Position numbers and translations under genes: made by a program. Below, one piece after another: positions 1 through 48,034 of a DNA stretch of 48,034 nucleotides; position 1 is the stretch's first letter, and every line of letters begins with the position of its first letter. The notes under the pieces are model-generated. The model ran no database searches, was not told the origin of the DNA, and saw only the letters and a list, made by a program, of their open reading frames with translations. The DNA comes from Candidatus Colenecus caballi (GTDB lineage: Bacteria; Bacteroidota; Bacteroidia; Bacteroidales; Bacteroidaceae), in NCBI GenBank assembly GCA_018065615.1, contig JAGHSY010000070.1:1-48034 (forward strand). The letters are read 5' to 3'.

Positions 1-79
1 CTAACCCTATCTGGATTATCATCTGTCTGTCGACACAACTGGGTTGAGTTGGTGAATGTGATAGTATACGATCCGAGAA

Positions 80-200
80 AAATCCAACCAGATATTTTGA
101 CTAGCAATAAAGAAGGGTAAGCGGAAATCCAACCACTTACCCTCTTTTCATCTTCATTGGAAATATTTCTCTATACCCTAAATCCAACCAGAAATTTTGA
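80..200. repeat. Direct repeats of AAATCCAACCA flanking the restriction-gene remnant
   Basis: The 11-mer AAATCCAACCA occurs at 80-90, 125-135 and 180-190. The first and third copies extend to 21 bp (80-100 and 180-200) with a single mismatch. The third copy overlaps the last codons and stop of the truncated restriction-enzyme fragment, so the fragment's final residues are encoded by repeat sequence. This suggests, but does not prove, a deletion or rearrangement at a repeat. No function is known to me. Confidence 0.7.
112..146 (-). terminator. Possible terminator after the remnant gene
   Basis: GGGTAAG at 115-121 and CTTACCC at 136-142 form an inverted repeat with a 14-nt loop. Read on the minus strand it is followed by a moderately T-rich stretch (TTCTTTATT). 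It lies just downstream of the leftward restriction-enzyme fragment. The hairpin is modest and the T-run is interrupted, so this is a weak call. Confidence 0.35.
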
Positions 201-614
201 ATACCCCTCATATATGTGACCGACCATCTCCTTCTTCAGATTGATATTCCCAGTATCAACAAGAAAGTTTAGACGATAATAGTCCGACTCAAGGTTTTCA
301 AGCAGAATTTCCCACGGTTCACCGTTAGGCTGCTCCATATCATAGACAAGGAAGGACTTGAAATTGCATGTCACCACCCAGCGGGGTCTGAGTGAATATG
401 GAAGATCTGCAGAATATCTATTGGCTTGCTGAAATGCAGTAAGTTGCGTTCCATCACTTTGACGTATTGGCTTACGCAGATCCTTATCAGCACTCTTCTG
501 CTCAATCAGAACATGGGTGGCCTCAATATGACCGTCAATGAAACTGGTATGGTCAAGATGAACCTGGTCTTCATTTGTCATGCAGATGGCAGAAAACATC
601 TGCATTTTTTCCAC
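171..614 (-). pseudogene. Truncated MmeI-like (type IIL) restriction-modification enzyme, nuclease-domain fragment
   Basis: The 147-residue frame begins with GTG at 614. It resembles only the N-terminal nuclease part of large single-chain MmeI-type restriction-methylation enzymes, which are usually 900 or more residues. A plausible PD-(D/E)XK site is visible as D27-x10-E38-Q-K40 (in FIDGHIEATHVLIEQKS), followed by the family-like blocks RQSDGTQLTAFQQANRY and LRPRWVVTCNF. The first ~50 residues typical of the family are missing, as are the methyltransferase and target-recognition parts. The frame stops inside a direct repeat at 180-200. This stretch is more AT-rich than the rest of the window and sits beside tRNA-His, consistent with the leftover of a mobile or defence island. 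Expression as a functional enzyme is very unlikely; the family assignment rests on motif memory, not a search. Confidence 0.7.
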
Positions 615-625
615 CCTTAATTTAA

Positions 626-649
626 AATGTGCCTACAATGTGCCTACAA
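626..649. repeat. Tandem 11-bp repeat (AATGTGCCTAC x2) between the remnant and tRNA-His
   Basis: AATGTGCCTAC occurs at 626-636 and again directly at 637-647, followed by the first bases of a third unit. It lies between the remnant restriction gene and the tRNA-His terminator. It could be a recombinase binding site of a lost island, but no integrase or second attachment copy is visible in the window. Confidence 0.55.
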
Positions 650-670
650 ATTTGAACTGCTTACCAAAAG

Positions 671-699
671 AAAAACCCCGCAAGTTATTGACTTGCAGG
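671..699 (-). terminator. Rho-independent terminator of tRNA-His
   Basis: On the minus strand a 9-bp stem (bases 699-691 with 685-677, one G-T wobble) and a 5-nt loop are followed by one G and five Ts (675-671). It lies 9 nt past the tRNA-His 3' end and fits an intrinsic terminator well. Confidence 0.85.
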
Positions 700-707
700 A
701 TTTCAAG

Positions 708-782
708 GGTGCCTGGTGGGACTCGAACCCACGACATTCAGAACCACAATCTGACGCTCTAACCAACTGAACTACAGGCACC
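708..782 (-). tRNA. tRNA-His (anticodon GUG)
   Basis: The minus strand folds as a full cloverleaf. The acceptor stem GTGCCTG (781-775) pairs with CAGGCAC (715-709), the T-loop contains GGTTCGAGTCC, and the anticodon loop is TTGTGGT with anticodon GTG. The His-specific extra G at position -1 (base 782) can pair with discriminator C73 (base 708), the hallmark recognised by histidyl-tRNA synthetase. CCA is not encoded, so it must be added enzymatically. It has its own promoter and terminator. Confidence 0.97.
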
Positions 783-811
783 ATTTAAAGTGCTTTCCGG
801 GAAAAGCGGTG

Positions 812-842
812 CAAAGATACCGCAATTTTTGGAAAACACAAC
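812..842 (-). promoter_or_regulatory. Promoter of tRNA-His
   Basis: On the minus strand the -7 element TATCTTTG lies at 819-812 and a -33-like GTTG at 842-839 with a 19-nt spacer, matching the Bacteroidota TTTG-N19-TAnnTTTG layout. The bases after -7 (GCACCGCTTTTC) are shared with the tRNA-Pro promoter. Confidence 0.75.
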
Positions 843-853
843 TCCAAAATCAA

Positions 854-861
854 TATATTTG
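854..861 (+). promoter_or_regulatory. -7 promoter element of the DUF3298-type lipoprotein gene
   Basis: TATATTTG fits TAnnTTTG and lies 14 bases before the ATG. A TTTG at 828-831 is a possible -33 element, though the 22-nt spacer is long. The inferred 5' leader is only a few nucleotides. Confidence 0.6.
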
Positions 862-875
862 CACAAAAAGCTGCT

Positions 876-1607
876 ATGAAATCAAGAAATATCATAATTG
901 TGCTTGCCGCACTGCTGCTGGCGGCCTGTAGTAAAGGTGACAGATACCTGTTCCAGCACTATTCATTCAAGGAGACGCTTCCCTACACACGGGGCCAGGA
1001 GCACCCGTGCTATACTTTTGACATCAAGGCCATTTACGCATGCGGCTATGACAGCGTTTTCAATGACGGGTTCAACAGGGACATATCGGAATTCCTGTTT
1101 GACACGGCAACGACCAATGTACGCGCCGCAATGATAAGCTGCATTGACAGACGCATTGACAATTTCAGAGAGAATCATGACAATGACTTTGAATACTTTC
1201 TGCGCTCAGAAATAGGATACGGCAACCACAAGGATATAATCAACTGTGACATAAACATATATGAATACTGGGGCGGAGCCCACGGCGGCACCATTGTGGC
1301 CTGCCGCAACTATCACATTGAAGACGGCAGCGTGGTCACGCAGGACGAATATTTCATGCCGGGCTACAAGGAGGCGCTCATACCCGTTCTGGACAGCCTG
1401 CTGCTTAGGCACGCCGGCGTCACGGACCGTTCACAGCTTGATGACAACGGCTATTTCAGTCTGCAGCCAATGTATGTGCCCGAATACTTCCGCATAAGGC
1501 AGGATTCCATAGACTTCATATTCAACCAGTACGAGATTGCCCCCTATTCCACCGGCGTCACCACTCTGACCGTTGCGGAAAGTGACATACGGGATCTAAT
1601 CCGATGA
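876..1607 (+). CDS. Periplasmic-facing lipoprotein with RsiV/DUF3298-like domain
   Basis: This is a 243-residue lipoprotein. A hydrophobic signal ends in LLLAAC, with C18 as the predicted lipidated cysteine. The C-terminal half carries features of the DUF3298 (RsiV-like) fold: YWGGAHGGT near the middle, then [12 protein letters not shown] and a final hydrophobic strand. In other bacteria RsiV-type domains bind lysozyme or sit in envelope-stress sensors; in Bacteroidota similar lipoproteins are mostly of unknown function, and I do not assign one. It has its own promoter diverging from tRNA-His. Its stop overlaps the convergent umuC stop by 12 nt (1596-1607). Confidence 0.8.
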
Positions 1608-2897
1608 CACGCCTATTATGTCATGCAGATTTGTCGTGTAGCACGGCGTGCGCATATTGTGCAGGATAACGTCCTTGAAATGCGGTGACATGCCCGTGAC
1701 CGGGTCTGAAGGATACTGCTGCGCGGCCAGCACCACGGTCTCAGTGCCCCAGCGCCGGTTCACGTCATCGGCCGCCTTTGAAACAAGGTTCAGGCGTCTG
1801 CGCGTGTTCTCATCGGTCCCGAACAGATCCAGCTGCACGGCGTTGTCCGGCACTATGCCTGACACAATCACACCGGCGCGCTTGTATTTGAGTCCATCAC
1901 GGAATATGCGGTCCAGCGCCTGCCCCGCCGCCGACACCAGTTCCACAGTTGAGGCCGATGCCGTGCCAAGCGTCACGTTTATGGCGTTGGAATACCACTC
2001 CAGATCTTCACGGAACGGGTTTGTGGTGATGAACACTGTCAGAATGTTGCACACGCTGTGCTGACGGCGCAGCTTGGCGGCGCAGCGTGACGCGTAATTG
2101 GACACATGCGTGCGCAGCGTCTCCCTGTCAGCAACCATTTCAGGAAAGCTGCGGCTGGTGCAGATGCTCTTCTTTTCCGCAATCTCATCGGTCTTTATGC
2201 AGCTTATGCCGTTCAGTTCGCGCCAGGTGTTCTCCACGGGCAGCGGGAACAGCATGCGCACCCACCCTTGCGGCTTGTCGGCAAAGTCAAGCGCCGTGCG
2301 GCAGCCGTTATACCTGAGTTTTGCATCGGTCCTTGCACCTATGCCCCACACCCTGGCCGCATCCATGCCGGCCAGCGCCTTGCGCCGCTTTTCATCGGAA
2401 TCAATCACACAGCACTTGTTGTAGCCCCGGTACAGTTTGGCATACCTGCTGGCCAGCTTTGCCAGCGTTCTGGTGGGTCCGATGCCAATGCTGACGGGCA
2501 TGCCCACCCACTGCCTGATGCGCGCCGCCAGCTGCTCGCCCCACAGTTTAAGGTCTGTGGTGCGCTCCATGCCCGTCAGGTCACAGAAGGCCTCGTCAAT
2601 GGAATAGACTTCAACCTTTGGCGCATGCATGCGTATTGTTGCCATTACGCGGGCTGACATGTCACCGTACAGGGTGTAGTTGCTGGACAGAGCCTCAATC
2701 TTCACGCCGGGAAATTCATCGGCCAGTTTGAAATAAGGTGTGCCCTCCTTTATGCCAAGCGCCTTGGCCTCATTGCTGCGCGCCACAACACACCCGTCAT
2801 TGTTGCTCAGCACCACGACGGGCTTACCCTCAAGGTCAGGCCGGAACACGCGTTCGCAGCTGACAAAGCAGTTGTCACAGTCAACAAGCGCGAACAT
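1596..2897 (-). CDS. umuC: DNA polymerase V catalytic subunit, Y-family
   Basis: This 433-residue Y-family polymerase starts [18 protein letters not shown], with the first catalytic acidic cluster (ALVDCD) and the YGDMSARVM and YSIDEAF blocks; the latter holds the second acidic residues. It is close to the usual UmuC length. It performs error-prone translesion synthesis together with processed UmuD. The gene begins 5 nt after the umuD stop, so the two are one operon read leftward. No LexA-type operator could be recognised upstream, so SOS control is only inferred from the family. Confidence 0.95.
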
Positions 2898-2902
2898 GAC
2901 GT

Positions 2903-3349
2903 TCAGATACGTGAAAGGCGTTTTCTTATTGTGTAGCTGACCACGCCCCAGATGCGGAAATCACGTTCGGGCGTAATCTTTATGCGCGGATAGCTGTCAT
3001 TGGCCGGCACCAGCCATATAACGCCACTGTCCTTAAGTGACAGATCAACGAACTTTAGCGTGAACTCCCCGTCCAGGTAGCCCACAATCATGTCACCGTC
3101 CTGCGGCTCCACAGACCGGTCTATGACCAGTATGTCACCGTTCTCAACCCCGGCGTCAATCATGGAGTCCCCCTTGACACGTCCGTAAAACGTGGCAATG
3201 GGATTCGATATCAGCTCCCTGTTCAAGTCCAGAGCCTCCTCCAGATAGTCCTGTGCCGGACTTGGGAACCCTGCCCTGATACCGCCGCCCGCAAACGGCA
3301 GGCTCAAGGTCTGAGTAAGGTCAGCCGAATATATCTCCACTTCATTCAT
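2903..3349 (-). CDS. umuD: UmuD-type self-cleaving SOS mutagenesis protein (S24 peptidase)
   Basis: The 148-residue protein has the UmuD layout: a short N-terminal arm, a likely Ala-Gly cleavage site before [11 protein letters not shown], the nucleophile Ser in GDSMID (S62) and the general-base Lys in GEFTLK (K99). RecA-stimulated self-cleavage would produce the active polymerase V partner. I chose the ATG at 3349 (MNEVEIYS). An in-frame ATG 9 nt further upstream falls inside the -7 promoter element TATATTTG (3363-3356) and cannot be in the mRNA. The inferred 5' leader is therefore very short or absent. Confidence 0.93.
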
Positions 3350-3355
3350 ATGCTG

Positions 3356-3363
3356 CAAATATA
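3356..3363 (-). promoter_or_regulatory. -7 promoter element of umuDC
   Basis: Minus-strand TATATTTG matches TAnnTTTG and ends 6 nt before the umuD ATG at 3349. I see no clear -33 TTTG and no obvious inverted-repeat operator. Confidence 0.6.
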
Positions 3364-3398
3364 CTTATTAATGCATTCAGCCTGTCTTTTATCCGGAC

Positions 3399-3427
3399 AA
3401 AAAAAGGCCGCCGTGAAGCGACCTTTT
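3399..3427 (-). terminator. Rho-independent terminator of tRNA-Pro
   Basis: On the minus strand the GGTCGC and GCGGCC arms form a stem extended by flanking A and T pairs and followed by a seven-T run. It begins immediately after the tRNA-Pro 3' end. Confidence 0.85.
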
Positions 3428-3428
3428 G

Positions 3429-3503
3429 TCGGGATGAAAGGATTCGAACCTTCGACCACCTGGTCCCAAACCAGGCATTCTAACCGGACTGAACTACATC
3501 CCG
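3429..3503 (-). tRNA. tRNA-Pro (anticodon UGG)
   Basis: The acceptor stem CGGGATG (3503-3497) pairs with CATCCCG (3436-3430), with A as discriminator. The anticodon stem CCTGG/CCAGG encloses TTTGGGA, giving anticodon TGG, which reads most or all proline codons. The T-arm has GGTTCGAATCC. CCA is not encoded. Confidence 0.97.
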
Positions 3504-3529
3504 AATGCTGTTTCTTTCGAAAAGCGGTG

Positions 3530-3560
3530 CAAAGGTAAGCTTTTCAAACCAAGTTCCAAA
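3530..3560 (-). promoter_or_regulatory. Promoter of tRNA-Pro
   Basis: On the minus strand TTTG (3560-3557), a 19-nt spacer and TACCTTTG (3537-3530) give a textbook Bacteroidota sigma-A-type promoter. The 16 bp covering the end of -7 and the start of the transcript (3519-3534) are identical to those at tRNA-His (801-816). Confidence 0.85.
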
Positions 3561-3570
3561 TTTTTTTAGG

Positions 3571-3578
3571 TATATTCG
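3571..3578 (+). promoter_or_regulatory. -7 promoter element of the lipid kinase gene
   Basis: TATATTCG differs from TAnnTTTG at one position and lies 22 nt before the ATG at 3601. It diverges from the tRNA-Pro promoter. Confidence 0.5.
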
Positions 3579-3600
3579 CATTTCAGAATTGACAAGTCCG

Positions 3601-4494
3601 ATGAAAAAGAAGATAGCGTTTCTGTTCAACCCCATTTCCGGCGGTCACAGGCTCATACCGGTGACACCGCTCATTGAACGTCACGTGAACAGGGACCTGT
3701 ATGATTTCTGCATTGTCCCCACCCAGCATTCCGGCCATGCCGTCGAACTGGCACGCGAATATGCCGAGAAGGGCTATGATGCCGTATTTGCAGTTGGCGG
3801 TGACGGCACTGTCAACGAAGTTGGACGCGGGCTCATCGGCACAGACACGGCATTGGGTATAATCCCATGCGGCTCCGGCAATGGGCTGGCCCGCCATCTG
3901 GGCATTTCCATGGACCCCTTCAAGGCAGTAAAATGGTTGAACAAAACCATCATTACTGACATGGACTACGGCCTGATAAACGGACGCCCTTTCTTCTGCA
4001 CTTGCGGTGTGGGATTTGACGCGCAGATCAGCATGAGCTTCTCAAAAGCGGGATCACGCGGAATCATTACCTACCTTGAAAACATCCTCAAAGAGATAAC
4101 GACCTATCAGACTGAAAGATACAGCCTTACCATGGATGGTTCCCAAAAACGTACAAAGGCTTTCATTGTCACAGTAGCCAATGCCGGACAGTGGGGCAAC
4201 AACGCCTTCATCGCGCCTAAAGCGTCTGTGCGTGACGGTCTTCTGGACATATCGGTAATTCCGCGTCTGAAAGCTGTCGATACACCTCTCATGGCCCTGC
4301 AGCTGTTCAACGGACAGCTTGACAGGAATCCCAACGTCAAGACTTACCGCTGTCATGAACTTACAATAAACAGGAAAAGTGAAGGTGTGGCGCACTATGA
4401 CGGAGACCCGGTCATAATGGGGCCGGAAATCAACATTTCCATGGTACCTGCCGGACTGAAAATCATGATTCCGGACAAAGGCCGCGACATCTAG
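3601..4494 (+). CDS. Diacylglycerol kinase-family (YegS-type) lipid kinase
   Basis: The 297-residue protein has the three signatures of the DAGK/YegS/sphingosine kinase fold: NPISGG (10-15), the nucleotide-binding GGDGT (66-70) followed by VNEVGRGL, and PCGSGNGLAR (89-98). A C-terminal beta-rich lipid-binding part ends with DGDPV. It probably phosphorylates a lipid using ATP; the substrate in this lineage is not evident. The frame is open further upstream, but the ATG at 3601 gives the family N-terminus (KKKIAFLFNPISGG) and follows a promoter at 3571. That ATG is embedded in a copy of the octamer GTCCGATG. The stop shares the palindrome CTAG with the convergent trmN stop. Confidence 0.9.
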   Translation: MKKKIAFLFNPISGGHRLIPVTPLIERHVNRDLYDFCIVPTQHSGHAVELAREYAEKGYDAVFAVGGDGTVNEVGRGLIGTDTALGIIPCGSGNGLARHLGISMDPFKAVKWLNKTIITDMDYGLINGRPFFCTCGVGFDAQISMSFSKAGSRGIITYLENILKEITTYQTERYSLTMDGSQKRTKAFIVTVANAGQWGNNAFIAPKASVRDGLLDISVIPRLKAVDTPLMALQLFNGQLDRNPNVKTYRCHELTINRKSEGVAHYDGDPVIMGPEINISMVPAGLKIMIPDKGRDI

Positions 4495-5165
4495 TATTTC
4501 AAATAAAAATCTTTTACAAGTCCGATGTATTCGGCACCTGTCATGTCCAGAACCGATGACACGGGCTGTCTGTACTGGCGGGAGAATGTCAGCAGCACCC
4601 TTTTGGGCTGTCTGCCAGGAGCCGTAACGACTTCCGTGCTGCGGATGACATTAAGTCCGGCAGCCTGCGCAATGCGTATCATGTCAGTTCCGGTTGGCAG
4701 CACCACAGAAAATTCACCGTCAGGAGCAATAAGGCGGCAGACAGCGCTGACAAGGTCCTCATAGCTGAGACTGTCATTATGGCGGGCCGTTCTGCGCCCT
4801 TCATCCGGACAGCGCAGCGAATCCCTGAAATACGGAGGGTTGCAGACTATGCGGTCAAAAGGCTGTTCAGACCTGTAGTCCGATATATCTGCGTTCTGCA
4901 CGGTTACAGGCCATGGTGAAGCCTGTGCGTTCTCCGTTGCCTGTGCGGCTGCATCGGACTCAATCTCGACAGCCACCACCCTGCCCGCCCCGCGCTGGGC
5001 AGCCATGAGCGCTATCAGCCCCGTTCCGGTGCCAATGTCCAGCACACTCTGGCCCGGTTCAAGACCGAACCAGGCTCCAAGCAGGACGCCGTCAGTACCG
5101 ACTTTCATTGCACACCGGTCCTGGTTTACAGTGAAATGTTTGAACTGGAAATACGTATTTGACAT
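4491..5165 (-). CDS. trmN: tRNA1(Val) adenine-37 N6-methyltransferase (TrmN6/YfiC type)
   Basis: This 224-residue class I SAM-dependent methyltransferase has the SAM loop DIGTGTG (43-49), the acidic VEIE strand end and the catalytic NPPY (109-112) of N6-adenine methyltransferases. It starts with the family-like FQFKHFTVNQDRCAMKVGTDGVLLGAW. TrmN6 methylates A37 of tRNA-Val; the exact substrate here is inferred. An in-frame extension to 5255 exists, but the start at 5165 matches homologues and follows a -7 element at 5195-5188. The start codon lies inside an octamer copy (GTCCG-ATG). It diverges from lon and converges on the lipid kinase with a 4-nt overlap. Confidence 0.9.
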   Translation of the reverse strand: MSNTYFQFKHFTVNQDRCAMKVGTDGVLLGAWFGLEPGQSVLDIGTGTGLIALMAAQRGAGRVVAVEIESDAAAQATENAQASPWPVTVQNADISDYRSEQPFDRIVCNPPYFRDSLRCPDEGRRTARHNDSLSYEDLVSAVCRLIAPDGEFSVVLPTGTDMIRIAQAAGLNVIRSTEVVTAPGRQPKRVLLTFSRQYRQPVSSVLDMTGAEYIGLVKDFYLKY

Positions 5166-5187
5166 CGGACAGAATCCTTTAACGGCA

Positions 5188-5195
5188 CAAAAGTA
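5188..5195 (-). promoter_or_regulatory. -7 promoter element of trmN
   Basis: Minus-strand TACTTTTG fits TAnnTTTG and lies 22 nt before the trmN ATG. Confidence 0.6.
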
Positions 5196-5227
5196 CGTTT
5201 TTTGGCGGTCACGTGCGCACATTTGTT

Positions 5228-5235
5228 TAATTTTG
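5228..5235 (+). promoter_or_regulatory. -7 promoter element of lon
   Basis: TAATTTTG lies 26 nt before the lon ATG at 5262, with a possible -33 TTTG at 5201-5204. No heat-shock inverted repeat was seen. Confidence 0.6.
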
Positions 5236-5261
5236 CAGATTATTACCACAATCATACCTTC

Positions 5262-7739
5262 ATGGTTAAGAAAAAGAACATACCGGAACCCGAATTTGAC
5301 GAATCAAACCCCGCATTTTCAATGATTGCTGACTTTGACGGCAATGAAAACGGGTTGTTTGACAACGAGATAGCTGACACCATTCCTGTATTGCCGCTCA
5401 GGAACATGGTGCTATTTCCAACTGTGGTCATGCCGGTCACAGTAGGACGCAAATCATCCTTGAAACTTATCCAGTCTGCATCACAGAGCGGCAGGCAGAT
5501 AGCCGTACTGTGCCAGAAGAATCCTGACACGGAAGAACCGGGGCTGAATGACATGTACCAGACCGGCGCGCTGGCCAAGATAATACGTGTCTTTGACATG
5601 CCTGACCAGACAACGACCGTGGTGCTGCAGGGCATGCAGCGCATCAGGCTGGAATCCGTCATTTCCGACAAGCCGTTCCTGACAGGACATGCAGTTCTGT
5701 TTCCTGAAGTCCTGCCCAATTCAAAAAGCCGTGAATTCAAGGCGTTGGTCGAATCATGCAAGGAGGCCGCCATCAAATACGTGAAACTTTCCGAAAGCAT
5801 ACAGCCCGATGCCGCATTCGCACTTAAGAACATCACGAACGGTGTCTTCCTCATAAACTTCATCTGCGCCAACCTTCCGTTTGAAGTCAAGGACAAGGCA
5901 CGTCTGCTCAAGGAAACCACATGTGAAGGACGCGCCCTTAAGCTGCTGTCCATACTGAACCGTGAAATACAGCTGGCCGAACTCAGGGTGAACATACAGA
6001 AGCGCACCCATGAGGACATTGACAAGCAGCAGAAGGAATACTTCCTGCAGCAGGAGCTCAAGAACATCCAGGATGAGCTGGGCGGAAGCGTCCAGGACCA
6101 GGACATGGAGGAAATGCGCCTGAAAGCCGCGCAGAAGAACTGGACTGATGAAGTGCGCAGAATTTTTGAAAAGGAACTGGGCAAGCTGGAACGCACCAAC
6201 TCCCAGTCACCCGACTACAATGTCCAGCTGTCATACCTGCAGACCGTACTGAGTCTGCCGTGGAACGAATGCACCAAAGACAACCTTGACATGAACAACG
6301 CCAGAAAGGCGCTGGACAAGGACCACTACGGACTTGAAAAGGTCAAGGAACGCATACTTGAACATCTGGCTGTCATGAAGCTGAGGAATGACTTCAAGTC
6401 ACCCATCCTGTGCCTGTACGGCCCTCCCGGAGTTGGCAAGACATCACTGGGACTGTCCATTGCCAATGCCCTGAAGCGCAAATACGTGCGCGTGTCGCTG
6501 GGCGGCCTGCATGATGAGGCCGAAATCCGCGGCCACCGCAAGACATATATAGGCGCCATGCCCGGACGCATAATCAAGGGTCTGGCCAAAGCCGGTTCAT
6601 CGAACCCCGTGTTCATTCTGGACGAGATTGACAAGGTCAGCCAGATGACCAACCAGGGAGACCCGGCATCGGCCCTGCTTGAGGTCCTTGATCCCGAACA
6701 GAACGGCACCTTCCACGACAACTATCTGGACATTGACTACGACCTGTCCAAGGTCATGTTCATTGCCACCGCCAACAACCTGAACACCATACCCACCCCG
6801 CTTCTGGACCGTATGGAGATAATTGAGGTGAGCGGCTACATTACAGAAGAGAAGATAGAGATAGCAAAGCGCCATCTGCTGCCCAAGGAGATGGAGGCCA
6901 ACGGCATAAAGAAGGGATTCCTGACCATGACCAGACCCGCAATAGAGTCTGTCATCGAGAACTACACCCGTGAATCAGGCGTGCGCGAACTTGACAAGAA
7001 GATTGGCAAGATATGCCGCCGCATGGCCTGTCAGTATGCCACAGACGGCACTTTCACCAAAAAGGCCGTCAAGCCCGATGACCTTAAGGAACTGCTTGGC
7101 ACAAAGCCGTATTCACGTGACAAGTATCAGGGCAACGACTATGCAGGTGTTGTCACCGGACTGGCCTGGACTGCCGTAGGCGGTGAAATTCTGTTCGTTG
7201 AGACCAGCCTGAGCCGTGGCAAAGAGGGCAAGCTGACACTTACGGGCAATCTGGGTGACGTAATGAAGGAATCGGCCATGCTGGCCATGGAATACATCCG
7301 TGCCCACGCCGGCATTCTGGAACTTGACCCCGCCGTATTCAATTCATGGAACGTGCACATCCACGTTCCTGAGGGCGCAATACCCAAGGACGGCCCGTCA
7401 GCCGGCATAACCATGGCAACGTCAATTGCATCGGCCTTCACACAGAGGAAAGTCAGGGCCAATCTGGCCATGACCGGTGAAATCACGCTGCGCGGAAAGG
7501 TTCTTCCCGTAGGTGGAATACGTGAAAAGATACTGGCCGCCAAGCGCGCAGGCATAACTGACATAATCCTGTGCACTGAGAACAGACGTGACATAGAGGA
7601 GATTCCAGAAGAGTACCTGAAAGGAGTGACATTCCATTATGTAAGCAAGATAAGTGAAGTCTGGCAGATTGCCCTTCTTGACGAGAAGGTCAGTGACGCT
7701 CTGGACATAAGACCGATAACCGATAAGACAGACAAGTGA
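5262..7739 (+). CDS. lon: ATP-dependent protease La
   Basis: This 825-residue LonA protease degrades misfolded and regulatory proteins in the cytoplasm. In order it shows the N-terminal substrate-binding LON domain (PVLPLRNMVLFPTVVMPVTV near residue 45), a coiled linker, the AAA+ module with Walker A GPPGVGKT (387-394) and Walker B VFILDEID, and the protease domain with catalytic S713 (GPSAG) and K756 (REKIL). The 43-residue Ser-Lys spacing is that of E. coli Lon. An in-frame ATG at 5202 is upstream of the -7 element, so the start is 5262. The stop overlaps the tgt start by 4 nt, so tgt and probably the next genes are cotranscribed. Confidence 0.97.
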   Translation: MVKKKNIPEPEFDESNPAFSMIADFDGNENGLFDNEIADTIPVLPLRNMVLFPTVVMPVTVGRKSSLKLIQSASQSGRQIAVLCQKNPDTEEPGLNDMYQTGALAKIIRVFDMPDQTTTVVLQGMQRIRLESVISDKPFLTGHAVLFPEVLPNSKSREFKALVESCKEAAIKYVKLSESIQPDAAFALKNITNGVFLINFICANLPFEVKDKARLLKETTCEGRALKLLSILNREIQLAELRVNIQKRTHEDIDKQQKEYFLQQELKNIQDELGGSVQDQDMEEMRLKAAQKNWTDEVRRIFEKELGKLERTNSQSPDYNVQLSYLQTVLSLPWNECTKDNLDMNNARKALDKDHYGLEKVKERILEHLAVMKLRNDFKSPILCLYGPPGVGKTSLGLSIANALKRKYVRVSLGGLHDEAEIRGHRKTYIGAMPGRIIKGLAKAGSSNPVFILDEIDKVSQMTNQGDPASALLEVLDPEQNGTFHDNYLDIDYDLSKVMFIATANNLNTIPTPLLDRMEIIEVSGYITEEKIEIAKRHLLPKEMEANGIKKGFLTMTRPAIESVIENYTRESGVRELDKKIGKICRRMACQYATDGTFTKKAVKPDDLKELLGTKPYSRDKYQGNDYAGVVTGLAWTAVGGEILFVETSLSRGKEGKLTLTGNLGDVMKESAMLAMEYIRAHAGILELDPAVFNSWNVHIHVPEGAIPKDGPSAGITMATSIASAFTQRKVRANLAMTGEITLRGKVLPVGGIREKILAAKRAGITDIILCTENRRDIEEIPEEYLKGVTFHYVSKISEVWQIALLDEKVSDALDIRPITDKTDK

Positions 7740-8875
7740 GCGGACTGAAATTCGAACTCCAGCACACGGACAGCTCATGTGCCGCAAGAGCCGGAAGGAT
7801 AACCACAGGGCATGGTGTCATTGAGACGCCCATTTTCATGCCTGTGGGTACTGTCGGCTCAGTCAAGGCCGTGCATGTGCCGGAACTTAAGGATGACATA
7901 AAGGCTCAGATCATTCTTGGCAACACATACCATCTGTACCTTCGTCCGGGACTTGACGTGCTGGAGAAGGCTGGCGGCCTGCACAGATTCAACTCCTTTG
8001 ACCGCCCCATGCTGACTGACAGCGGCGGTTTCCAGGTCTTCTCGCTGACCGGCCTGAGGAAGATGACTGAAGAAGGCGTGACCTTCCAGTCCCACATAGA
8101 CGGTTCGCGCCATCTGTTCACCCCTGAACGTGTCATGGACATAGAGCGCTCCATTGGCGCAGACATCATGATGGCCTTTGACGAATGCTGTCCGGGCACC
8201 GCAGACTACAGCTATGCTAAAAAATCAATGCAGCGCACCCACCGCTGGCTTGACCGCTGCATTCAGCGTTTTGATGAGACTGAGCCCAAATACGGCTACC
8301 ATCAGGCACTGTTCCCCATAGTCCAGGGCTGCACATACCGTGATCTCAGAACGGAATCGGCCGAATACATAGCATCAAAAGGCGCTGAAGGCAATGCCAT
8401 TGGCGGTCTTGCCGTAGGTGAACCGGCACCGGTCATGTATGAAATGATTGAACTTGTCAACGGCATACTGCCCAAGGACCGCCCCCGCTACCTTATGGGC
8501 GTTGGAACTCCTGAGAACATACTTGAGGGAATTGGTCTGGGCGTTGACATGTTTGACTGCGTCATGCCCACACGCAACGGCCGCAACGCCATGCTGTTCA
8601 CGAAGGACGGCATAATAAACATACGCAACAAAAAGTGGGAGGACGCCTTTGAGCCCATAGAGTCCGATGGCGCATCATACGTTGACACACTTTACACAAA
8701 AGCATATCTTCACCATCTGTTCAAGGCCAAGGAATACCTGGCGCTGCAGATTGCATCGGTCCACAACCTTGCCTTCTACCTGTGGCTTGTGGGTGAAGCC
8801 AGAAAGCATATCCTGGCCGATGACTACCATGCATGGAAAGATATTATGGTAAAACGGGTAATGCAACGCATATAA
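7736..8875 (+). CDS. tgt: Queuine tRNA-ribosyltransferase, variant lacking zinc cysteines
   Basis: This 379-residue TIM-barrel enzyme swaps guanine-34 for a queuosine precursor in tRNAs for Asn, Asp, His and Tyr. Active-site landmarks are present: LTDSGGFQ with D95 and the nucleophile D274 in DMFDCVMPTRNGRN. The start is GTG at 7736, overlapping the lon stop as GTGA. Where classical bacterial Tgt has a CxCxxC...H zinc site before AYLRHLF, this protein reads GASYVDTLYTKAYLHHLF and has none of the cysteines. From memory this is usual for Bacteroidota Tgt, so it is probably a lineage trait and not damage. Confidence 0.95.
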   Translation: MSGLKFELQHTDSSCAARAGRITTGHGVIETPIFMPVGTVGSVKAVHVPELKDDIKAQIILGNTYHLYLRPGLDVLEKAGGLHRFNSFDRPMLTDSGGFQVFSLTGLRKMTEEGVTFQSHIDGSRHLFTPERVMDIERSIGADIMMAFDECCPGTADYSYAKKSMQRTHRWLDRCIQRFDETEPKYGYHQALFPIVQGCTYRDLRTESAEYIASKGAEGNAIGGLAVGEPAPVMYEMIELVNGILPKDRPRYLMGVGTPENILEGIGLGVDMFDCVMPTRNGRNAMLFTKDGIINIRNKKWEDAFEPIESDGASYVDTLYTKAYLHHLFKAKEYLALQIASVHNLAFYLWLVGEARKHILADDYHAWKDIMVKRVMQRI

Positions 8876-8881
8876 CTGACA

Positions 8882-10000
8882 ATGAAAAGAATATTCAGAC
8901 ACAGACTGCTGACCACTCTGGACTGGTACATAATAAAGAAGTTCCTTGGCACGTACTTCTTCTCCATTGCGCTCATCATTGCCATTGCCGTGATATTTGA
9001 CTTCAACGAGCACATTGACAAGTTGAACAAGGCATCGGCCTACGAAATTGCGTTCCAATACTATCTGAACTTCATTCCGTACTTTGCCAACCTGTTCAGT
9101 CCGCTGTTTGTTTTCATTGCGGTCATATTCTTCACATCGAAACTGGCTGAGAATTCAGAAATAATTGCCATGTTCTCGACCGGCATGAGTTTCAAGCGCA
9201 TGATGGTTCCGTACATGCTGTCTGCAGCCTTCATTGCCGGTCTGACACTCTGGCTCGGGTCAGAAGTCATACCGAAAGGCAATGTGGTCCGTGTCGATTT
9301 TGAGACCCGCTACAAAATACATCACACCAACCGTGACAACACTGACGGTCTGACGAACGTCCAGCTTGAAGTTGAAGACGGTGTGATTGCCTACATTGAG
9401 CGTTTCTCCACTTACGACCAGACGGGACACCGTTTCTCATTGGACAAGTTTGAAGACAAGAAACTGGTGTCACACATGACTGCAAGAACCATCACCTATG
9501 ACACCACGTCGGTGGAGAAATACCATTGGATTGCCAAAAAGTACATGGTCCGTGACATGTCCGGAAACGTTGAGACCATAAGTCAGGGAAATGAGCTGGA
9601 CACCATAATCAGATTCGAGCCATCGGACTTTCTCATCAAGAACGGGCAGCAGGAGACCATGTCATCGCCAGAACTGCGCCAGTACATAAGGCAGCAGAAA
9701 GCGCGCGGATTCGGCAACATTCAGGACTTTGAAATTGAATACCACAAGCGGTATGCCATGTCATTCGCTTCATTCATACTGACAATCATTGGCGTATCAC
9801 TTTCCAGCCGCAAGCGTAAAGGAGGCATGGGACTGCACCTTGGAATCGGACTTGGGCTCAGTTTCGGCTACATCCTGTTCCAGGAGGTGGCATCAATGTT
9901 CGCTGTAGCCAATGTCATGTCCGCCTTCTGGGCCGAATGGCTGCCCAACGTGGTATTCGTGATCATTGCAATATATCTGTACATTAAAGCACCCAAATAA
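8882..10000 (+). CDS. LptF/LptG-family (YjgP/YjgQ) lipopolysaccharide export permease
   Basis: This 372-residue inner-membrane protein has a first TM segment near residue 25, two more TMs in the first 110 residues, a large periplasmic beta-rich region (about 130-280), and three C-terminal TM segments. That is the LptF/LptG topology. Such permeases partner LptB to extract lipopolysaccharide toward the outer membrane. LptF and LptG cannot be told apart here, so no symbol is given. It follows tgt by 6 nt and precedes the helicase gene by 5 nt, so lon-tgt-lptF/G-helicase look like one transcription unit. Confidence 0.9.
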   Translation: MKRIFRHRLLTTLDWYIIKKFLGTYFFSIALIIAIAVIFDFNEHIDKLNKASAYEIAFQYYLNFIPYFANLFSPLFVFIAVIFFTSKLAENSEIIAMFSTGMSFKRMMVPYMLSAAFIAGLTLWLGSEVIPKGNVVRVDFETRYKIHHTNRDNTDGLTNVQLEVEDGVIAYIERFSTYDQTGHRFSLDKFEDKKLVSHMTARTITYDTTSVEKYHWIAKKYMVRDMSGNVETISQGNELDTIIRFEPSDFLIKNGQQETMSSPELRQYIRQQKARGFGNIQDFEIEYHKRYAMSFASFILTIIGVSLSSRKRKGGMGLHLGIGLGLSFGYILFQEVASMFAVANVMSAFWAEWLPNVVFVIIAIYLYIKAPK

Positions 10001-10005
10001 CCGCC

Positions 10006-11232
10006 ATGAGGTTTGATGAACTTGATTTTGAGCCGGCTCTTCTTGACGCCATTGATTCCATGAACTTTCAGGACTGCACCCCCATCCAGGAGCAGGCCAT
10101 TCCGCATCTTCTCAAAGGACGTGACCTTATTGGCGTGGCACAGACCGGCACAGGCAAGACAGCCGCATACCTGCTTCCGGTTCTTGACAGGCTTTCCAGC
10201 GGCAGCTATCCCAGTGACGCTATCAACTGTCTGATCATGGTCCCCACCCGTGAACTTGCACAGCAGATAGACCAGCAGGTTGAAGGGTTCTCATATTTTC
10301 TTGACGTTTCCAGCACCGCCGTCTATGGCGGAAATGACGGAATCCGTTTCGAACAGGAGAAACGCGGATTCGCCATGGGCACAGACATTGTTGTCGCCAC
10401 GCCAGGCCGTCTCATAAGCCACATCAGCCTTGGCAACATTGACCTTTCCAAGGTATCGTTCTTCATACTTGATGAAGCCGACCGCATGCTTGACATGGGT
10501 TTCTATGACGACATAATGCAGATTGTTTCACAGCTGCCCAAGGAACGCCAGAACATGCTGTTCTCTGCCACCATGCCACAGGAAATACAGAATATGGCGC
10601 GCAGCATTCTGCACAACCCTGTCGAGGTCAAGCTGGCTGTATCAAAACCCGCCGACAAGATACTCCAGGCCGCATACGTATGCTATGAGGCCCAAAAGCT
10701 GAGAATAGTCCAGAGTCTGTTTGAGTCCGATGCGCCCAAACGCGTCATTGTTTTCGCGTCATCAAAACTCAAGGTCAAAGAGATAACCAAATCCTTGAGA
10801 CGGCTTGGAATGAACGTGGGTGAGATGCATTCGGACCTGTCCCAGGCAGAACGCGACGACATCATGCTGCGTTTCCGCAATGCCCACATAAACGTACTGG
10901 TGGCTACTGACATTGTATCACGCGGTATTGACATTGATGACATTGACCTGGTAATAAACTATGACGTGCCGCATGATCCGGAAGATTATGTCCACCGCAT
11001 AGGACGCACAGCCCGCGCCGGCGCTGAAGGCTGCGCCCTTACCTTTGTGAGCGTTGACGAACAGACCCAGTTCGGCCACATTGAGAAGTTCCTGGAAAAG
11101 GAAATATACAAAGTCCCCATGGATACGGAACGTTTTGGCCAGGTGCCAGAATACAGCCCTGTCCGCAAAAATCCGCACCGTCATTCAGGCGGTCCACGCA
11201 GACATCAGGGTACAAAAAAACCGCGCAGCTGA
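10006..11232 (+). CDS. DEAD-box ATP-dependent RNA helicase (RhlE-like)
   Basis: The 408-residue protein has every DEAD-box motif: Q-motif CTPIQEQAIP, Walker A AQTGTGKT (45-52), PTRELAQQ, TPGR, DEAD (156-159), SAT (187-189), and in domain 2 DIVSRGIDI and HRIGRTAR. A short basic tail (PHRHSGGPRRHQGTKKPRS) probably aids RNA binding. Such enzymes remodel structured RNA in ribosome assembly or decay; the specific target is unknown. It is the last gene of the lon run, and the stop codon lies within the loop of a strong terminator. Confidence 0.95.
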   Translation: MRFDELDFEPALLDAIDSMNFQDCTPIQEQAIPHLLKGRDLIGVAQTGTGKTAAYLLPVLDRLSSGSYPSDAINCLIMVPTRELAQQIDQQVEGFSYFLDVSSTAVYGGNDGIRFEQEKRGFAMGTDIVVATPGRLISHISLGNIDLSKVSFFILDEADRMLDMGFYDDIMQIVSQLPKERQNMLFSATMPQEIQNMARSILHNPVEVKLAVSKPADKILQAAYVCYEAQKLRIVQSLFESDAPKRVIVFASSKLKVKEITKSLRRLGMNVGEMHSDLSQAERDDIMLRFRNAHINVLVATDIVSRGIDIDDIDLVINYDVPHDPEDYVHRIGRTARAGAEGCALTFVSVDEQTQFGHIEKFLEKEIYKVPMDTERFGQVPEYSPVRKNPHRHSGGPRRHQGTKKPRS

Positions 11233-11249
11233 TTTCTGCGCGGTTTTTT
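11216..11249. terminator. Bidirectional terminator between helicase and barrel genes
   Basis: CCGCGCAG (11221-11228) and CTGCGCGG (11236-11243) form a perfect 8-bp GC-rich stem flanked by an A-run on the left and a T-run on the right. It can stop transcription from both sides. The helicase stop TGA (11230-11232) is in the loop. Confidence 0.93.
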
Positions 11250-11261
11250 ATTAACAGTAAA

Positions 11262-12032
11262 TCAGAAACAGTAATTCAGGCTGATTGAAAGGCCCGAAGT
11301 AAAACCGAAAATGAATTCGGAGCAGTGCTGCTTGGTGTATTTGCCGTCAAGAAGGTCCGAGCCTTCACGTGTCAGGGCCTCGGCCGTATGCATCAGGCTG
11401 ATAGTGCCATCAGTAGGAACTGTCGTGTCAAAGCCAAGTTCACTCAGGGTAATGTCCATACCGCCATTGCGTGTTGCCTGAATGGAAATGGGCATATTGG
11501 TCTTGTATGAATGGTTCATGTATCCTATCATACCGAAAGTGCCTACAAGGGCAAAACGTTCCGTAATCTGATACTTGATGCCGGGAAGGACACCCACGCC
11601 CCATGTAAACAGGTCTCTTTCGTATGTCTTGAAACGGTTGCCTGTGCTATAGACATCGACCGGACTGGTAATCTTGTCAATACCGACCTGTCCCTGTGCA
11701 AAGAAACTCAGGTCACCCTTTTCCCAACCGTCACCGTTCTCCCAGATTGTATAACGGACAAATGGTGCGGCCTTGATCTCTGTATACTTTACGCCGAAAT
11801 TGCTGTCAAGGTTCCTGTCATGGTAGAAACCGGCTGAAGCGCCGAATTCCAGGACATCACTGTACACAAAACCCACAGACGGGCCGGCCATAAGCACCTT
11901 TTCACTCTCAGAATGTTCAGCACCCGGAGTATTACCCAGACCCAAATCGACAGTACCGCCAATCCAGTACTCATACTGGGCACTGGCTGACATGCTGACT
12001 AATGCCAATAAGGCAAACAATATCTTTCTCAT
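11262..12032 (-). CDS. Outer-membrane beta-barrel protein (second of tandem pair)
   Basis: The 256-residue protein has a cleavable signal peptide (MRKILFALLALVSMSASA) and then alternating amphipathic strands ending in SLSINYCF-like residues with a terminal Phe, the usual outer-membrane insertion signal. It resembles small porin-like or OmpA-barrel proteins of Bacteroidota. The upstream neighbour at 12041-12571 is a paralogue in N-terminus and strand pattern, and only 8 nt separate them. It is longer than its partner because of extended loops. The substrate or role cannot be read from sequence. Confidence 0.8.
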   Translation of the reverse strand: MRKILFALLALVSMSASAQYEYWIGGTVDLGLGNTPGAEHSESEKVLMAGPSVGFVYSDVLEFGASAGFYHDRNLDSNFGVKYTEIKAAPFVRYTIWENGDGWEKGDLSFFAQGQVGIDKITSPVDVYSTGNRFKTYERDLFTWGVGVLPGIKYQITERFALVGTFGMIGYMNHSYKTNMPISIQATRNGGMDITLSELGFDTTVPTDGTISLMHTAEALTREGSDLLDGKYTKQHCSEFIFGFTSGLSISLNYCF

Positions 12033-12040
12033 GGCCGTAA

Positions 12041-12571
12041 TCAGAATGCGTAATACAAACCGAATGAGAGTTTTGATGAAAGGCCGAGAGACAGATTCTT
12101 GACATCTCCTACTGACTTGTCAAAGCCCAGCCATCCGAATGTGGAAACAATTGACAGATTCTCATTCAAAGGAATCTTGACACCGGGGGCAACACCTACC
12201 TGGAACAGGTTGTCCTTGTTGTCTCCTGACTTGACCTGTCTGTAACCGACAGCACCCTGAAGGAACAGACTGATTTTCTCTTCATTAAGGAATGTCCAAC
12301 GTGCAAAAGGCTCTACAGTAATGGTGGAACCCTTTCTTCCGTCAACACCACCAATATTTGACTGTGTATCGAATCCTGCAGCCAGACCAACTTCAAAAAC
12401 ATCACTCAGGGCATAACCTGCAACTGGAGAAATCTGAAATTCAGTGAAAGTCTTGCTTCCTTCTGTCGGATAGCTCTTTGAATCAAAACCGAGTGAACCT
12501 CCTACCCAGATCTGGGCACTCATAGCAGCGCTTACAAACAAAGCCGTAACGGCAAAAATAAGTTTTCTCAT
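12041..12571 (-). CDS. Outer-membrane beta-barrel protein (first of tandem pair)
   Basis: The 176-residue protein starts with signal peptide MRKLIFAVTALFVSAAMSA, followed by IWVGGSLGF and a regular eight-strand-like pattern ending in LSFGLYYAF. It looks like a small OmpA/OmpX-type barrel. It is the promoter-proximal gene of a two-gene operon with the paralogue at 11262-12032. Function unknown. Confidence 0.8.
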   Translation of the reverse strand: MRKLIFAVTALFVSAAMSAQIWVGGSLGFDSKSYPTEGSKTFTEFQISPVAGYALSDVFEVGLAAGFDTQSNIGGVDGRKGSTITVEPFARWTFLNEEKISLFLQGAVGYRQVKSGDNKDNLFQVGVAPGVKIPLNENLSIVSTFGWLGFDKSVGDVKNLSLGLSSKLSFGLYYAF

Positions 12572-12610
12572 AATTAATATAAAGTGGTTGTGTTAACTAA
12601 TGAATTTAGG

Positions 12611-12618
12611 CAAACATA
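12611..12618 (-). promoter_or_regulatory. -7 promoter element of the barrel-protein operon
   Basis: Minus-strand TATGTTTG fits TAnnTTTG. A -33-like CTTG at 12642-12639 lies 20 nt upstream of it. The inferred 5' leader is about 30 nt, longer than for most genes here. The AT-rich 98-bp gap 12572-12669 holds nothing else that I recognise. Confidence 0.65.
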
Positions 12619-12669
12619 AGACAATAAATTACAAAATGCAAGAAATGGCACATTTTTGTACCGTTCCAA

Positions 12670-13488
12670 TCAGTACTTTTCCTTATCATTCGGAAAATCC
12701 CTGCTTTTTACGTCCTCCACATACTGTCCGACAGCCTGCGTTATTATTTCGAACAGATTTGCATATCTCCTAAGGAATCTGGGACTGAAATCGGTATTCA
12801 TGCCAAGCATGTCGGCGCAGACCAGCACCTGACCGTCCACACCGCCTCCGGCACCTATACCTATAATAGGAATGGACACTTCACTTGCAACACGTTCAGC
12901 CAGCGTTGCCGGAATCTTTTCAAGTACGATGGAGAAACAGCCGGCATCTTCAAGCGCATGGGCATCGGACACCAGTTTTTCAGCTTCGGCCTCTTCCTTG
13001 GCGCGTACGGCGTATGTTCCGAACTTGTTGATTGACTGCGGTGTCAGTCCCAGATGTCCCATAACCGGAATACCGGCGTCAATGATATGGCGGACTGACG
13101 GCAGAATCTCCACGCCGCCTTCAAGCTTCAGGGCATCGGCATGTGAGACCTTCATTATCTTTATGGCATTGGTGACAGCCTCGGAATCATTTATCTGATA
13201 TGTTCCGAAAGGCATATCAACTACAACGAGAGCACGCTGCACGCCACGTACCACGGACTTTGCATGATAGATCATCTGGTCCAGCGTAATTGGCAGCGTA
13301 GTCTGGTTGCCGGCCATCACGTTCGATGCGGAATCACCTACAAGAATCACGTCAATACCTGCTCCGTCAACAATCTTGGCCATTGTGTAGTCGTATGACG
13401 TGAGCATTGAAATCTTTTCACCGCGCTGCTTCATTTCCCTGAGGCGCTGGGTGGTAACTTTTCTTCTGTCTTCTGAAATATATCCCAT
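12670..13488 (-). CDS. panB: 3-methyl-2-oxobutanoate hydroxymethyltransferase
   Basis: This 272-residue enzyme makes ketopantoate from alpha-ketoisovalerate and methylene-tetrahydrofolate, the first committed step to pantothenate and CoA. Metal and substrate residues are in place: D52 ([11 protein letters not shown]), D91 (VVDMPFGTY), E123 (KLEGG) and the catalytic E190 ([11 protein letters not shown]). It is full length. The gene stands alone, with its own promoter diverging from addA; no other pan gene is in the window. Its substrate comes from the valine/leucine branch, whose leuA lies 31 kb away in this window. Confidence 0.97.
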
Positions 13489-13513
13489 AATTGAGCGTAT
13501 GAAATTTCAGATG

Positions 13514-13521
13514 CAAAGGTA
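13514..13521 (-). promoter_or_regulatory. -7 promoter element of panB
   Basis: Minus-strand TACCTTTG fits TAnnTTTG and lies 25 nt before the panB ATG. Confidence 0.65.
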
Positions 13522-13543
13522 AGGAAATATCAAGTAGAAAGAC

Positions 13544-13551
13544 TATTTTTG
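13544..13551 (+). promoter_or_regulatory. -7 promoter element of addAB
   Basis: TATTTTTG fits TAnnTTTG and lies 17 nt before the addA ATG at 13569. It is divergent from panB. Confidence 0.6.
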
Positions 13552-13568
13552 AATACTTTATAAGTCCG

Positions 13569-16500
13569 ATGAAAACAGACAGCAATCTTACTATCTACAA
13601 GGCGTCAGCCGGCTCAGGAAAGACATTCCGCCTGGCTGTGCGCTACATTACCATGCTTGTGCGCAACCCGCAGTCATACAGCACAATCCTGGCGGTGACC
13701 TTCACCAACAAGGCCACTGCAGAAATGAAGCAGCGCATTCTCTCGCAACTGTACGGCATAGGACACAGGCTGGAAAGTTCACAGGGCTACTACAATGAGA
13801 TACGCAAGGCCATACCCACATACACGGAGGACACCATACGCCACAACGCCACTCTGGCGCTGGACAGCATTCTGCAGGACTACGGTCATTTCAGGGTGGA
13901 GACCATAGACAGCTTCTTCCAGGGAATACTGCGCGGACTGGCCCGTGAACTGCAGCTGGGCAACGGCCTTAGTGTCGAGCTTGACACTGACAAGGTCATA
14001 AGTGACGCCGTTGACGACTTCCTGGCAAATCTTGATCCTGACCCAAAATCCCAGGACAGAAGGAATGTGCAGCGTTTCATCATGGACAGGATTGGGAATG
14101 ATTCGAACTGGAACATAGATGGCAGTCTGAAGAAATTTTCCAAGGAACTGTTCAGCGAGATCTTCATGCAGAAAGGTGAAGATCTGAAAAGGATTCTTGA
14201 AAAGCCCGATGCAATCCGGGATTATCAGGAAAATCTGACCGGTGCAAGAGATGCCGTCCTGCCTGACCTTAAAAGGAAAGTCATCGGCATCGGACTTGAA
14301 ATACAGGCATTGATGTCTGACGCCGGACACGGAATTGATGATTTTCAGGCTTACATGCAGACGCCTGTCAGAGCAATGATAAGCGGAGACATTCTGGATA
14401 GTGACCTTTCAAAGACAATGGTCGCAGGCTGCAGTGACCCGGAAAAATTCTTCACCAAAGCAAAGCTTAAGACTGACCCGTCACTTCTGGCACTGGCTGA
14501 GCGTGAGTTCTGCCACCGGCTGGATAGGGTCCGGGAAATTCATGAGGAGTATTCCTTCTATGCCCACTCCTACTCTGCGGCCCTGCAGTATCTGTATGAA
14601 CTGAGCCTGCTTCTGTCAGTCCGCAGCCGCATTGACGCCCAAAGCCGTGAGCAGGGACGTTTCGTACTTGCTGACACGCCGAAGATGCTGGGTGACCTGA
14701 GACAGGGCGACACGTCTTTCGTATTTGAAAAGACCGGCAGTTTCACAGACCATGTCATGATCGATGAGTTCCAGGACACGTCCGTACTGCAGTGGCGCAA
14801 CCTGTACCTTCTGCTGCTGGAATGTCTGTCACGCGGCAGGGAATGCCTTGTCGTGGGTGACGTCAAGCAGTCCATCTACCGCTGGCGCAACAGTGACTGG
14901 AACATTCTCAATACCGGCATTGAGGAAAAACTGGGCCAGTACTGCAGGATTGAGACCATGAGTGACAACTACCGCAGCCACAATGCCGTCATAGACTTCA
15001 ACAACCGTCTCTTTCCTCAGGCCGGAAAAGCCGTTCAGGAATATGTCAGCACCCTTACCGGCAGCACTTTCCCGGCACTGGACAAGGCATACGCCGATGT
15101 CTGTCAGAACTGCATGAAAGACAGCGCTCAGGGATACGTTTCGGTCAGCATAATCAGCACGAAGCTGAAAGGACAGGAACTGGATGACGACATCTGCCGG
15201 CGCATATCAGATTCCATAGACAGTCTCACCACTGCCGGCGTCCTTCAGTCCGATATTGCCATACTGTGCCGCAAGACCGATGAAATCAGCAGGATAGCAT
15301 CATGGTTCGCCGCCAACCGCAGTGACTGCCACATGATTTCAAGTGAGGCCTTCCGTCTGGACTCATCGGTCTCAGTTAGAATACTCATAGGGGCCTTGCG
15401 TTGGATTGCTGACCGCAATGACCGCGTATCACTGGCTACAATGCTGTGGGAATGGAAAACGGCCGTCATGCAGTCAGAACTTGTCATCCAGGACATTGAA
15501 TCCGATGCAATGGAGCAGTATCTGCCTGACACGCTGGCAGGCCATTGGGAAATGCTCAGGCAGATGCCCTTATACGAACTGGTTGAAAAACTGTATGTTG
15601 ACCTTGATCTCGGAAAGGTCAAAGGACAGGACGGATACATATTCACCTTCTTTGACACAGTCAGCGACTGGCTCAAGCACAACCCGGGTGACATACAGGT
15701 CTTCCTGACCGACTGGGATGACAAACTTCACAAGAATGCCATACCTTCAACTGACAGTGACGGCATAAGGCTTCTGACAATACATAAGTCCAAGGGGCTT
15801 GAATTCCACACCGTCATTGTCCCATTCTGCGACTGGGCTGTCACCAAGTCAGGCGACAAGCTTTGGGTAAAGCCGGAAATTGCCCCGTTCAACAGAATGC
15901 CCCTGCTGCCCATAGGATTCAATGAAAAGCTCCATACATCGGTCTTCAACAAGGAATATGCCGGTGAGGTCGGACAGCAGGCCGTTGACAACCTCAATCT
16001 GCTGTACGTGGCGTTCACAAGGGCTGAAAGCAATCTCATAGCGTTCGCCAACCGCCACAGCACAAAAGGAAATTCCACATGCAATATCCTTGAGAACAGC
16101 CTGACAGCAGCCTTTGAATGTGAGTCCGATGACGACGGCATATCCTACCGTGCAGGTACAATCTGCCCGCATAGAGAGAAAAAGAGCAAGACCAGTGACA
16201 ACCCGTTTGACTGTGACATTGAAACTGAGGACATAGCCATGAGCTCACTTCCGCCCAATGCCCAGTTCCGCCAGTCTGGCGAATCGGTGCGTTTCACCAG
16301 GTCGGCCGGTGACCCGGAAGACCGTCAGGAAGACTACATCAAACGCGGAAGCCTGCTCCACAGCCTGTTCTCCACAATAAGGACAGTGTCCGATGTTGAC
16401 ACGCAGGTGGACAGTCTTTTCGGCCAGGGGATCATTGACAGCAGGGCCCGGGCGGACAGACTGAAGGCCGACATCCGTGACCACATTGAAAAGTCCGGGG

Positions 16501-16769
16501 TCAGAGACTGGTTTGACGGCAAATACCGCCTTTTCAACGAAACATCCATACTGTTCCGTGACAACGGTGTCATGCAGACCCGCCGCCCTGACCGTGTCAT
16601 GATAATGCCGGACGGCCGTGCCGTGGTAGTTGACTTCAAGTTCGGCACTGAACGTGAAGAATACCACCATCAGGTTCAGGAATACATGGACCTGCTGCGC
16701 AGAATGGGCTTTAAGAATGTTGAAGGCCATATATGGTACGTATATGAAAACAAACTGACACACATCTGA
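13569..16769 (+). CDS. addA: AddA-like UvrD/Rep helicase-nuclease for double-strand break repair
   Basis: The 1066-residue protein starts with Walker A ASAGSGKT (K18) and has the superfamily 1 motifs VTFTNKATAEMK, DEFQD (399-403), VVGDVKQSIYRWR, LLTIHKSKGLEF and LLYVAFTRAE. It ends with a RecB-type nuclease domain: RRPDR (D1008), then D1022 and K1024 in VVVDFKFG. The adjacent nuclease/scaffold gene 4 nt downstream completes an AddAB machine, which resects DNA ends and loads RecA, usually responding to a Chi sequence. The ATG is embedded in the octamer GTCCGATG just after the promoter. Substrate polarity and Chi are not inferable. Confidence 0.9.
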   Translation: MKTDSNLTIYKASAGSGKTFRLAVRYITMLVRNPQSYSTILAVTFTNKATAEMKQRILSQLYGIGHRLESSQGYYNEIRKAIPTYTEDTIRHNATLALDSILQDYGHFRVETIDSFFQGILRGLARELQLGNGLSVELDTDKVISDAVDDFLANLDPDPKSQDRRNVQRFIMDRIGNDSNWNIDGSLKKFSKELFSEIFMQKGEDLKRILEKPDAIRDYQENLTGARDAVLPDLKRKVIGIGLEIQALMSDAGHGIDDFQAYMQTPVRAMISGDILDSDLSKTMVAGCSDPEKFFTKAKLKTDPSLLALAEREFCHRLDRVREIHEEYSFYAHSYSAALQYLYELSLLLSVRSRIDAQSREQGRFVLADTPKMLGDLRQGDTSFVFEKTGSFTDHVMIDEFQDTSVLQWRNLYLLLLECLSRGRECLVVGDVKQSIYRWRNSDWNILNTGIEEKLGQYCRIETMSDNYRSHNAVIDFNNRLFPQAGKAVQEYVSTLTGSTFPALDKAYADVCQNCMKDSAQGYVSVSIISTKLKGQELDDDICRRISDSIDSLTTAGVLQSDIAILCRKTDEISRIASWFAANRSDCHMISSEAFRLDSSVSVRILIGALRWIADRNDRVSLATMLWEWKTAVMQSELVIQDIESDAMEQYLPDTLAGHWEMLRQMPLYELVEKLYVDLDLGKVKGQDGYIFTFFDTVSDWLKHNPGDIQVFLTDWDDKLHKNAIPSTDSDGIRLLTIHKSKGLEFHTVIVPFCDWAVTKSGDKLWVKPEIAPFNRMPLLPIGFNEKLHTSVFNKEYAGEVGQQAVDNLNLLYVAFTRAESNLIAFANRHSTKGNSTCNILENSLTAAFECESDDDGISYRAGTICPHREKKSKTSDNPFDCDIETEDIAMSSLPPNAQFRQSGESVRFTRSAGDPEDRQEDYIKRGSLLHSLFSTIRTVSDVDTQVDSLFGQGIIDSRARADRLKADIRDHIEKSGVRDWFDGKYRLFNETSILFRDNGVMQTRRPDRVMIMPDGRAVVVDFKFGTEREEYHHQVQEYMDLLRRMGFKNVEGHIWYVYENKLTHI

Positions 16770-16773
16770 CGCT

Positions 16774-19674
16774 ATGGAGACATTTCTCAAACTTACAGCC
16801 AAAGACCTGTACACCAAGTTCTGCGACCCCCAGAAGGGTATGTCAGGCATAACCGTCGTTTTCCCCAACCGCCGTGCACGTCTGTTCTTTGATGAAGAGC
16901 TGTCGCACTGCTGTGACCGTCCCGTCTGGTCACCGGAATACACCACAATCCAAGACCTGTTCCAGTCCCAGTCCGACCTGCGCATTGCAGACCGTGTGGA
17001 GCTGGTGACCATTCTCTATGACGTATATCGTGATGTCATGCAGTCCGATGAGACCCTTGACAGTTTCTGGTCCTGGGGCGAACTGATGATCAGTGACTTT
17101 GATGACGTGGACCGCAACATGGCCCCAGCCGGCCAGCTGTTCAGGGCCTTGAAGGACCAGAAGGAACTGTCTGACATGTCCTTCCTCAGTGACGAACAGG
17201 CCCAGGTCCTGCGCCGTTTCTTCGGTGAGATGGACAACAGGGCCAGCGAGCCCTCAAAACTGAAGAAGGAATATGACCGCATCTGGAAGGCTCTGGGTGA
17301 AATCTACGACCGCTACACATCAGTCCTTGCGGAAAAAGGCCTTGCTTACAGCGGCATGCTCCAGCGGCGCGTCATTGAAAGGCTTGACACGGACCGGTTT
17401 GCATCGGACAAGTATGCATTCATAGGATTCAACAGTCTGGATACGGCTGAAAAAAGCCTGTTCCGTGCCCTGCGTGATGCCGGAAAGGCCGTATTCTACT
17501 GGGACCATGACATTTACTATACCGGGCAGAGAAGCCTGCATGAGGCCGGCCGTTTCATGCGCCGGAATCTGATTGACTTTCCCGGAGAGCTTGACTCACT
17601 GCCCGTTTTTGACAACTTTGGCAAAGACAAGAGCCTGACCATAGTCGAAACGTCAACAGACAATGCCCAGGCCCGATACATTCCGCAGTGGCTTGAGTCA
17701 CTTGGCACTAGAGCCGGACGTGAGACCGCCATAGTCCTGTGTGACGAGAATCTGCTGCAGCCCGTTCTGCACTGCATTCCGGCAGACAGGACCGATGGAG
17801 TAAACATTACAATGGGTTATCCCATGTCACAGACGCCTCTGTTCAGCCTGGTTGCAGCAATTCTGGAAATGCAGCGTACCGCCGCACGGAACGGTGGGCG
17901 GTTCACCCTGTCACTTGTCAGCCGTGTCCTTGCCAACCCGCTGGTCAGCAGCCTGTCCGGCAAGGCCGCCAGCACCCTTGAAGAACTGCGTGAAGCGCGC
18001 CGCATGTATCCTGATGTCTGTGATCTTCAGAAGGACGATGTCCTGGCCCGTCTGTTCTTCAAAGCCAAAGACAACAGCTCCCTGCTGCAGCACCTTCTGG
18101 ACGTATTGAAGATGCTTGTCCCGGTCATAAGCTCAGAGCAGGACAACACCCTGTTCAAGCCTCTGATGCAGGAATCCCTTTACCGCACATACACACAGGT
18201 CAACAGACTGCGTTCCCTCATTGAAGAAGGCAGTCTCCAGATACAGACCGAAACGCTGTGCCGTCTGGTGCGCACAATGCTTACATCGGTTACAGTACCC
18301 TTCCACGGCGAACCCGCCATCGGCATGCAGATAATGGGTCTCATCGAAACCCGTAACCTGGACTTCAGGAACGTGCTGGTCCTGTCCGCAAGTGAAGGTT
18401 CCCTGCCATCGGCCGGCGGCAGCGCGTCATTCATACCGTACAATGTCCGCAAGGCCTTTGCCCTGACAGCCATGGAGGACAGGAGCGCAGTTGCATCGTA
18501 CAATTTCTACCACCTGCTGCAGCGTGCTGAAAACGTGACCATGGTCTATAACGGCAATTCCGATGCTCCGGGCATTGGCAAGGGACTCATCTCCAGATAC
18601 CTGCTGCAGCTGACCGTCAGCGGACGTCCCATAAGACGCATATCCCTGAAATCGGACCGTCAGGACAGTGAGATTAATCCGACAACAGTCCCCAAGACGC
18701 CTGCCGTCCTGCAGCAGCTGTGCACAAGATACGACTACAGCAACCCCAGGACGTACCTGTCCCCATCGGCCCTGAAGAAATTCATAAACTGTCCGCTCAG
18801 CTTCTATCTGGCGCAGATTGCCGGCCTGAAGAAGCCCGATGACAGCGAGACTGAAATTGACGTGGCCATGTTCGGCACCCTGCTCCATAAGAGTGCCGAA
18901 CTGACCTACAACAGACTGTCAGAGAACGGCACCATAACATCGGACATGATAAACGCCCTTCTGTCCGATGAACCGGCGCTGGAAAGAATTGTCTCTGACG
19001 CCTTTGACGCCGAATTCTTCAGGCGCGACGGGGTTCTGCTGCAGGATTACAGCGGCACACAGTCCGTCAACCATGGCGTCATACTCAGATACTTAAGGCA
19101 GATTCTCACGCTTGACGCCGAATGCTACGCCCCGTTCGACTACATTGCAAGTGAGACATCGGACTATGAACATTTCATTGAAGTGCCTGATCCTCTGAAT
19201 GAAGGCAGAACGCTCAAAATCCGCATGAAGGGCGTCATTGACCGCATGGACCGCAAAGGAGACATTTTCCGCATTGTCGATTACAAGACCGGCAGCAAGA
19301 AGGAGTATCCAAAGAATCTGGATGACCTGTTTGATCCTGGAAAGGACCAGGGACACGCCCTGCAGATTTTCTACTACGCGGCCATGGTCTGCCACCAGCC
19401 TCAGTTCAAAGACAAAAAAGTTGCCCCGACCCTGCTCTACACACGCAGCACCTCCAAGCCCAGTCAGGACGACCTGTACTACAAGCTTGGTGACCACCCT
19501 GTTCTGGATTTTGCCCAGTTCGCTCCGCAGTTTGAGGAAAAGCTGGCCGGCGCTGTAAGGAACATTTTCGATCCGTCACAGCCGTTTGCCAGGACTGAAG
19601 ACGAAAAGGCATGCACCTGGTGTGATTTCTACAGGCTCTGTCACCCCGGCCAGGACCCGGACAACAACTTCTGA
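16774..19674 (+). CDS. addB: AddB-like nuclease subunit with iron-sulfur-type cysteines
   Basis: The 966-residue protein is the second subunit of the AddAB complex. Its inactivated helicase-like body lacks a Walker A at the N-terminus, where VVFPNRRARLFFDEEL occupies the usual position. The C-terminal PD-(D/E)XK nuclease has GVIDRMD and D836-Y-K838 (VDYKTG). Four cysteines typical of the AddB [4Fe-4S] staple are present: C673 (FINCPLSFYL) and C947, C950, C956 (CTWCDFYRLC). These bracket the nuclease as in the family. It starts 4 nt after addA and ends 1 nt before the methyltransferase gene. Confidence 0.9.
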   Translation: METFLKLTAKDLYTKFCDPQKGMSGITVVFPNRRARLFFDEELSHCCDRPVWSPEYTTIQDLFQSQSDLRIADRVELVTILYDVYRDVMQSDETLDSFWSWGELMISDFDDVDRNMAPAGQLFRALKDQKELSDMSFLSDEQAQVLRRFFGEMDNRASEPSKLKKEYDRIWKALGEIYDRYTSVLAEKGLAYSGMLQRRVIERLDTDRFASDKYAFIGFNSLDTAEKSLFRALRDAGKAVFYWDHDIYYTGQRSLHEAGRFMRRNLIDFPGELDSLPVFDNFGKDKSLTIVETSTDNAQARYIPQWLESLGTRAGRETAIVLCDENLLQPVLHCIPADRTDGVNITMGYPMSQTPLFSLVAAILEMQRTAARNGGRFTLSLVSRVLANPLVSSLSGKAASTLEELREARRMYPDVCDLQKDDVLARLFFKAKDNSSLLQHLLDVLKMLVPVISSEQDNTLFKPLMQESLYRTYTQVNRLRSLIEEGSLQIQTETLCRLVRTMLTSVTVPFHGEPAIGMQIMGLIETRNLDFRNVLVLSASEGSLPSAGGSASFIPYNVRKAFALTAMEDRSAVASYNFYHLLQRAENVTMVYNGNSDAPGIGKGLISRYLLQLTVSGRPIRRISLKSDRQDSEINPTTVPKTPAVLQQLCTRYDYSNPRTYLSPSALKKFINCPLSFYLAQIAGLKKPDDSETEIDVAMFGTLLHKSAELTYNRLSENGTITSDMINALLSDEPALERIVSDAFDAEFFRRDGVLLQDYSGTQSVNHGVILRYLRQILTLDAECYAPFDYIASETSDYEHFIEVPDPLNEGRTLKIRMKGVIDRMDRKGDIFRIVDYKTGSKKEYPKNLDDLFDPGKDQGHALQIFYYAAMVCHQPQFKDKKVAPTLLYTRSTSKPSQDDLYYKLGDHPVLDFAQFAPQFEEKLAGAVRNIFDPSQPFARTEDEKACTWCDFYRLCHPGQDPDNNF

Positions 19675-19675
19675 C

Positions 19676-20839
19676 ATGACCACGCAGGAATACATAGAAG
19701 CCCACAAGTCCGATGACGTACGCCGTCTGGCCCTGTCAGCCCACCCTGACGGCGTTGACATGCAGTACGCGCTGACACAGATATCGGGCTGGCAGGCTGC
19801 ACGCACCAAGGTCCCTCTCTGGGCCGCCACAGAAGGAATAATCTACCCCAGGCACCTGTCACTTGAACAGTGCACAAGCCAGTACGTGGCCCAGTTCAAG
19901 GCCACATTCATAAAGGATTTGCTTGGTGAAGGTTTCGCCATGGCAGACCTGACAGGCGGCATGGGTGTGGACTGCTTCTTCATATCACAGTATGCCGACA
20001 AAGCGTATTACTATGACATTCAGCCTGATCTGTGTGAACTTGCCCGTCACAACTTTGCCGTGCTTGGCCGCGACATCCGGGTCTGTACAACAGGGACAGT
20101 CCCCGTTGCGCAGGGACTGTCCCTGTTGTACATCGATCCGGCACGCCGCGACGGTGCCGGCCGCAAGCTGGTGTCAATCCGTGACTGCCAGCCCGATGTT
20201 GTGGAAATGCAGGAAGACCTGAAACGGCAGGCCCGTTACGTCATGGTCAAACTGTCCCCCATGCTGGACATGACCCGCGCACTGACAGAGATTGGCAACG
20301 TACGCCAGGTCCTGATCATCTCACTGGACGGAGAATGCAAGGAAATGACCCTGCTCATAGACCGCGAATTCAGCGCTGAACCGCTCATTTCAGCCGTTGA
20401 CATAGCCCGTGACGGCACACCCGGCCCCATGATTTCCGCCACACGTTCCCTGGAAATGTCTTTGGACATGCCAATTGCATCGGATTTGTCAGGGGGATAC
20501 ATTTTCGAACCGCACGCCGCACTCATGAAAAGCGGACTCATGCGCACCCTTGCCGCGCGCACCGGCACATCACTGCTCAAGTCCGATACGCACCTTTTCC
20601 ATTCTGCCGTTCCCGTTGATTTTCCAGGCCGATGCTTCCGTCTTGCCGGAGTCATACCCTTTGACAGACGCGGCATGGCCCCGCTCATGAAGTGCCAGGC
20701 CAACGTTTCGGTACGCAACTTTCCGCTGACAGCTGCCCAGCTGCAGCAGAAACTGAAAATCCGTGATGGCGGTGACCGATACCTGACCGGATGCACCCTG
20801 AATGACGGCAGCCGGGTCCTGCTTGACCTTTACCGCTGA
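19676..20839 (+). CDS. THUMP-like class I SAM-dependent methyltransferase (PG_1098 family)
   Basis: The 387-residue protein has an alpha-helical N-terminus (TTQEYIEAHKSDDVRRLAL), the SAM-binding ADLTGGMGVD, a second loop YYDIQPD and an acidic motif YIDPARRD, followed by a C-terminal beta-rich THUMP-like region. Similar Bacteroidota proteins are presumed RNA or nucleotide methyltransferases; the substrate is unknown. The ATG at 19676 follows the addB stop by one base; an upstream in-frame extension would lie inside addB and is unlikely. Between the SAM motif and DPARR the gene carries a perfect 20-bp inverted repeat (20084-20132). The 3' end overlaps uvrA by 10 nt. Confidence 0.82.
   Translation: MTTQEYIEAHKSDDVRRLALSAHPDGVDMQYALTQISGWQAARTKVPLWAATEGIIYPRHLSLEQCTSQYVAQFKATFIKDLLGEGFAMADLTGGMGVDCFFISQYADKAYYYDIQPDLCELARHNFAVLGRDIRVCTTGTVPVAQGLSLLYIDPARRDGAGRKLVSIRDCQPDVVEMQEDLKRQARYVMVKLSPMLDMTRALTEIGNVRQVLIISLDGECKEMTLLIDREFSAEPLISAVDIARDGTPGPMISATRSLEMSLDMPIASDLSGGYIFEPHAALMKSGLMRTLAARTGTSLLKSDTHLFHSAVPVDFPGRCFRLAGVIPFDRRGMAPLMKCQANVSVRNFPLTAAQLQQKLKIRDGGDRYLTGCTLNDGSRVLLDLYR
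20084..20132. repeat. Perfect 20-bp inverted repeat inside the methyltransferase gene
   Basis: TGTACAACAGGGACAGTCCC (20084-20103) is followed by a 9-nt loop and its exact reverse complement (20113-20132). Each arm also contains a smaller near-palindrome, GGGACWGTCCC. The frame reads through without a stop (CTTGTVPVAQGLSLLY). In mRNA this would be an extremely stable hairpin. It could be a REP-like inserted element or a regulatory hairpin. Confidence 0.95.
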
Positions 20840-23685
20840 AGTTCGGCGGCAAGAAAACGGGCGGTATGGCCCAAGCCCGATGCTGCCACCTGTTCGGGCG
20901 TGCCCTGGACGACAATCTGTCCGCCGCCGCGACCGCCTTCCGGTCCGATGTCGATTATCCAGTCAGCCTGCTTTATGACATCCAGGTTGTGTTCAATGAC
21001 AATGACCGTATTGCCCTTATCGACAAGACGGTTCAGAACGTTCATAAGGACGCGTATGTCTTCAAAATGCAGTCCTGTGGTAGGCTCGTCAAGAATGTAC
21101 AGGGTGTTGCCGGTGTCCCTCTTGGCCAGTTCAGTAGCCAGTTTCACGCGCTGGCTCTCGCCGCCCGATATGGTCGTTGACGGCTGTCCCAGTTTCAGAT
21201 AGCCCAGACCCACATCCTGCAGGACCTTTATCCTGGACAGTATGGAAGGTACGTTTTCAAAGAATTCGACAGCCATGTTTATGGTCATGTCCAGAATGTC
21301 GGCAATGGACTTGCCCTTGTATCGGACTTCCAGTGTCTCACGGTTGTAACGCTTGCCGCGGCATACCTCACATGGCACCATGACGTCCGGGAGGAAATTC
21401 ATCTCAATGGTCTTGTAGCCGTTGCCGCCACAGGCCTCGCACCGGCCGCCGGACACGTTGAATGAGAAGCGTCCGGCCTTGTAGGCGCGAATTTTGGATT
21501 CCGGAAGTTCAACAAACAGCTGGCGTATGTCACTGAACACGCCCGTGTATGTGGCGGGGTTGGAACGTGGCGAACGGCCCAGCGGCGACTGGTCCACATC
21601 GACCACCTTGTCTATAAATTCCACGCCCTCAATGGACGCATATTCCAACGGTTCCTTGAGCGAACGGTAAAAACGCTTGGAGAGAATGGGCTGCAGGGTC
21701 TCATTGACCAGGCTGGACTTGCCGCTGCCTGACACTCCGGTCACGCAGATAAGTTTTCCAAGCGGAAAATCCGCATCAATGCCCTTCAGGTTGTTACCGC
21801 AGCAGCCGCGCAGCACAATGCTGTGACCGCTGCCGGCACGACGCTCCAGACTGTCAGCGGTATCCAGCTTTCCATTCAGATATCCGGCCGTCAGCGTATC
21901 GGTCCCAAGCAGCTGCTGGGGCGTGCCCTGGAACACAACCTCACCCCCCTTGCGCCCTGCGCGCGGTCCAAGATCGATTATCCAGTCGGCCGCCAGCATC
22001 ATGTCACGGTCATGCTCGACAACAAGCACCGTATTGCCGGCGTCACGCAGAGTCTTGAGCGAATCAATGAGACGCACGTTGTCTCTCTGATGAAGTCCGA
22101 TGCTGGGTTCGTCCAGTATGTACAGCACATTCACCAGTTTTGAGCCAATCTGGGTTGCCAGGCGTATTCTCTGTTCCTCACCGCCGGACAGAGATTCCGC
22201 CGGACGGTTAAGCGACAGGTAGTCAAGCCCCACGTCAAGCATGAACTTGAGACGGGTGCGTATCTCCTTCAGTATTTCCTGTGCTATGCTGCGCTGCTTG
22301 TCGCTAAGGCGCGGCTCCACACTGCCCGCCCATTCATGCAGGTCCGATATGTCCATTGACGCCAGTTCGCAGATGTTCCTGCCGTCAATGCGGAAATTCA
22401 GCGCCTCACGGTTCAGACGTGCTCCGCCGCACTCCGGACACACCCTGGTTACGGCAAACTGGTCAACCCATTTCTGTTCTGCAGCGCTCAGGTCTGTCTG
22501 CTGCTGCAGCGAACGGACGTATTTGACCACGCCTTCATATTCCATGAACACGGCATCGGCCTCACTGTTTATTCCGGTAATCTGGACCTTTATGCGTTCG
22601 TCACTGCCGTTCAGCAGTTCGTCAATCACGTCATCGGTCAGTTCGTTTACCGGTGTGTCAAGAGTAAAGTCATATTTGTTAAGCAGAGCCGTTATCTGCC
22701 TGAAAATGAGCGTATTCTTATATGGTCCCAGCGGAGCTATGGCACCCTGGCGCACGGAAAGCGTGCGGTCCGGCAGCACCTTGTCCTCATCGACCATGGT
22801 CACATATCCAAGTCCCTTGCACTTGGGACAGAAGCCCTGTGGAGAGTTGAATGAGAAATTGTGCGGAGCCGGCTCCTTGTACGAAAGTCCCGTCACAGGG
22901 CACATGAGCCGCTTGCTGTAATGGCGCAGCACTCCGGGCTCGGGACGTCCGGGAATGGTCTCCTCAGGCATGGACAGGATCATCATCAGCCCGTCGCCCT
23001 GCTTCATGGCCAGAGCAACGCTGTCAGTCAGACGGCGCCGGTACTTTTCGTTCACCACAAGTTTTTCAATGACCACCTCTATGTCATGGTTGCGGTAACG
23101 GTCAAGCTTCTTCCCCACCTTGACCTCACGTATCTCACCGTCAACCCGCACATTCAGATAACCCTTGCGGCGTATGCTCTCAAACAGTTCCTTGTAGTGG
23201 CCCTTGCGGTTCCTGACCAGCGGAGCAAGGACATAAATCTTCTGTCCCGCATAGTCATTCATTATAAGTTCTATGATCTGTTCCTCTGTGAACTTGACCA
23301 TCTTCTCGCCCGACAGATACGAATAGGCTTCGCCTGCACGCGCAAAAAGCAGTCTGAGATAGTCATACACCTCTGTCACCGTCCCGACAGTCGAACGCGG
23401 ATTGCGGTTGGTGGTCTTCTGTTCAATTGAAATGACCGGACTAAGGCCTGTAATGCGGTCAACGTCCGGACGCTGAAGGTTACCAAGGAAATTGCGTGCG
23501 TATGCCGAGAATGTCTCAATGTAACGGCGCTGACCCTCAGCGTAGATGGTGTCAAAGGCCAGTGACGACTTGCCGCTTCCGCTCAGGCCAGTCACCACGG
23601 TCAGTGACTTGTGCGGAATCTCAACGTCAATGTTCTTCAGATTGTTCGACCGTGCACCGGTCACCTGAATCTTACCCTTATCCAT
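20830..23685 (-). CDS. uvrA: Excinuclease ABC subunit A
   Basis: The 951-residue damage sensor of nucleotide excision repair has two ABC ATPase modules: Walker A GLSGSGKS (33-40) and GVSGSGKS in the second half, with signature sequences [17 protein letters not shown] and [15 protein letters not shown]. The C-terminal zinc finger is intact (CEACGGNG...CEVCRGK). The interior zinc module is atypical: C262-P-V-T265 replaces the usual CxxC, while C286 and C289 remain. This resembles other Bacteroidota UvrA proteins as I remember them. It starts 10 nt after the CHU_C-type gene and probably shares its transcript. uvrB is 7 kb away on the other strand. Confidence 0.96.
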
Positions 23686-23695
23686 GAGACAATCC

Positions 23696-24466
23696 CTACT
23701 GTCCGAGTCCCGTCAGGACGTTGATATCGGACTTTTCTTCAAATATTCTTCCGCCAGCACCTTCTGCCTGGACATTGATGAAATACACTCCGTCATCGAC
23801 CACCCTGCCGCCAAATGTACCGTCCCAGACTTCAAACAGGAAACCGCCGTCACCGTCAGGTTCCACGTCCGATGGAAGTATGTCCTCAAGCCGTCCGGAC
23901 AAGGTCTTCAATGTCTGTCCCCAACGGTTGAATATGGCAATTTTCAGCGAGACAACTGAACGGACGTAAATCTTGTAAACGTCATTGAAACCGTCCCCGT
24001 TCGGAGAAAAGGCATTGTAAAGACTTATTTCAGCATCTCTGATCACAAATGACATTGGAGCAATCTCAATGCCGGAAGATGTCTCAACGGCACTTTTCTC
24101 CCTGTAGGACCATGCATATTGGACTGTATATGAACCGTTGTCAGTGAACTCATAGTCAGTATTGTTCTCCTGCCTTTTCAGACAGTCTTCACTGACATCA
24201 TCATGAATGCGTGTAACCATCCATTCCGGGAAGAGTATGTATTCATTACCGTCATCGGCCTGCAATGAGGAACGGAAATGTGCCTTCAGGGGGGCTGTAA
24301 AATCGGACGGAGCGTTATCACCCGGCATGAGACGGGTCGTGTCACCGTTAACCGTCACCAGGACAAGTTCAACCTTGACCTGCGGTTCTCCTGCCATACA
24401 GAACAGGTTTCCGGACAGAGCCAGAAAAACAGTCAGAATGACACGAAACGAACTTTTGCTATTCAT
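23696..24466 (-). CDS. Secreted protein with gliding-type C-terminal (CHU_C-like) domain
   Basis: The 256-residue protein begins with a signal peptide (MNSKSSFRVILTVFLALSGNLFCMA). The final ~90 residues match the gliding-motility-associated C-terminal pattern: AFSPNGDGFNDVYKI, IFNRWGQTL, VWDGTFGGRVVDDGVYFI. In many Bacteroidota this domain is a sorting signal for the type IX secretion system; here it lies on a small protein whose N-terminal part I do not recognise. I chose the ATG at 24466 because the -7 element at 24482-24475 excludes the longer in-frame start at 24505. It is directly upstream of uvrA, with a 10-nt gap. Confidence 0.8.
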   Translation of the reverse strand: MNSKSSFRVILTVFLALSGNLFCMAGEPQVKVELVLVTVNGDTTRLMPGDNAPSDFTAPLKAHFRSSLQADDGNEYILFPEWMVTRIHDDVSEDCLKRQENNTDYEFTDNGSYTVQYAWSYREKSAVETSSGIEIAPMSFVIRDAEISLYNAFSPNGDGFNDVYKIYVRSVVSLKIAIFNRWGQTLKTLSGRLEDILPSDVEPDGDGGFLFEVWDGTFGGRVVDDGVYFINVQAEGAGGRIFEEKSDINVLTGLGQ

Positions 24467-24474
24467 ACGGACTG

Positions 24475-24482
24475 CAAAATTA
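24475..24482 (-). promoter_or_regulatory. -7 promoter element of the CHU_C gene and uvrA
   Basis: Minus-strand TAATTTTG fits TAnnTTTG and lies 8 nt before the ATG at 24466, leaving almost no leader. It is only 11 bp from the divergent -7 element at 24494. Confidence 0.6.
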
Positions 24483-24493
24483 CTGAAATTTTG

Positions 24494-24501
24494 TACTTTT
24501 G
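24494..24501 (+). promoter_or_regulatory. -7 promoter element of the LysM gene
   Basis: TACTTTTG fits TAnnTTTG and lies 21 nt before the ATG at 24523. The two divergent promoters overlap in their upstream regions and may interfere. Confidence 0.6.
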
Positions 24502-24522
24502 CCATTCGTAGATATATATATA

Positions 24523-26355
24523 ATGATGAGACAAGTCAAAAATATCATATCAGCCGTCCTGCTGTCACTGCTCATTGCCGTACCGGCTGCAGCGCAGGAC
24601 TCACGTTTCTTTATGCATACCGTAACCAAAGGCCAGGGGCTCTACTCCATTGCCAGAATGTACGGTGTAAGTGAAGAGGATATCATCAAATACAATCCCG
24701 GCAGTGAGACTGTAATAAAAGTCGGTCAGGAACTGCGCATCCCCCATAAGGTGGAGAAGGCCGAAAGCGGCAGGTTCCACACCATTGCCAAGGGTGAGAC
24801 CCTGTACCGCCTGTCTGTAGATTACCGTGTATCCGTAAAGGAGATTTGCGATGCCAACCCCGGACTTTCCGCCCAGAACTTCAAAGTCGGTCAGGTAATC
24901 ACAATACCCGCAGTTTCTGACAGCGACCCGCTGGCATCGACCTTTGAAATGGCAGGTGAGTCATTGCAGGAAAGTACTGTCCAGGCACTTGAGACCCTTT
25001 CTTCAGACATGCCGGAATTCAAATGCACCCACGTTGTGGCAAAGCGTGAGACCATATTCAAGATTACAAGGCTGTACGGCATCACACAGGATGAATTCCT
25101 TGAAGCCAATCCGCAGTACCGCAATAACAAACTGCGTCAGGGTGCTGTAGTGAACATACCTTTCACGGCCCAGGAACTTGCAGAGCAGGACCGTCAGCGC
25201 AAGGAAGCAGCCGAACATGTCGAATCAATTCCTGACAGCATCCTGTTTGTCATGAATGAAGTGAAAGAACCGGAAACGCCAGGTACTGTAAAGGCCGCTC
25301 TTATCCTGCCATTCTCACTTGGAGATTCTGTCGCATCGGAAGAACGCAGCAAAATGATAGAATTCTATCGTGGCATGCTGCTTGCCATTGACAGGCTCAA
25401 GAACGAGAACATATCCATTGACCTGCGCGTTTTTGACTGCCGGGATGAAAGCAGATCCATTGATCACATTCTCAGTGACGACAGGCTCAAGGATGTTGAC
25501 GTAGTATTCGGTCCCAAGAGCGCATCGCACATGAAACAGGCTGCGGCATGGTCAACGGCAAACCGCAAAAGACTTGTCCTGCCATTCAACAAGAAGGCCG
25601 ATGAAGTGTTTGACAATCCGTATGTTTATCAGCTCAACGCAACTGATTCGTATCTTAATCAGGAAATCTGCGACAACTTCCTGAAGTGTTTCCCCAACCC
25701 GAACATCATCATTCTCAACGCGGGAGACTATTCGAAGAACGAATTCATAGACGGTCTGAAGCTTGTCATTGCAGACCAGAACATTCCATGCACGACCATT
25801 GACGTCGATACAGCCGCCAACACTGTCTTCAATGTTCTTGACACTGTCAGGCAGAACATCTTCATAATAAATTCCACCAGGAGTGAGCCGTTGAACACTA
25901 TGCTGCCCGTTCTGCAGATTGTCAGCCGCAGCAAAAGCGCCGGCATAGAAACCCATCTTTTCGGTTACCCCGAATATCAGATTTACGCATCGGACCATCT
26001 GGCGGAAATGTATGAAGTTGACACCTATTTCTACAGCTGGTTCTACACCAACAACATGCTGCAGGAAGCAATTGATTTCGGAACGGCATTCAGGCGCGCA
26101 TTCAGCCGTCAGATGATTTTGAGCTATCCCGGATATGCGGCTTACGGATATGACACCGGCTATTATTTCCTGAAAGGACTTGCCACATTCGGAAATGATT
26201 TTGAAAGCCACCTTGATGAACTGAAGACAGATCCGGTCCAGATGGGTTTCAAATTCGAGCGTGTCAACAATTGGGGAGGTTTCATCAACCGCAAGGTATT
26301 CTTTGTACACTTCTCCAACAACTACAAGGTCGAAAAGATTGATTTTGACAAATGA
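24523..26355 (+). CDS. LysM-repeat protein fused to a periplasmic ligand-binding (type 1) domain
   Basis: The 610-residue exported protein has signal peptide MMRQVKNIISAVLLSLLIAVPAAA. Three LysM peptidoglycan-binding repeats follow (HTVTKGQGLYSIARMYGV, HTIAKGETLYRLSVDYRV, HVVAKRETIFKITRLYGI), then a type 1 periplasmic binding fold from about residue 250 (VKAALILPFSLGD through YGYDTGYYFLKGL). This layout is common in Bacteroidota and resembles cell-wall-anchored sensors or LpoA-like scaffolds; the ligand is unknown. ATG 24523 or 24526 are both possible; a longer TTG start overlaps the promoter. It overlaps the PorT-like gene by 4 nt (ATGA). Confidence 0.85.
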   Translation: MMRQVKNIISAVLLSLLIAVPAAAQDSRFFMHTVTKGQGLYSIARMYGVSEEDIIKYNPGSETVIKVGQELRIPHKVEKAESGRFHTIAKGETLYRLSVDYRVSVKEICDANPGLSAQNFKVGQVITIPAVSDSDPLASTFEMAGESLQESTVQALETLSSDMPEFKCTHVVAKRETIFKITRLYGITQDEFLEANPQYRNNKLRQGAVVNIPFTAQELAEQDRQRKEAAEHVESIPDSILFVMNEVKEPETPGTVKAALILPFSLGDSVASEERSKMIEFYRGMLLAIDRLKNENISIDLRVFDCRDESRSIDHILSDDRLKDVDVVFGPKSASHMKQAAAWSTANRKRLVLPFNKKADEVFDNPYVYQLNATDSYLNQEICDNFLKCFPNPNIIILNAGDYSKNEFIDGLKLVIADQNIPCTTIDVDTAANTVFNVLDTVRQNIFIINSTRSEPLNTMLPVLQIVSRSKSAGIETHLFGYPEYQIYASDHLAEMYEVDTYFYSWFYTNNMLQEAIDFGTAFRRAFSRQMILSYPGYAAYGYDTGYYFLKGLATFGNDFESHLDELKTDPVQMGFKFERVNNWGGFINRKVFFVHFSNNYKVEKIDFDK

Positions 26356-27038
26356 AAAAGTCTATCTTCCTGATTCTGGCGCTGCTGTCAGCCGTTACAT
26401 CATCTGCACAGGTCGGTGACGCGCGCAACATGACGTCAATAGGTGTCAATGGCGGTATGGGAACCAGCAGTGTGTCATTCATTCCGTCCATCAAGCAGAC
26501 TCTGCATCTTGGACCGACATTCGGCGTCACATTCAGACATACCTCTGAAAAGTACTTCTTCCTGATCTGCGGTAACCAGATTGAATGCAACATTGCCAAC
26601 CGCGGCTGGAAGGAACTCATCGAAGACGGTTCCGGCAACGAATACAACCGCGTCACAACTTACATTGAAATACCGATGTTCGCCCATCTTGGATTCGGGC
26701 GTGAAATCCGCGGCTTTCAGGGATATATAAACATCGGACCTCAGGTGTCATACCTTCTTAAAGAGAAGGAAAACTATGGCGGTCGCGAACCGTGGGACAC
26801 TTCAAACCGTCCCAATAATGTCACAGGCCAGTACGGCACTGCCACTGCCCATAAATTTGACTATGGAATCACAGCCGGCGCGGGTCTGGAACTGCGCACA
26901 GGTATAGGAATCTTCGGAATTGAAGGCCGATATTATTTCGGTCTGGGCAATATCTACGGTATTACCAAAAAAGACTATTTCGGACGTTGTGCGAACAGCA
27001 CCATATCAGTCCGGGCCAGTTACATGATCATGCTGTAA
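26352..27038 (+). CDS. PorT-like outer-membrane beta-barrel protein
   Basis: The 228-residue protein has signal peptide MKKSIFLILALLSAVTSSA. Glycine-rich strands follow (SIGVNGGMGTSSVSF, YIEIPMFAHLGFG, GYINIGPQVSYLL, ITAGAGLELRTGIGIFGIEGRY), the pattern of PorT/OMP_b-brl_2 barrels. PorT participates in type IX secretion in Porphyromonas; this member is only family-level similar. It is translationally coupled to the LysM gene by ATGA overlap, suggesting a joint envelope role. Its stop abuts the convergent DUF4293 stop with no gap. Confidence 0.8.
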   Translation: MKKSIFLILALLSAVTSSAQVGDARNMTSIGVNGGMGTSSVSFIPSIKQTLHLGPTFGVTFRHTSEKYFFLICGNQIECNIANRGWKELIEDGSGNEYNRVTTYIEIPMFAHLGFGREIRGFQGYINIGPQVSYLLKEKENYGGREPWDTSNRPNNVTGQYGTATAHKFDYGITAGAGLELRTGIGIFGIEGRYYFGLGNIYGITKKDYFGRCANSTISVRASYMIML

Positions 27039-27512
27039 TCAGTCGCGCAGTCGGAAGCCGTTGGCTCGTGCTATGATTTCGGCTTCAGCCTTAGCCACAC
27101 CATGTATTGACATGTACTCAAGCACCAGACAAACCAGCGGGAATGCGCCTGCAATGCAGGGTGAGAAAGATGTTTCACCTTTGACAAGCAGCACATAAGC
27201 CACCAGAATGATGTAATAGCCAACCATCAGAAGCATCAGAAAGACAAGCAGCCGCTTCTGAAGGACAAAGTTTCTGAAACCGGAAAGCAGCAGTTCGAAC
27301 ACGGCAACGCAAAGTCCGGCTATCAGGATTACAGCCAGTCCCCACATGGCACCGCTGCTGTCACCTTCAATGAAATTCAGGCGGAAATTGGTCAGTTCGG
27401 CCGATGCGCCTGTAGAGTCAACCAGCTGACCTATGGGAAGCAGCAGGCTGGCAAACATCAGAATACAGATGAGTGCCAGCCAGATCTGATGCAGGTAGAA
27501 TTCTATCTTCAT
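27039..27512 (-). CDS. DUF4293 family membrane protein
   Basis: The 157-residue integral membrane protein has four hydrophobic segments (LALICILMFASLLLPIG, GLAVILIAGLCVAVFELLL, LLVFLMLLMVGYYIILVAYVLL, CIAGAFPLVCLVLEYM) and ends with the family-typical RLRD tail. The function of DUF4293 is unknown. It is the last gene of the bamD-rpoZ-DUF4293 operon, 8 nt after rpoZ, an order I recall as conserved in Bacteroidales. Confidence 0.85.
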   Translation of the reverse strand: MKIEFYLHQIWLALICILMFASLLLPIGQLVDSTGASAELTNFRLNFIEGDSSGAMWGLAVILIAGLCVAVFELLLSGFRNFVLQKRLLVFLMLLMVGYYIILVAYVLLVKGETSFSPCIAGAFPLVCLVLEYMSIHGVAKAEAEIIARANGFRLRD

Positions 27513-27520
27513 CAGGGAAA

Positions 27521-27853
27521 TCAGAAATTCTCCTTCTCCTTGGCAGGATTGCGGAAATAGATCTTACCCTCTTCGAATTCCTGAGCGGCAATGAGAGTCG
27601 GTTTCGGAAGACGCTCGTAATAGCGTGAAATCTCAATCTGCTCCCTGTTCTCGAACATTTCCTCAAGATTGTCAGTAGAGGTGCTGAACTCTTCAAGCTT
27701 AGCCTTGAGTTCGTCCTTCATTTCAACTGAAATCTGATTGGCGCGCTTGCCCATAATGGCAACGCTTTCATAGATGTTGTCAGTGTCCTTCACAAAATTG
27801 ACCAGATCACGGGTAACGGTGTTGGTCGGAGCATTTGTTTTCTTGAAATCCAT
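27521..27853 (-). CDS. rpoZ: DNA-directed RNA polymerase omega subunit (Bacteroidota type, Rpb6 family)
   Basis: The 110-residue protein aids folding and assembly of RNA polymerase beta-prime. Recognition is from VTRDLVNFVKDTDNIYESVAIMGKRANQIS near the start, the conserved helix motif of omega/Rpb6, and the long C-terminal tail (YYERLPKPTLIAAQEFEEGKIYFRNP) typical of the phylum. It starts 1 nt after the bamD stop. Confidence 0.9.
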   Translation of the reverse strand: MDFKKTNAPTNTVTRDLVNFVKDTDNIYESVAIMGKRANQISVEMKDELKAKLEEFSTSTDNLEEMFENREQIEISRYYERLPKPTLIAAQEFEEGKIYFRNPAKEKENF

Positions 27854-27854
27854 G

Positions 27855-28688
27855 TTAATCCTCTATAATTTGATTTTTGTTTCCTAAATTCTTGGTTGAA
27901 ACACGCAGGATCCTTTCCGCCTCTTTCATGTACTTGCTTTCCGGAAATTCATTCCTGAAAGCATAATACTCATCAATGGCGTCACGGTAGCGGTCATCCC
28001 TTTTCTCAATCACACTTTCCTGTGCCATCTGGAATTTGGCCTTGAGAATCAGCATTGACAGATCCTCACGGTATTTTGTGTAAGGATAGTCTCTCAATGC
28101 ATTCTGTGACACAATTATGCAGGAACGGTAATTGTTGCCAAGATAGTTTCCCATGTTGTAATACAGTTCTGCAGAACCCTTTTCCTTCTCCACAAGTCTG
28201 TCGTACATGGTGTATATCATCTGTTCAGCCTCGGCACGGTGGCTGCTGGCCGGATATGTCTCTACAAAACGCTGCAGCTGGCGGATGGCATGATTTGTGC
28301 TGGTAGCATCAAGCCGAGGATCCGGAGTATCCTTGAAAAGACTCTTTCCAGAACGGAAAAGACATTCTTCAGAATATACGCTGTTGGGATAGGATGTGTA
28401 ACATGCCAGATAATACTGCGAAGCTGACAGATAATCGTCCAGATTGTAATAGCATGAAGCCAGCAGGAACATGGACTCTTCCGCCTGTGCCGTACCGCGC
28501 TGGTAAGCTACACATTCCTCAAGGACGGAACTGCAGGTAGTATATCGGCCTTCCATATACTGTGCCTTGGCAAGGCTGTATTTGGTGTTGAAGTCCGATG
28601 CCTTCTGGATCTTGTTGTAACCGGAACAACCGGAAAACACCACCAGAAACAGTGTCAGGACCGATATTTGCAACGCAGTCTTCCTCAT
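27855..28688 (-). CDS. bamD: Outer-membrane protein assembly factor BamD (lipoprotein)
   Basis: The 277-residue lipoprotein has lipobox FSGC with C21. Tetratricopeptide-like repeats follow (YSLAKAQYMEGRYTTCSSVLEECV, LLASCYYNLDDYLSASQYYLACYTSYPNS, AELYYNMGNYLGNNYRSCIIVSQNAL). It belongs to the BAM machine that inserts barrel proteins into the outer membrane, docking on the BamA POTRA domains. I chose ATG 28688; the frame extends two codons to a TTG. It heads the operon with rpoZ and DUF4293. Confidence 0.92.
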   Translation of the reverse strand: MRKTALQISVLTLFLVVFSGCSGYNKIQKASDFNTKYSLAKAQYMEGRYTTCSSVLEECVAYQRGTAQAEESMFLLASCYYNLDDYLSASQYYLACYTSYPNSVYSEECLFRSGKSLFKDTPDPRLDATSTNHAIRQLQRFVETYPASSHRAEAEQMIYTMYDRLVEKEKGSAELYYNMGNYLGNNYRSCIIVSQNALRDYPYTKYREDLSMLILKAKFQMAQESVIEKRDDRYRDAIDEYYAFRNEFPESKYMKEAERILRVSTKNLGNKNQIIED

Positions 28689-28707
28689 ATACAATTTTTG
28701 TAGCCCG

Positions 28708-28715
28708 CAAAATTA
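28708..28715 (-). promoter_or_regulatory. -7 promoter element of the bamD operon
   Basis: Minus-strand TAATTTTG fits TAnnTTTG and lies 19 nt before the bamD ATG. Confidence 0.6.
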
Positions 28716-28759
28716 CTCATTTTGAGCGAACAGTGCAACTTACAATCAGTTATTATTTA

Positions 28760-30385
28760 TTAATTGCGTATGCGTAATACATCCCCATTGTCACGGACAA
28801 CATTTTCCATCCACTTTTCAGAGTATGGTTCCTGAATGGGGAATTCCGGAACCGACGGGTCAAATCCATTGTCCTTGAATGAGCCGTCCGGGTTCTGGAC
28901 TTTAACATTTCCGTCAATATATTTTACCAACAGATACTTGTCCAGATCCTGCCATTTCGAGAAGAGTGCAGCAGCATTCTCCTTACTGAAGGCATCAAGT
29001 TCTGCAGCGTTTGAGAAATCCATGCGTGCCACCTCTGAAATCATGCGGTTCTCATATTCGTCTATCACGCTCCTGACCTCGGCCCCTATCCTGTCATAGC
29101 GCAGATATGCGAACTGGGCTATGCGGCTTACAATCCAGTACATGGCCGTTTCAGAATACTCAAGAAGAGAGCCGTTCCCCTCACGCAGGCATTCCGGTAC
29201 TCCGGCCGCACAGCTGAAAAACGGCATGAGAGGAGAAGTGGCGGCATCATCGACCCCGAACCAGAATATGCCCACAGGCTGATCCTTGCGTGACTGTGCC
29301 ACATACCACCAGCCAGTCTGCTGGGTGGCTATGGCACGTTCGTTGACATATTCCCAACCCTGATATTCAAACTCCATAGGACGCCAGCGGTATGGCAGAT
29401 GACTTCCGCCCGCGCCTATATCGGTCGTCATATCCATAGGTGTCCCCTCAAAATGGTCGCGCATCATGTCGGCCAGATCCTTGGTCCCTATCTTGCGGTT
29501 TGGCTTTACATACAGCGGCATGTGCTTCTTCAGGTCATAGCCCATGGCATAGTCCAGATATTCATCCATGCCGTCCGCAAAACGGTTGAAGAATGACCAC
29601 ACACGGGCCTCACAACCGCGCGCTGCTCCAAAATCAAGAGGATTATAGACATCACAGAAGCTGAAATCCTCATCCTTTCCGCTGTAAATCCCCTGCTCGC
29701 GGGCGTGCTTTACAACGTCCTTGGAATACATGCAGTTATCAGGGTCATCAAAATCTATTGTGGTTATCCTGGACTGGTTGGCATGGCCTGAAATGTATCC
29801 GTCAGGTATTCTCTTTGCCACCCAGACGGCACCACGGTTCACATTGCGCCCCTTCTTGTCTAACTTGGGGTTCTTGCCCATGATTTCCATGACCCATATC
29901 TCTTCCGGATCACAAATGGTGAACGATTCGCCTTCCGATGCATACCCGTACTGCTGCATGAGCTCATCTATAAGTCCGATGGCCTGGCGGGCGGTCCTGC
30001 AACGCTGCAGCGCAATGTAAATCAGCGAACCGTAATCAAGTATGGCCGTGGTGTCAATGAACTCACGTCCTCCGTATGTTGTCTCGCCTATGACAAGCTG
30101 GTGTTCGTTCATGTTCCCTATCACGGAATACACGTGTGACGCCTGCGGAATTTGTCCTAATATTTTACCGGTATCCCAATCCTTGATCTCCATCATTGTC
30201 CCGGCAGGATAATCTGCTGCCGGAGTATAATGAAGGGCACCGAACAGCTGGTGTGAATCGGCCGCATAGGTGGCCATATTCGAATTGTTTGAAGAAGCTC
30301 CACGTGTAACAATCAGGTTGGTGCAGGCCATTGCTGGAACGGCCGCCATGCCGCATGCAAGCAGCGTAATGACAATTTTTCTCAT
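28760..30385 (-). CDS. Secreted C69-family dipeptidase
   Basis: This 541-residue Ntn-hydrolase peptidase resembles PepD-type dipeptidases. Signal peptide MRKIVITLLACGMAAVPAMA is followed directly by C21-TNLIVTRGAS, so removing the signal exposes the N-terminal nucleophile cysteine. Other family blocks are GNMNEHQLVIGETTYGGRE and EGESFTICDPEEIWVMEI. It probably cleaves dipeptides in the periplasm. ATG 30385 is chosen because it gives a proper signal peptide and lies 5 nt after the upstream gene's stop; no separate promoter is seen. Confidence 0.92.
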   Translation of the reverse strand: MRKIVITLLACGMAAVPAMACTNLIVTRGASSNNSNMATYAADSHQLFGALHYTPAADYPAGTMMEIKDWDTGKILGQIPQASHVYSVIGNMNEHQLVIGETTYGGREFIDTTAILDYGSLIYIALQRCRTARQAIGLIDELMQQYGYASEGESFTICDPEEIWVMEIMGKNPKLDKKGRNVNRGAVWVAKRIPDGYISGHANQSRITTIDFDDPDNCMYSKDVVKHAREQGIYSGKDEDFSFCDVYNPLDFGAARGCEARVWSFFNRFADGMDEYLDYAMGYDLKKHMPLYVKPNRKIGTKDLADMMRDHFEGTPMDMTTDIGAGGSHLPYRWRPMEFEYQGWEYVNERAIATQQTGWWYVAQSRKDQPVGIFWFGVDDAATSPLMPFFSCAAGVPECLREGNGSLLEYSETAMYWIVSRIAQFAYLRYDRIGAEVRSVIDEYENRMISEVARMDFSNAAELDAFSKENAAALFSKWQDLDKYLLVKYIDGNVKVQNPDGSFKDNGFDPSVPEFPIQEPYSEKWMENVVRDNGDVLRIRN

Positions 30386-30390
30386 ATAGT

Positions 30391-30849
30391 TCAATCCTTA
30401 TTATCCATTTTCCGTGCCACAATGCCGGCTGCAAGGGCACACAATTCGCCGCAGGGGCGTTTTTTATAATATTCCGGAGTACGGTCTGACGGCACAGGCG
30501 TGCCTTCAGGCTTGTCCAGGCCAAGCAGTTCACGACATATTATGCTTCCGCACTTTTCCTTGAATTCCAATGCAAAATCCTGCACCAGAGCGTAATTGGC
30601 TGTTTTTGCAGCCTTATCCGCCACATTGTCCGCAGGGCAGAGTGCACCTGCAACCATAATCATACCGGAAACGGTACCGCACACCTCACGCATACGTCCC
30701 ATGCCGCCTCCGAATCCGCTGGCAAGTCTGGCAATATCGGACTCATCAAGTCCTATCACATCCTTGAATGTCATTACAACGGACTGGCAGCAGTTGTATC
30801 CGGCTGCAAAATAATCACGGGCCATCTGTTCCCTTTCTTCAACAGTCAT
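30391..30849 (-). CDS. C_GCAxxG_C_C family putative redox-active protein
   Basis: The 152-residue protein has the family cysteine pattern: AGYNCCQSV near the start, EVCGTVSGMIMVAGAL (a degenerate CGAxxG), KCGSIICRELLG, and CGELC at the C-terminus. These conserved cysteines suggest redox or metal chemistry, but no activity is established. It starts at ATG 30849, and the frame's earlier TTG is in the leader. It heads a two-gene unit with the C69 dipeptidase and diverges from uvrB. Confidence 0.88.
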   Translation of the reverse strand: MTVEEREQMARDYFAAGYNCCQSVVMTFKDVIGLDESDIARLASGFGGGMGRMREVCGTVSGMIMVAGALCPADNVADKAAKTANYALVQDFALEFKEKCGSIICRELLGLDKPEGTPVPSDRTPEYYKKRPCGELCALAAGIVARKMDNKD

Positions 30850-30872
30850 TTTCCACAATTTGATTCAGACCT

Positions 30873-30880
30873 CAAATTTA
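30873..30880 (-). promoter_or_regulatory. -7 promoter element of the C_GCAxxG gene
   Basis: Minus-strand TAAATTTG fits TAnnTTTG and lies 23 nt before the ATG at 30849. Confidence 0.6.
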
Positions 30881-30893
30881 GGAAAATATTGCA

Positions 30894-30901
30894 TAACTTT
30901 G
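30894..30901 (+). promoter_or_regulatory. -7 promoter element of uvrB (near-leaderless)
   Basis: TAACTTTG fits TAnnTTTG and ends only 7 nt before the uvrB ATG, so transcription should begin at or next to the start codon. Confidence 0.65.
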
Positions 30902-30908
30902 CGCCCCA

Positions 30909-32912
30909 ATGGAGTTCAAACTGGTATCCCCCTTCCAGCCCACCGGTGACCAGCCGCAGGCAATCGAACAGCTTACGCAGGGCGTCCTGAACGGAGCCGG
31001 TGCGCAGGTGCTGCTTGGCGTTACCGGTTCGGGAAAGACTTTCACCATTGCCAACGTAATAAGGAACATCGGACGCCCCACCCTGGTGCTCAGCCACAAC
31101 AAGACGCTGGCCGCCCAACTGTACAGCGAATTCAAGGCCTTCTTTCCTGACAACGCCGTGGAATATTACGTCTCCTACTACGACTACTATCAGCCGGAAG
31201 CATATCTGCCGTCAACAGACACATATATAGAAAAGGACCTGGCCATAAATGAGGAGATTGACAAGCTGCGCCTGTCGGCCACATCGGCCCTGCTTTCAGG
31301 ACGCAATGACGTCATAGTGGTGTCATCGGTCTCATGCATCTACGGCATGGGCAATCCGGCAGACTTCTACAACAACGTGATTGAAGTCCGGAAAGGCGAC
31401 CGTATAGACCGCAACGCACTGCTGCGCAAGCTTGTGGACAGTCTCTACACCCGCAACGACATTGAACTGGCACGCGGCTGTTTCCGCGTCAAGGGAGACA
31501 ACGTTGACATAAACCTGGCCTACAACGACACCGCGGTCCGCATACAGTTCTGGGACGATGAGATTGATTCCATCGAGGAGTTCGATGTGCTCACCGGCGA
31601 ACGTCTGGACACATACGATTTCTACCGCATATACCCGGCCAACCTGTTCATGACGACCAAGGAAAGCCAGGAACGTGCCATCCGCGCCATACAGGACGAC
31701 CTGGTGGAGCGCGTGTCGTATTTTGAAAATATTGGCAAGCCGCTGGAGGCCAAAAGACTTAAGGAGCGTGTGGAGTATGACATGGAAATGATCCGCGAAC
31801 TTGGGCACTGCAGCGGCATTGAGAACTATTCCCGCTACTTTGACGGCCGCGCAGCCGGCACCCGCCCCTACTGTCTGCTGGACTTCTTTCCAAAGGACTT
31901 CCTCATGGTCATTGACGAGAGCCACGTCAGCGTGCCGCAGCACCACGCCATGTACGGCGGCGACCGCGCCCGCAAGGTCAACCTTGTGGAATACGGATTC
32001 CGTCTGCCGGCCGCCATGGACAACCGTCCCCTGAAATTTGATGAATTCAAGCAGCTGACCGGCCAGACCATCTATGTGAGCGCCACCCCAGCCGACTATG
32101 AACTGGCTGAAAGTGAAGGCGTTGTCGTGGATCAGGTAATCCGCCCCACAGGCCTTCTGGACCCTGAAATAGAGATACGCCCCAGCAAGAACCAGATTGA
32201 CGACCTGCTTGAAGAGATTGCCGTCCGCGCCGAAAAGGACGAACGCGTGCTGGTCACCACCCTTACCAAGCGCATGGCCGAAGAACTGACCGACTACCTT
32301 CTGAAGAATGGAGTCCGATGCAACTACATACACAGTGACGTTGACACCATGGAACGCATACAGATCATGGCGGACCTGCGTCAGGGCCTGTATGACGTGC
32401 TGGTCGGCGTCAACCTGCTGCGTGAAGGACTGGACCTTCCTGAAGTGTCACTGGTAGCCATCATTGACGCTGACAAGGAGGGATTCCTGCGCGACCACCG
32501 CTCTCTGACCCAGACCGCCGGCCGTGCAGCCCGAAACGTGAACGGAAAAGTCATAATGTATGCTGACAAAATAACGGAAAGCATGCAGGCTACCATCAGC
32601 GAGACGAACCGGCGCCGTGAAAAGCAGATGCGCTACAACAAAGAGAACGGCATAACGCCCCAGCAGATTCAGAAAGCCCTTACCCTTTCACCTCTTGTAA
32701 AAGAGCAGAGCGCACCTGAGTCCGGATACACGCAGAAGGAACTCACAAAATCAGTCGCAGACCCAATCATTGCCGGCATGAGCCGCCAGCAGCTTGAAAA
32801 GACAATAGCCCGCACCAGAAAGCTCATGAACGAAGCGGCCGCCCGCATGGATTTCATGGAGGCGGCCCAGTATCGTGACGAAATGTTCAAGCTGGAATCT
32901 ATGCTCAACTGA
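30909..32912 (+). CDS. uvrB: Excinuclease ABC subunit B
   Basis: The 667-residue nucleotide excision repair helicase-like protein verifies damage handed over by UvrA and recruits UvrC. It starts with the family N-terminus FKLVSPFQPTGDQPQAI. It has Walker A GVTGSGKT (K43), the beta-hairpin YVSYYDYYQPEAYLP, motif VIDESHVSVPQ, helicase block QTAGRAARNVNGKVI and a C-terminal UVR domain (RKLMNEAAARMDFMEAAQYRDEM). The ATG follows the -7 element by 7 nt, so its mRNA is probably leaderless or nearly so. The stop overlaps the convergent purU by 8 nt. Confidence 0.97.
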   Translation: MEFKLVSPFQPTGDQPQAIEQLTQGVLNGAGAQVLLGVTGSGKTFTIANVIRNIGRPTLVLSHNKTLAAQLYSEFKAFFPDNAVEYYVSYYDYYQPEAYLPSTDTYIEKDLAINEEIDKLRLSATSALLSGRNDVIVVSSVSCIYGMGNPADFYNNVIEVRKGDRIDRNALLRKLVDSLYTRNDIELARGCFRVKGDNVDINLAYNDTAVRIQFWDDEIDSIEEFDVLTGERLDTYDFYRIYPANLFMTTKESQERAIRAIQDDLVERVSYFENIGKPLEAKRLKERVEYDMEMIRELGHCSGIENYSRYFDGRAAGTRPYCLLDFFPKDFLMVIDESHVSVPQHHAMYGGDRARKVNLVEYGFRLPAAMDNRPLKFDEFKQLTGQTIYVSATPADYELAESEGVVVDQVIRPTGLLDPEIEIRPSKNQIDDLLEEIAVRAEKDERVLVTTLTKRMAEELTDYLLKNGVRCNYIHSDVDTMERIQIMADLRQGLYDVLVGVNLLREGLDLPEVSLVAIIDADKEGFLRDHRSLTQTAGRAARNVNGKVIMYADKITESMQATISETNRRREKQMRYNKENGITPQQIQKALTLSPLVKEQSAPESGYTQKELTKSVADPIIAGMSRQQLEKTIARTRKLMNEAAARMDFMEAAQYRDEMFKLESMLN

Positions 32913-33756
32913 ACACCACCGTCTTGTTCTTGTAAACTAAAATCTTGTGGTCAATGTGCTTCTGCACGGCGTGTGACAGCACAATCTTCTCCAGATCCTT
33001 GCCCTTGTTGACAAGGTCTGACGGCATGTCCTTGTGTGAAATGCGGACCACGTCCTGACAGATTATCGGACCTGCATCAAGTTCGGCCGTAACGTAATGG
33101 CTGGTGGCTCCAATAATCTTCACGCCGCGGTCAAAAGCAGCCTGATAAGGTTTGGCGCCCACAAATGCCGGCAGGAAGGAATGGTGTATGTTGATTATCT
33201 TATTGGGATATGCGGCAATCATGCGGTCACCTATGATCTGCATGTAACGTGCCAGAACTATGAAATCAACGCCATTTTCCTTGAGCAGTTCCAGCATTGC
33301 GGTCTCCTGCTCCAGTTTGTTCTCCTTTGTAATGGGATATACATAATAAGGTATGCCGAACATGTCCGCCACATGTCTCATATCCTCATGGTTGCTGACA
33401 ATGAGCGGAATCTCGACGTTCCATTCTCCTGCGCTCCAGCGTGCCAGCAGGTCAAACAGGCAATGTGACATCTTTGAAACGAAAATGGCCATGCGGGGCT
33501 TTGAATCGCTGAAATACAACTTGAAGTTCATGTCATATTTCTTTGCGTACAGAGTGCCGAAATAGTCCGATATCTTGTCCTTGGGAATAAGGAATTCGTC
33601 AATGTTCCATTCAATGCGCATATTGAATACGTTCTCCACATGGTCAACGAACTGAGCCAGATAGACTACGTTTCCGCGGTTTTCAGTAATGAAATTGGTT
33701 ATGTCTGCAATGATTCCGGGTTTGTCGGGACAATGCAATAAAAGTGTGACTGTCAT
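32905..33756 (-). CDS. purU: Formyltetrahydrofolate deformylase
   Basis: This 283-residue enzyme hydrolyses 10-formyl-THF to formate and THF, balancing one-carbon pools for purine and glycine metabolism. An N-terminal ACT domain (LLLHCPDKPGIIADITNFI) precedes the formyltransferase fold with the catalytic triad N189 and H191 (NIHHSFLP) and D227 (AELDAGPII). It is full length. It is monocistronic as far as can be seen, diverging from the SDR gene. Confidence 0.95.
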   Translation of the reverse strand: MTVTLLLHCPDKPGIIADITNFITENRGNVVYLAQFVDHVENVFNMRIEWNIDEFLIPKDKISDYFGTLYAKKYDMNFKLYFSDSKPRMAIFVSKMSHCLFDLLARWSAGEWNVEIPLIVSNHEDMRHVADMFGIPYYVYPITKENKLEQETAMLELLKENGVDFIVLARYMQIIGDRMIAAYPNKIINIHHSFLPAFVGAKPYQAAFDRGVKIIGATSHYVTAELDAGPIICQDVVRISHKDMPSDLVNKGKDLEKIVLSHAVQKHIDHKILVYKNKTVVFS

Positions 33757-33778
33757 TGTTTCCTGTTTTTCTGGAGCG

Positions 33779-33786
33779 CGAAATTA
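33779..33786 (-). promoter_or_regulatory. Possible -7 promoter element of purU
   Basis: Minus-strand TAATTTCG differs from TAnnTTTG at one base and lies 22 nt before the ATG. Confidence 0.45.
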
Positions 33787-33817
33787 CACAAAAAGGACAC
33801 AATAGGCAAAAAATTAC

Positions 33818-33825
33818 TATCTTTA
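33818..33825 (+). promoter_or_regulatory. -7 promoter element of the SDR gene (near-leaderless)
   Basis: TATCTTTA differs from TAnnTTTG at the last base and ends 4 nt before the ATG at 33830, again implying almost no leader. Confidence 0.45.
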
Positions 33826-33829
33826 CCAA

Positions 33830-34702
33830 ATGGACAATTTCAAATATTTCAAAGATAAAGTCGCTATTGTAACCGGAGCCAGTTCCGGCATCGGACTCTC
33901 CACTGCCAGATCTCTGGCAAAATACGGCGCCAAGGTCGTCCTTGCCGCCCGCTCTGAAGAAAAGCTGGAACAGATTCGTTCAGAACTTTCAACCGTTTCC
34001 GATGTCATATCAGTGCGCACAGACGTATCTGTGGAATCGGACTGCAAGAACCTTATAGAACAGACCGTCAAGGCATTCGGCCGCATTGACATACTAATAA
34101 ACAACGCCGGCATATCCATGCGCGCCATGTTCCGTGACCTGGACCTGAGTGTAATCCACAGACTCATGGACGTGAATTTCTGGGGTACGGTCTATTGCAC
34201 CAAATATGCTCTTCCATATCTGCTTGAAGCCAAAGGTTCTGTTGTCGGCGTCATCAGCACCGCCGGCTACAAGGGACTTCCCGGCCGAACAGGCTATTCC
34301 GCATCGAAATTCGCGATCAACGGTTTCCTTGACACATTAAGGTCCGAACATCTGTATGACGGACTTCACGTCATGATTTTCGCTCCCGGCTTCACGTCAT
34401 CGAACATACGCAGCACGGCACTGACCGCAGATGGCAGCCAGCAGGGCAGCACTCCACGTGAGGAGGAAAAGATGATGAGTTCAAAAAAGGTGGCGGAAAT
34501 AATGCTCAAGCACATACGCCGCCGTTCCCGCCGTGCCACGCTGACACTTACCGGCAAGCTGCTGCTTTTCCTGGTGCGCGTCATGCCCACACTGACCGAC
34601 CACATGGAATACTGGTACATGGCCCGGGAGCCGGACTCGCCATTCAGGAAACGTTCTGAAATAATGAAGGAACGGCGCGCTACCAGTCGTAACGGAAATT
34701 GA
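33830..34702 (+). CDS. Short-chain dehydrogenase/reductase
   Basis: The 290-residue classical SDR has cofactor motif TGASSGIG (15-22), NNAG (91-94), and catalytic S143, Y156 and K160 (VISTAGYKGLPGRTGYSASK). R41 after the second strand (AARSEEK) suggests a preference for NADP(H). A hydrophobic C-terminal segment (LTGKLLLFLVRVMPTL) resembles membrane-associated SDRs such as DHRS7 relatives that act on lipids or ketosteroids; the substrate is unknown. The 3' end overlaps the convergent DUF3078 gene by 23 nt, the longest overlap in the window. Confidence 0.9.
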   Translation: MDNFKYFKDKVAIVTGASSGIGLSTARSLAKYGAKVVLAARSEEKLEQIRSELSTVSDVISVRTDVSVESDCKNLIEQTVKAFGRIDILINNAGISMRAMFRDLDLSVIHRLMDVNFWGTVYCTKYALPYLLEAKGSVVGVISTAGYKGLPGRTGYSASKFAINGFLDTLRSEHLYDGLHVMIFAPGFTSSNIRSTALTADGSQQGSTPREEEKMMSSKKVAEIMLKHIRRRSRRATLTLTGKLLLFLVRVMPTLTDHMEYWYMAREPDSPFRKRSEIMKERRATSRNGN

Positions 34703-35963
34703 TGGTCAGAAACTCCCTGAGCTGGCTGTAGCCAAGGTCCTCATTCTTTCTGCTGGGAGTACTGTCGTCATAACGCCAGTGCAGGAACAGCTGGAGGGAG
34801 AAATACTTGCTCAACCGGTAATCCAGCGTGTTCTCAAAGTTGGCCTCGACCCTTTCATAGCTGGTGTAGTAATACGCCTTTGAAGTCAGAGTGAAATCAG
34901 TAAGGAACTGCCACTTGAGATTGGCATCGACACGGGAACCTATTGATTTCATGAAATTGTGCCCGGCCTTGATACCGAAATTGGTTGCAATGCTGTCAAC
35001 GCTCACATAACGGCAGTCGTATGACAACGGCGACAGCTGCACAGACAGAGTAACGTTCCTGTTCTTGAATTTCGGCTTGTAGTCCAGACCGATGGAAAGG
35101 TTGCCGTATGCCGGAGCAAAGAACTTCGATTTCAGTCTGGTGGTCACCTTCGTGTCAAATACAGGCATGAACTGTGTATATCCCTGAAACTGCGCCGTAT
35201 AATTCCATTTGTCCCATGCCTTAAGTCCGAACTTTGAAGTCAGGCGCAACAGATCCTCATTTGTCCTGAGTTTCTTCTCCCCATCAATCTCAGTGGTATA
35301 ATAGCCCAACTTCATTTCCAGCTTGTTGTCCCAACTGGTCTGATTTTTGGCATAATCGGCTTCAACGACCACCTGACTGAGAATTGCGCGGTTACTTTCG
35401 CCGCCCTTGTACCAGTTGTCCGAATAGTAGCTTTGGGTATATTTGCCCTGAAAATTACCGAACACCTTCCAATATCCGGGCTTGTAGCGGTCCAGTTCCT
35501 GACTGTGCTCATCACCTGGCGTCTGATTCCCCGAAATTCCGCTGTTCACATTTATTCCCCGGGCCATATCGGAAGTAATGGGGACAAAACCTTTTATACC
35601 CATCAGTTCCTGCTCCGTCATACGCACCAGTTCCGGATGTTCAAGATAAATCTTCATCAGCGCTTCATCTATCATTCTGGACACTTCCGCATCCTGAGTG
35701 TCTATCGGTTCCAGAGCCAGAAGGCTGTCCTTGACGCCGCTCTTTATCACAGTATCAGGTTCAATGCCTTCTGATACTGTGGAATTGTAAAGCACCAGCG
35801 GCATGAACAGCTTGAAATATAACGGGTTATCCGAAAAATCTTCAAATTCACCCACCTCAAATGAAAATTCCGATGACAATGAATCTGCAGGAGAAGGACT
35901 TTCCTGAGCCTTGGCAACAACCGGCAGAAGGACACATGCCAATATCCGAATCAGTTTCTTCAT
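34680..35963 (-). CDS. DUF3078-type outer-membrane beta-barrel protein
   Basis: The 427-residue protein has signal peptide MKKLIRILACVLLPVVAKA. A soluble region to about residue 150 (including FMPLVLYNSTVSEG and repeated acidic stretches) precedes a barrel-like part with YSDNWYKGGESNRAIL and many alternating strands, ending in TINFRYDW. The NWYKGG block is what I associate with DUF3078. Function unknown. Its promoter diverges from that of yidC. Confidence 0.75.
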   Translation of the reverse strand: MKKLIRILACVLLPVVAKAQESPSPADSLSSEFSFEVGEFEDFSDNPLYFKLFMPLVLYNSTVSEGIEPDTVIKSGVKDSLLALEPIDTQDAEVSRMIDEALMKIYLEHPELVRMTEQELMGIKGFVPITSDMARGINVNSGISGNQTPGDEHSQELDRYKPGYWKVFGNFQGKYTQSYYSDNWYKGGESNRAILSQVVVEADYAKNQTSWDNKLEMKLGYYTTEIDGEKKLRTNEDLLRLTSKFGLKAWDKWNYTAQFQGYTQFMPVFDTKVTTRLKSKFFAPAYGNLSIGLDYKPKFKNRNVTLSVQLSPLSYDCRYVSVDSIATNFGIKAGHNFMKSIGSRVDANLKWQFLTDFTLTSKAYYYTSYERVEANFENTLDYRLSKYFSLQLFLHWRYDDSTPSRKNEDLGYSQLREFLTINFRYDW

Positions 35964-35987
35964 TTTCGTGAATTATGTAAGGTTTCG

Positions 35988-35995
35988 CAAAAATA
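35988..35995 (-). promoter_or_regulatory. -7 promoter element of the DUF3078 gene
   Basis: Minus-strand TATTTTTG fits TAnnTTTG and lies 24 nt before the ATG at 35963. Confidence 0.6.
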
Positions 35996-36040
35996 CTCAT
36001 CATTACTGTATTAATACCGACAAATCCTCATCTATTTTTG

Positions 36041-36048
36041 TACCTTTG
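36041..36048 (+). promoter_or_regulatory. -7 promoter element of yidC
   Basis: TACCTTTG fits TAnnTTTG and lies 31 nt before the GTG start at 36080. Confidence 0.65.
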
Positions 36049-36079
36049 CGGTTCGTGAACAAATAACAACTATTTCAAA

Positions 36080-37957
36080 GTGGATAAAAGATCATATTTA
36101 GGTATTCTGCTCATAGGTGTGGCCATGGCATTTGTCGTACTTTGGTCAGGCAGGGCTGAAAAGAAGAACGCTCCGGCAAGACAGCAGTACGAACAGGCTC
36201 TTGATTCAGCAAGGGCAGCCCAGGATTCATTGAAGTATGAAGACGTGACAGTGACCGTCACCACAGCTGAACCGGACTCCCTGTCACCCCTCTTCCCCGC
36301 CCTGAACGGTGAAGAACAGCAATACACCCTTGACAACGGACTTGTAAAGATAGGTATCTCAAACAAGGGCGCAGTTCCTTGTTTCGCGCAGCTGAGCGGA
36401 TACCTGGACCAGCAGGGCGGCAACATCATACTGTTTGACAGGAACGAAATAAGCCTGAACTTCAAGTTCGACGGCAAGAATCAGAACATACAGAGCAAGA
36501 ACCTGTATTTTGAAACCATTCCGGCCGGAAACAGTTCTGTTGTAATGCGTCTGAACACGAACGGTTACGGCTACATGGACTTCAAATACACCCTGCAGCC
36601 CGACAGCTACATGCTCAATCTTGACATTAAGGCCTGCGGCATGGACAACTTCTTTTCATCGGACCTGAACGCTCTGGCTGTTGACTGGATTCAGAATCTG
36701 CGCCAGCAGGAAAAGGGCTTTGACTTTGAGCAGCGTTACACCACCCTTACCTACAAGCGTGCCGACAAGGCAAAAGGCAAGGTCATGAACGTGACAAAAT
36801 CAACCAGGAAAGTCACTGTAGAGGAGCCAATTGACTGGATTGCATACAAGAACCAGTTCTTCTCATGCATCATGATCGCTTCCCAGACATACAGTGAAAA
36901 CACCGCTCTGACCGGCATGGCTTATGAAAAGGGCAAGGGTTACATGAAAAAGTTCATGACCAAGACACACGCCCAGTTCGATCCGTCCGGCAGTGAGCCC
37001 ACACAGTTCCAGTTCTACATCGGACCTAACGACTACAAGATTCTCAAGCAGAACAGCAAGCTGGCAAATGACGGTAAGAAGATTCGTTTGAACCGTGTAA
37101 TTGACCTGGGCTGGCCCATTGTCCGTGAAGTGAACCGTTTCCTTATCATACCTCTGTTCAACCTGCTTTCAAAGTGGAATCTGAACATGGGTCTGGTAAT
37201 CCTGCTCATGACTCTCATTGTCAAAGTACTGGTATTCCCGGCACAGTTCAAGTCATACATGTCAAGCGCCAAGATGCGCGCCCTCAAGCCGTATGTCGAT
37301 GAAGTGAATGCCAAATACCCCAAGCAGGAAGATGCCATGAAGAAACAGCAGGAGACCATGGCCGTGTACAGCAAATACGGTGTCAGTCCCATGGGCGGCT
37401 GCCTGCCTTCACTCATACAGATGCCTGTCTGGATGGCATTCTTCTTCTTTGTACCAAATGCCATTGAACTGCGTCAGCAGAGTTTTCTCTGGGCAACCGA
37501 CCTTACAGGTTTCGATGACATTCTGAGCTGGAACGCCAACATTCCTCTCATAGGCAACCACCTGAGCATATTCTGCGTATTGTTCTGCGTGACGAATATC
37601 ATCAACACCATCTATTCAATGCAGCAGCAACAGCAGGCTCCCGGACAGGAGGACACCATGAAGGCCATGAAATGGATGATGTACCTCATGCCGATAATAT
37701 TCTTCTTCTCATTCAACAACTATTCTTCAGGCCTGTGCTACTACTACTTCATTTCAGGTCTGGTAAGCATTGTCACAATGATTTACCTGCGCCGCTCGAC
37801 AGATGAAAAGAAGATTCTGGCCAAACTTGAGGCCGATTATGAGGCAAGCCGCAATGATCCGACCAAACGCAAGCAGGGAGGCAGCAACATGATGGCCCGC
37901 CTTGAGGCCCTGCAGAAAGAACAGGAAAGACTGCAACAGCAGCAGAAAAACAGATAA
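36080..37957 (+). CDS. yidC: Membrane protein insertase
   Basis: This 625-residue Oxa1-family insertase helps SecYEG or acts alone to place proteins in the inner membrane. An N-terminal TM (YLGILLIGVAMAFVVLWSG) is followed by a large periplasmic domain, then the conserved core from about residue 355 (LNMGLVILLMTLIVKVLVFPAQ, MGGCLPSLIQMPVWMAFFFF, IFFFSFNNYSSGLCYYYFISGLV) with five TMs. The start is GTG at 36080 (MDKRSYLG). A basic, glutamine-rich tail ends the protein. It is followed by a bidirectional terminator. I see no pyrG upstream, which often accompanies yidC in relatives. Confidence 0.96.
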   Translation: MDKRSYLGILLIGVAMAFVVLWSGRAEKKNAPARQQYEQALDSARAAQDSLKYEDVTVTVTTAEPDSLSPLFPALNGEEQQYTLDNGLVKIGISNKGAVPCFAQLSGYLDQQGGNIILFDRNEISLNFKFDGKNQNIQSKNLYFETIPAGNSSVVMRLNTNGYGYMDFKYTLQPDSYMLNLDIKACGMDNFFSSDLNALAVDWIQNLRQQEKGFDFEQRYTTLTYKRADKAKGKVMNVTKSTRKVTVEEPIDWIAYKNQFFSCIMIASQTYSENTALTGMAYEKGKGYMKKFMTKTHAQFDPSGSEPTQFQFYIGPNDYKILKQNSKLANDGKKIRLNRVIDLGWPIVREVNRFLIIPLFNLLSKWNLNMGLVILLMTLIVKVLVFPAQFKSYMSSAKMRALKPYVDEVNAKYPKQEDAMKKQQETMAVYSKYGVSPMGGCLPSLIQMPVWMAFFFFVPNAIELRQQSFLWATDLTGFDDILSWNANIPLIGNHLSIFCVLFCVTNIINTIYSMQQQQQAPGQEDTMKAMKWMMYLMPIIFFFSFNNYSSGLCYYYFISGLVSIVTMIYLRRSTDEKKILAKLEADYEASRNDPTKRKQGGSNMMARLEALQKEQERLQQQQKNR

Positions 37958-37960
37958 TGA

Positions 37961-37988
37961 AAAAAACCGGCCGTCGGGCCGGTTTTTT
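37961..37988. terminator. Bidirectional terminator between yidC and AraC-type regulator
   Basis: A six-A run, a perfect CCGGCC/GGCCGG stem with a 4-nt loop, and a six-T run form a symmetrical intrinsic terminator. It serves the convergent yidC and regulator genes. Confidence 0.95.
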
Positions 37989-39154
37989 CATTTGCTGTTG
38001 TGTTCCAACCATACCGTCGGCGTGGTGTTGCAGAACATTTTGAAATACCGGTAAAACGTCTGGGTTGATCCGCAACCGCACTCTGCAGCTATGTTCTGAA
38101 CAATGATTTCACCGGGAGACCTGCGCCCCATCAGGTCCAACGCATAGTCTATCCTGAACCTGTTCACATAGTCCGAAAAATTGCATCCCTTAAACTGCTT
38201 TATAGCCTGTGACACGTATGTTCTGTTGGTGCCCACAGCTTCGGAGAGCATGATAAGGGAAAGAGACGGATTCAGGAACAGTCTGTCACGGACCATCACG
38301 TCATCCATCTTCTCCATTAAAGCAAGCAGAACACCTTCTGAGGCCGATGTGGCATCGGACTGACCCGGAGCTGTAGCTTCTATCATCCGGCTCAATGATT
38401 CTGCAGTATAGTCAACCTTATCGGAATAAACCACTATCCTGACTACAATGACGACCTCCAGAAAATTGAGGAGAGCAACAAGCAGCAGGCTGTTCCCCCA
38501 CTCATGAGTAGGAAGCATGGACAGGCTCATTGCCATTATGATGATTACAATTGACATGGAGTGAATACCACGAATGCGGATTACATCCGTACTGTCTATT
38601 GTTGAATAATAGTCACCTAAAAGATTTACATAACTTTTCAGCCTGAATACGCCATACACAATCACAAGAACGACCTGCAGGCACAAAATGACGCGGAACA
38701 ACTGATAACCGGCCAAAATAAGCATCTCATAGGATTGGGTTGAAACGTCACCGGCCTTTCCCTGTGTGATATAGCCAATATAAGCATGCCTTTCAACATC
38801 TGATGCCATCAGATACGAATAGACCAGTAAAAGGACAAGAATGACAGATGGAGCAAAAGCCAGAATTTCTTTGACTTCAGATCTTCTGATTTCAGTCAGT
38901 CTGTTCAAGAAAAGGAAATAGACCGGAGCACAGAAAGGGGCTATCACACCGTAAGCCAGATCAAATCCCCATAACTGTCTTTCAATAACTGCCGGATTGT
39001 AATACTGTGCATAGCAGAAAATGGAAACTGACAGAATCAGAAGGACATTGGCCATTGTATCCGTCACATGTGATTTCTTCTTCCTGGCAAGCAGATAAAT
39101 TGCACCGCCAAGAGTCGCCAGTGCCGGAAGACAGAAAAGGACACAGTACAACAT
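37988..39154 (-). CDS. Membrane-bound AraC-family transcriptional regulator
   Basis: The 388-residue protein has an N-terminal half made of six or seven hydrophobic helices (for example LYCVLFCLPALATLGGAIYLL, FCAPVYFLFL, ILAFAPSVILVLLLVYSYL, VLVIVYGVF, LLLVALLNFLEVVIVVRIV). A linker leads to a C-terminal HTH_18 DNA-binding domain (SLSLIMLSEAVGTNRTYVSQAI...IAAECGCGSTQTFYRYFKMF). This integral-membrane AraC layout is seen in Bacteroidota; the signal sensed is unknown. It begins 4 nt after the S9 peptidase stop and shares its transcript, suggesting that peptide metabolism and regulation are linked. Confidence 0.88.
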   Translation of the reverse strand: MLYCVLFCLPALATLGGAIYLLARKKKSHVTDTMANVLLILSVSIFCYAQYYNPAVIERQLWGFDLAYGVIAPFCAPVYFLFLNRLTEIRRSEVKEILAFAPSVILVLLLVYSYLMASDVERHAYIGYITQGKAGDVSTQSYEMLILAGYQLFRVILCLQVVLVIVYGVFRLKSYVNLLGDYYSTIDSTDVIRIRGIHSMSIVIIIMAMSLSMLPTHEWGNSLLLVALLNFLEVVIVVRIVVYSDKVDYTAESLSRMIEATAPGQSDATSASEGVLLALMEKMDDVMVRDRLFLNPSLSLIMLSEAVGTNRTYVSQAIKQFKGCNFSDYVNRFRIDYALDLMGRRSPGEIIVQNIAAECGCGSTQTFYRYFKMFCNTTPTVWLEHNSK

Positions 39155-39158
39155 GCTG

Positions 39159-41282
39159 TTATTCAGATTCTGTCTTCAGCCATTTGTCAAGCCAGTTGAA
39201 GTATGTGCGCTGCCAGAGAATGCCGTTCTGCGGTTTCAGTACCCAATGGTTCTCATCAGGGAAAAGCAGAAGTTCTGCCGGAACGCCGCGAAGTCTGGCT
39301 GCCTGGAAGGCCGATACAGCCTGAGAATACAGGATTCTGTAGTCCTTCTCGCCATGAATGCACAGAATAGGCGTATCCCACTTGTCAATGAACAGATGCG
39401 GTGATGAGGCGTATGTCTTTCTGGCAATGTCATTGTCATCCCAGTACGGACCGCCCAGATCCCACTGCGGGAACCACATCTCTTCAGTCTCGACAAACTG
39501 CTGCTGACAGTTGAATATGCCGTCATGAGCAATGAATGCCTTGAAACGGCCGTCATGATGACCGGCAAGCCAATAGACGGAATAGCCACCAAAGCTTGCG
39601 CCTACACAGCCCAGACGGTCGCTGTCAACGTACGGTTCAGTGCTTACGTCATCAATGGCAGCCAGAAGGTCTTCCATGCACTGTCCGGCATAGTCACCGC
39701 TAATCTGTTCAAGCCATTTCTGTCCGAAACCGGGCAGTCCGCGACGGTTAGGTGCAACAACAATATAGCCCTGTGCAGCCATAATTCTGAAATTCCATCG
39801 GTAGCTCCAGAACTGTGAGACCATGCTCTGGGGTCCGCCTTCACAGAACAGAAGCGTAGGATATTTCTTTGAAGGGTCAAAATCGGGCGGGAACACCACC
39901 CAGGTAAGCATATCCTTTCCGTCTGTTGTCTTCACGGAACGGGCCTCGACCTTGATGTTGTCCAGTTGTGAGAATATGTGGTCATTCTCATGAGAAAGCT
40001 TTCCGGCCAACCCACGCTTGGTATCTACTGCATAAATCTCAGTTGCGTTTCTCATTGACTGTCTGGTTACAATGAGCTTGGCATCATTGCCCCAAGCCAG
40101 AGAATTGTAATCACATGCATCATTGTTCACAGTTATCACATTTCCATCCAGATCAACCATGAAAAGGGACATGCATCCCTGCCAGGAACCTATAAAGTAA
40201 AGGTAATTCCTGTCAGGTCTCCATATGAAATCGTCAACATTGCTGTCAAACGACTCTGACACAGACCACTTTCTGCCAGCCTTGAGATCCATGACATACA
40301 GTCTGTTACGGTCACTCTCATATCCGTCACGCTCCATGCTCTGCCATGCAATGTACTGTCCGTCACTGCTGAACTTAGGATTCGTGTCATAACCCATATT
40401 GCGGTCTTCCTGTCCGTCAATCTTGCAGATGTTGCGTGTCCCGCCTGTTTCAACATCATAAAGGTATATGTCCGAATCAGTGCTCTTTGCATATTCAAGA
40501 CCGGACTTCTTACGGCAGGTGTATGCAACCGTTCTGCTGTCCGGGCTCCATGAGAACTGCTCAATACCGCCAAACGGAAGCATCGGACTCTCATAAGGTT
40601 CGCCATCAAGCAGATCTGTGACTTTTGCTGAGACTGACTTGCCGTCAAAAGCAGCCATATACGGGTGTGGCAGTTCTGTCACCCAGCTGTCCCAATGTCT
40701 GAACATAAGGTCGTCTGCCACCATACCGCTGGCTTCCGGCAGATCATCATACTGATGTTCCCTGACCAGCGGATTGGGAACGCCCATGACCATTATCACC
40801 TTTGAATTGTCCGGGGAGAACAGGAAACCCTGCACGTCACGGTCTGTAGAGGAGAGCTGGCTGCGGTGTCTGCCTGAAGCATTCATGCGCCATATCTGCT
40901 GGCTGCCGCTGCGACTGCTCAGGAACGCAATATTGTCATTGTCAATCCATGCGGGACTGTGTTCTGAATAATGTGAGCCTGTCAGAAGTCTGACGTTCTC
41001 ACCGTTCTCATCCATAACATAGATTACAGTGTGGCTTGCATTTTCCTTAACGCTGTAGTAGGTGACCTGATAGGCAATTTTCTTTCTGTCCGGTGACACG
41101 GCAACATTGCCTATGCGTCCCATCGACCACAGGATCTCAGGTGTAAGCCTGCCGTCAGTTATTGTGACATTACTGCGTCCGATATTGGATTTGCTGTCAT
41201 TCTTCTTGATTTCCATCACTCCCAAAGCTGCTGCAACTGCAAAAAGCACCACAATCAGAGCGGCGCGCAATCTGTTGTTCAT
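39159..41282 (-). CDS. S9 family prolyl oligopeptidase-like dipeptidyl/acylaminoacyl peptidase
   Basis: The 707-residue exported or membrane-anchored serine peptidase has an N-terminal hydrophobic anchor (LRAALIVVLFAVAAALGV), a WD/beta-propeller region (VAVSPDRKKIAYQV, FSWSPDSRTVAYTC) and a C-terminal alpha/beta-hydrolase with S563 in GASFGGY, an Asp in HGEKDYR and H679 in DENHWV. It probably trims short peptides in the periplasm, like DPP5-type enzymes. I chose ATG 41282; a longer start at 41324 would overlap the flavin reductase gene and the -7-like element at 41309-41302. Confidence 0.92.
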   Translation of the reverse strand: MNNRLRAALIVVLFAVAAALGVMEIKKNDSKSNIGRSNVTITDGRLTPEILWSMGRIGNVAVSPDRKKIAYQVTYYSVKENASHTVIYVMDENGENVRLLTGSHYSEHSPAWIDNDNIAFLSSRSGSQQIWRMNASGRHRSQLSSTDRDVQGFLFSPDNSKVIMVMGVPNPLVREHQYDDLPEASGMVADDLMFRHWDSWVTELPHPYMAAFDGKSVSAKVTDLLDGEPYESPMLPFGGIEQFSWSPDSRTVAYTCRKKSGLEYAKSTDSDIYLYDVETGGTRNICKIDGQEDRNMGYDTNPKFSSDGQYIAWQSMERDGYESDRNRLYVMDLKAGRKWSVSESFDSNVDDFIWRPDRNYLYFIGSWQGCMSLFMVDLDGNVITVNNDACDYNSLAWGNDAKLIVTRQSMRNATEIYAVDTKRGLAGKLSHENDHIFSQLDNIKVEARSVKTTDGKDMLTWVVFPPDFDPSKKYPTLLFCEGGPQSMVSQFWSYRWNFRIMAAQGYIVVAPNRRGLPGFGQKWLEQISGDYAGQCMEDLLAAIDDVSTEPYVDSDRLGCVGASFGGYSVYWLAGHHDGRFKAFIAHDGIFNCQQQFVETEEMWFPQWDLGGPYWDDNDIARKTYASSPHLFIDKWDTPILCIHGEKDYRILYSQAVSAFQAARLRGVPAELLLFPDENHWVLKPQNGILWQRTYFNWLDKWLKTESE

Positions 41283-41301
41283 TTTGTTTGAAGTTATTTT
41301 C

Positions 41302-41309
41302 GCTAAGAT
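41302..41309 (-). promoter_or_regulatory. Possible -7 promoter element of the S9 peptidase gene
   Basis: Minus-strand TATCTTAG differs by one base from TAnnTTTG and lies 19 nt before the ATG at 41282. Confidence 0.45.
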
Positions 41310-41320
41310 ATCATATTTCC

Positions 41321-41908
41321 TCAAGATCTTTTCTCCCGTCTGATGACTTTTTTCCTGCGTACTGACCAGCCGAAGAAACCGCGCGGGTTGGAACAGTCAA
41401 AATACTGGCCGTGCGTATATGCCAGCAGATCCATTGCCGCCATGTCCAGTTTTCCCGTTTCGTCAATGTACGTCTCATCGACAAGCACGTTCACGACCTC
41501 GGCCAGGAACATGTCATGGGAGCCCAACGGTCTGATGTCCACCACCCTGCATTCAATTGACACCGGAGACTCTTCAACAGTCGGTGCCTGGACCTTTTCG
41601 GCCTTACCGGGAGTTATACCCGCCATCTTGAACTTGTCACAGTCCCGGCCTGAACGCACACCGCAGAAATCTGTTGCACGGGCCAGCCGGGCGGTCGTCA
41701 GATTGATGACGAAACAGCCGTTCCGTTTTATTATGTCATAAGAATAACGTTCCGGACGGACTGAGATATAACACATTGGCGGATTGCTGCATACTGTGCC
41801 TGTCCATGAGACTGTCAGCACATTATATTCGTCCGGAGTGGCGCCACAGCTGACCAGCACAGCCGGCAGCGGGTATATCATCGTTCCAGGTTTGAAGCTT
41901 TTCTTCAT
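41321..41908 (-). CDS. Flavin reductase-like FMN-binding protein
   Basis: The 195-residue protein of the flavin reductase/DIM6-NTAB fold has LVSCGATPDEYNVLTVSWTGTVCSNPPMCYISVRPERYS with the FMN-binding beta barrel, then FVINLTTARLARATDFCGVRSGRD. The physiological partner is unknown. It is the last of four genes linked by 4-nt ATGA overlaps (leuA to here), and appears to be a passenger in the leucine transcript. Confidence 0.88.
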   Translation of the reverse strand: MKKSFKPGTMIYPLPAVLVSCGATPDEYNVLTVSWTGTVCSNPPMCYISVRPERYSYDIIKRNGCFVINLTTARLARATDFCGVRSGRDCDKFKMAGITPGKAEKVQAPTVEESPVSIECRVVDIRPLGSHDMFLAEVVNVLVDETYIDETGKLDMAAMDLLAYTHGQYFDCSNPRGFFGWSVRRKKVIRREKRS

Positions 41909-42813
41909 TGTTCCGGTGAAGTGAGTTTGCGGAATACAGGCGGTGTTGAAAGAGAGAAACGCATCATTTCACCCGATACCGGATGAATGAATGAAAGCCG
42001 GTAATTGTGCAGCATCAGACGACGTGCAGGATTGGTCTCTGCTCCATATTTTATATCTCCGGCTATAGGGCAGCCCATCTCTGACATGTGCACTCTTATC
42101 TGATTCTTCTTGCCGGTGAAGATCTCCACATCGACAAGGGCGTAGCGTCCGCGGGACTGGAGCACGCGGTAATGTGTCACAGCCATACGTCCGTTGACAT
42201 CATCATTGGTGGAATGGACACGCATGTGTTCATCCTCAACCAGAAGACTCTGAACGGTATCTTCAGCATGAGTCGGAACATTCTCAGTTACACAGATGTA
42301 CTTGCGTTCCTTTACATAGAAATCCCAGTTGGCACGCATTTCCTGCATGAGCTGTTCATCTTTTGCAAAAACAAGAATACCCGATGTGTACTGGTCCAGC
42401 CTGTGACAGACAAACAGCCTGGCATCAGGGTTGTCATGCCGCACATAGTCCTGTACAATATGGAATGCGTTCTTTTCACGCGCAGTCTCATTTGCCACAG
42501 ACAGCAGGCCCGATGCCTTTTCAATCACAACCATCCACTTGTCCTCATACAGGACCTTCACCTGCGGATTGTTGAACTTGTAGAACGAACGGCCGAAATT
42601 GACCTGAACCTGGTCACCCGGCAGCAGCGGTGTATCGAACTGCGTAACGGCCTTTCCCTGCAGGGCCACATGCTTGAACTTGAGCATTGATTTCACCTCG
42701 CTCCTGCTCAAATTGTCCAAAACGTCAAAAAGGAACGGCAGCAGTGTAGTCTCTTCTTTAACATCAAAAGTCCTGATGTTGTCTGCCGTATATTGTCTTG
42801 TGTTCTTTTTCAT
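41905..42813 (-). CDS. RluA-family RNA pseudouridine synthase
   Basis: The 302-residue enzyme isomerises uridine in rRNA or tRNA. It has an S4-like N-terminal domain (LSRSEVKSMLKFKHVALQGKAV) and a catalytic core with D140 in CHRLDQYTSGILVFAK. The closing motif GKKNQIRVHMSEMGCPIAGDIKYG is typical of RluA/RluD. The target position is unknown. It overlaps both its neighbours by 4 nt. Confidence 0.93.
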   Translation of the reverse strand: MKKNTRQYTADNIRTFDVKEETTLLPFLFDVLDNLSRSEVKSMLKFKHVALQGKAVTQFDTPLLPGDQVQVNFGRSFYKFNNPQVKVLYEDKWMVVIEKASGLLSVANETAREKNAFHIVQDYVRHDNPDARLFVCHRLDQYTSGILVFAKDEQLMQEMRANWDFYVKERKYICVTENVPTHAEDTVQSLLVEDEHMRVHSTNDDVNGRMAVTHYRVLQSRGRYALVDVEIFTGKKNQIRVHMSEMGCPIAGDIKYGAETNPARRLMLHNYRLSFIHPVSGEMMRFSLSTPPVFRKLTSPEQ

Positions 42814-44321
42814 TCCTCAATCTTGTTCAACATCTTCAAAGTAGCCTTGATGGCAGCTTCAGTCTGGTCCGCGTCAAATCCGCGTGTCTTGAAATCCTCG
42901 CCGTTCAGATTCCAGCTGATGATTGTCTGTACGAACGCATCGGTCTTACCGCCGGGAGGAATTGACACTGTATAGTCCGTAAGCACAGGGAACGGTTTGT
43001 TCAGACTGGCATATATCCTGCGCAGGGCACGCACAAATGCATCATACTGACCGTCGCCGCTTGCCGCATCCTGATATTCCTGACCGTCAATCTCAATTTT
43101 CACCGTAGCCTGAGGCTTGAGTCCCTGGGTCAGACTGAGAGAATAGTTCAGGATACGTATTCTGGATTCCTCGCCCACATCATGGTGAAGCACATCACTG
43201 ACAATATATGGAAGGTCATCGGGGGTCACCTGTTCCTTCTTGTCACCCAGTTCGATGATACGGCGGGTGACCTTCTTCATTGACTCATCATCAAGTTCAA
43301 TGCCCATTGCCTCAAGATTCATCCTGACATTTGCCTTGCCGCTGTTCTTGCCAAGCGCATATTCACGGACACGTCCGAAACGCTCGGGCAGCAGGGCATT
43401 GCAGTACAGGCCGTTCTTGCCGTCACCGTCAGCATGAACTCCGGCGCACTGGGTGAAGACATATTCTCCAACCACCGGCTTGTTCTGCGGTATCCTTATG
43501 CCGCTGTCCATTTCAACAAGACGGCTCACACGGTTAATCTTGCGTTCATTAAGTCCGAGTTCCACATTCAGCTGGTCCTTGAGAACAGCGAGGACGCTGC
43601 CTAGCGGCGCATTGCCGGCACGCTCACCCAATCCGTTCACGGTTGTATGGACGCCTTTCACGCCTGCTCTGACAGCACTGAACACATTGGCCACAGCCAG
43701 ATCATAATCGTTGTGTGCATGGAAGTCAAAAATCACAGACGGGTAGCGTTCCACCATTTCACGACAGTATTCAAAAGCCGTTTCAGGATTCAGCACACCA
43801 AGAGTATCGGACAGCATTATTCTTTTCACCGGCATTTCCTGAATGGCATCGACCAGTTGGAAGACATAATCCCTTGAATCTGACATTCCGTTGCTCCAGT
43901 CCTCAAGATACACATTAACATCCAGTCCGGCTGAAACGGCACTGCGGACTGTACTGTCAATATCATCAATATGCTGCTGCAGAGTCTTTCCCAACTGGCT
44001 TGTGACATGTCTCAGACTGCCCTTGCAAAGAAGGTTCATGACCCGGCATCCGGTTGCGGCAATCCACTGTGCGGAACGCTCACCGTCAACAAAGCCCAGC
44101 ACCTCAAGACGTTCCAGCATACCGTTGGCCTGTGCCCAGCGTGAAATGCGTCGGACTGTCTCCTGTTCCGAATCTGATACCAGAGCCGATGCAATCTCAA
44201 CCCGGTCAACACACAGTTCAGTAAGAAGAGCCTTCACTATATCCAGCTTCTCGTGTTCCGAGAAAGACACGCCCGATGTCTGTTCCCCGTCACGCAGCGT
44301 AGTATCAAGAATCTCTATCAT
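42810..44321 (-). CDS. 2-isopropylmalate/citramalate synthase-like enzyme (second LeuA homologue)
   Basis: The 503-residue enzyme belongs to the DRE-TIM metallolyase family. [16 protein letters not shown] at the start and [13 protein letters not shown] in the barrel carry catalytic and metal residues. The C-terminal regulatory domain ([22 protein letters not shown]) resembles the allosteric part of LeuA. Its sequence is clearly different from the neighbouring leuA, and similar second copies in Bacteroidales leucine operons are annotated generically. It may make citramalate for isoleucine or have another alpha-ketoacid substrate; I cannot decide. It overlaps leuA by 4 nt. Confidence 0.85.
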
Positions 44322-45817
44322 AATCTGTAGAATTTGTTCACGGCACTGATGAATGCCTCGACCGATGCGGTCACAATGTCCGTGTTGGCCGAAAAGCCGT
44401 AATACAGGCGTCTGTCATATTCAACCTGCATGTGGACCTTACCGGTATCATCACTGCCCTTGTCCATTGCCTGAATCAGGAACTCACGTATTGTCATCTT
44501 TTTGAGAATGATCTTCTTGACCGCCTTTATTGCCGCATCGACCGGACCGTTTCCTTCAGACTGAGCCTCCATCTGCCGGCCCTCGACTGTCAGACGGACC
44601 AGAGCATTATGGGTAACGCCCTTCCCGGAAACGACATTCAGGAAATCCAGTCTGACAGGTGCCAGTTCATCGGACTTCTTTCCGGCTATCATCAGCAGGT
44701 CATCATCGGAAATGTCCAGCTTCACATCGGCCATTTTCAGAAAACGGTCGTATGCACTGTCCAAAGCCTCACCATCCATCTCCACTCCCATCGACATGAA
44801 ACGTTTCTTGAGTGCGGCACGTCCGCTCCTGGCTGTCAGTACCAGAGTATTGTCTATCATGCCCACGTCACGCGGGTCAATAATACCATACGTCTCCCGC
44901 AGTTTGATAATGCCGTCCTGATGTATGCCGGACGAATGTGAGAATGCGTTTCTGCCAACAACAGCCTTGTTGGGCTGCACCGGCATATTCATCAGAGAAG
45001 AGACAAGACGGCTTGTGTGGAACAGACGCGTTGTGTTGATTCCGGTTTCAAGGTCAAGTTCCTTATGACCGCGCAGAATCATAGCAATCTCTTCAAGTGC
45101 AGTGTTACCGGCACGTTCACCAACGCCATTCATTGTCACTTCAACCTGGCGTGCGCCGCTACGTATGGCCTGCACAGTGTTAGCGGTAGCCATTCCAAGA
45201 TCATCATGACAATGCACAGAAAGAATCACGTCATCAATTCCGTCAACATGTTCCTTCAAATATCTGATCTTTTCTCCAAACTCATCAGGAAGACAATAAC
45301 CCGTCGTGTCAGGAATGTTCACAACCGTAACGCCAGCCTTTATCACAGCCTGAACGACACGGGCCAGAAACTCATTGTCAGTACGTCCCGCATCCTCACA
45401 GTAGAATTCCACATCATCAACAAGGTTACGGGCATATCTGGCTGCAGCAACAGCCTGTTCAAGTATGGCGTCACGCGTGGAATTGAACTTGTACCTTATA
45501 TGCAGGTCCGATGTTCCTATACCCGTATGGATACGCGCACGCCGGGCCGGTTTCAAAGCCTGTGCAGCCACCTCTATGTCATTGGGCAAAGCACGCGACA
45601 GAGCGCATACCACTGGCTCAGTTACAGCCTTTGATATACTGACCACACTTTCGTAGTCACCCGGACTGGACACAGGGAATCCGGCTTCAATGACATCAAC
45701 CCCCAGTTCTTCAAGAGCTCTGGCCACCTGGATCTTCTCAATCCTGTTCAGCTGGCAACCCGGAACCTGTTCCCCATCTCTGAGAGTAGTGTCGAATATG
45801 AAGAGCCTTTCTGACAT
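44318..45817 (-). CDS. leuA: 2-isopropylmalate synthase
   Basis: This 499-residue enzyme condenses acetyl-CoA with alpha-ketoisovalerate, the first committed leucine step. It has [13 protein letters not shown] (catalytic Arg-Asp pair), [22 protein letters not shown] (metal-binding His residues) and [10 protein letters not shown], then a LeuA-type dimer/allosteric domain ([19 protein letters not shown]). It is first in the four-gene run. leuB, leuC and leuD, which commonly accompany it in Bacteroides, are absent from this window. Confidence 0.95.
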
Positions 45818-45836
45818 ACCTTATTTATTAACGGCG

Positions 45837-45844
45837 CAAAATTA
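45837..45844 (-). promoter_or_regulatory. -7 promoter element of the leuA operon
   Basis: Minus-strand TAATTTTG fits TAnnTTTG and lies 19 nt before the leuA ATG. No leader peptide or terminator is seen between promoter and gene, so attenuation is not indicated. Confidence 0.6.
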
Positions 45845-45863
45845 AGAAAAAAAGTCCGGAACT

Positions 45864-45895
45864 CTTGGATAAATCCAATTCAGGCTTTATCTTTG
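45864..45895 (+). promoter_or_regulatory. Promoter of candidate small RNA 1
   Basis: A -33-like CTTG (45864-45867), a 20-nt spacer and a consensus TATCTTTG (45888-45895) read rightward, away from leuA. The only thing downstream is a short transcript ending in a terminator. Confidence 0.6.
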
Positions 45896-45901
45896 CCATC
45901 G

Positions 45902-45970
45902 TGTTTTTCATGGTATTAGATTTTATTTTAAGAGGAGCGGAACTGTGAAGTCCCGCTCCTCTGCTTTTTT
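45902..45970 (+). ncRNA. Candidate small RNA 1 (~69 nt), with a 12-codon frame
   Basis: The unit runs from an inferred start near 45902 to the T-run at 45970. Its 3' half is a near-perfect hairpin ending in a GTGA tetraloop. A small frame ATG (45910) to TGA (45948) would encode MVLDFILRGAEL, with its stop in the hairpin loop; whether it is translated is unknown. No rightward gene follows, so an attenuator role is unlikely. This fills part of the 448-bp stretch 45818-46265 without a protein gene. Confidence 0.5.
45931..45970 (+). terminator. Rho-independent terminator of candidate small RNA 1
   Basis: AGAGGAGCGG (45931-45940) pairs perfectly with CCGCTCCTCT (45953-45962). An inner ACT-GTGA-AGT extends the stem, and six Ts follow at 45965-45970. 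Confidence 0.92.
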
Positions 45971-46121
45971 AAGCATTTCAGGCATAGCATACGCCTACAG
46001 ACCGATTCCTATAAACACAAAGCGCATCCAAGATATACAAAAAGCGTTCCCATTTCGTAAAACAGCCGGTTTTTGAACAAATTTGAACATCATTTTCCTA
46101 ACATCTGTCACAATTGTTAAC

Positions 46122-46129
46122 TATTTTTG
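46122..46129 (+). promoter_or_regulatory. -7 element of candidate small RNA 2
   Basis: TATTTTTG fits TAnnTTTG. No good -33 TTTG is seen at the usual distance, so the promoter is less certain than that of unit 1. Confidence 0.45.
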
Positions 46130-46135
46130 TAATGC

Positions 46136-46242
46136 AAACAAGGAGAGAAGATTGGTTGTGAAACCGGTTCATCTAAATTTCAATTATTGGAAAAGGACTA
46201 TTGAGACAAGAGGCCCGCAGTTATGCGAGCCTCTCGTTTTTT
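46136..46242 (+). ncRNA. Candidate small RNA 2 (~107 nt)
   Basis: The inferred transcript runs from about 46136 to the T-run at 46242. It contains a small hairpin GGTT-GTGA-AACC (same tetraloop as in unit 1), an unpaired A/T-rich middle and a terminator hairpin. A GTG-initiated frame runs through the terminator to 46260 but looks incidental. No known Rfam family is recognised. It ends just before the convergent receiver gene stop. Confidence 0.42.
46209..46242 (+). terminator. Rho-independent terminator of candidate small RNA 2
   Basis: AGAGGC and GCCTCT plus CGCA/TGCG form a stem with one mismatch and a GTTA loop, followed by CG and six Ts (46237-46242) on the + strand. The minus strand has no T-run, so it is oriented rightward. 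Confidence 0.85.
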
Positions 46243-46265
46243 ATCAAAGTACGTTATGACGGATT

Positions 46266-46697
46266 TCAGCCTCTTGAATCAGCTTCCATGGCAAGAATCA
46301 TCTCAAACTGGGTGTTTACACTCTCATAGAGCTTTTCCATTGTAATGGGTTTGGTCAGAAATTCATCAGCACCAAGATTCAGAGCCTTGACAACATTCTC
46401 ATTGGTGTTCAGCGCTGAAAGGACAACTATTCTCAAATTCTTATATGCGCCGTCCGCGCGCACCCTGCGAATGACATCATAGCCATCCAGGACCGGCATC
46501 ATAAGATCCAGCAGGACAAGAACCGGTTTTTCGGACTCGATCTTTTCCAGAGCTTCCTGACCGTTCATTGCAGTTATAGTCACAAAGTTGTATTTGCCAA
46601 GCATTTTTCTGACAAGCAGCAAATTAAGGTTTATGTCATCGACCACAAGCACCTTGTATGCTGACAAGTCCCTATCCATCATCTGTTGTGCGTCCAT
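46266..46697 (-). CDS. Stand-alone response-regulator receiver protein (CheY-like)
   Basis: The 143-residue single receiver domain has acidic pair D20-D21 (VLVVDDINLN), phospho-acceptor D64 (VLLDLMMPVLDGYD) and the conserved Thr/Ser and Lys positions (VVLSALN, FLTKPI). There is no output domain. It follows the membrane AraC gene by 24 nt and is probably cotranscribed. No histidine kinase is in the window, so the phosphate donor and target are unknown; it could act on the adjacent regulator. Confidence 0.93.
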   Translation of the reverse strand: MDAQQMMDRDLSAYKVLVVDDINLNLLLVRKMLGKYNFVTITAMNGQEALEKIESEKPVLVLLDLMMPVLDGYDVIRRVRADGAYKNLRIVVLSALNTNENVVKALNLGADEFLTKPITMEKLYESVNTQFEMILAMEADSRG

Positions 46698-46721
46698 ATA
46701 GGTTATAGTTTGTTTCAGTTA

Positions 46722-47996
46722 TCATTCAGTCCTCTGTGACAGTTCCTGACATCTGTCTTTCCAGATTTTCGGTGTCACTCCAGCATATTTTGTAAACGCA
46801 ACGTTGAAAGAGGCTGCACTTGAAAAGCCGCAGGCCTGCGCAATATACTTTTGAGTAACATTTTCATTATTGAGAATAAACTGTTCGGCATAGTCAATTC
46901 TCAGCATATTGAGATATGATGAAAACGGTATGCCATACACGTCATCCAACATATCAGAAAGTTGTTCCTTCCCGACTCCAAGACGCTCAGCCACATCGGC
47001 AAGTGTAATGTTGCGTTCAAGAAACATGCGTTCCTGAAGCATAAGATTCTCAAAACGGGACGTCAGTTCAAGTGTCTGGGCAAGATTCGTCTGAGGTACC
47101 GCCACCGATGTCAGAGCAGCAGCCTGCTGAACTCTCAAATTCATGGCAGCACCACTTGTGTTCTCATCGGACCTGGCAGCGGAATCTGCGGTCGGGCGAT
47201 TGAACTTGAGCAATGAACAGATGTCATGGAATGAGCACCGCACATTGTCTCCCGCTGTTCCTGTCAGAGAAGCGACAGTTACAAACAGCGTCACAAAGAG
47301 CGGCATGACATACAGTGGCCACCGCATGTTCACCGCATAGGACTTGCCCAACACAAGCATGCACACATTGAACGTTGTCGCCACCAGCATCAACGTACAC
47401 TGGGCGTATGCGGTATCGGTCTTCTTTGTCTTGAAATAGAACCCCGCGGTTTCACATAAGCGGAAACGGCTGTCTGTAATATGTACAAGTGACAGAATTA
47501 TGAAAAACAGATACTGCATTCCTATTATTACCTTGAATCCGATGACCAGACAGAAATATAGCAGTTCCTGACTTCTGTCATCAAGAGAGAATCCTGTAAG
47601 TCTGCCTGAATTTATGTCCATGACAAATTGCGTGGCATTGCCATAACCTATTATCCATATAATTACGCATTCCGCAAAGACAAGAATAACCGGCAGATAA
47701 TAACTTAGCCGCAAAAGTGAATTCTTTTCAGTACACCCGCGCATGACATAAAGATATGACAGGAGAGCAGGAATCGACACCAGTCCGAAAGCATGTTCAA
47801 GCAAAGTGCAAATGACTACCGTTCTTGCAACATCCGTAACTACAAGCGGCATTACCGCAGCAAAATAATATACAGACTGGATTGCCAGAACAAACATGGC
47901 ATACCTGTACACACGTTCCCTTGTTGACATAATCCGATAAAGGACCAGCCAGAACAGGCAAGCCATGCCAGGTAACAGCAGCAGGAACTGACGCAT
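46722..47996 (-). CDS. Membrane-bound AraC-family transcriptional regulator
   Basis: The 424-residue protein has about seven hydrophobic helices in the first 240 residues (FLLLLPGMACLFWLVLYRI, YAMFVLAIQSVYYFAAVMPLV, LVSIPALLSYLYVM, LPVILVFAECVIIWIIGYG, LYFCLVIGFKVIIGMQYLFFIIL, LYVMPLFVTLFVTVASL). A variable linker and an HTH_18 domain follow (ITLADVAERLGVGKEQLSDML, YIAQACGFSSAASFNVAFTKYAGVTPKIWK). It has the same architecture as the regulator at 37988-39154 but is divergent in sequence. The signal and regulon are unknown. Confidence 0.88.
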   Translation of the reverse strand: MRQFLLLLPGMACLFWLVLYRIMSTRERVYRYAMFVLAIQSVYYFAAVMPLVVTDVARTVVICTLLEHAFGLVSIPALLSYLYVMRGCTEKNSLLRLSYYLPVILVFAECVIIWIIGYGNATQFVMDINSGRLTGFSLDDRSQELLYFCLVIGFKVIIGMQYLFFIILSLVHITDSRFRLCETAGFYFKTKKTDTAYAQCTLMLVATTFNVCMLVLGKSYAVNMRWPLYVMPLFVTLFVTVASLTGTAGDNVRCSFHDICSLLKFNRPTADSAARSDENTSGAAMNLRVQQAAALTSVAVPQTNLAQTLELTSRFENLMLQERMFLERNITLADVAERLGVGKEQLSDMLDDVYGIPFSSYLNMLRIDYAEQFILNNENVTQKYIAQACGFSSAASFNVAFTKYAGVTPKIWKDRCQELSQRTE

Positions 47997-48022
47997 CTTA
48001 TAAGCAACAGATTGTATCAGTG

Positions 48023-48030
48023 CAAATATA
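48023..48030 (-). promoter_or_regulatory. -7 promoter element of the AraC/receiver operon
   Basis: Minus-strand TATATTTG fits TAnnTTTG and lies 26 nt before the ATG at 47996. The -33 region is outside the window. Confidence 0.6.
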
Positions 48031-48034
48031 AGAC

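Follow-up and report, generated by a model that had tools for sequence, protein, structure and literature searches.

Most members of one uncultured gut Bacteroidaceae genus share a long, degenerate word, roughly RG(T/G)YCGATG(Y)C, of which the octamer GTCCGATG is the dialect in a single species. Its excess is real and extends beyond codon choice. In its likeness to known uptake words, the word behaves like a putative DNA uptake sequence, and we assign a probability of about 0.5 to the reading that the octamer is, in this species, the dialect form of a word for recognising self-DNA, kept by biased transformation.

Copies of the octamer in the window

The window, i.e., the whole stretch of 48,034 nucleotides that was analysed, contains 36 exact copies of GTCCGATG, 18 on the plus and 18 on the minus strand. 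It is the most frequent of all octamers in the window, and 100 dinucleotide shuffles gave a mean of 1.87 and a maximum of 6 copies. The strong excess described in the initial annotation was thus upheld, while its figures required small corrections: 35 copies (17 plus, 18 minus) had been counted, with the one at 2477..2484 overlooked, and about 1.5 had been expected. GTCCGAT occurs 51 times and is followed by G in 36 cases (previously 35 against about 12 for the other bases), and TCCGATG occurs 47 times, preceded by G in 36 (previously about 46 and 35). The extended form AGTCCGATG accounts for 20 of the 36 copies, formerly given as 20 of 35. The orientation agrees with that of the gene in 15 copies and opposes it in 19, the other 2 lying at an edge or beyond any called gene, which replaces the former balance of 17 to 18. 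The dipeptide tallies were reproduced exactly, with 21 copies read as Ser-Asp (11 on the same strand as the gene, 10 on the opposite one) and 9 as Ile-Gly. The copies are listed below together with two genes, the first of which we read as a putative addA from its domains and the gene pair, and the second as addB.

2477..2484, +, exact match, overlooked initially
3596..3603, +, exact match
4520..4527, +, exact match
4952..4959, -, exact match
5163..5170, -, exact match
8662..8669, +, exact match
9621..9628, -, exact match
10725..10732, +, exact match
12963..12970, -, exact match
13564..13571, +, exact match, shares bases with the start codon (13569) of the addA-like frame
13569..16769, +, AddA-like helicase-nuclease gene (UvrD-helicase 8e-33, PDDEXK_1 7.4e-6)
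14288..14295, -, exact match
16124..16131, +, exact match
16388..16395, +, exact match
16774..19674, +, AddB-like nuclease gene (PDDEXK_1 4.8e-34)
17043..17050, +, exact match
17402..17409, -, exact match
18938..18970, pair facing apart (18938 -, 18963 +), starts 25 bases apart, within the addB-like gene
19157..19164, -, exact match
19708..19715, +, copy outside script-called genes
20943..20950, +, exact match
22095..22102, +, exact match
23867..23874, +, exact match
25988..25995, -, exact match
26732..26739, -, exact match
28593..28600, +, exact match
29974..29981, +, exact match
31067..31074, -, exact match
32313..32320, +, exact match
33889..33896, -, exact match
36657..36664, -, exact match
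37018..37025, -, exact match
38353..38360, -, exact match
40581..40588, -, exact match
44668..44675, -, exact match
45506..45513, +, exact match
47165..47172, -, exact match

Excess over codon-based null models

The whole genome (2,252,565 bases) carries 1216 copies of GTCCGATG (629 + 587), one per 1.85 kb; as a control, the octamer read backwards occurs 62 times. Null models were applied to a sample of 385,630 bases with 275 called genes. The 191 coding copies in this sample compare with 12.5 after synonymous shuffling (sd 3.2, maximum 21, 100 runs), an approximately 15-fold excess, and with 38.6 under a null that preserves codon pairs (sd 5.2, maximum 50, 40 runs). Enrichment was likewise found in non-coding DNA, both for the octamer (11 vs 0.77 expected, about 14-fold) and for the wide form of the word (31 vs 4.5). 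The sister species G147 provides a natural control, with 3 coding copies vs 3.0 expected. Among the checks proposed in the initial annotation, the comparison with codon-shuffled genes therefore left the excess standing. The Markov-5/6 models, fitted on the window itself, predicted 28 and 36 copies, near the observed count, and are uninformative because the word contributes its own 6- and 7-mers.

A preference for certain codons, codon pairs or dipeptides could be thought to generate the word, since the majority of copies lie in Ser-Asp or Ile-Gly frames and Ser-Asp is somewhat over-used in the window's genome (553 vs 454). However, the word alone could produce a Ser-Asp excess of such size, and the synonymous, codon-pair and non-coding tests as well as the contrast with G147 all speak against an artefact of this kind, which was rejected and to which we give practically no chance. 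In line with the original suggestion that not only one dipeptide is selected, the same tests bear out selection or drive on the DNA word instead of on a dipeptide.

Degeneracy and dialects of the word

Single-mismatch forms of GTCCGATG revealed a loose position 2 (5-7x enriched), tolerance of T at position 3 (3x) and of A at position 8 (6x), whereas mismatches within CGAT reached 0.2-2.2x. The mismatch table and a half-word dissection together show a core that is essential and an abundance that rises the more closely a form resembles the word. Known uptake words grade similarly by mismatch load, according to Bakkali (PMC1939737). A palindromic GGC-N4-GCC frame, considered as the true motif, was rejected, as it showed 1.0-1.3x across five pools.

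Across the genus, for which the AddB-like gene was used to build the tree, the dialects follow clades. AGTCCGATG is the form preferred in the window's species and in its sister, GGCCGATG is preferred in a 19-species clade, and two further species require CGATGYC; the CGATG core is present in every dialect. Some members of the genus lack the word, among them G158, G070, G156, G160 and G163. The proposed comparison with related genomes thus uncovered related dialects in most of the genus, and the octamer, rightly seen as a repeated word, is not the unit itself. In Neisseriaceae, the dialects of the DNA uptake sequence (DUS) retain CTG (PMC3630211).

A family-wide word was rejected. Raw counts of CGATGYC are high in many genera, but CGATGCC exceeds synonymous shuffles just 1.5-2.9x in the sample from outside the genus (ten genomes, one locus), and is therefore read as codon or codon-pair background. 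Locus L141, a candidate on account of its CGATGYC density (51), is GC-rich, and CGATGCC drops to 2.6x there. Exceptions in coding samples of 25-52 kb were G046, with GGCCGATG at 7 vs 1.6 and the post hoc pattern CCGATGYA at 24 vs 4.5, and G008, with GTCCGATG at 6 vs 1.5.

Strand, spacing and turnover

In 20 stretches of the genome, with GC skew serving as a proxy for replication direction on the draft contigs, GTCCGATG was distributed 98:101 between the strands, compared to 37:14 for E. coli Chi in a similar test; the strand-skew check thus gave no bias. Spacing is compatible with an exponential distribution (KS p 0.59), and in the window's genome positions within genes are unbiased (KS p 0.41), with no pile-up at gene ends. 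Within 60 bases, 34 pairs of the wide motif were found vs 48 expected, with no orientation clearly favoured. For lack of a close-pair excess, a terminator or dimer-site role was rejected for the window's genome; the sister genomes G119 (31 vs 20.9) and G164 (14 vs 6.7) differ in lying above expectation. Close inverted pairs acting as terminators are common in Neisseria though not universal, and both close-pair excess and gene-end pile-up are known for some uptake-word species.

Individual copies turn over like ordinary sequence: 4 of 21 sites were kept in place, vs 18.8% for any aligned octamer. Of the word-free gaps in the genome sample, the longest three have zero matches to the wide form. 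Two of these three, one a capsule-type locus and the other an Rhs-like gene, look like horizontally variable loci. Counts of the wide motif per 5-kb bin are over-dispersed relative to Poisson (1.49, p 0.005) and track GC content (rho 0.66). A search of the available sequence for CRISPR arrays, as a route to the host's phages, yielded other short repeats only.

Competence genes and a possible mechanism

ComEC was found in all 37 genus genomes and DprA in the window's genome. These genes do not discriminate, because many bacteria carry both (ComEC in 10 and DprA in 11 of 14 control genomes), and ComEC does not track the word, because it is found in word-less members too. The type IV pilus/secretion ATPase PF00437 gave 0 matches among 22 candidates scored in the window's genome, an absence that is not absolute because the genome is about 91% complete. 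The receptor of the DUS, ComP, belongs to the minor pilins of type IV pili; with the ATPase not found, a receptor here would have to be new, and presumably other than a type IV pilin.

If the word is kept by biased transformation, some protein would read it on DNA in either orientation, natural transformation being the likeliest setting, and DNA carrying it would preferentially be taken up, or kept. Once recombined into the chromosome, this DNA would gradually convert near-matches to matches genome-wide, a molecular drive in which individual sites would be functionless. Changes in the reader protein would shift the flank preference, giving rise to dialects around a fixed CGATG core. We infer that such a reader acting in DNA uptake exists and that cells of the genus are competent.

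The broader proposal is more tentative: that the genus recognises its own DNA in transformation in at least three dialects (AGTCCGATG, GGCCGATR and CGATGYC) through a receptor other than a type IV pilin may be true, and would represent a third independent origin of sequence-selective uptake, although we consider it somewhat less probable than its opposite. Among the titles listed by literature searches, none concerns an uptake-type word in Bacteroidota, and nothing related to the octamers themselves was returned. To our knowledge, uptake words with dialects come from two proteobacterial families, both of which rely on type IV pili. If Bacteroidota supplied a third case, with the pilus ATPase not found, uptake selective for self-DNA would be shown to arise on different machinery as well, and the word would act as a sequence-based barrier that limits gene flow between gut bacteria. 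The hunt for the receptor would be tractable: word-bearers should have it, in versions that differ from dialect to dialect, and word-less members should have none or a decayed form.

Alternative explanations

Roles resembling HIP1 or Chi are less likely than that of an uptake word. According to PMC4390886, the abundance of cyanobacterial HIP1 and its replacement words follow methyltransferases; here, by analogy, a methyltransferase could read part of the word while mark-directed or context-specific mismatch repair converts near-matches. Under such a repair bias, too, copies would be balanced between the strands, would turn over, and would be missing from DNA that arrived recently. Yet HIPs are palindromic, while GTCCGATG and its reverse complement differ, and near-matches (any base at position 2, A at position 8) are 5-7x enriched instead of being converted away. 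We consider this explanation unlikely; of the two likenesses named in the initial annotation, that to uptake sequences agrees with the occurrence in both orientations, the dialects and the graded mismatches, and that to HIP1 is the weaker because the word is not palindromic.

Less probable still is another kind of genome-wide self-mark, with sites for a nucleoid, segregation or defence protein selected for density. The distribution would fit any protein needing many dispersed, singly dispensable sites, but a common core with shifting flanks and word-less members are best known from uptake words, and we know of no nucleoid, segregation or defence protein fitting such a word. That the window's own AddAB helicase-nuclease reads the octamer as a Chi-like word appears improbable to a slightly greater degree. 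The AddA- and AddB-like genes of the window, AddB-like matches in 34 of 37 genus genomes and the density of one per 1.85 kb would suit it. However, the G-rich strand is not favoured, the excess of approximately 15-fold far surpasses the 2.6-fold of E. coli Chi (45 vs 17.0, synonymous shuffle), and G158, G070 and G156 carry AddB-like genes yet no such word. Chi without strand bias may occur in some bacteria.

Comparison with known systems

Like Chi of RecBCD/AddAB, GTCCGATG is a frequent asymmetric octamer, found here alongside AddAB-like genes; it differs from Chi in strand balance and far larger excess, and from KOPS, which is strongly skewed with replication, so that the unlikeness to both noted initially holds. 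With HIP1 (PMC4390886) it has in common the great frequency of an octamer in whose place some relatives carry other words, but HIP1 is palindromic and tied to methyltransferases. The uptake signal sequence (USS) of Pasteurellaceae is intragenic as well, on both strands and in hundreds to thousands of copies (PMC2346458), but here the word is different, gene-end bias is absent, and the pilus ATPase was not found. The Neisseriaceae DUS belongs to another phylum than the window's species, and here there is no close inverted pair excess in the genome and no sign of a pilus carrying a ComP receptor, the PF00437 ATPase not having been found; nevertheless, as described in PMC3630211, it is similarly a short non-palindromic word in both orientations, with graded mismatches and with dialects that follow clades around a fixed core.

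The word is over-represented at the DNA level

The draft genome comprises 2,252,565 bases in 125 contigs, of which the window is contig 7; the closest named relatives of the AddB-like protein belong to uncultured Bacteroidaceae/Bacteroidales from horse faeces and ruminant gut. As the initial annotation had stated, the octamer GTCCGATG is strongly iterated in the window, but its count of 35 copies (17 and 18 by strand) is corrected to 36, 18 per strand, against 1.87 expected from dinucleotide shuffles. The whole genome contains 1,216 copies (629/587 by strand), versus 62 of the reversed-order control.

In a sample of 385,630 bases of the same genome (20 stretches and the window), 275 genes were called by a simple script. 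The enrichment survives codon shuffling: these genes contain 191 copies, whereas within-gene synonymous shuffling leaves 12.5 (SD, 3.2; maximum, 21; 100 runs). A null that preserves protein sequence and codon-pair preferences, itself inflated by the word's own presence, gives 38.6 (SD, 5.2; maximum, 50; 40 runs), and 47 kb of intergenic DNA carries 11 copies versus 0.77 expected from its own composition. Since 81 genic copies run with the gene and 110 against it, the signal is not in the mRNA; the genes of sister species G147, where the word is at expectation (3 versus 3.0), count against a common protein motif. Together, the synonymous shuffle, the codon-pair null, the intergenic excess and the contrast with G147 rule out a protein-motif or codon effect, bearing out the earlier proposal that selection seems to act on the DNA word and not only on one dipeptide. 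The over-representation is real, strong and DNA-level, and it is wider than first noted: this is a genus-wide word with dialects.

Motif anatomy and site turnover

Measured against synonymous shuffles, the full word reaches 15.4 times its expectation, and forms changed within CGAT reach 0.2 to 2.2 times. Substitutions are tolerated at position 1 (T, 4.2 times; A, 3.4 times), position 2 (any base, 4.9 to 7.3 times), position 3 (T, 3.0 times) and position 8 (A, 6.3 times; T, 2.5 times). An A directly precedes 107 of 204 copies, C is weakly preferred two and three bases past CGAT on the 3′ side, and the longer form AGTCCGATGCC occurs 15 times versus 0.7 expected when the genes of G000 (the window's species) and its sister G165 are taken together. 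The word shared by most of the genus is approximately RG(T/G)YCGATG(Y)C.

Across about 48 kb aligned between G000 and G165, a comparison of small numbers, conservation among aligned copies is 4 of 21 and 4 of 13 (the same four), against 18.8% identity for any aligned octamer; single sites thus come and go while the genome-wide number is held. The three longest gaps in the wide motif have no copies, against about 8 expected in each from its own composition multiplied by the genome-wide excess (275 versus 35.0 in 200 kb). They lie in these sampled stretches:
L005: capsule-type locus with glycosyltransferases, LicD, polysaccharide pyruvyl transferase and a MatE-like transporter
L010: Rhs/SpvB-like gene of 2362 codons
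L001: run including pyruvate oxidoreductase-like, OmpA-like and coiled-coil-like genes
Two of the three resemble horizontally variable DNA; the result is only indicative, the gaps having been chosen for length.

Placement, strand and spacing

Spacing of GTCCGATG in the sample fits an exponential distribution (183 intervals; KS P = 0.59), and a GC-skew test over 20 stretches placed 98 copies on the G-rich strand and 101 on the C-rich strand. For Chi, the positive control, four E. coli K-12 stretches of 50 kb gave a division of 37:14 in a test of the same kind and 36:15 by replication direction, reckoned from the origin and terminus; Chi occurred 45 times versus 17.0 under synonymous shuffling. 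The word is unlike strand-biased Chi, as first annotated, and a Chi role is disfavoured.

Counts of the wide motif in 5-kb bins are overdispersed relative to Poisson (dispersion, 1.49; P = 0.005) and track GC content (rho, 0.66). The richest bin of the sample (14 copies) is window 20000-25000, which covers a uvrA-like gene; density is 1.73 per kb in the window and about 1.4 in the rest of the sample. Repair-like genes (addA, addB, uvrA and uvrB) are abundant in the window. Genome-maintenance genes are favoured by uptake words.

All four GTCCGATG pairs with starts less than 40 bases apart face apart (minus then plus):
window 18938-18970
L003:18070-18096
L016:17781-17819
L016:19013-19045
Close pairs of the wide motif have no clear bias of this kind.

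Dialects within the genus and beyond

Copy numbers were compared across the 37 genomes of the genus, as had been proposed. GTCCGATG is most frequent in the window's species, followed by G165 (760) and G164 (487); GGCCGATG outnumbers it in the 35 others, G164 included, with up to 1166 copies. Against synonymous shuffles, GTCCGATG stands at 39 versus 3.5 in G165, GGCCGATG at 82 versus 14.3 in G119, 60 versus 13.0 in G133, 33 versus 7.4 in G024, 34 versus 6.5 in G147 and 16 versus 2.4 in G104, and CGATGCC at 69 versus 8.7 in G088 and 76 versus 12.7 in G050. In G158, G070 and G156, none of these words exceeds about 3 times expectation, and the pooled wide motif is at 1.0 times. The 5′ half is required both in the T clade (G000, G165) and in the GG clade (G119, G133, G024, G147, G104), where the 3′ half without it stands at 1.0 and 0.8 times, respectively; G088 and G050 require the 3′ half (5′ half without it, 0.7 times). 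The composite GGCCGATGCC reaches 12.9 times in the GG clade.

An AddB-like protein tree covered 30 of the 37 genomes (absent: G050, G088, G151, G154, G157, G171 and G177) and three outside rows; because several rows are long branches, it was used for the following groupings alone. G000 groups with G165 (support, 96/100), 19 GGCCGATG-rich species cluster (90/100), word-poor G156 and G160 pair (100/100), and G158, G163 and G070 are joined (100/99), the word being low, not empty, in the latter two. G156 and G160 are AT-rich (GC of the letters sampled, 0.39 and 0.41, versus about 0.47 to 0.52 in most sampled members); the word-bearing G088 and G050 are also low in GC (0.42).

Elsewhere in the family, across 142 genomes, GTCCGATG peaks at about 91 per Mb (G008), versus 540 per Mb in G000. 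In 295 genomes sampled from the order, raw GGCCGATG reaches about 170 to 230 per Mb in a few distant ones (G407, G492, G383, G351), overlapping at the edges the 187 to 507 per Mb of the 19-species clade. Synonymous shuffling of 10 genomes and one locus outside the genus (21 to 68 kb coding each) revealed no word of comparable strength. Coming nearest, G046, from another genus of the family (L234-L236), may possibly have a related dialect, judging by CCGATGYA (24 versus 4.5 in 52 kb coding; pattern chosen post hoc); GTCGATG stands there at 31 versus 8.6. Some near-complete relatives outside the genus (G010, G015, G022 and others) have uneven forward/reverse counts of GTCCGATG, e.g., 138/70 in G022, unlike the near balance of genus members.

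A second repeat family

Four of the 21 own-genome sequences contain tandem units, each about 83 bp long and carrying the inverted repeat CGTTAGGGA...TCCCTAACG, joined in several units by TACGCAGGTTT(T/G)TGCGTG:
L010:4262-4555
L013:588-964
L014:14-1508
L020:17449-17576
Searches of L010 and L014 gave no Rfam match at the gathering score.

Candidate mechanism

A protein would read RGKYCGATG(YC) on DNA in either orientation, indifferent to any single site; its specificity would drift among sister species around CGATG, and it would be absent from some members. All these traits are known together from the uptake words of bacteria that are competent. DNA uptake as the setting, with a putative receptor, is the weakest step of this proposal, and a candidate origin of the word in methylation or repair is its main rival. 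The known kind of receptor for DNA uptake sequences (DUS) is a type IV minor pilin; the PF00437 ATPase had no match in G000, a control Bacteroides genome being matched, so such a receptor is unlikely. Because pilus machinery was sought and not found, and the word's part in uptake is putative, we do not class it as a DUS.

Of the competence core, ComEC is encoded in all 37 genomes of the genus, and DprA was found in G000. Transformation of Riemerella anatipestifer, a naturally competent member of the Bacteroidota, requires ComEC, DprA, ComF and RecA. It also needs proteins that do not resemble known machinery, including a predicted outer-membrane protein, and a SusC/RagA-type outer-membrane protein contributes; the excerpted account leaves an uptake sequence unmentioned (PMC8459023).

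By the distribution tests made, barring terminator-like pairing and gene-end bias, the word behaves like an uptake sequence. Some uptake words have these two traits, which are not universal among them, and in the window's genome the word has neither. Over-representation of uptake words drops as mismatch load rises, according to the excerpted text of PMC1939737. In that of PMC3630211, DUS dialects keep CTG fixed as their core and track the species phylogeny; the dialects of the genus word keep CGATG and go with clades.
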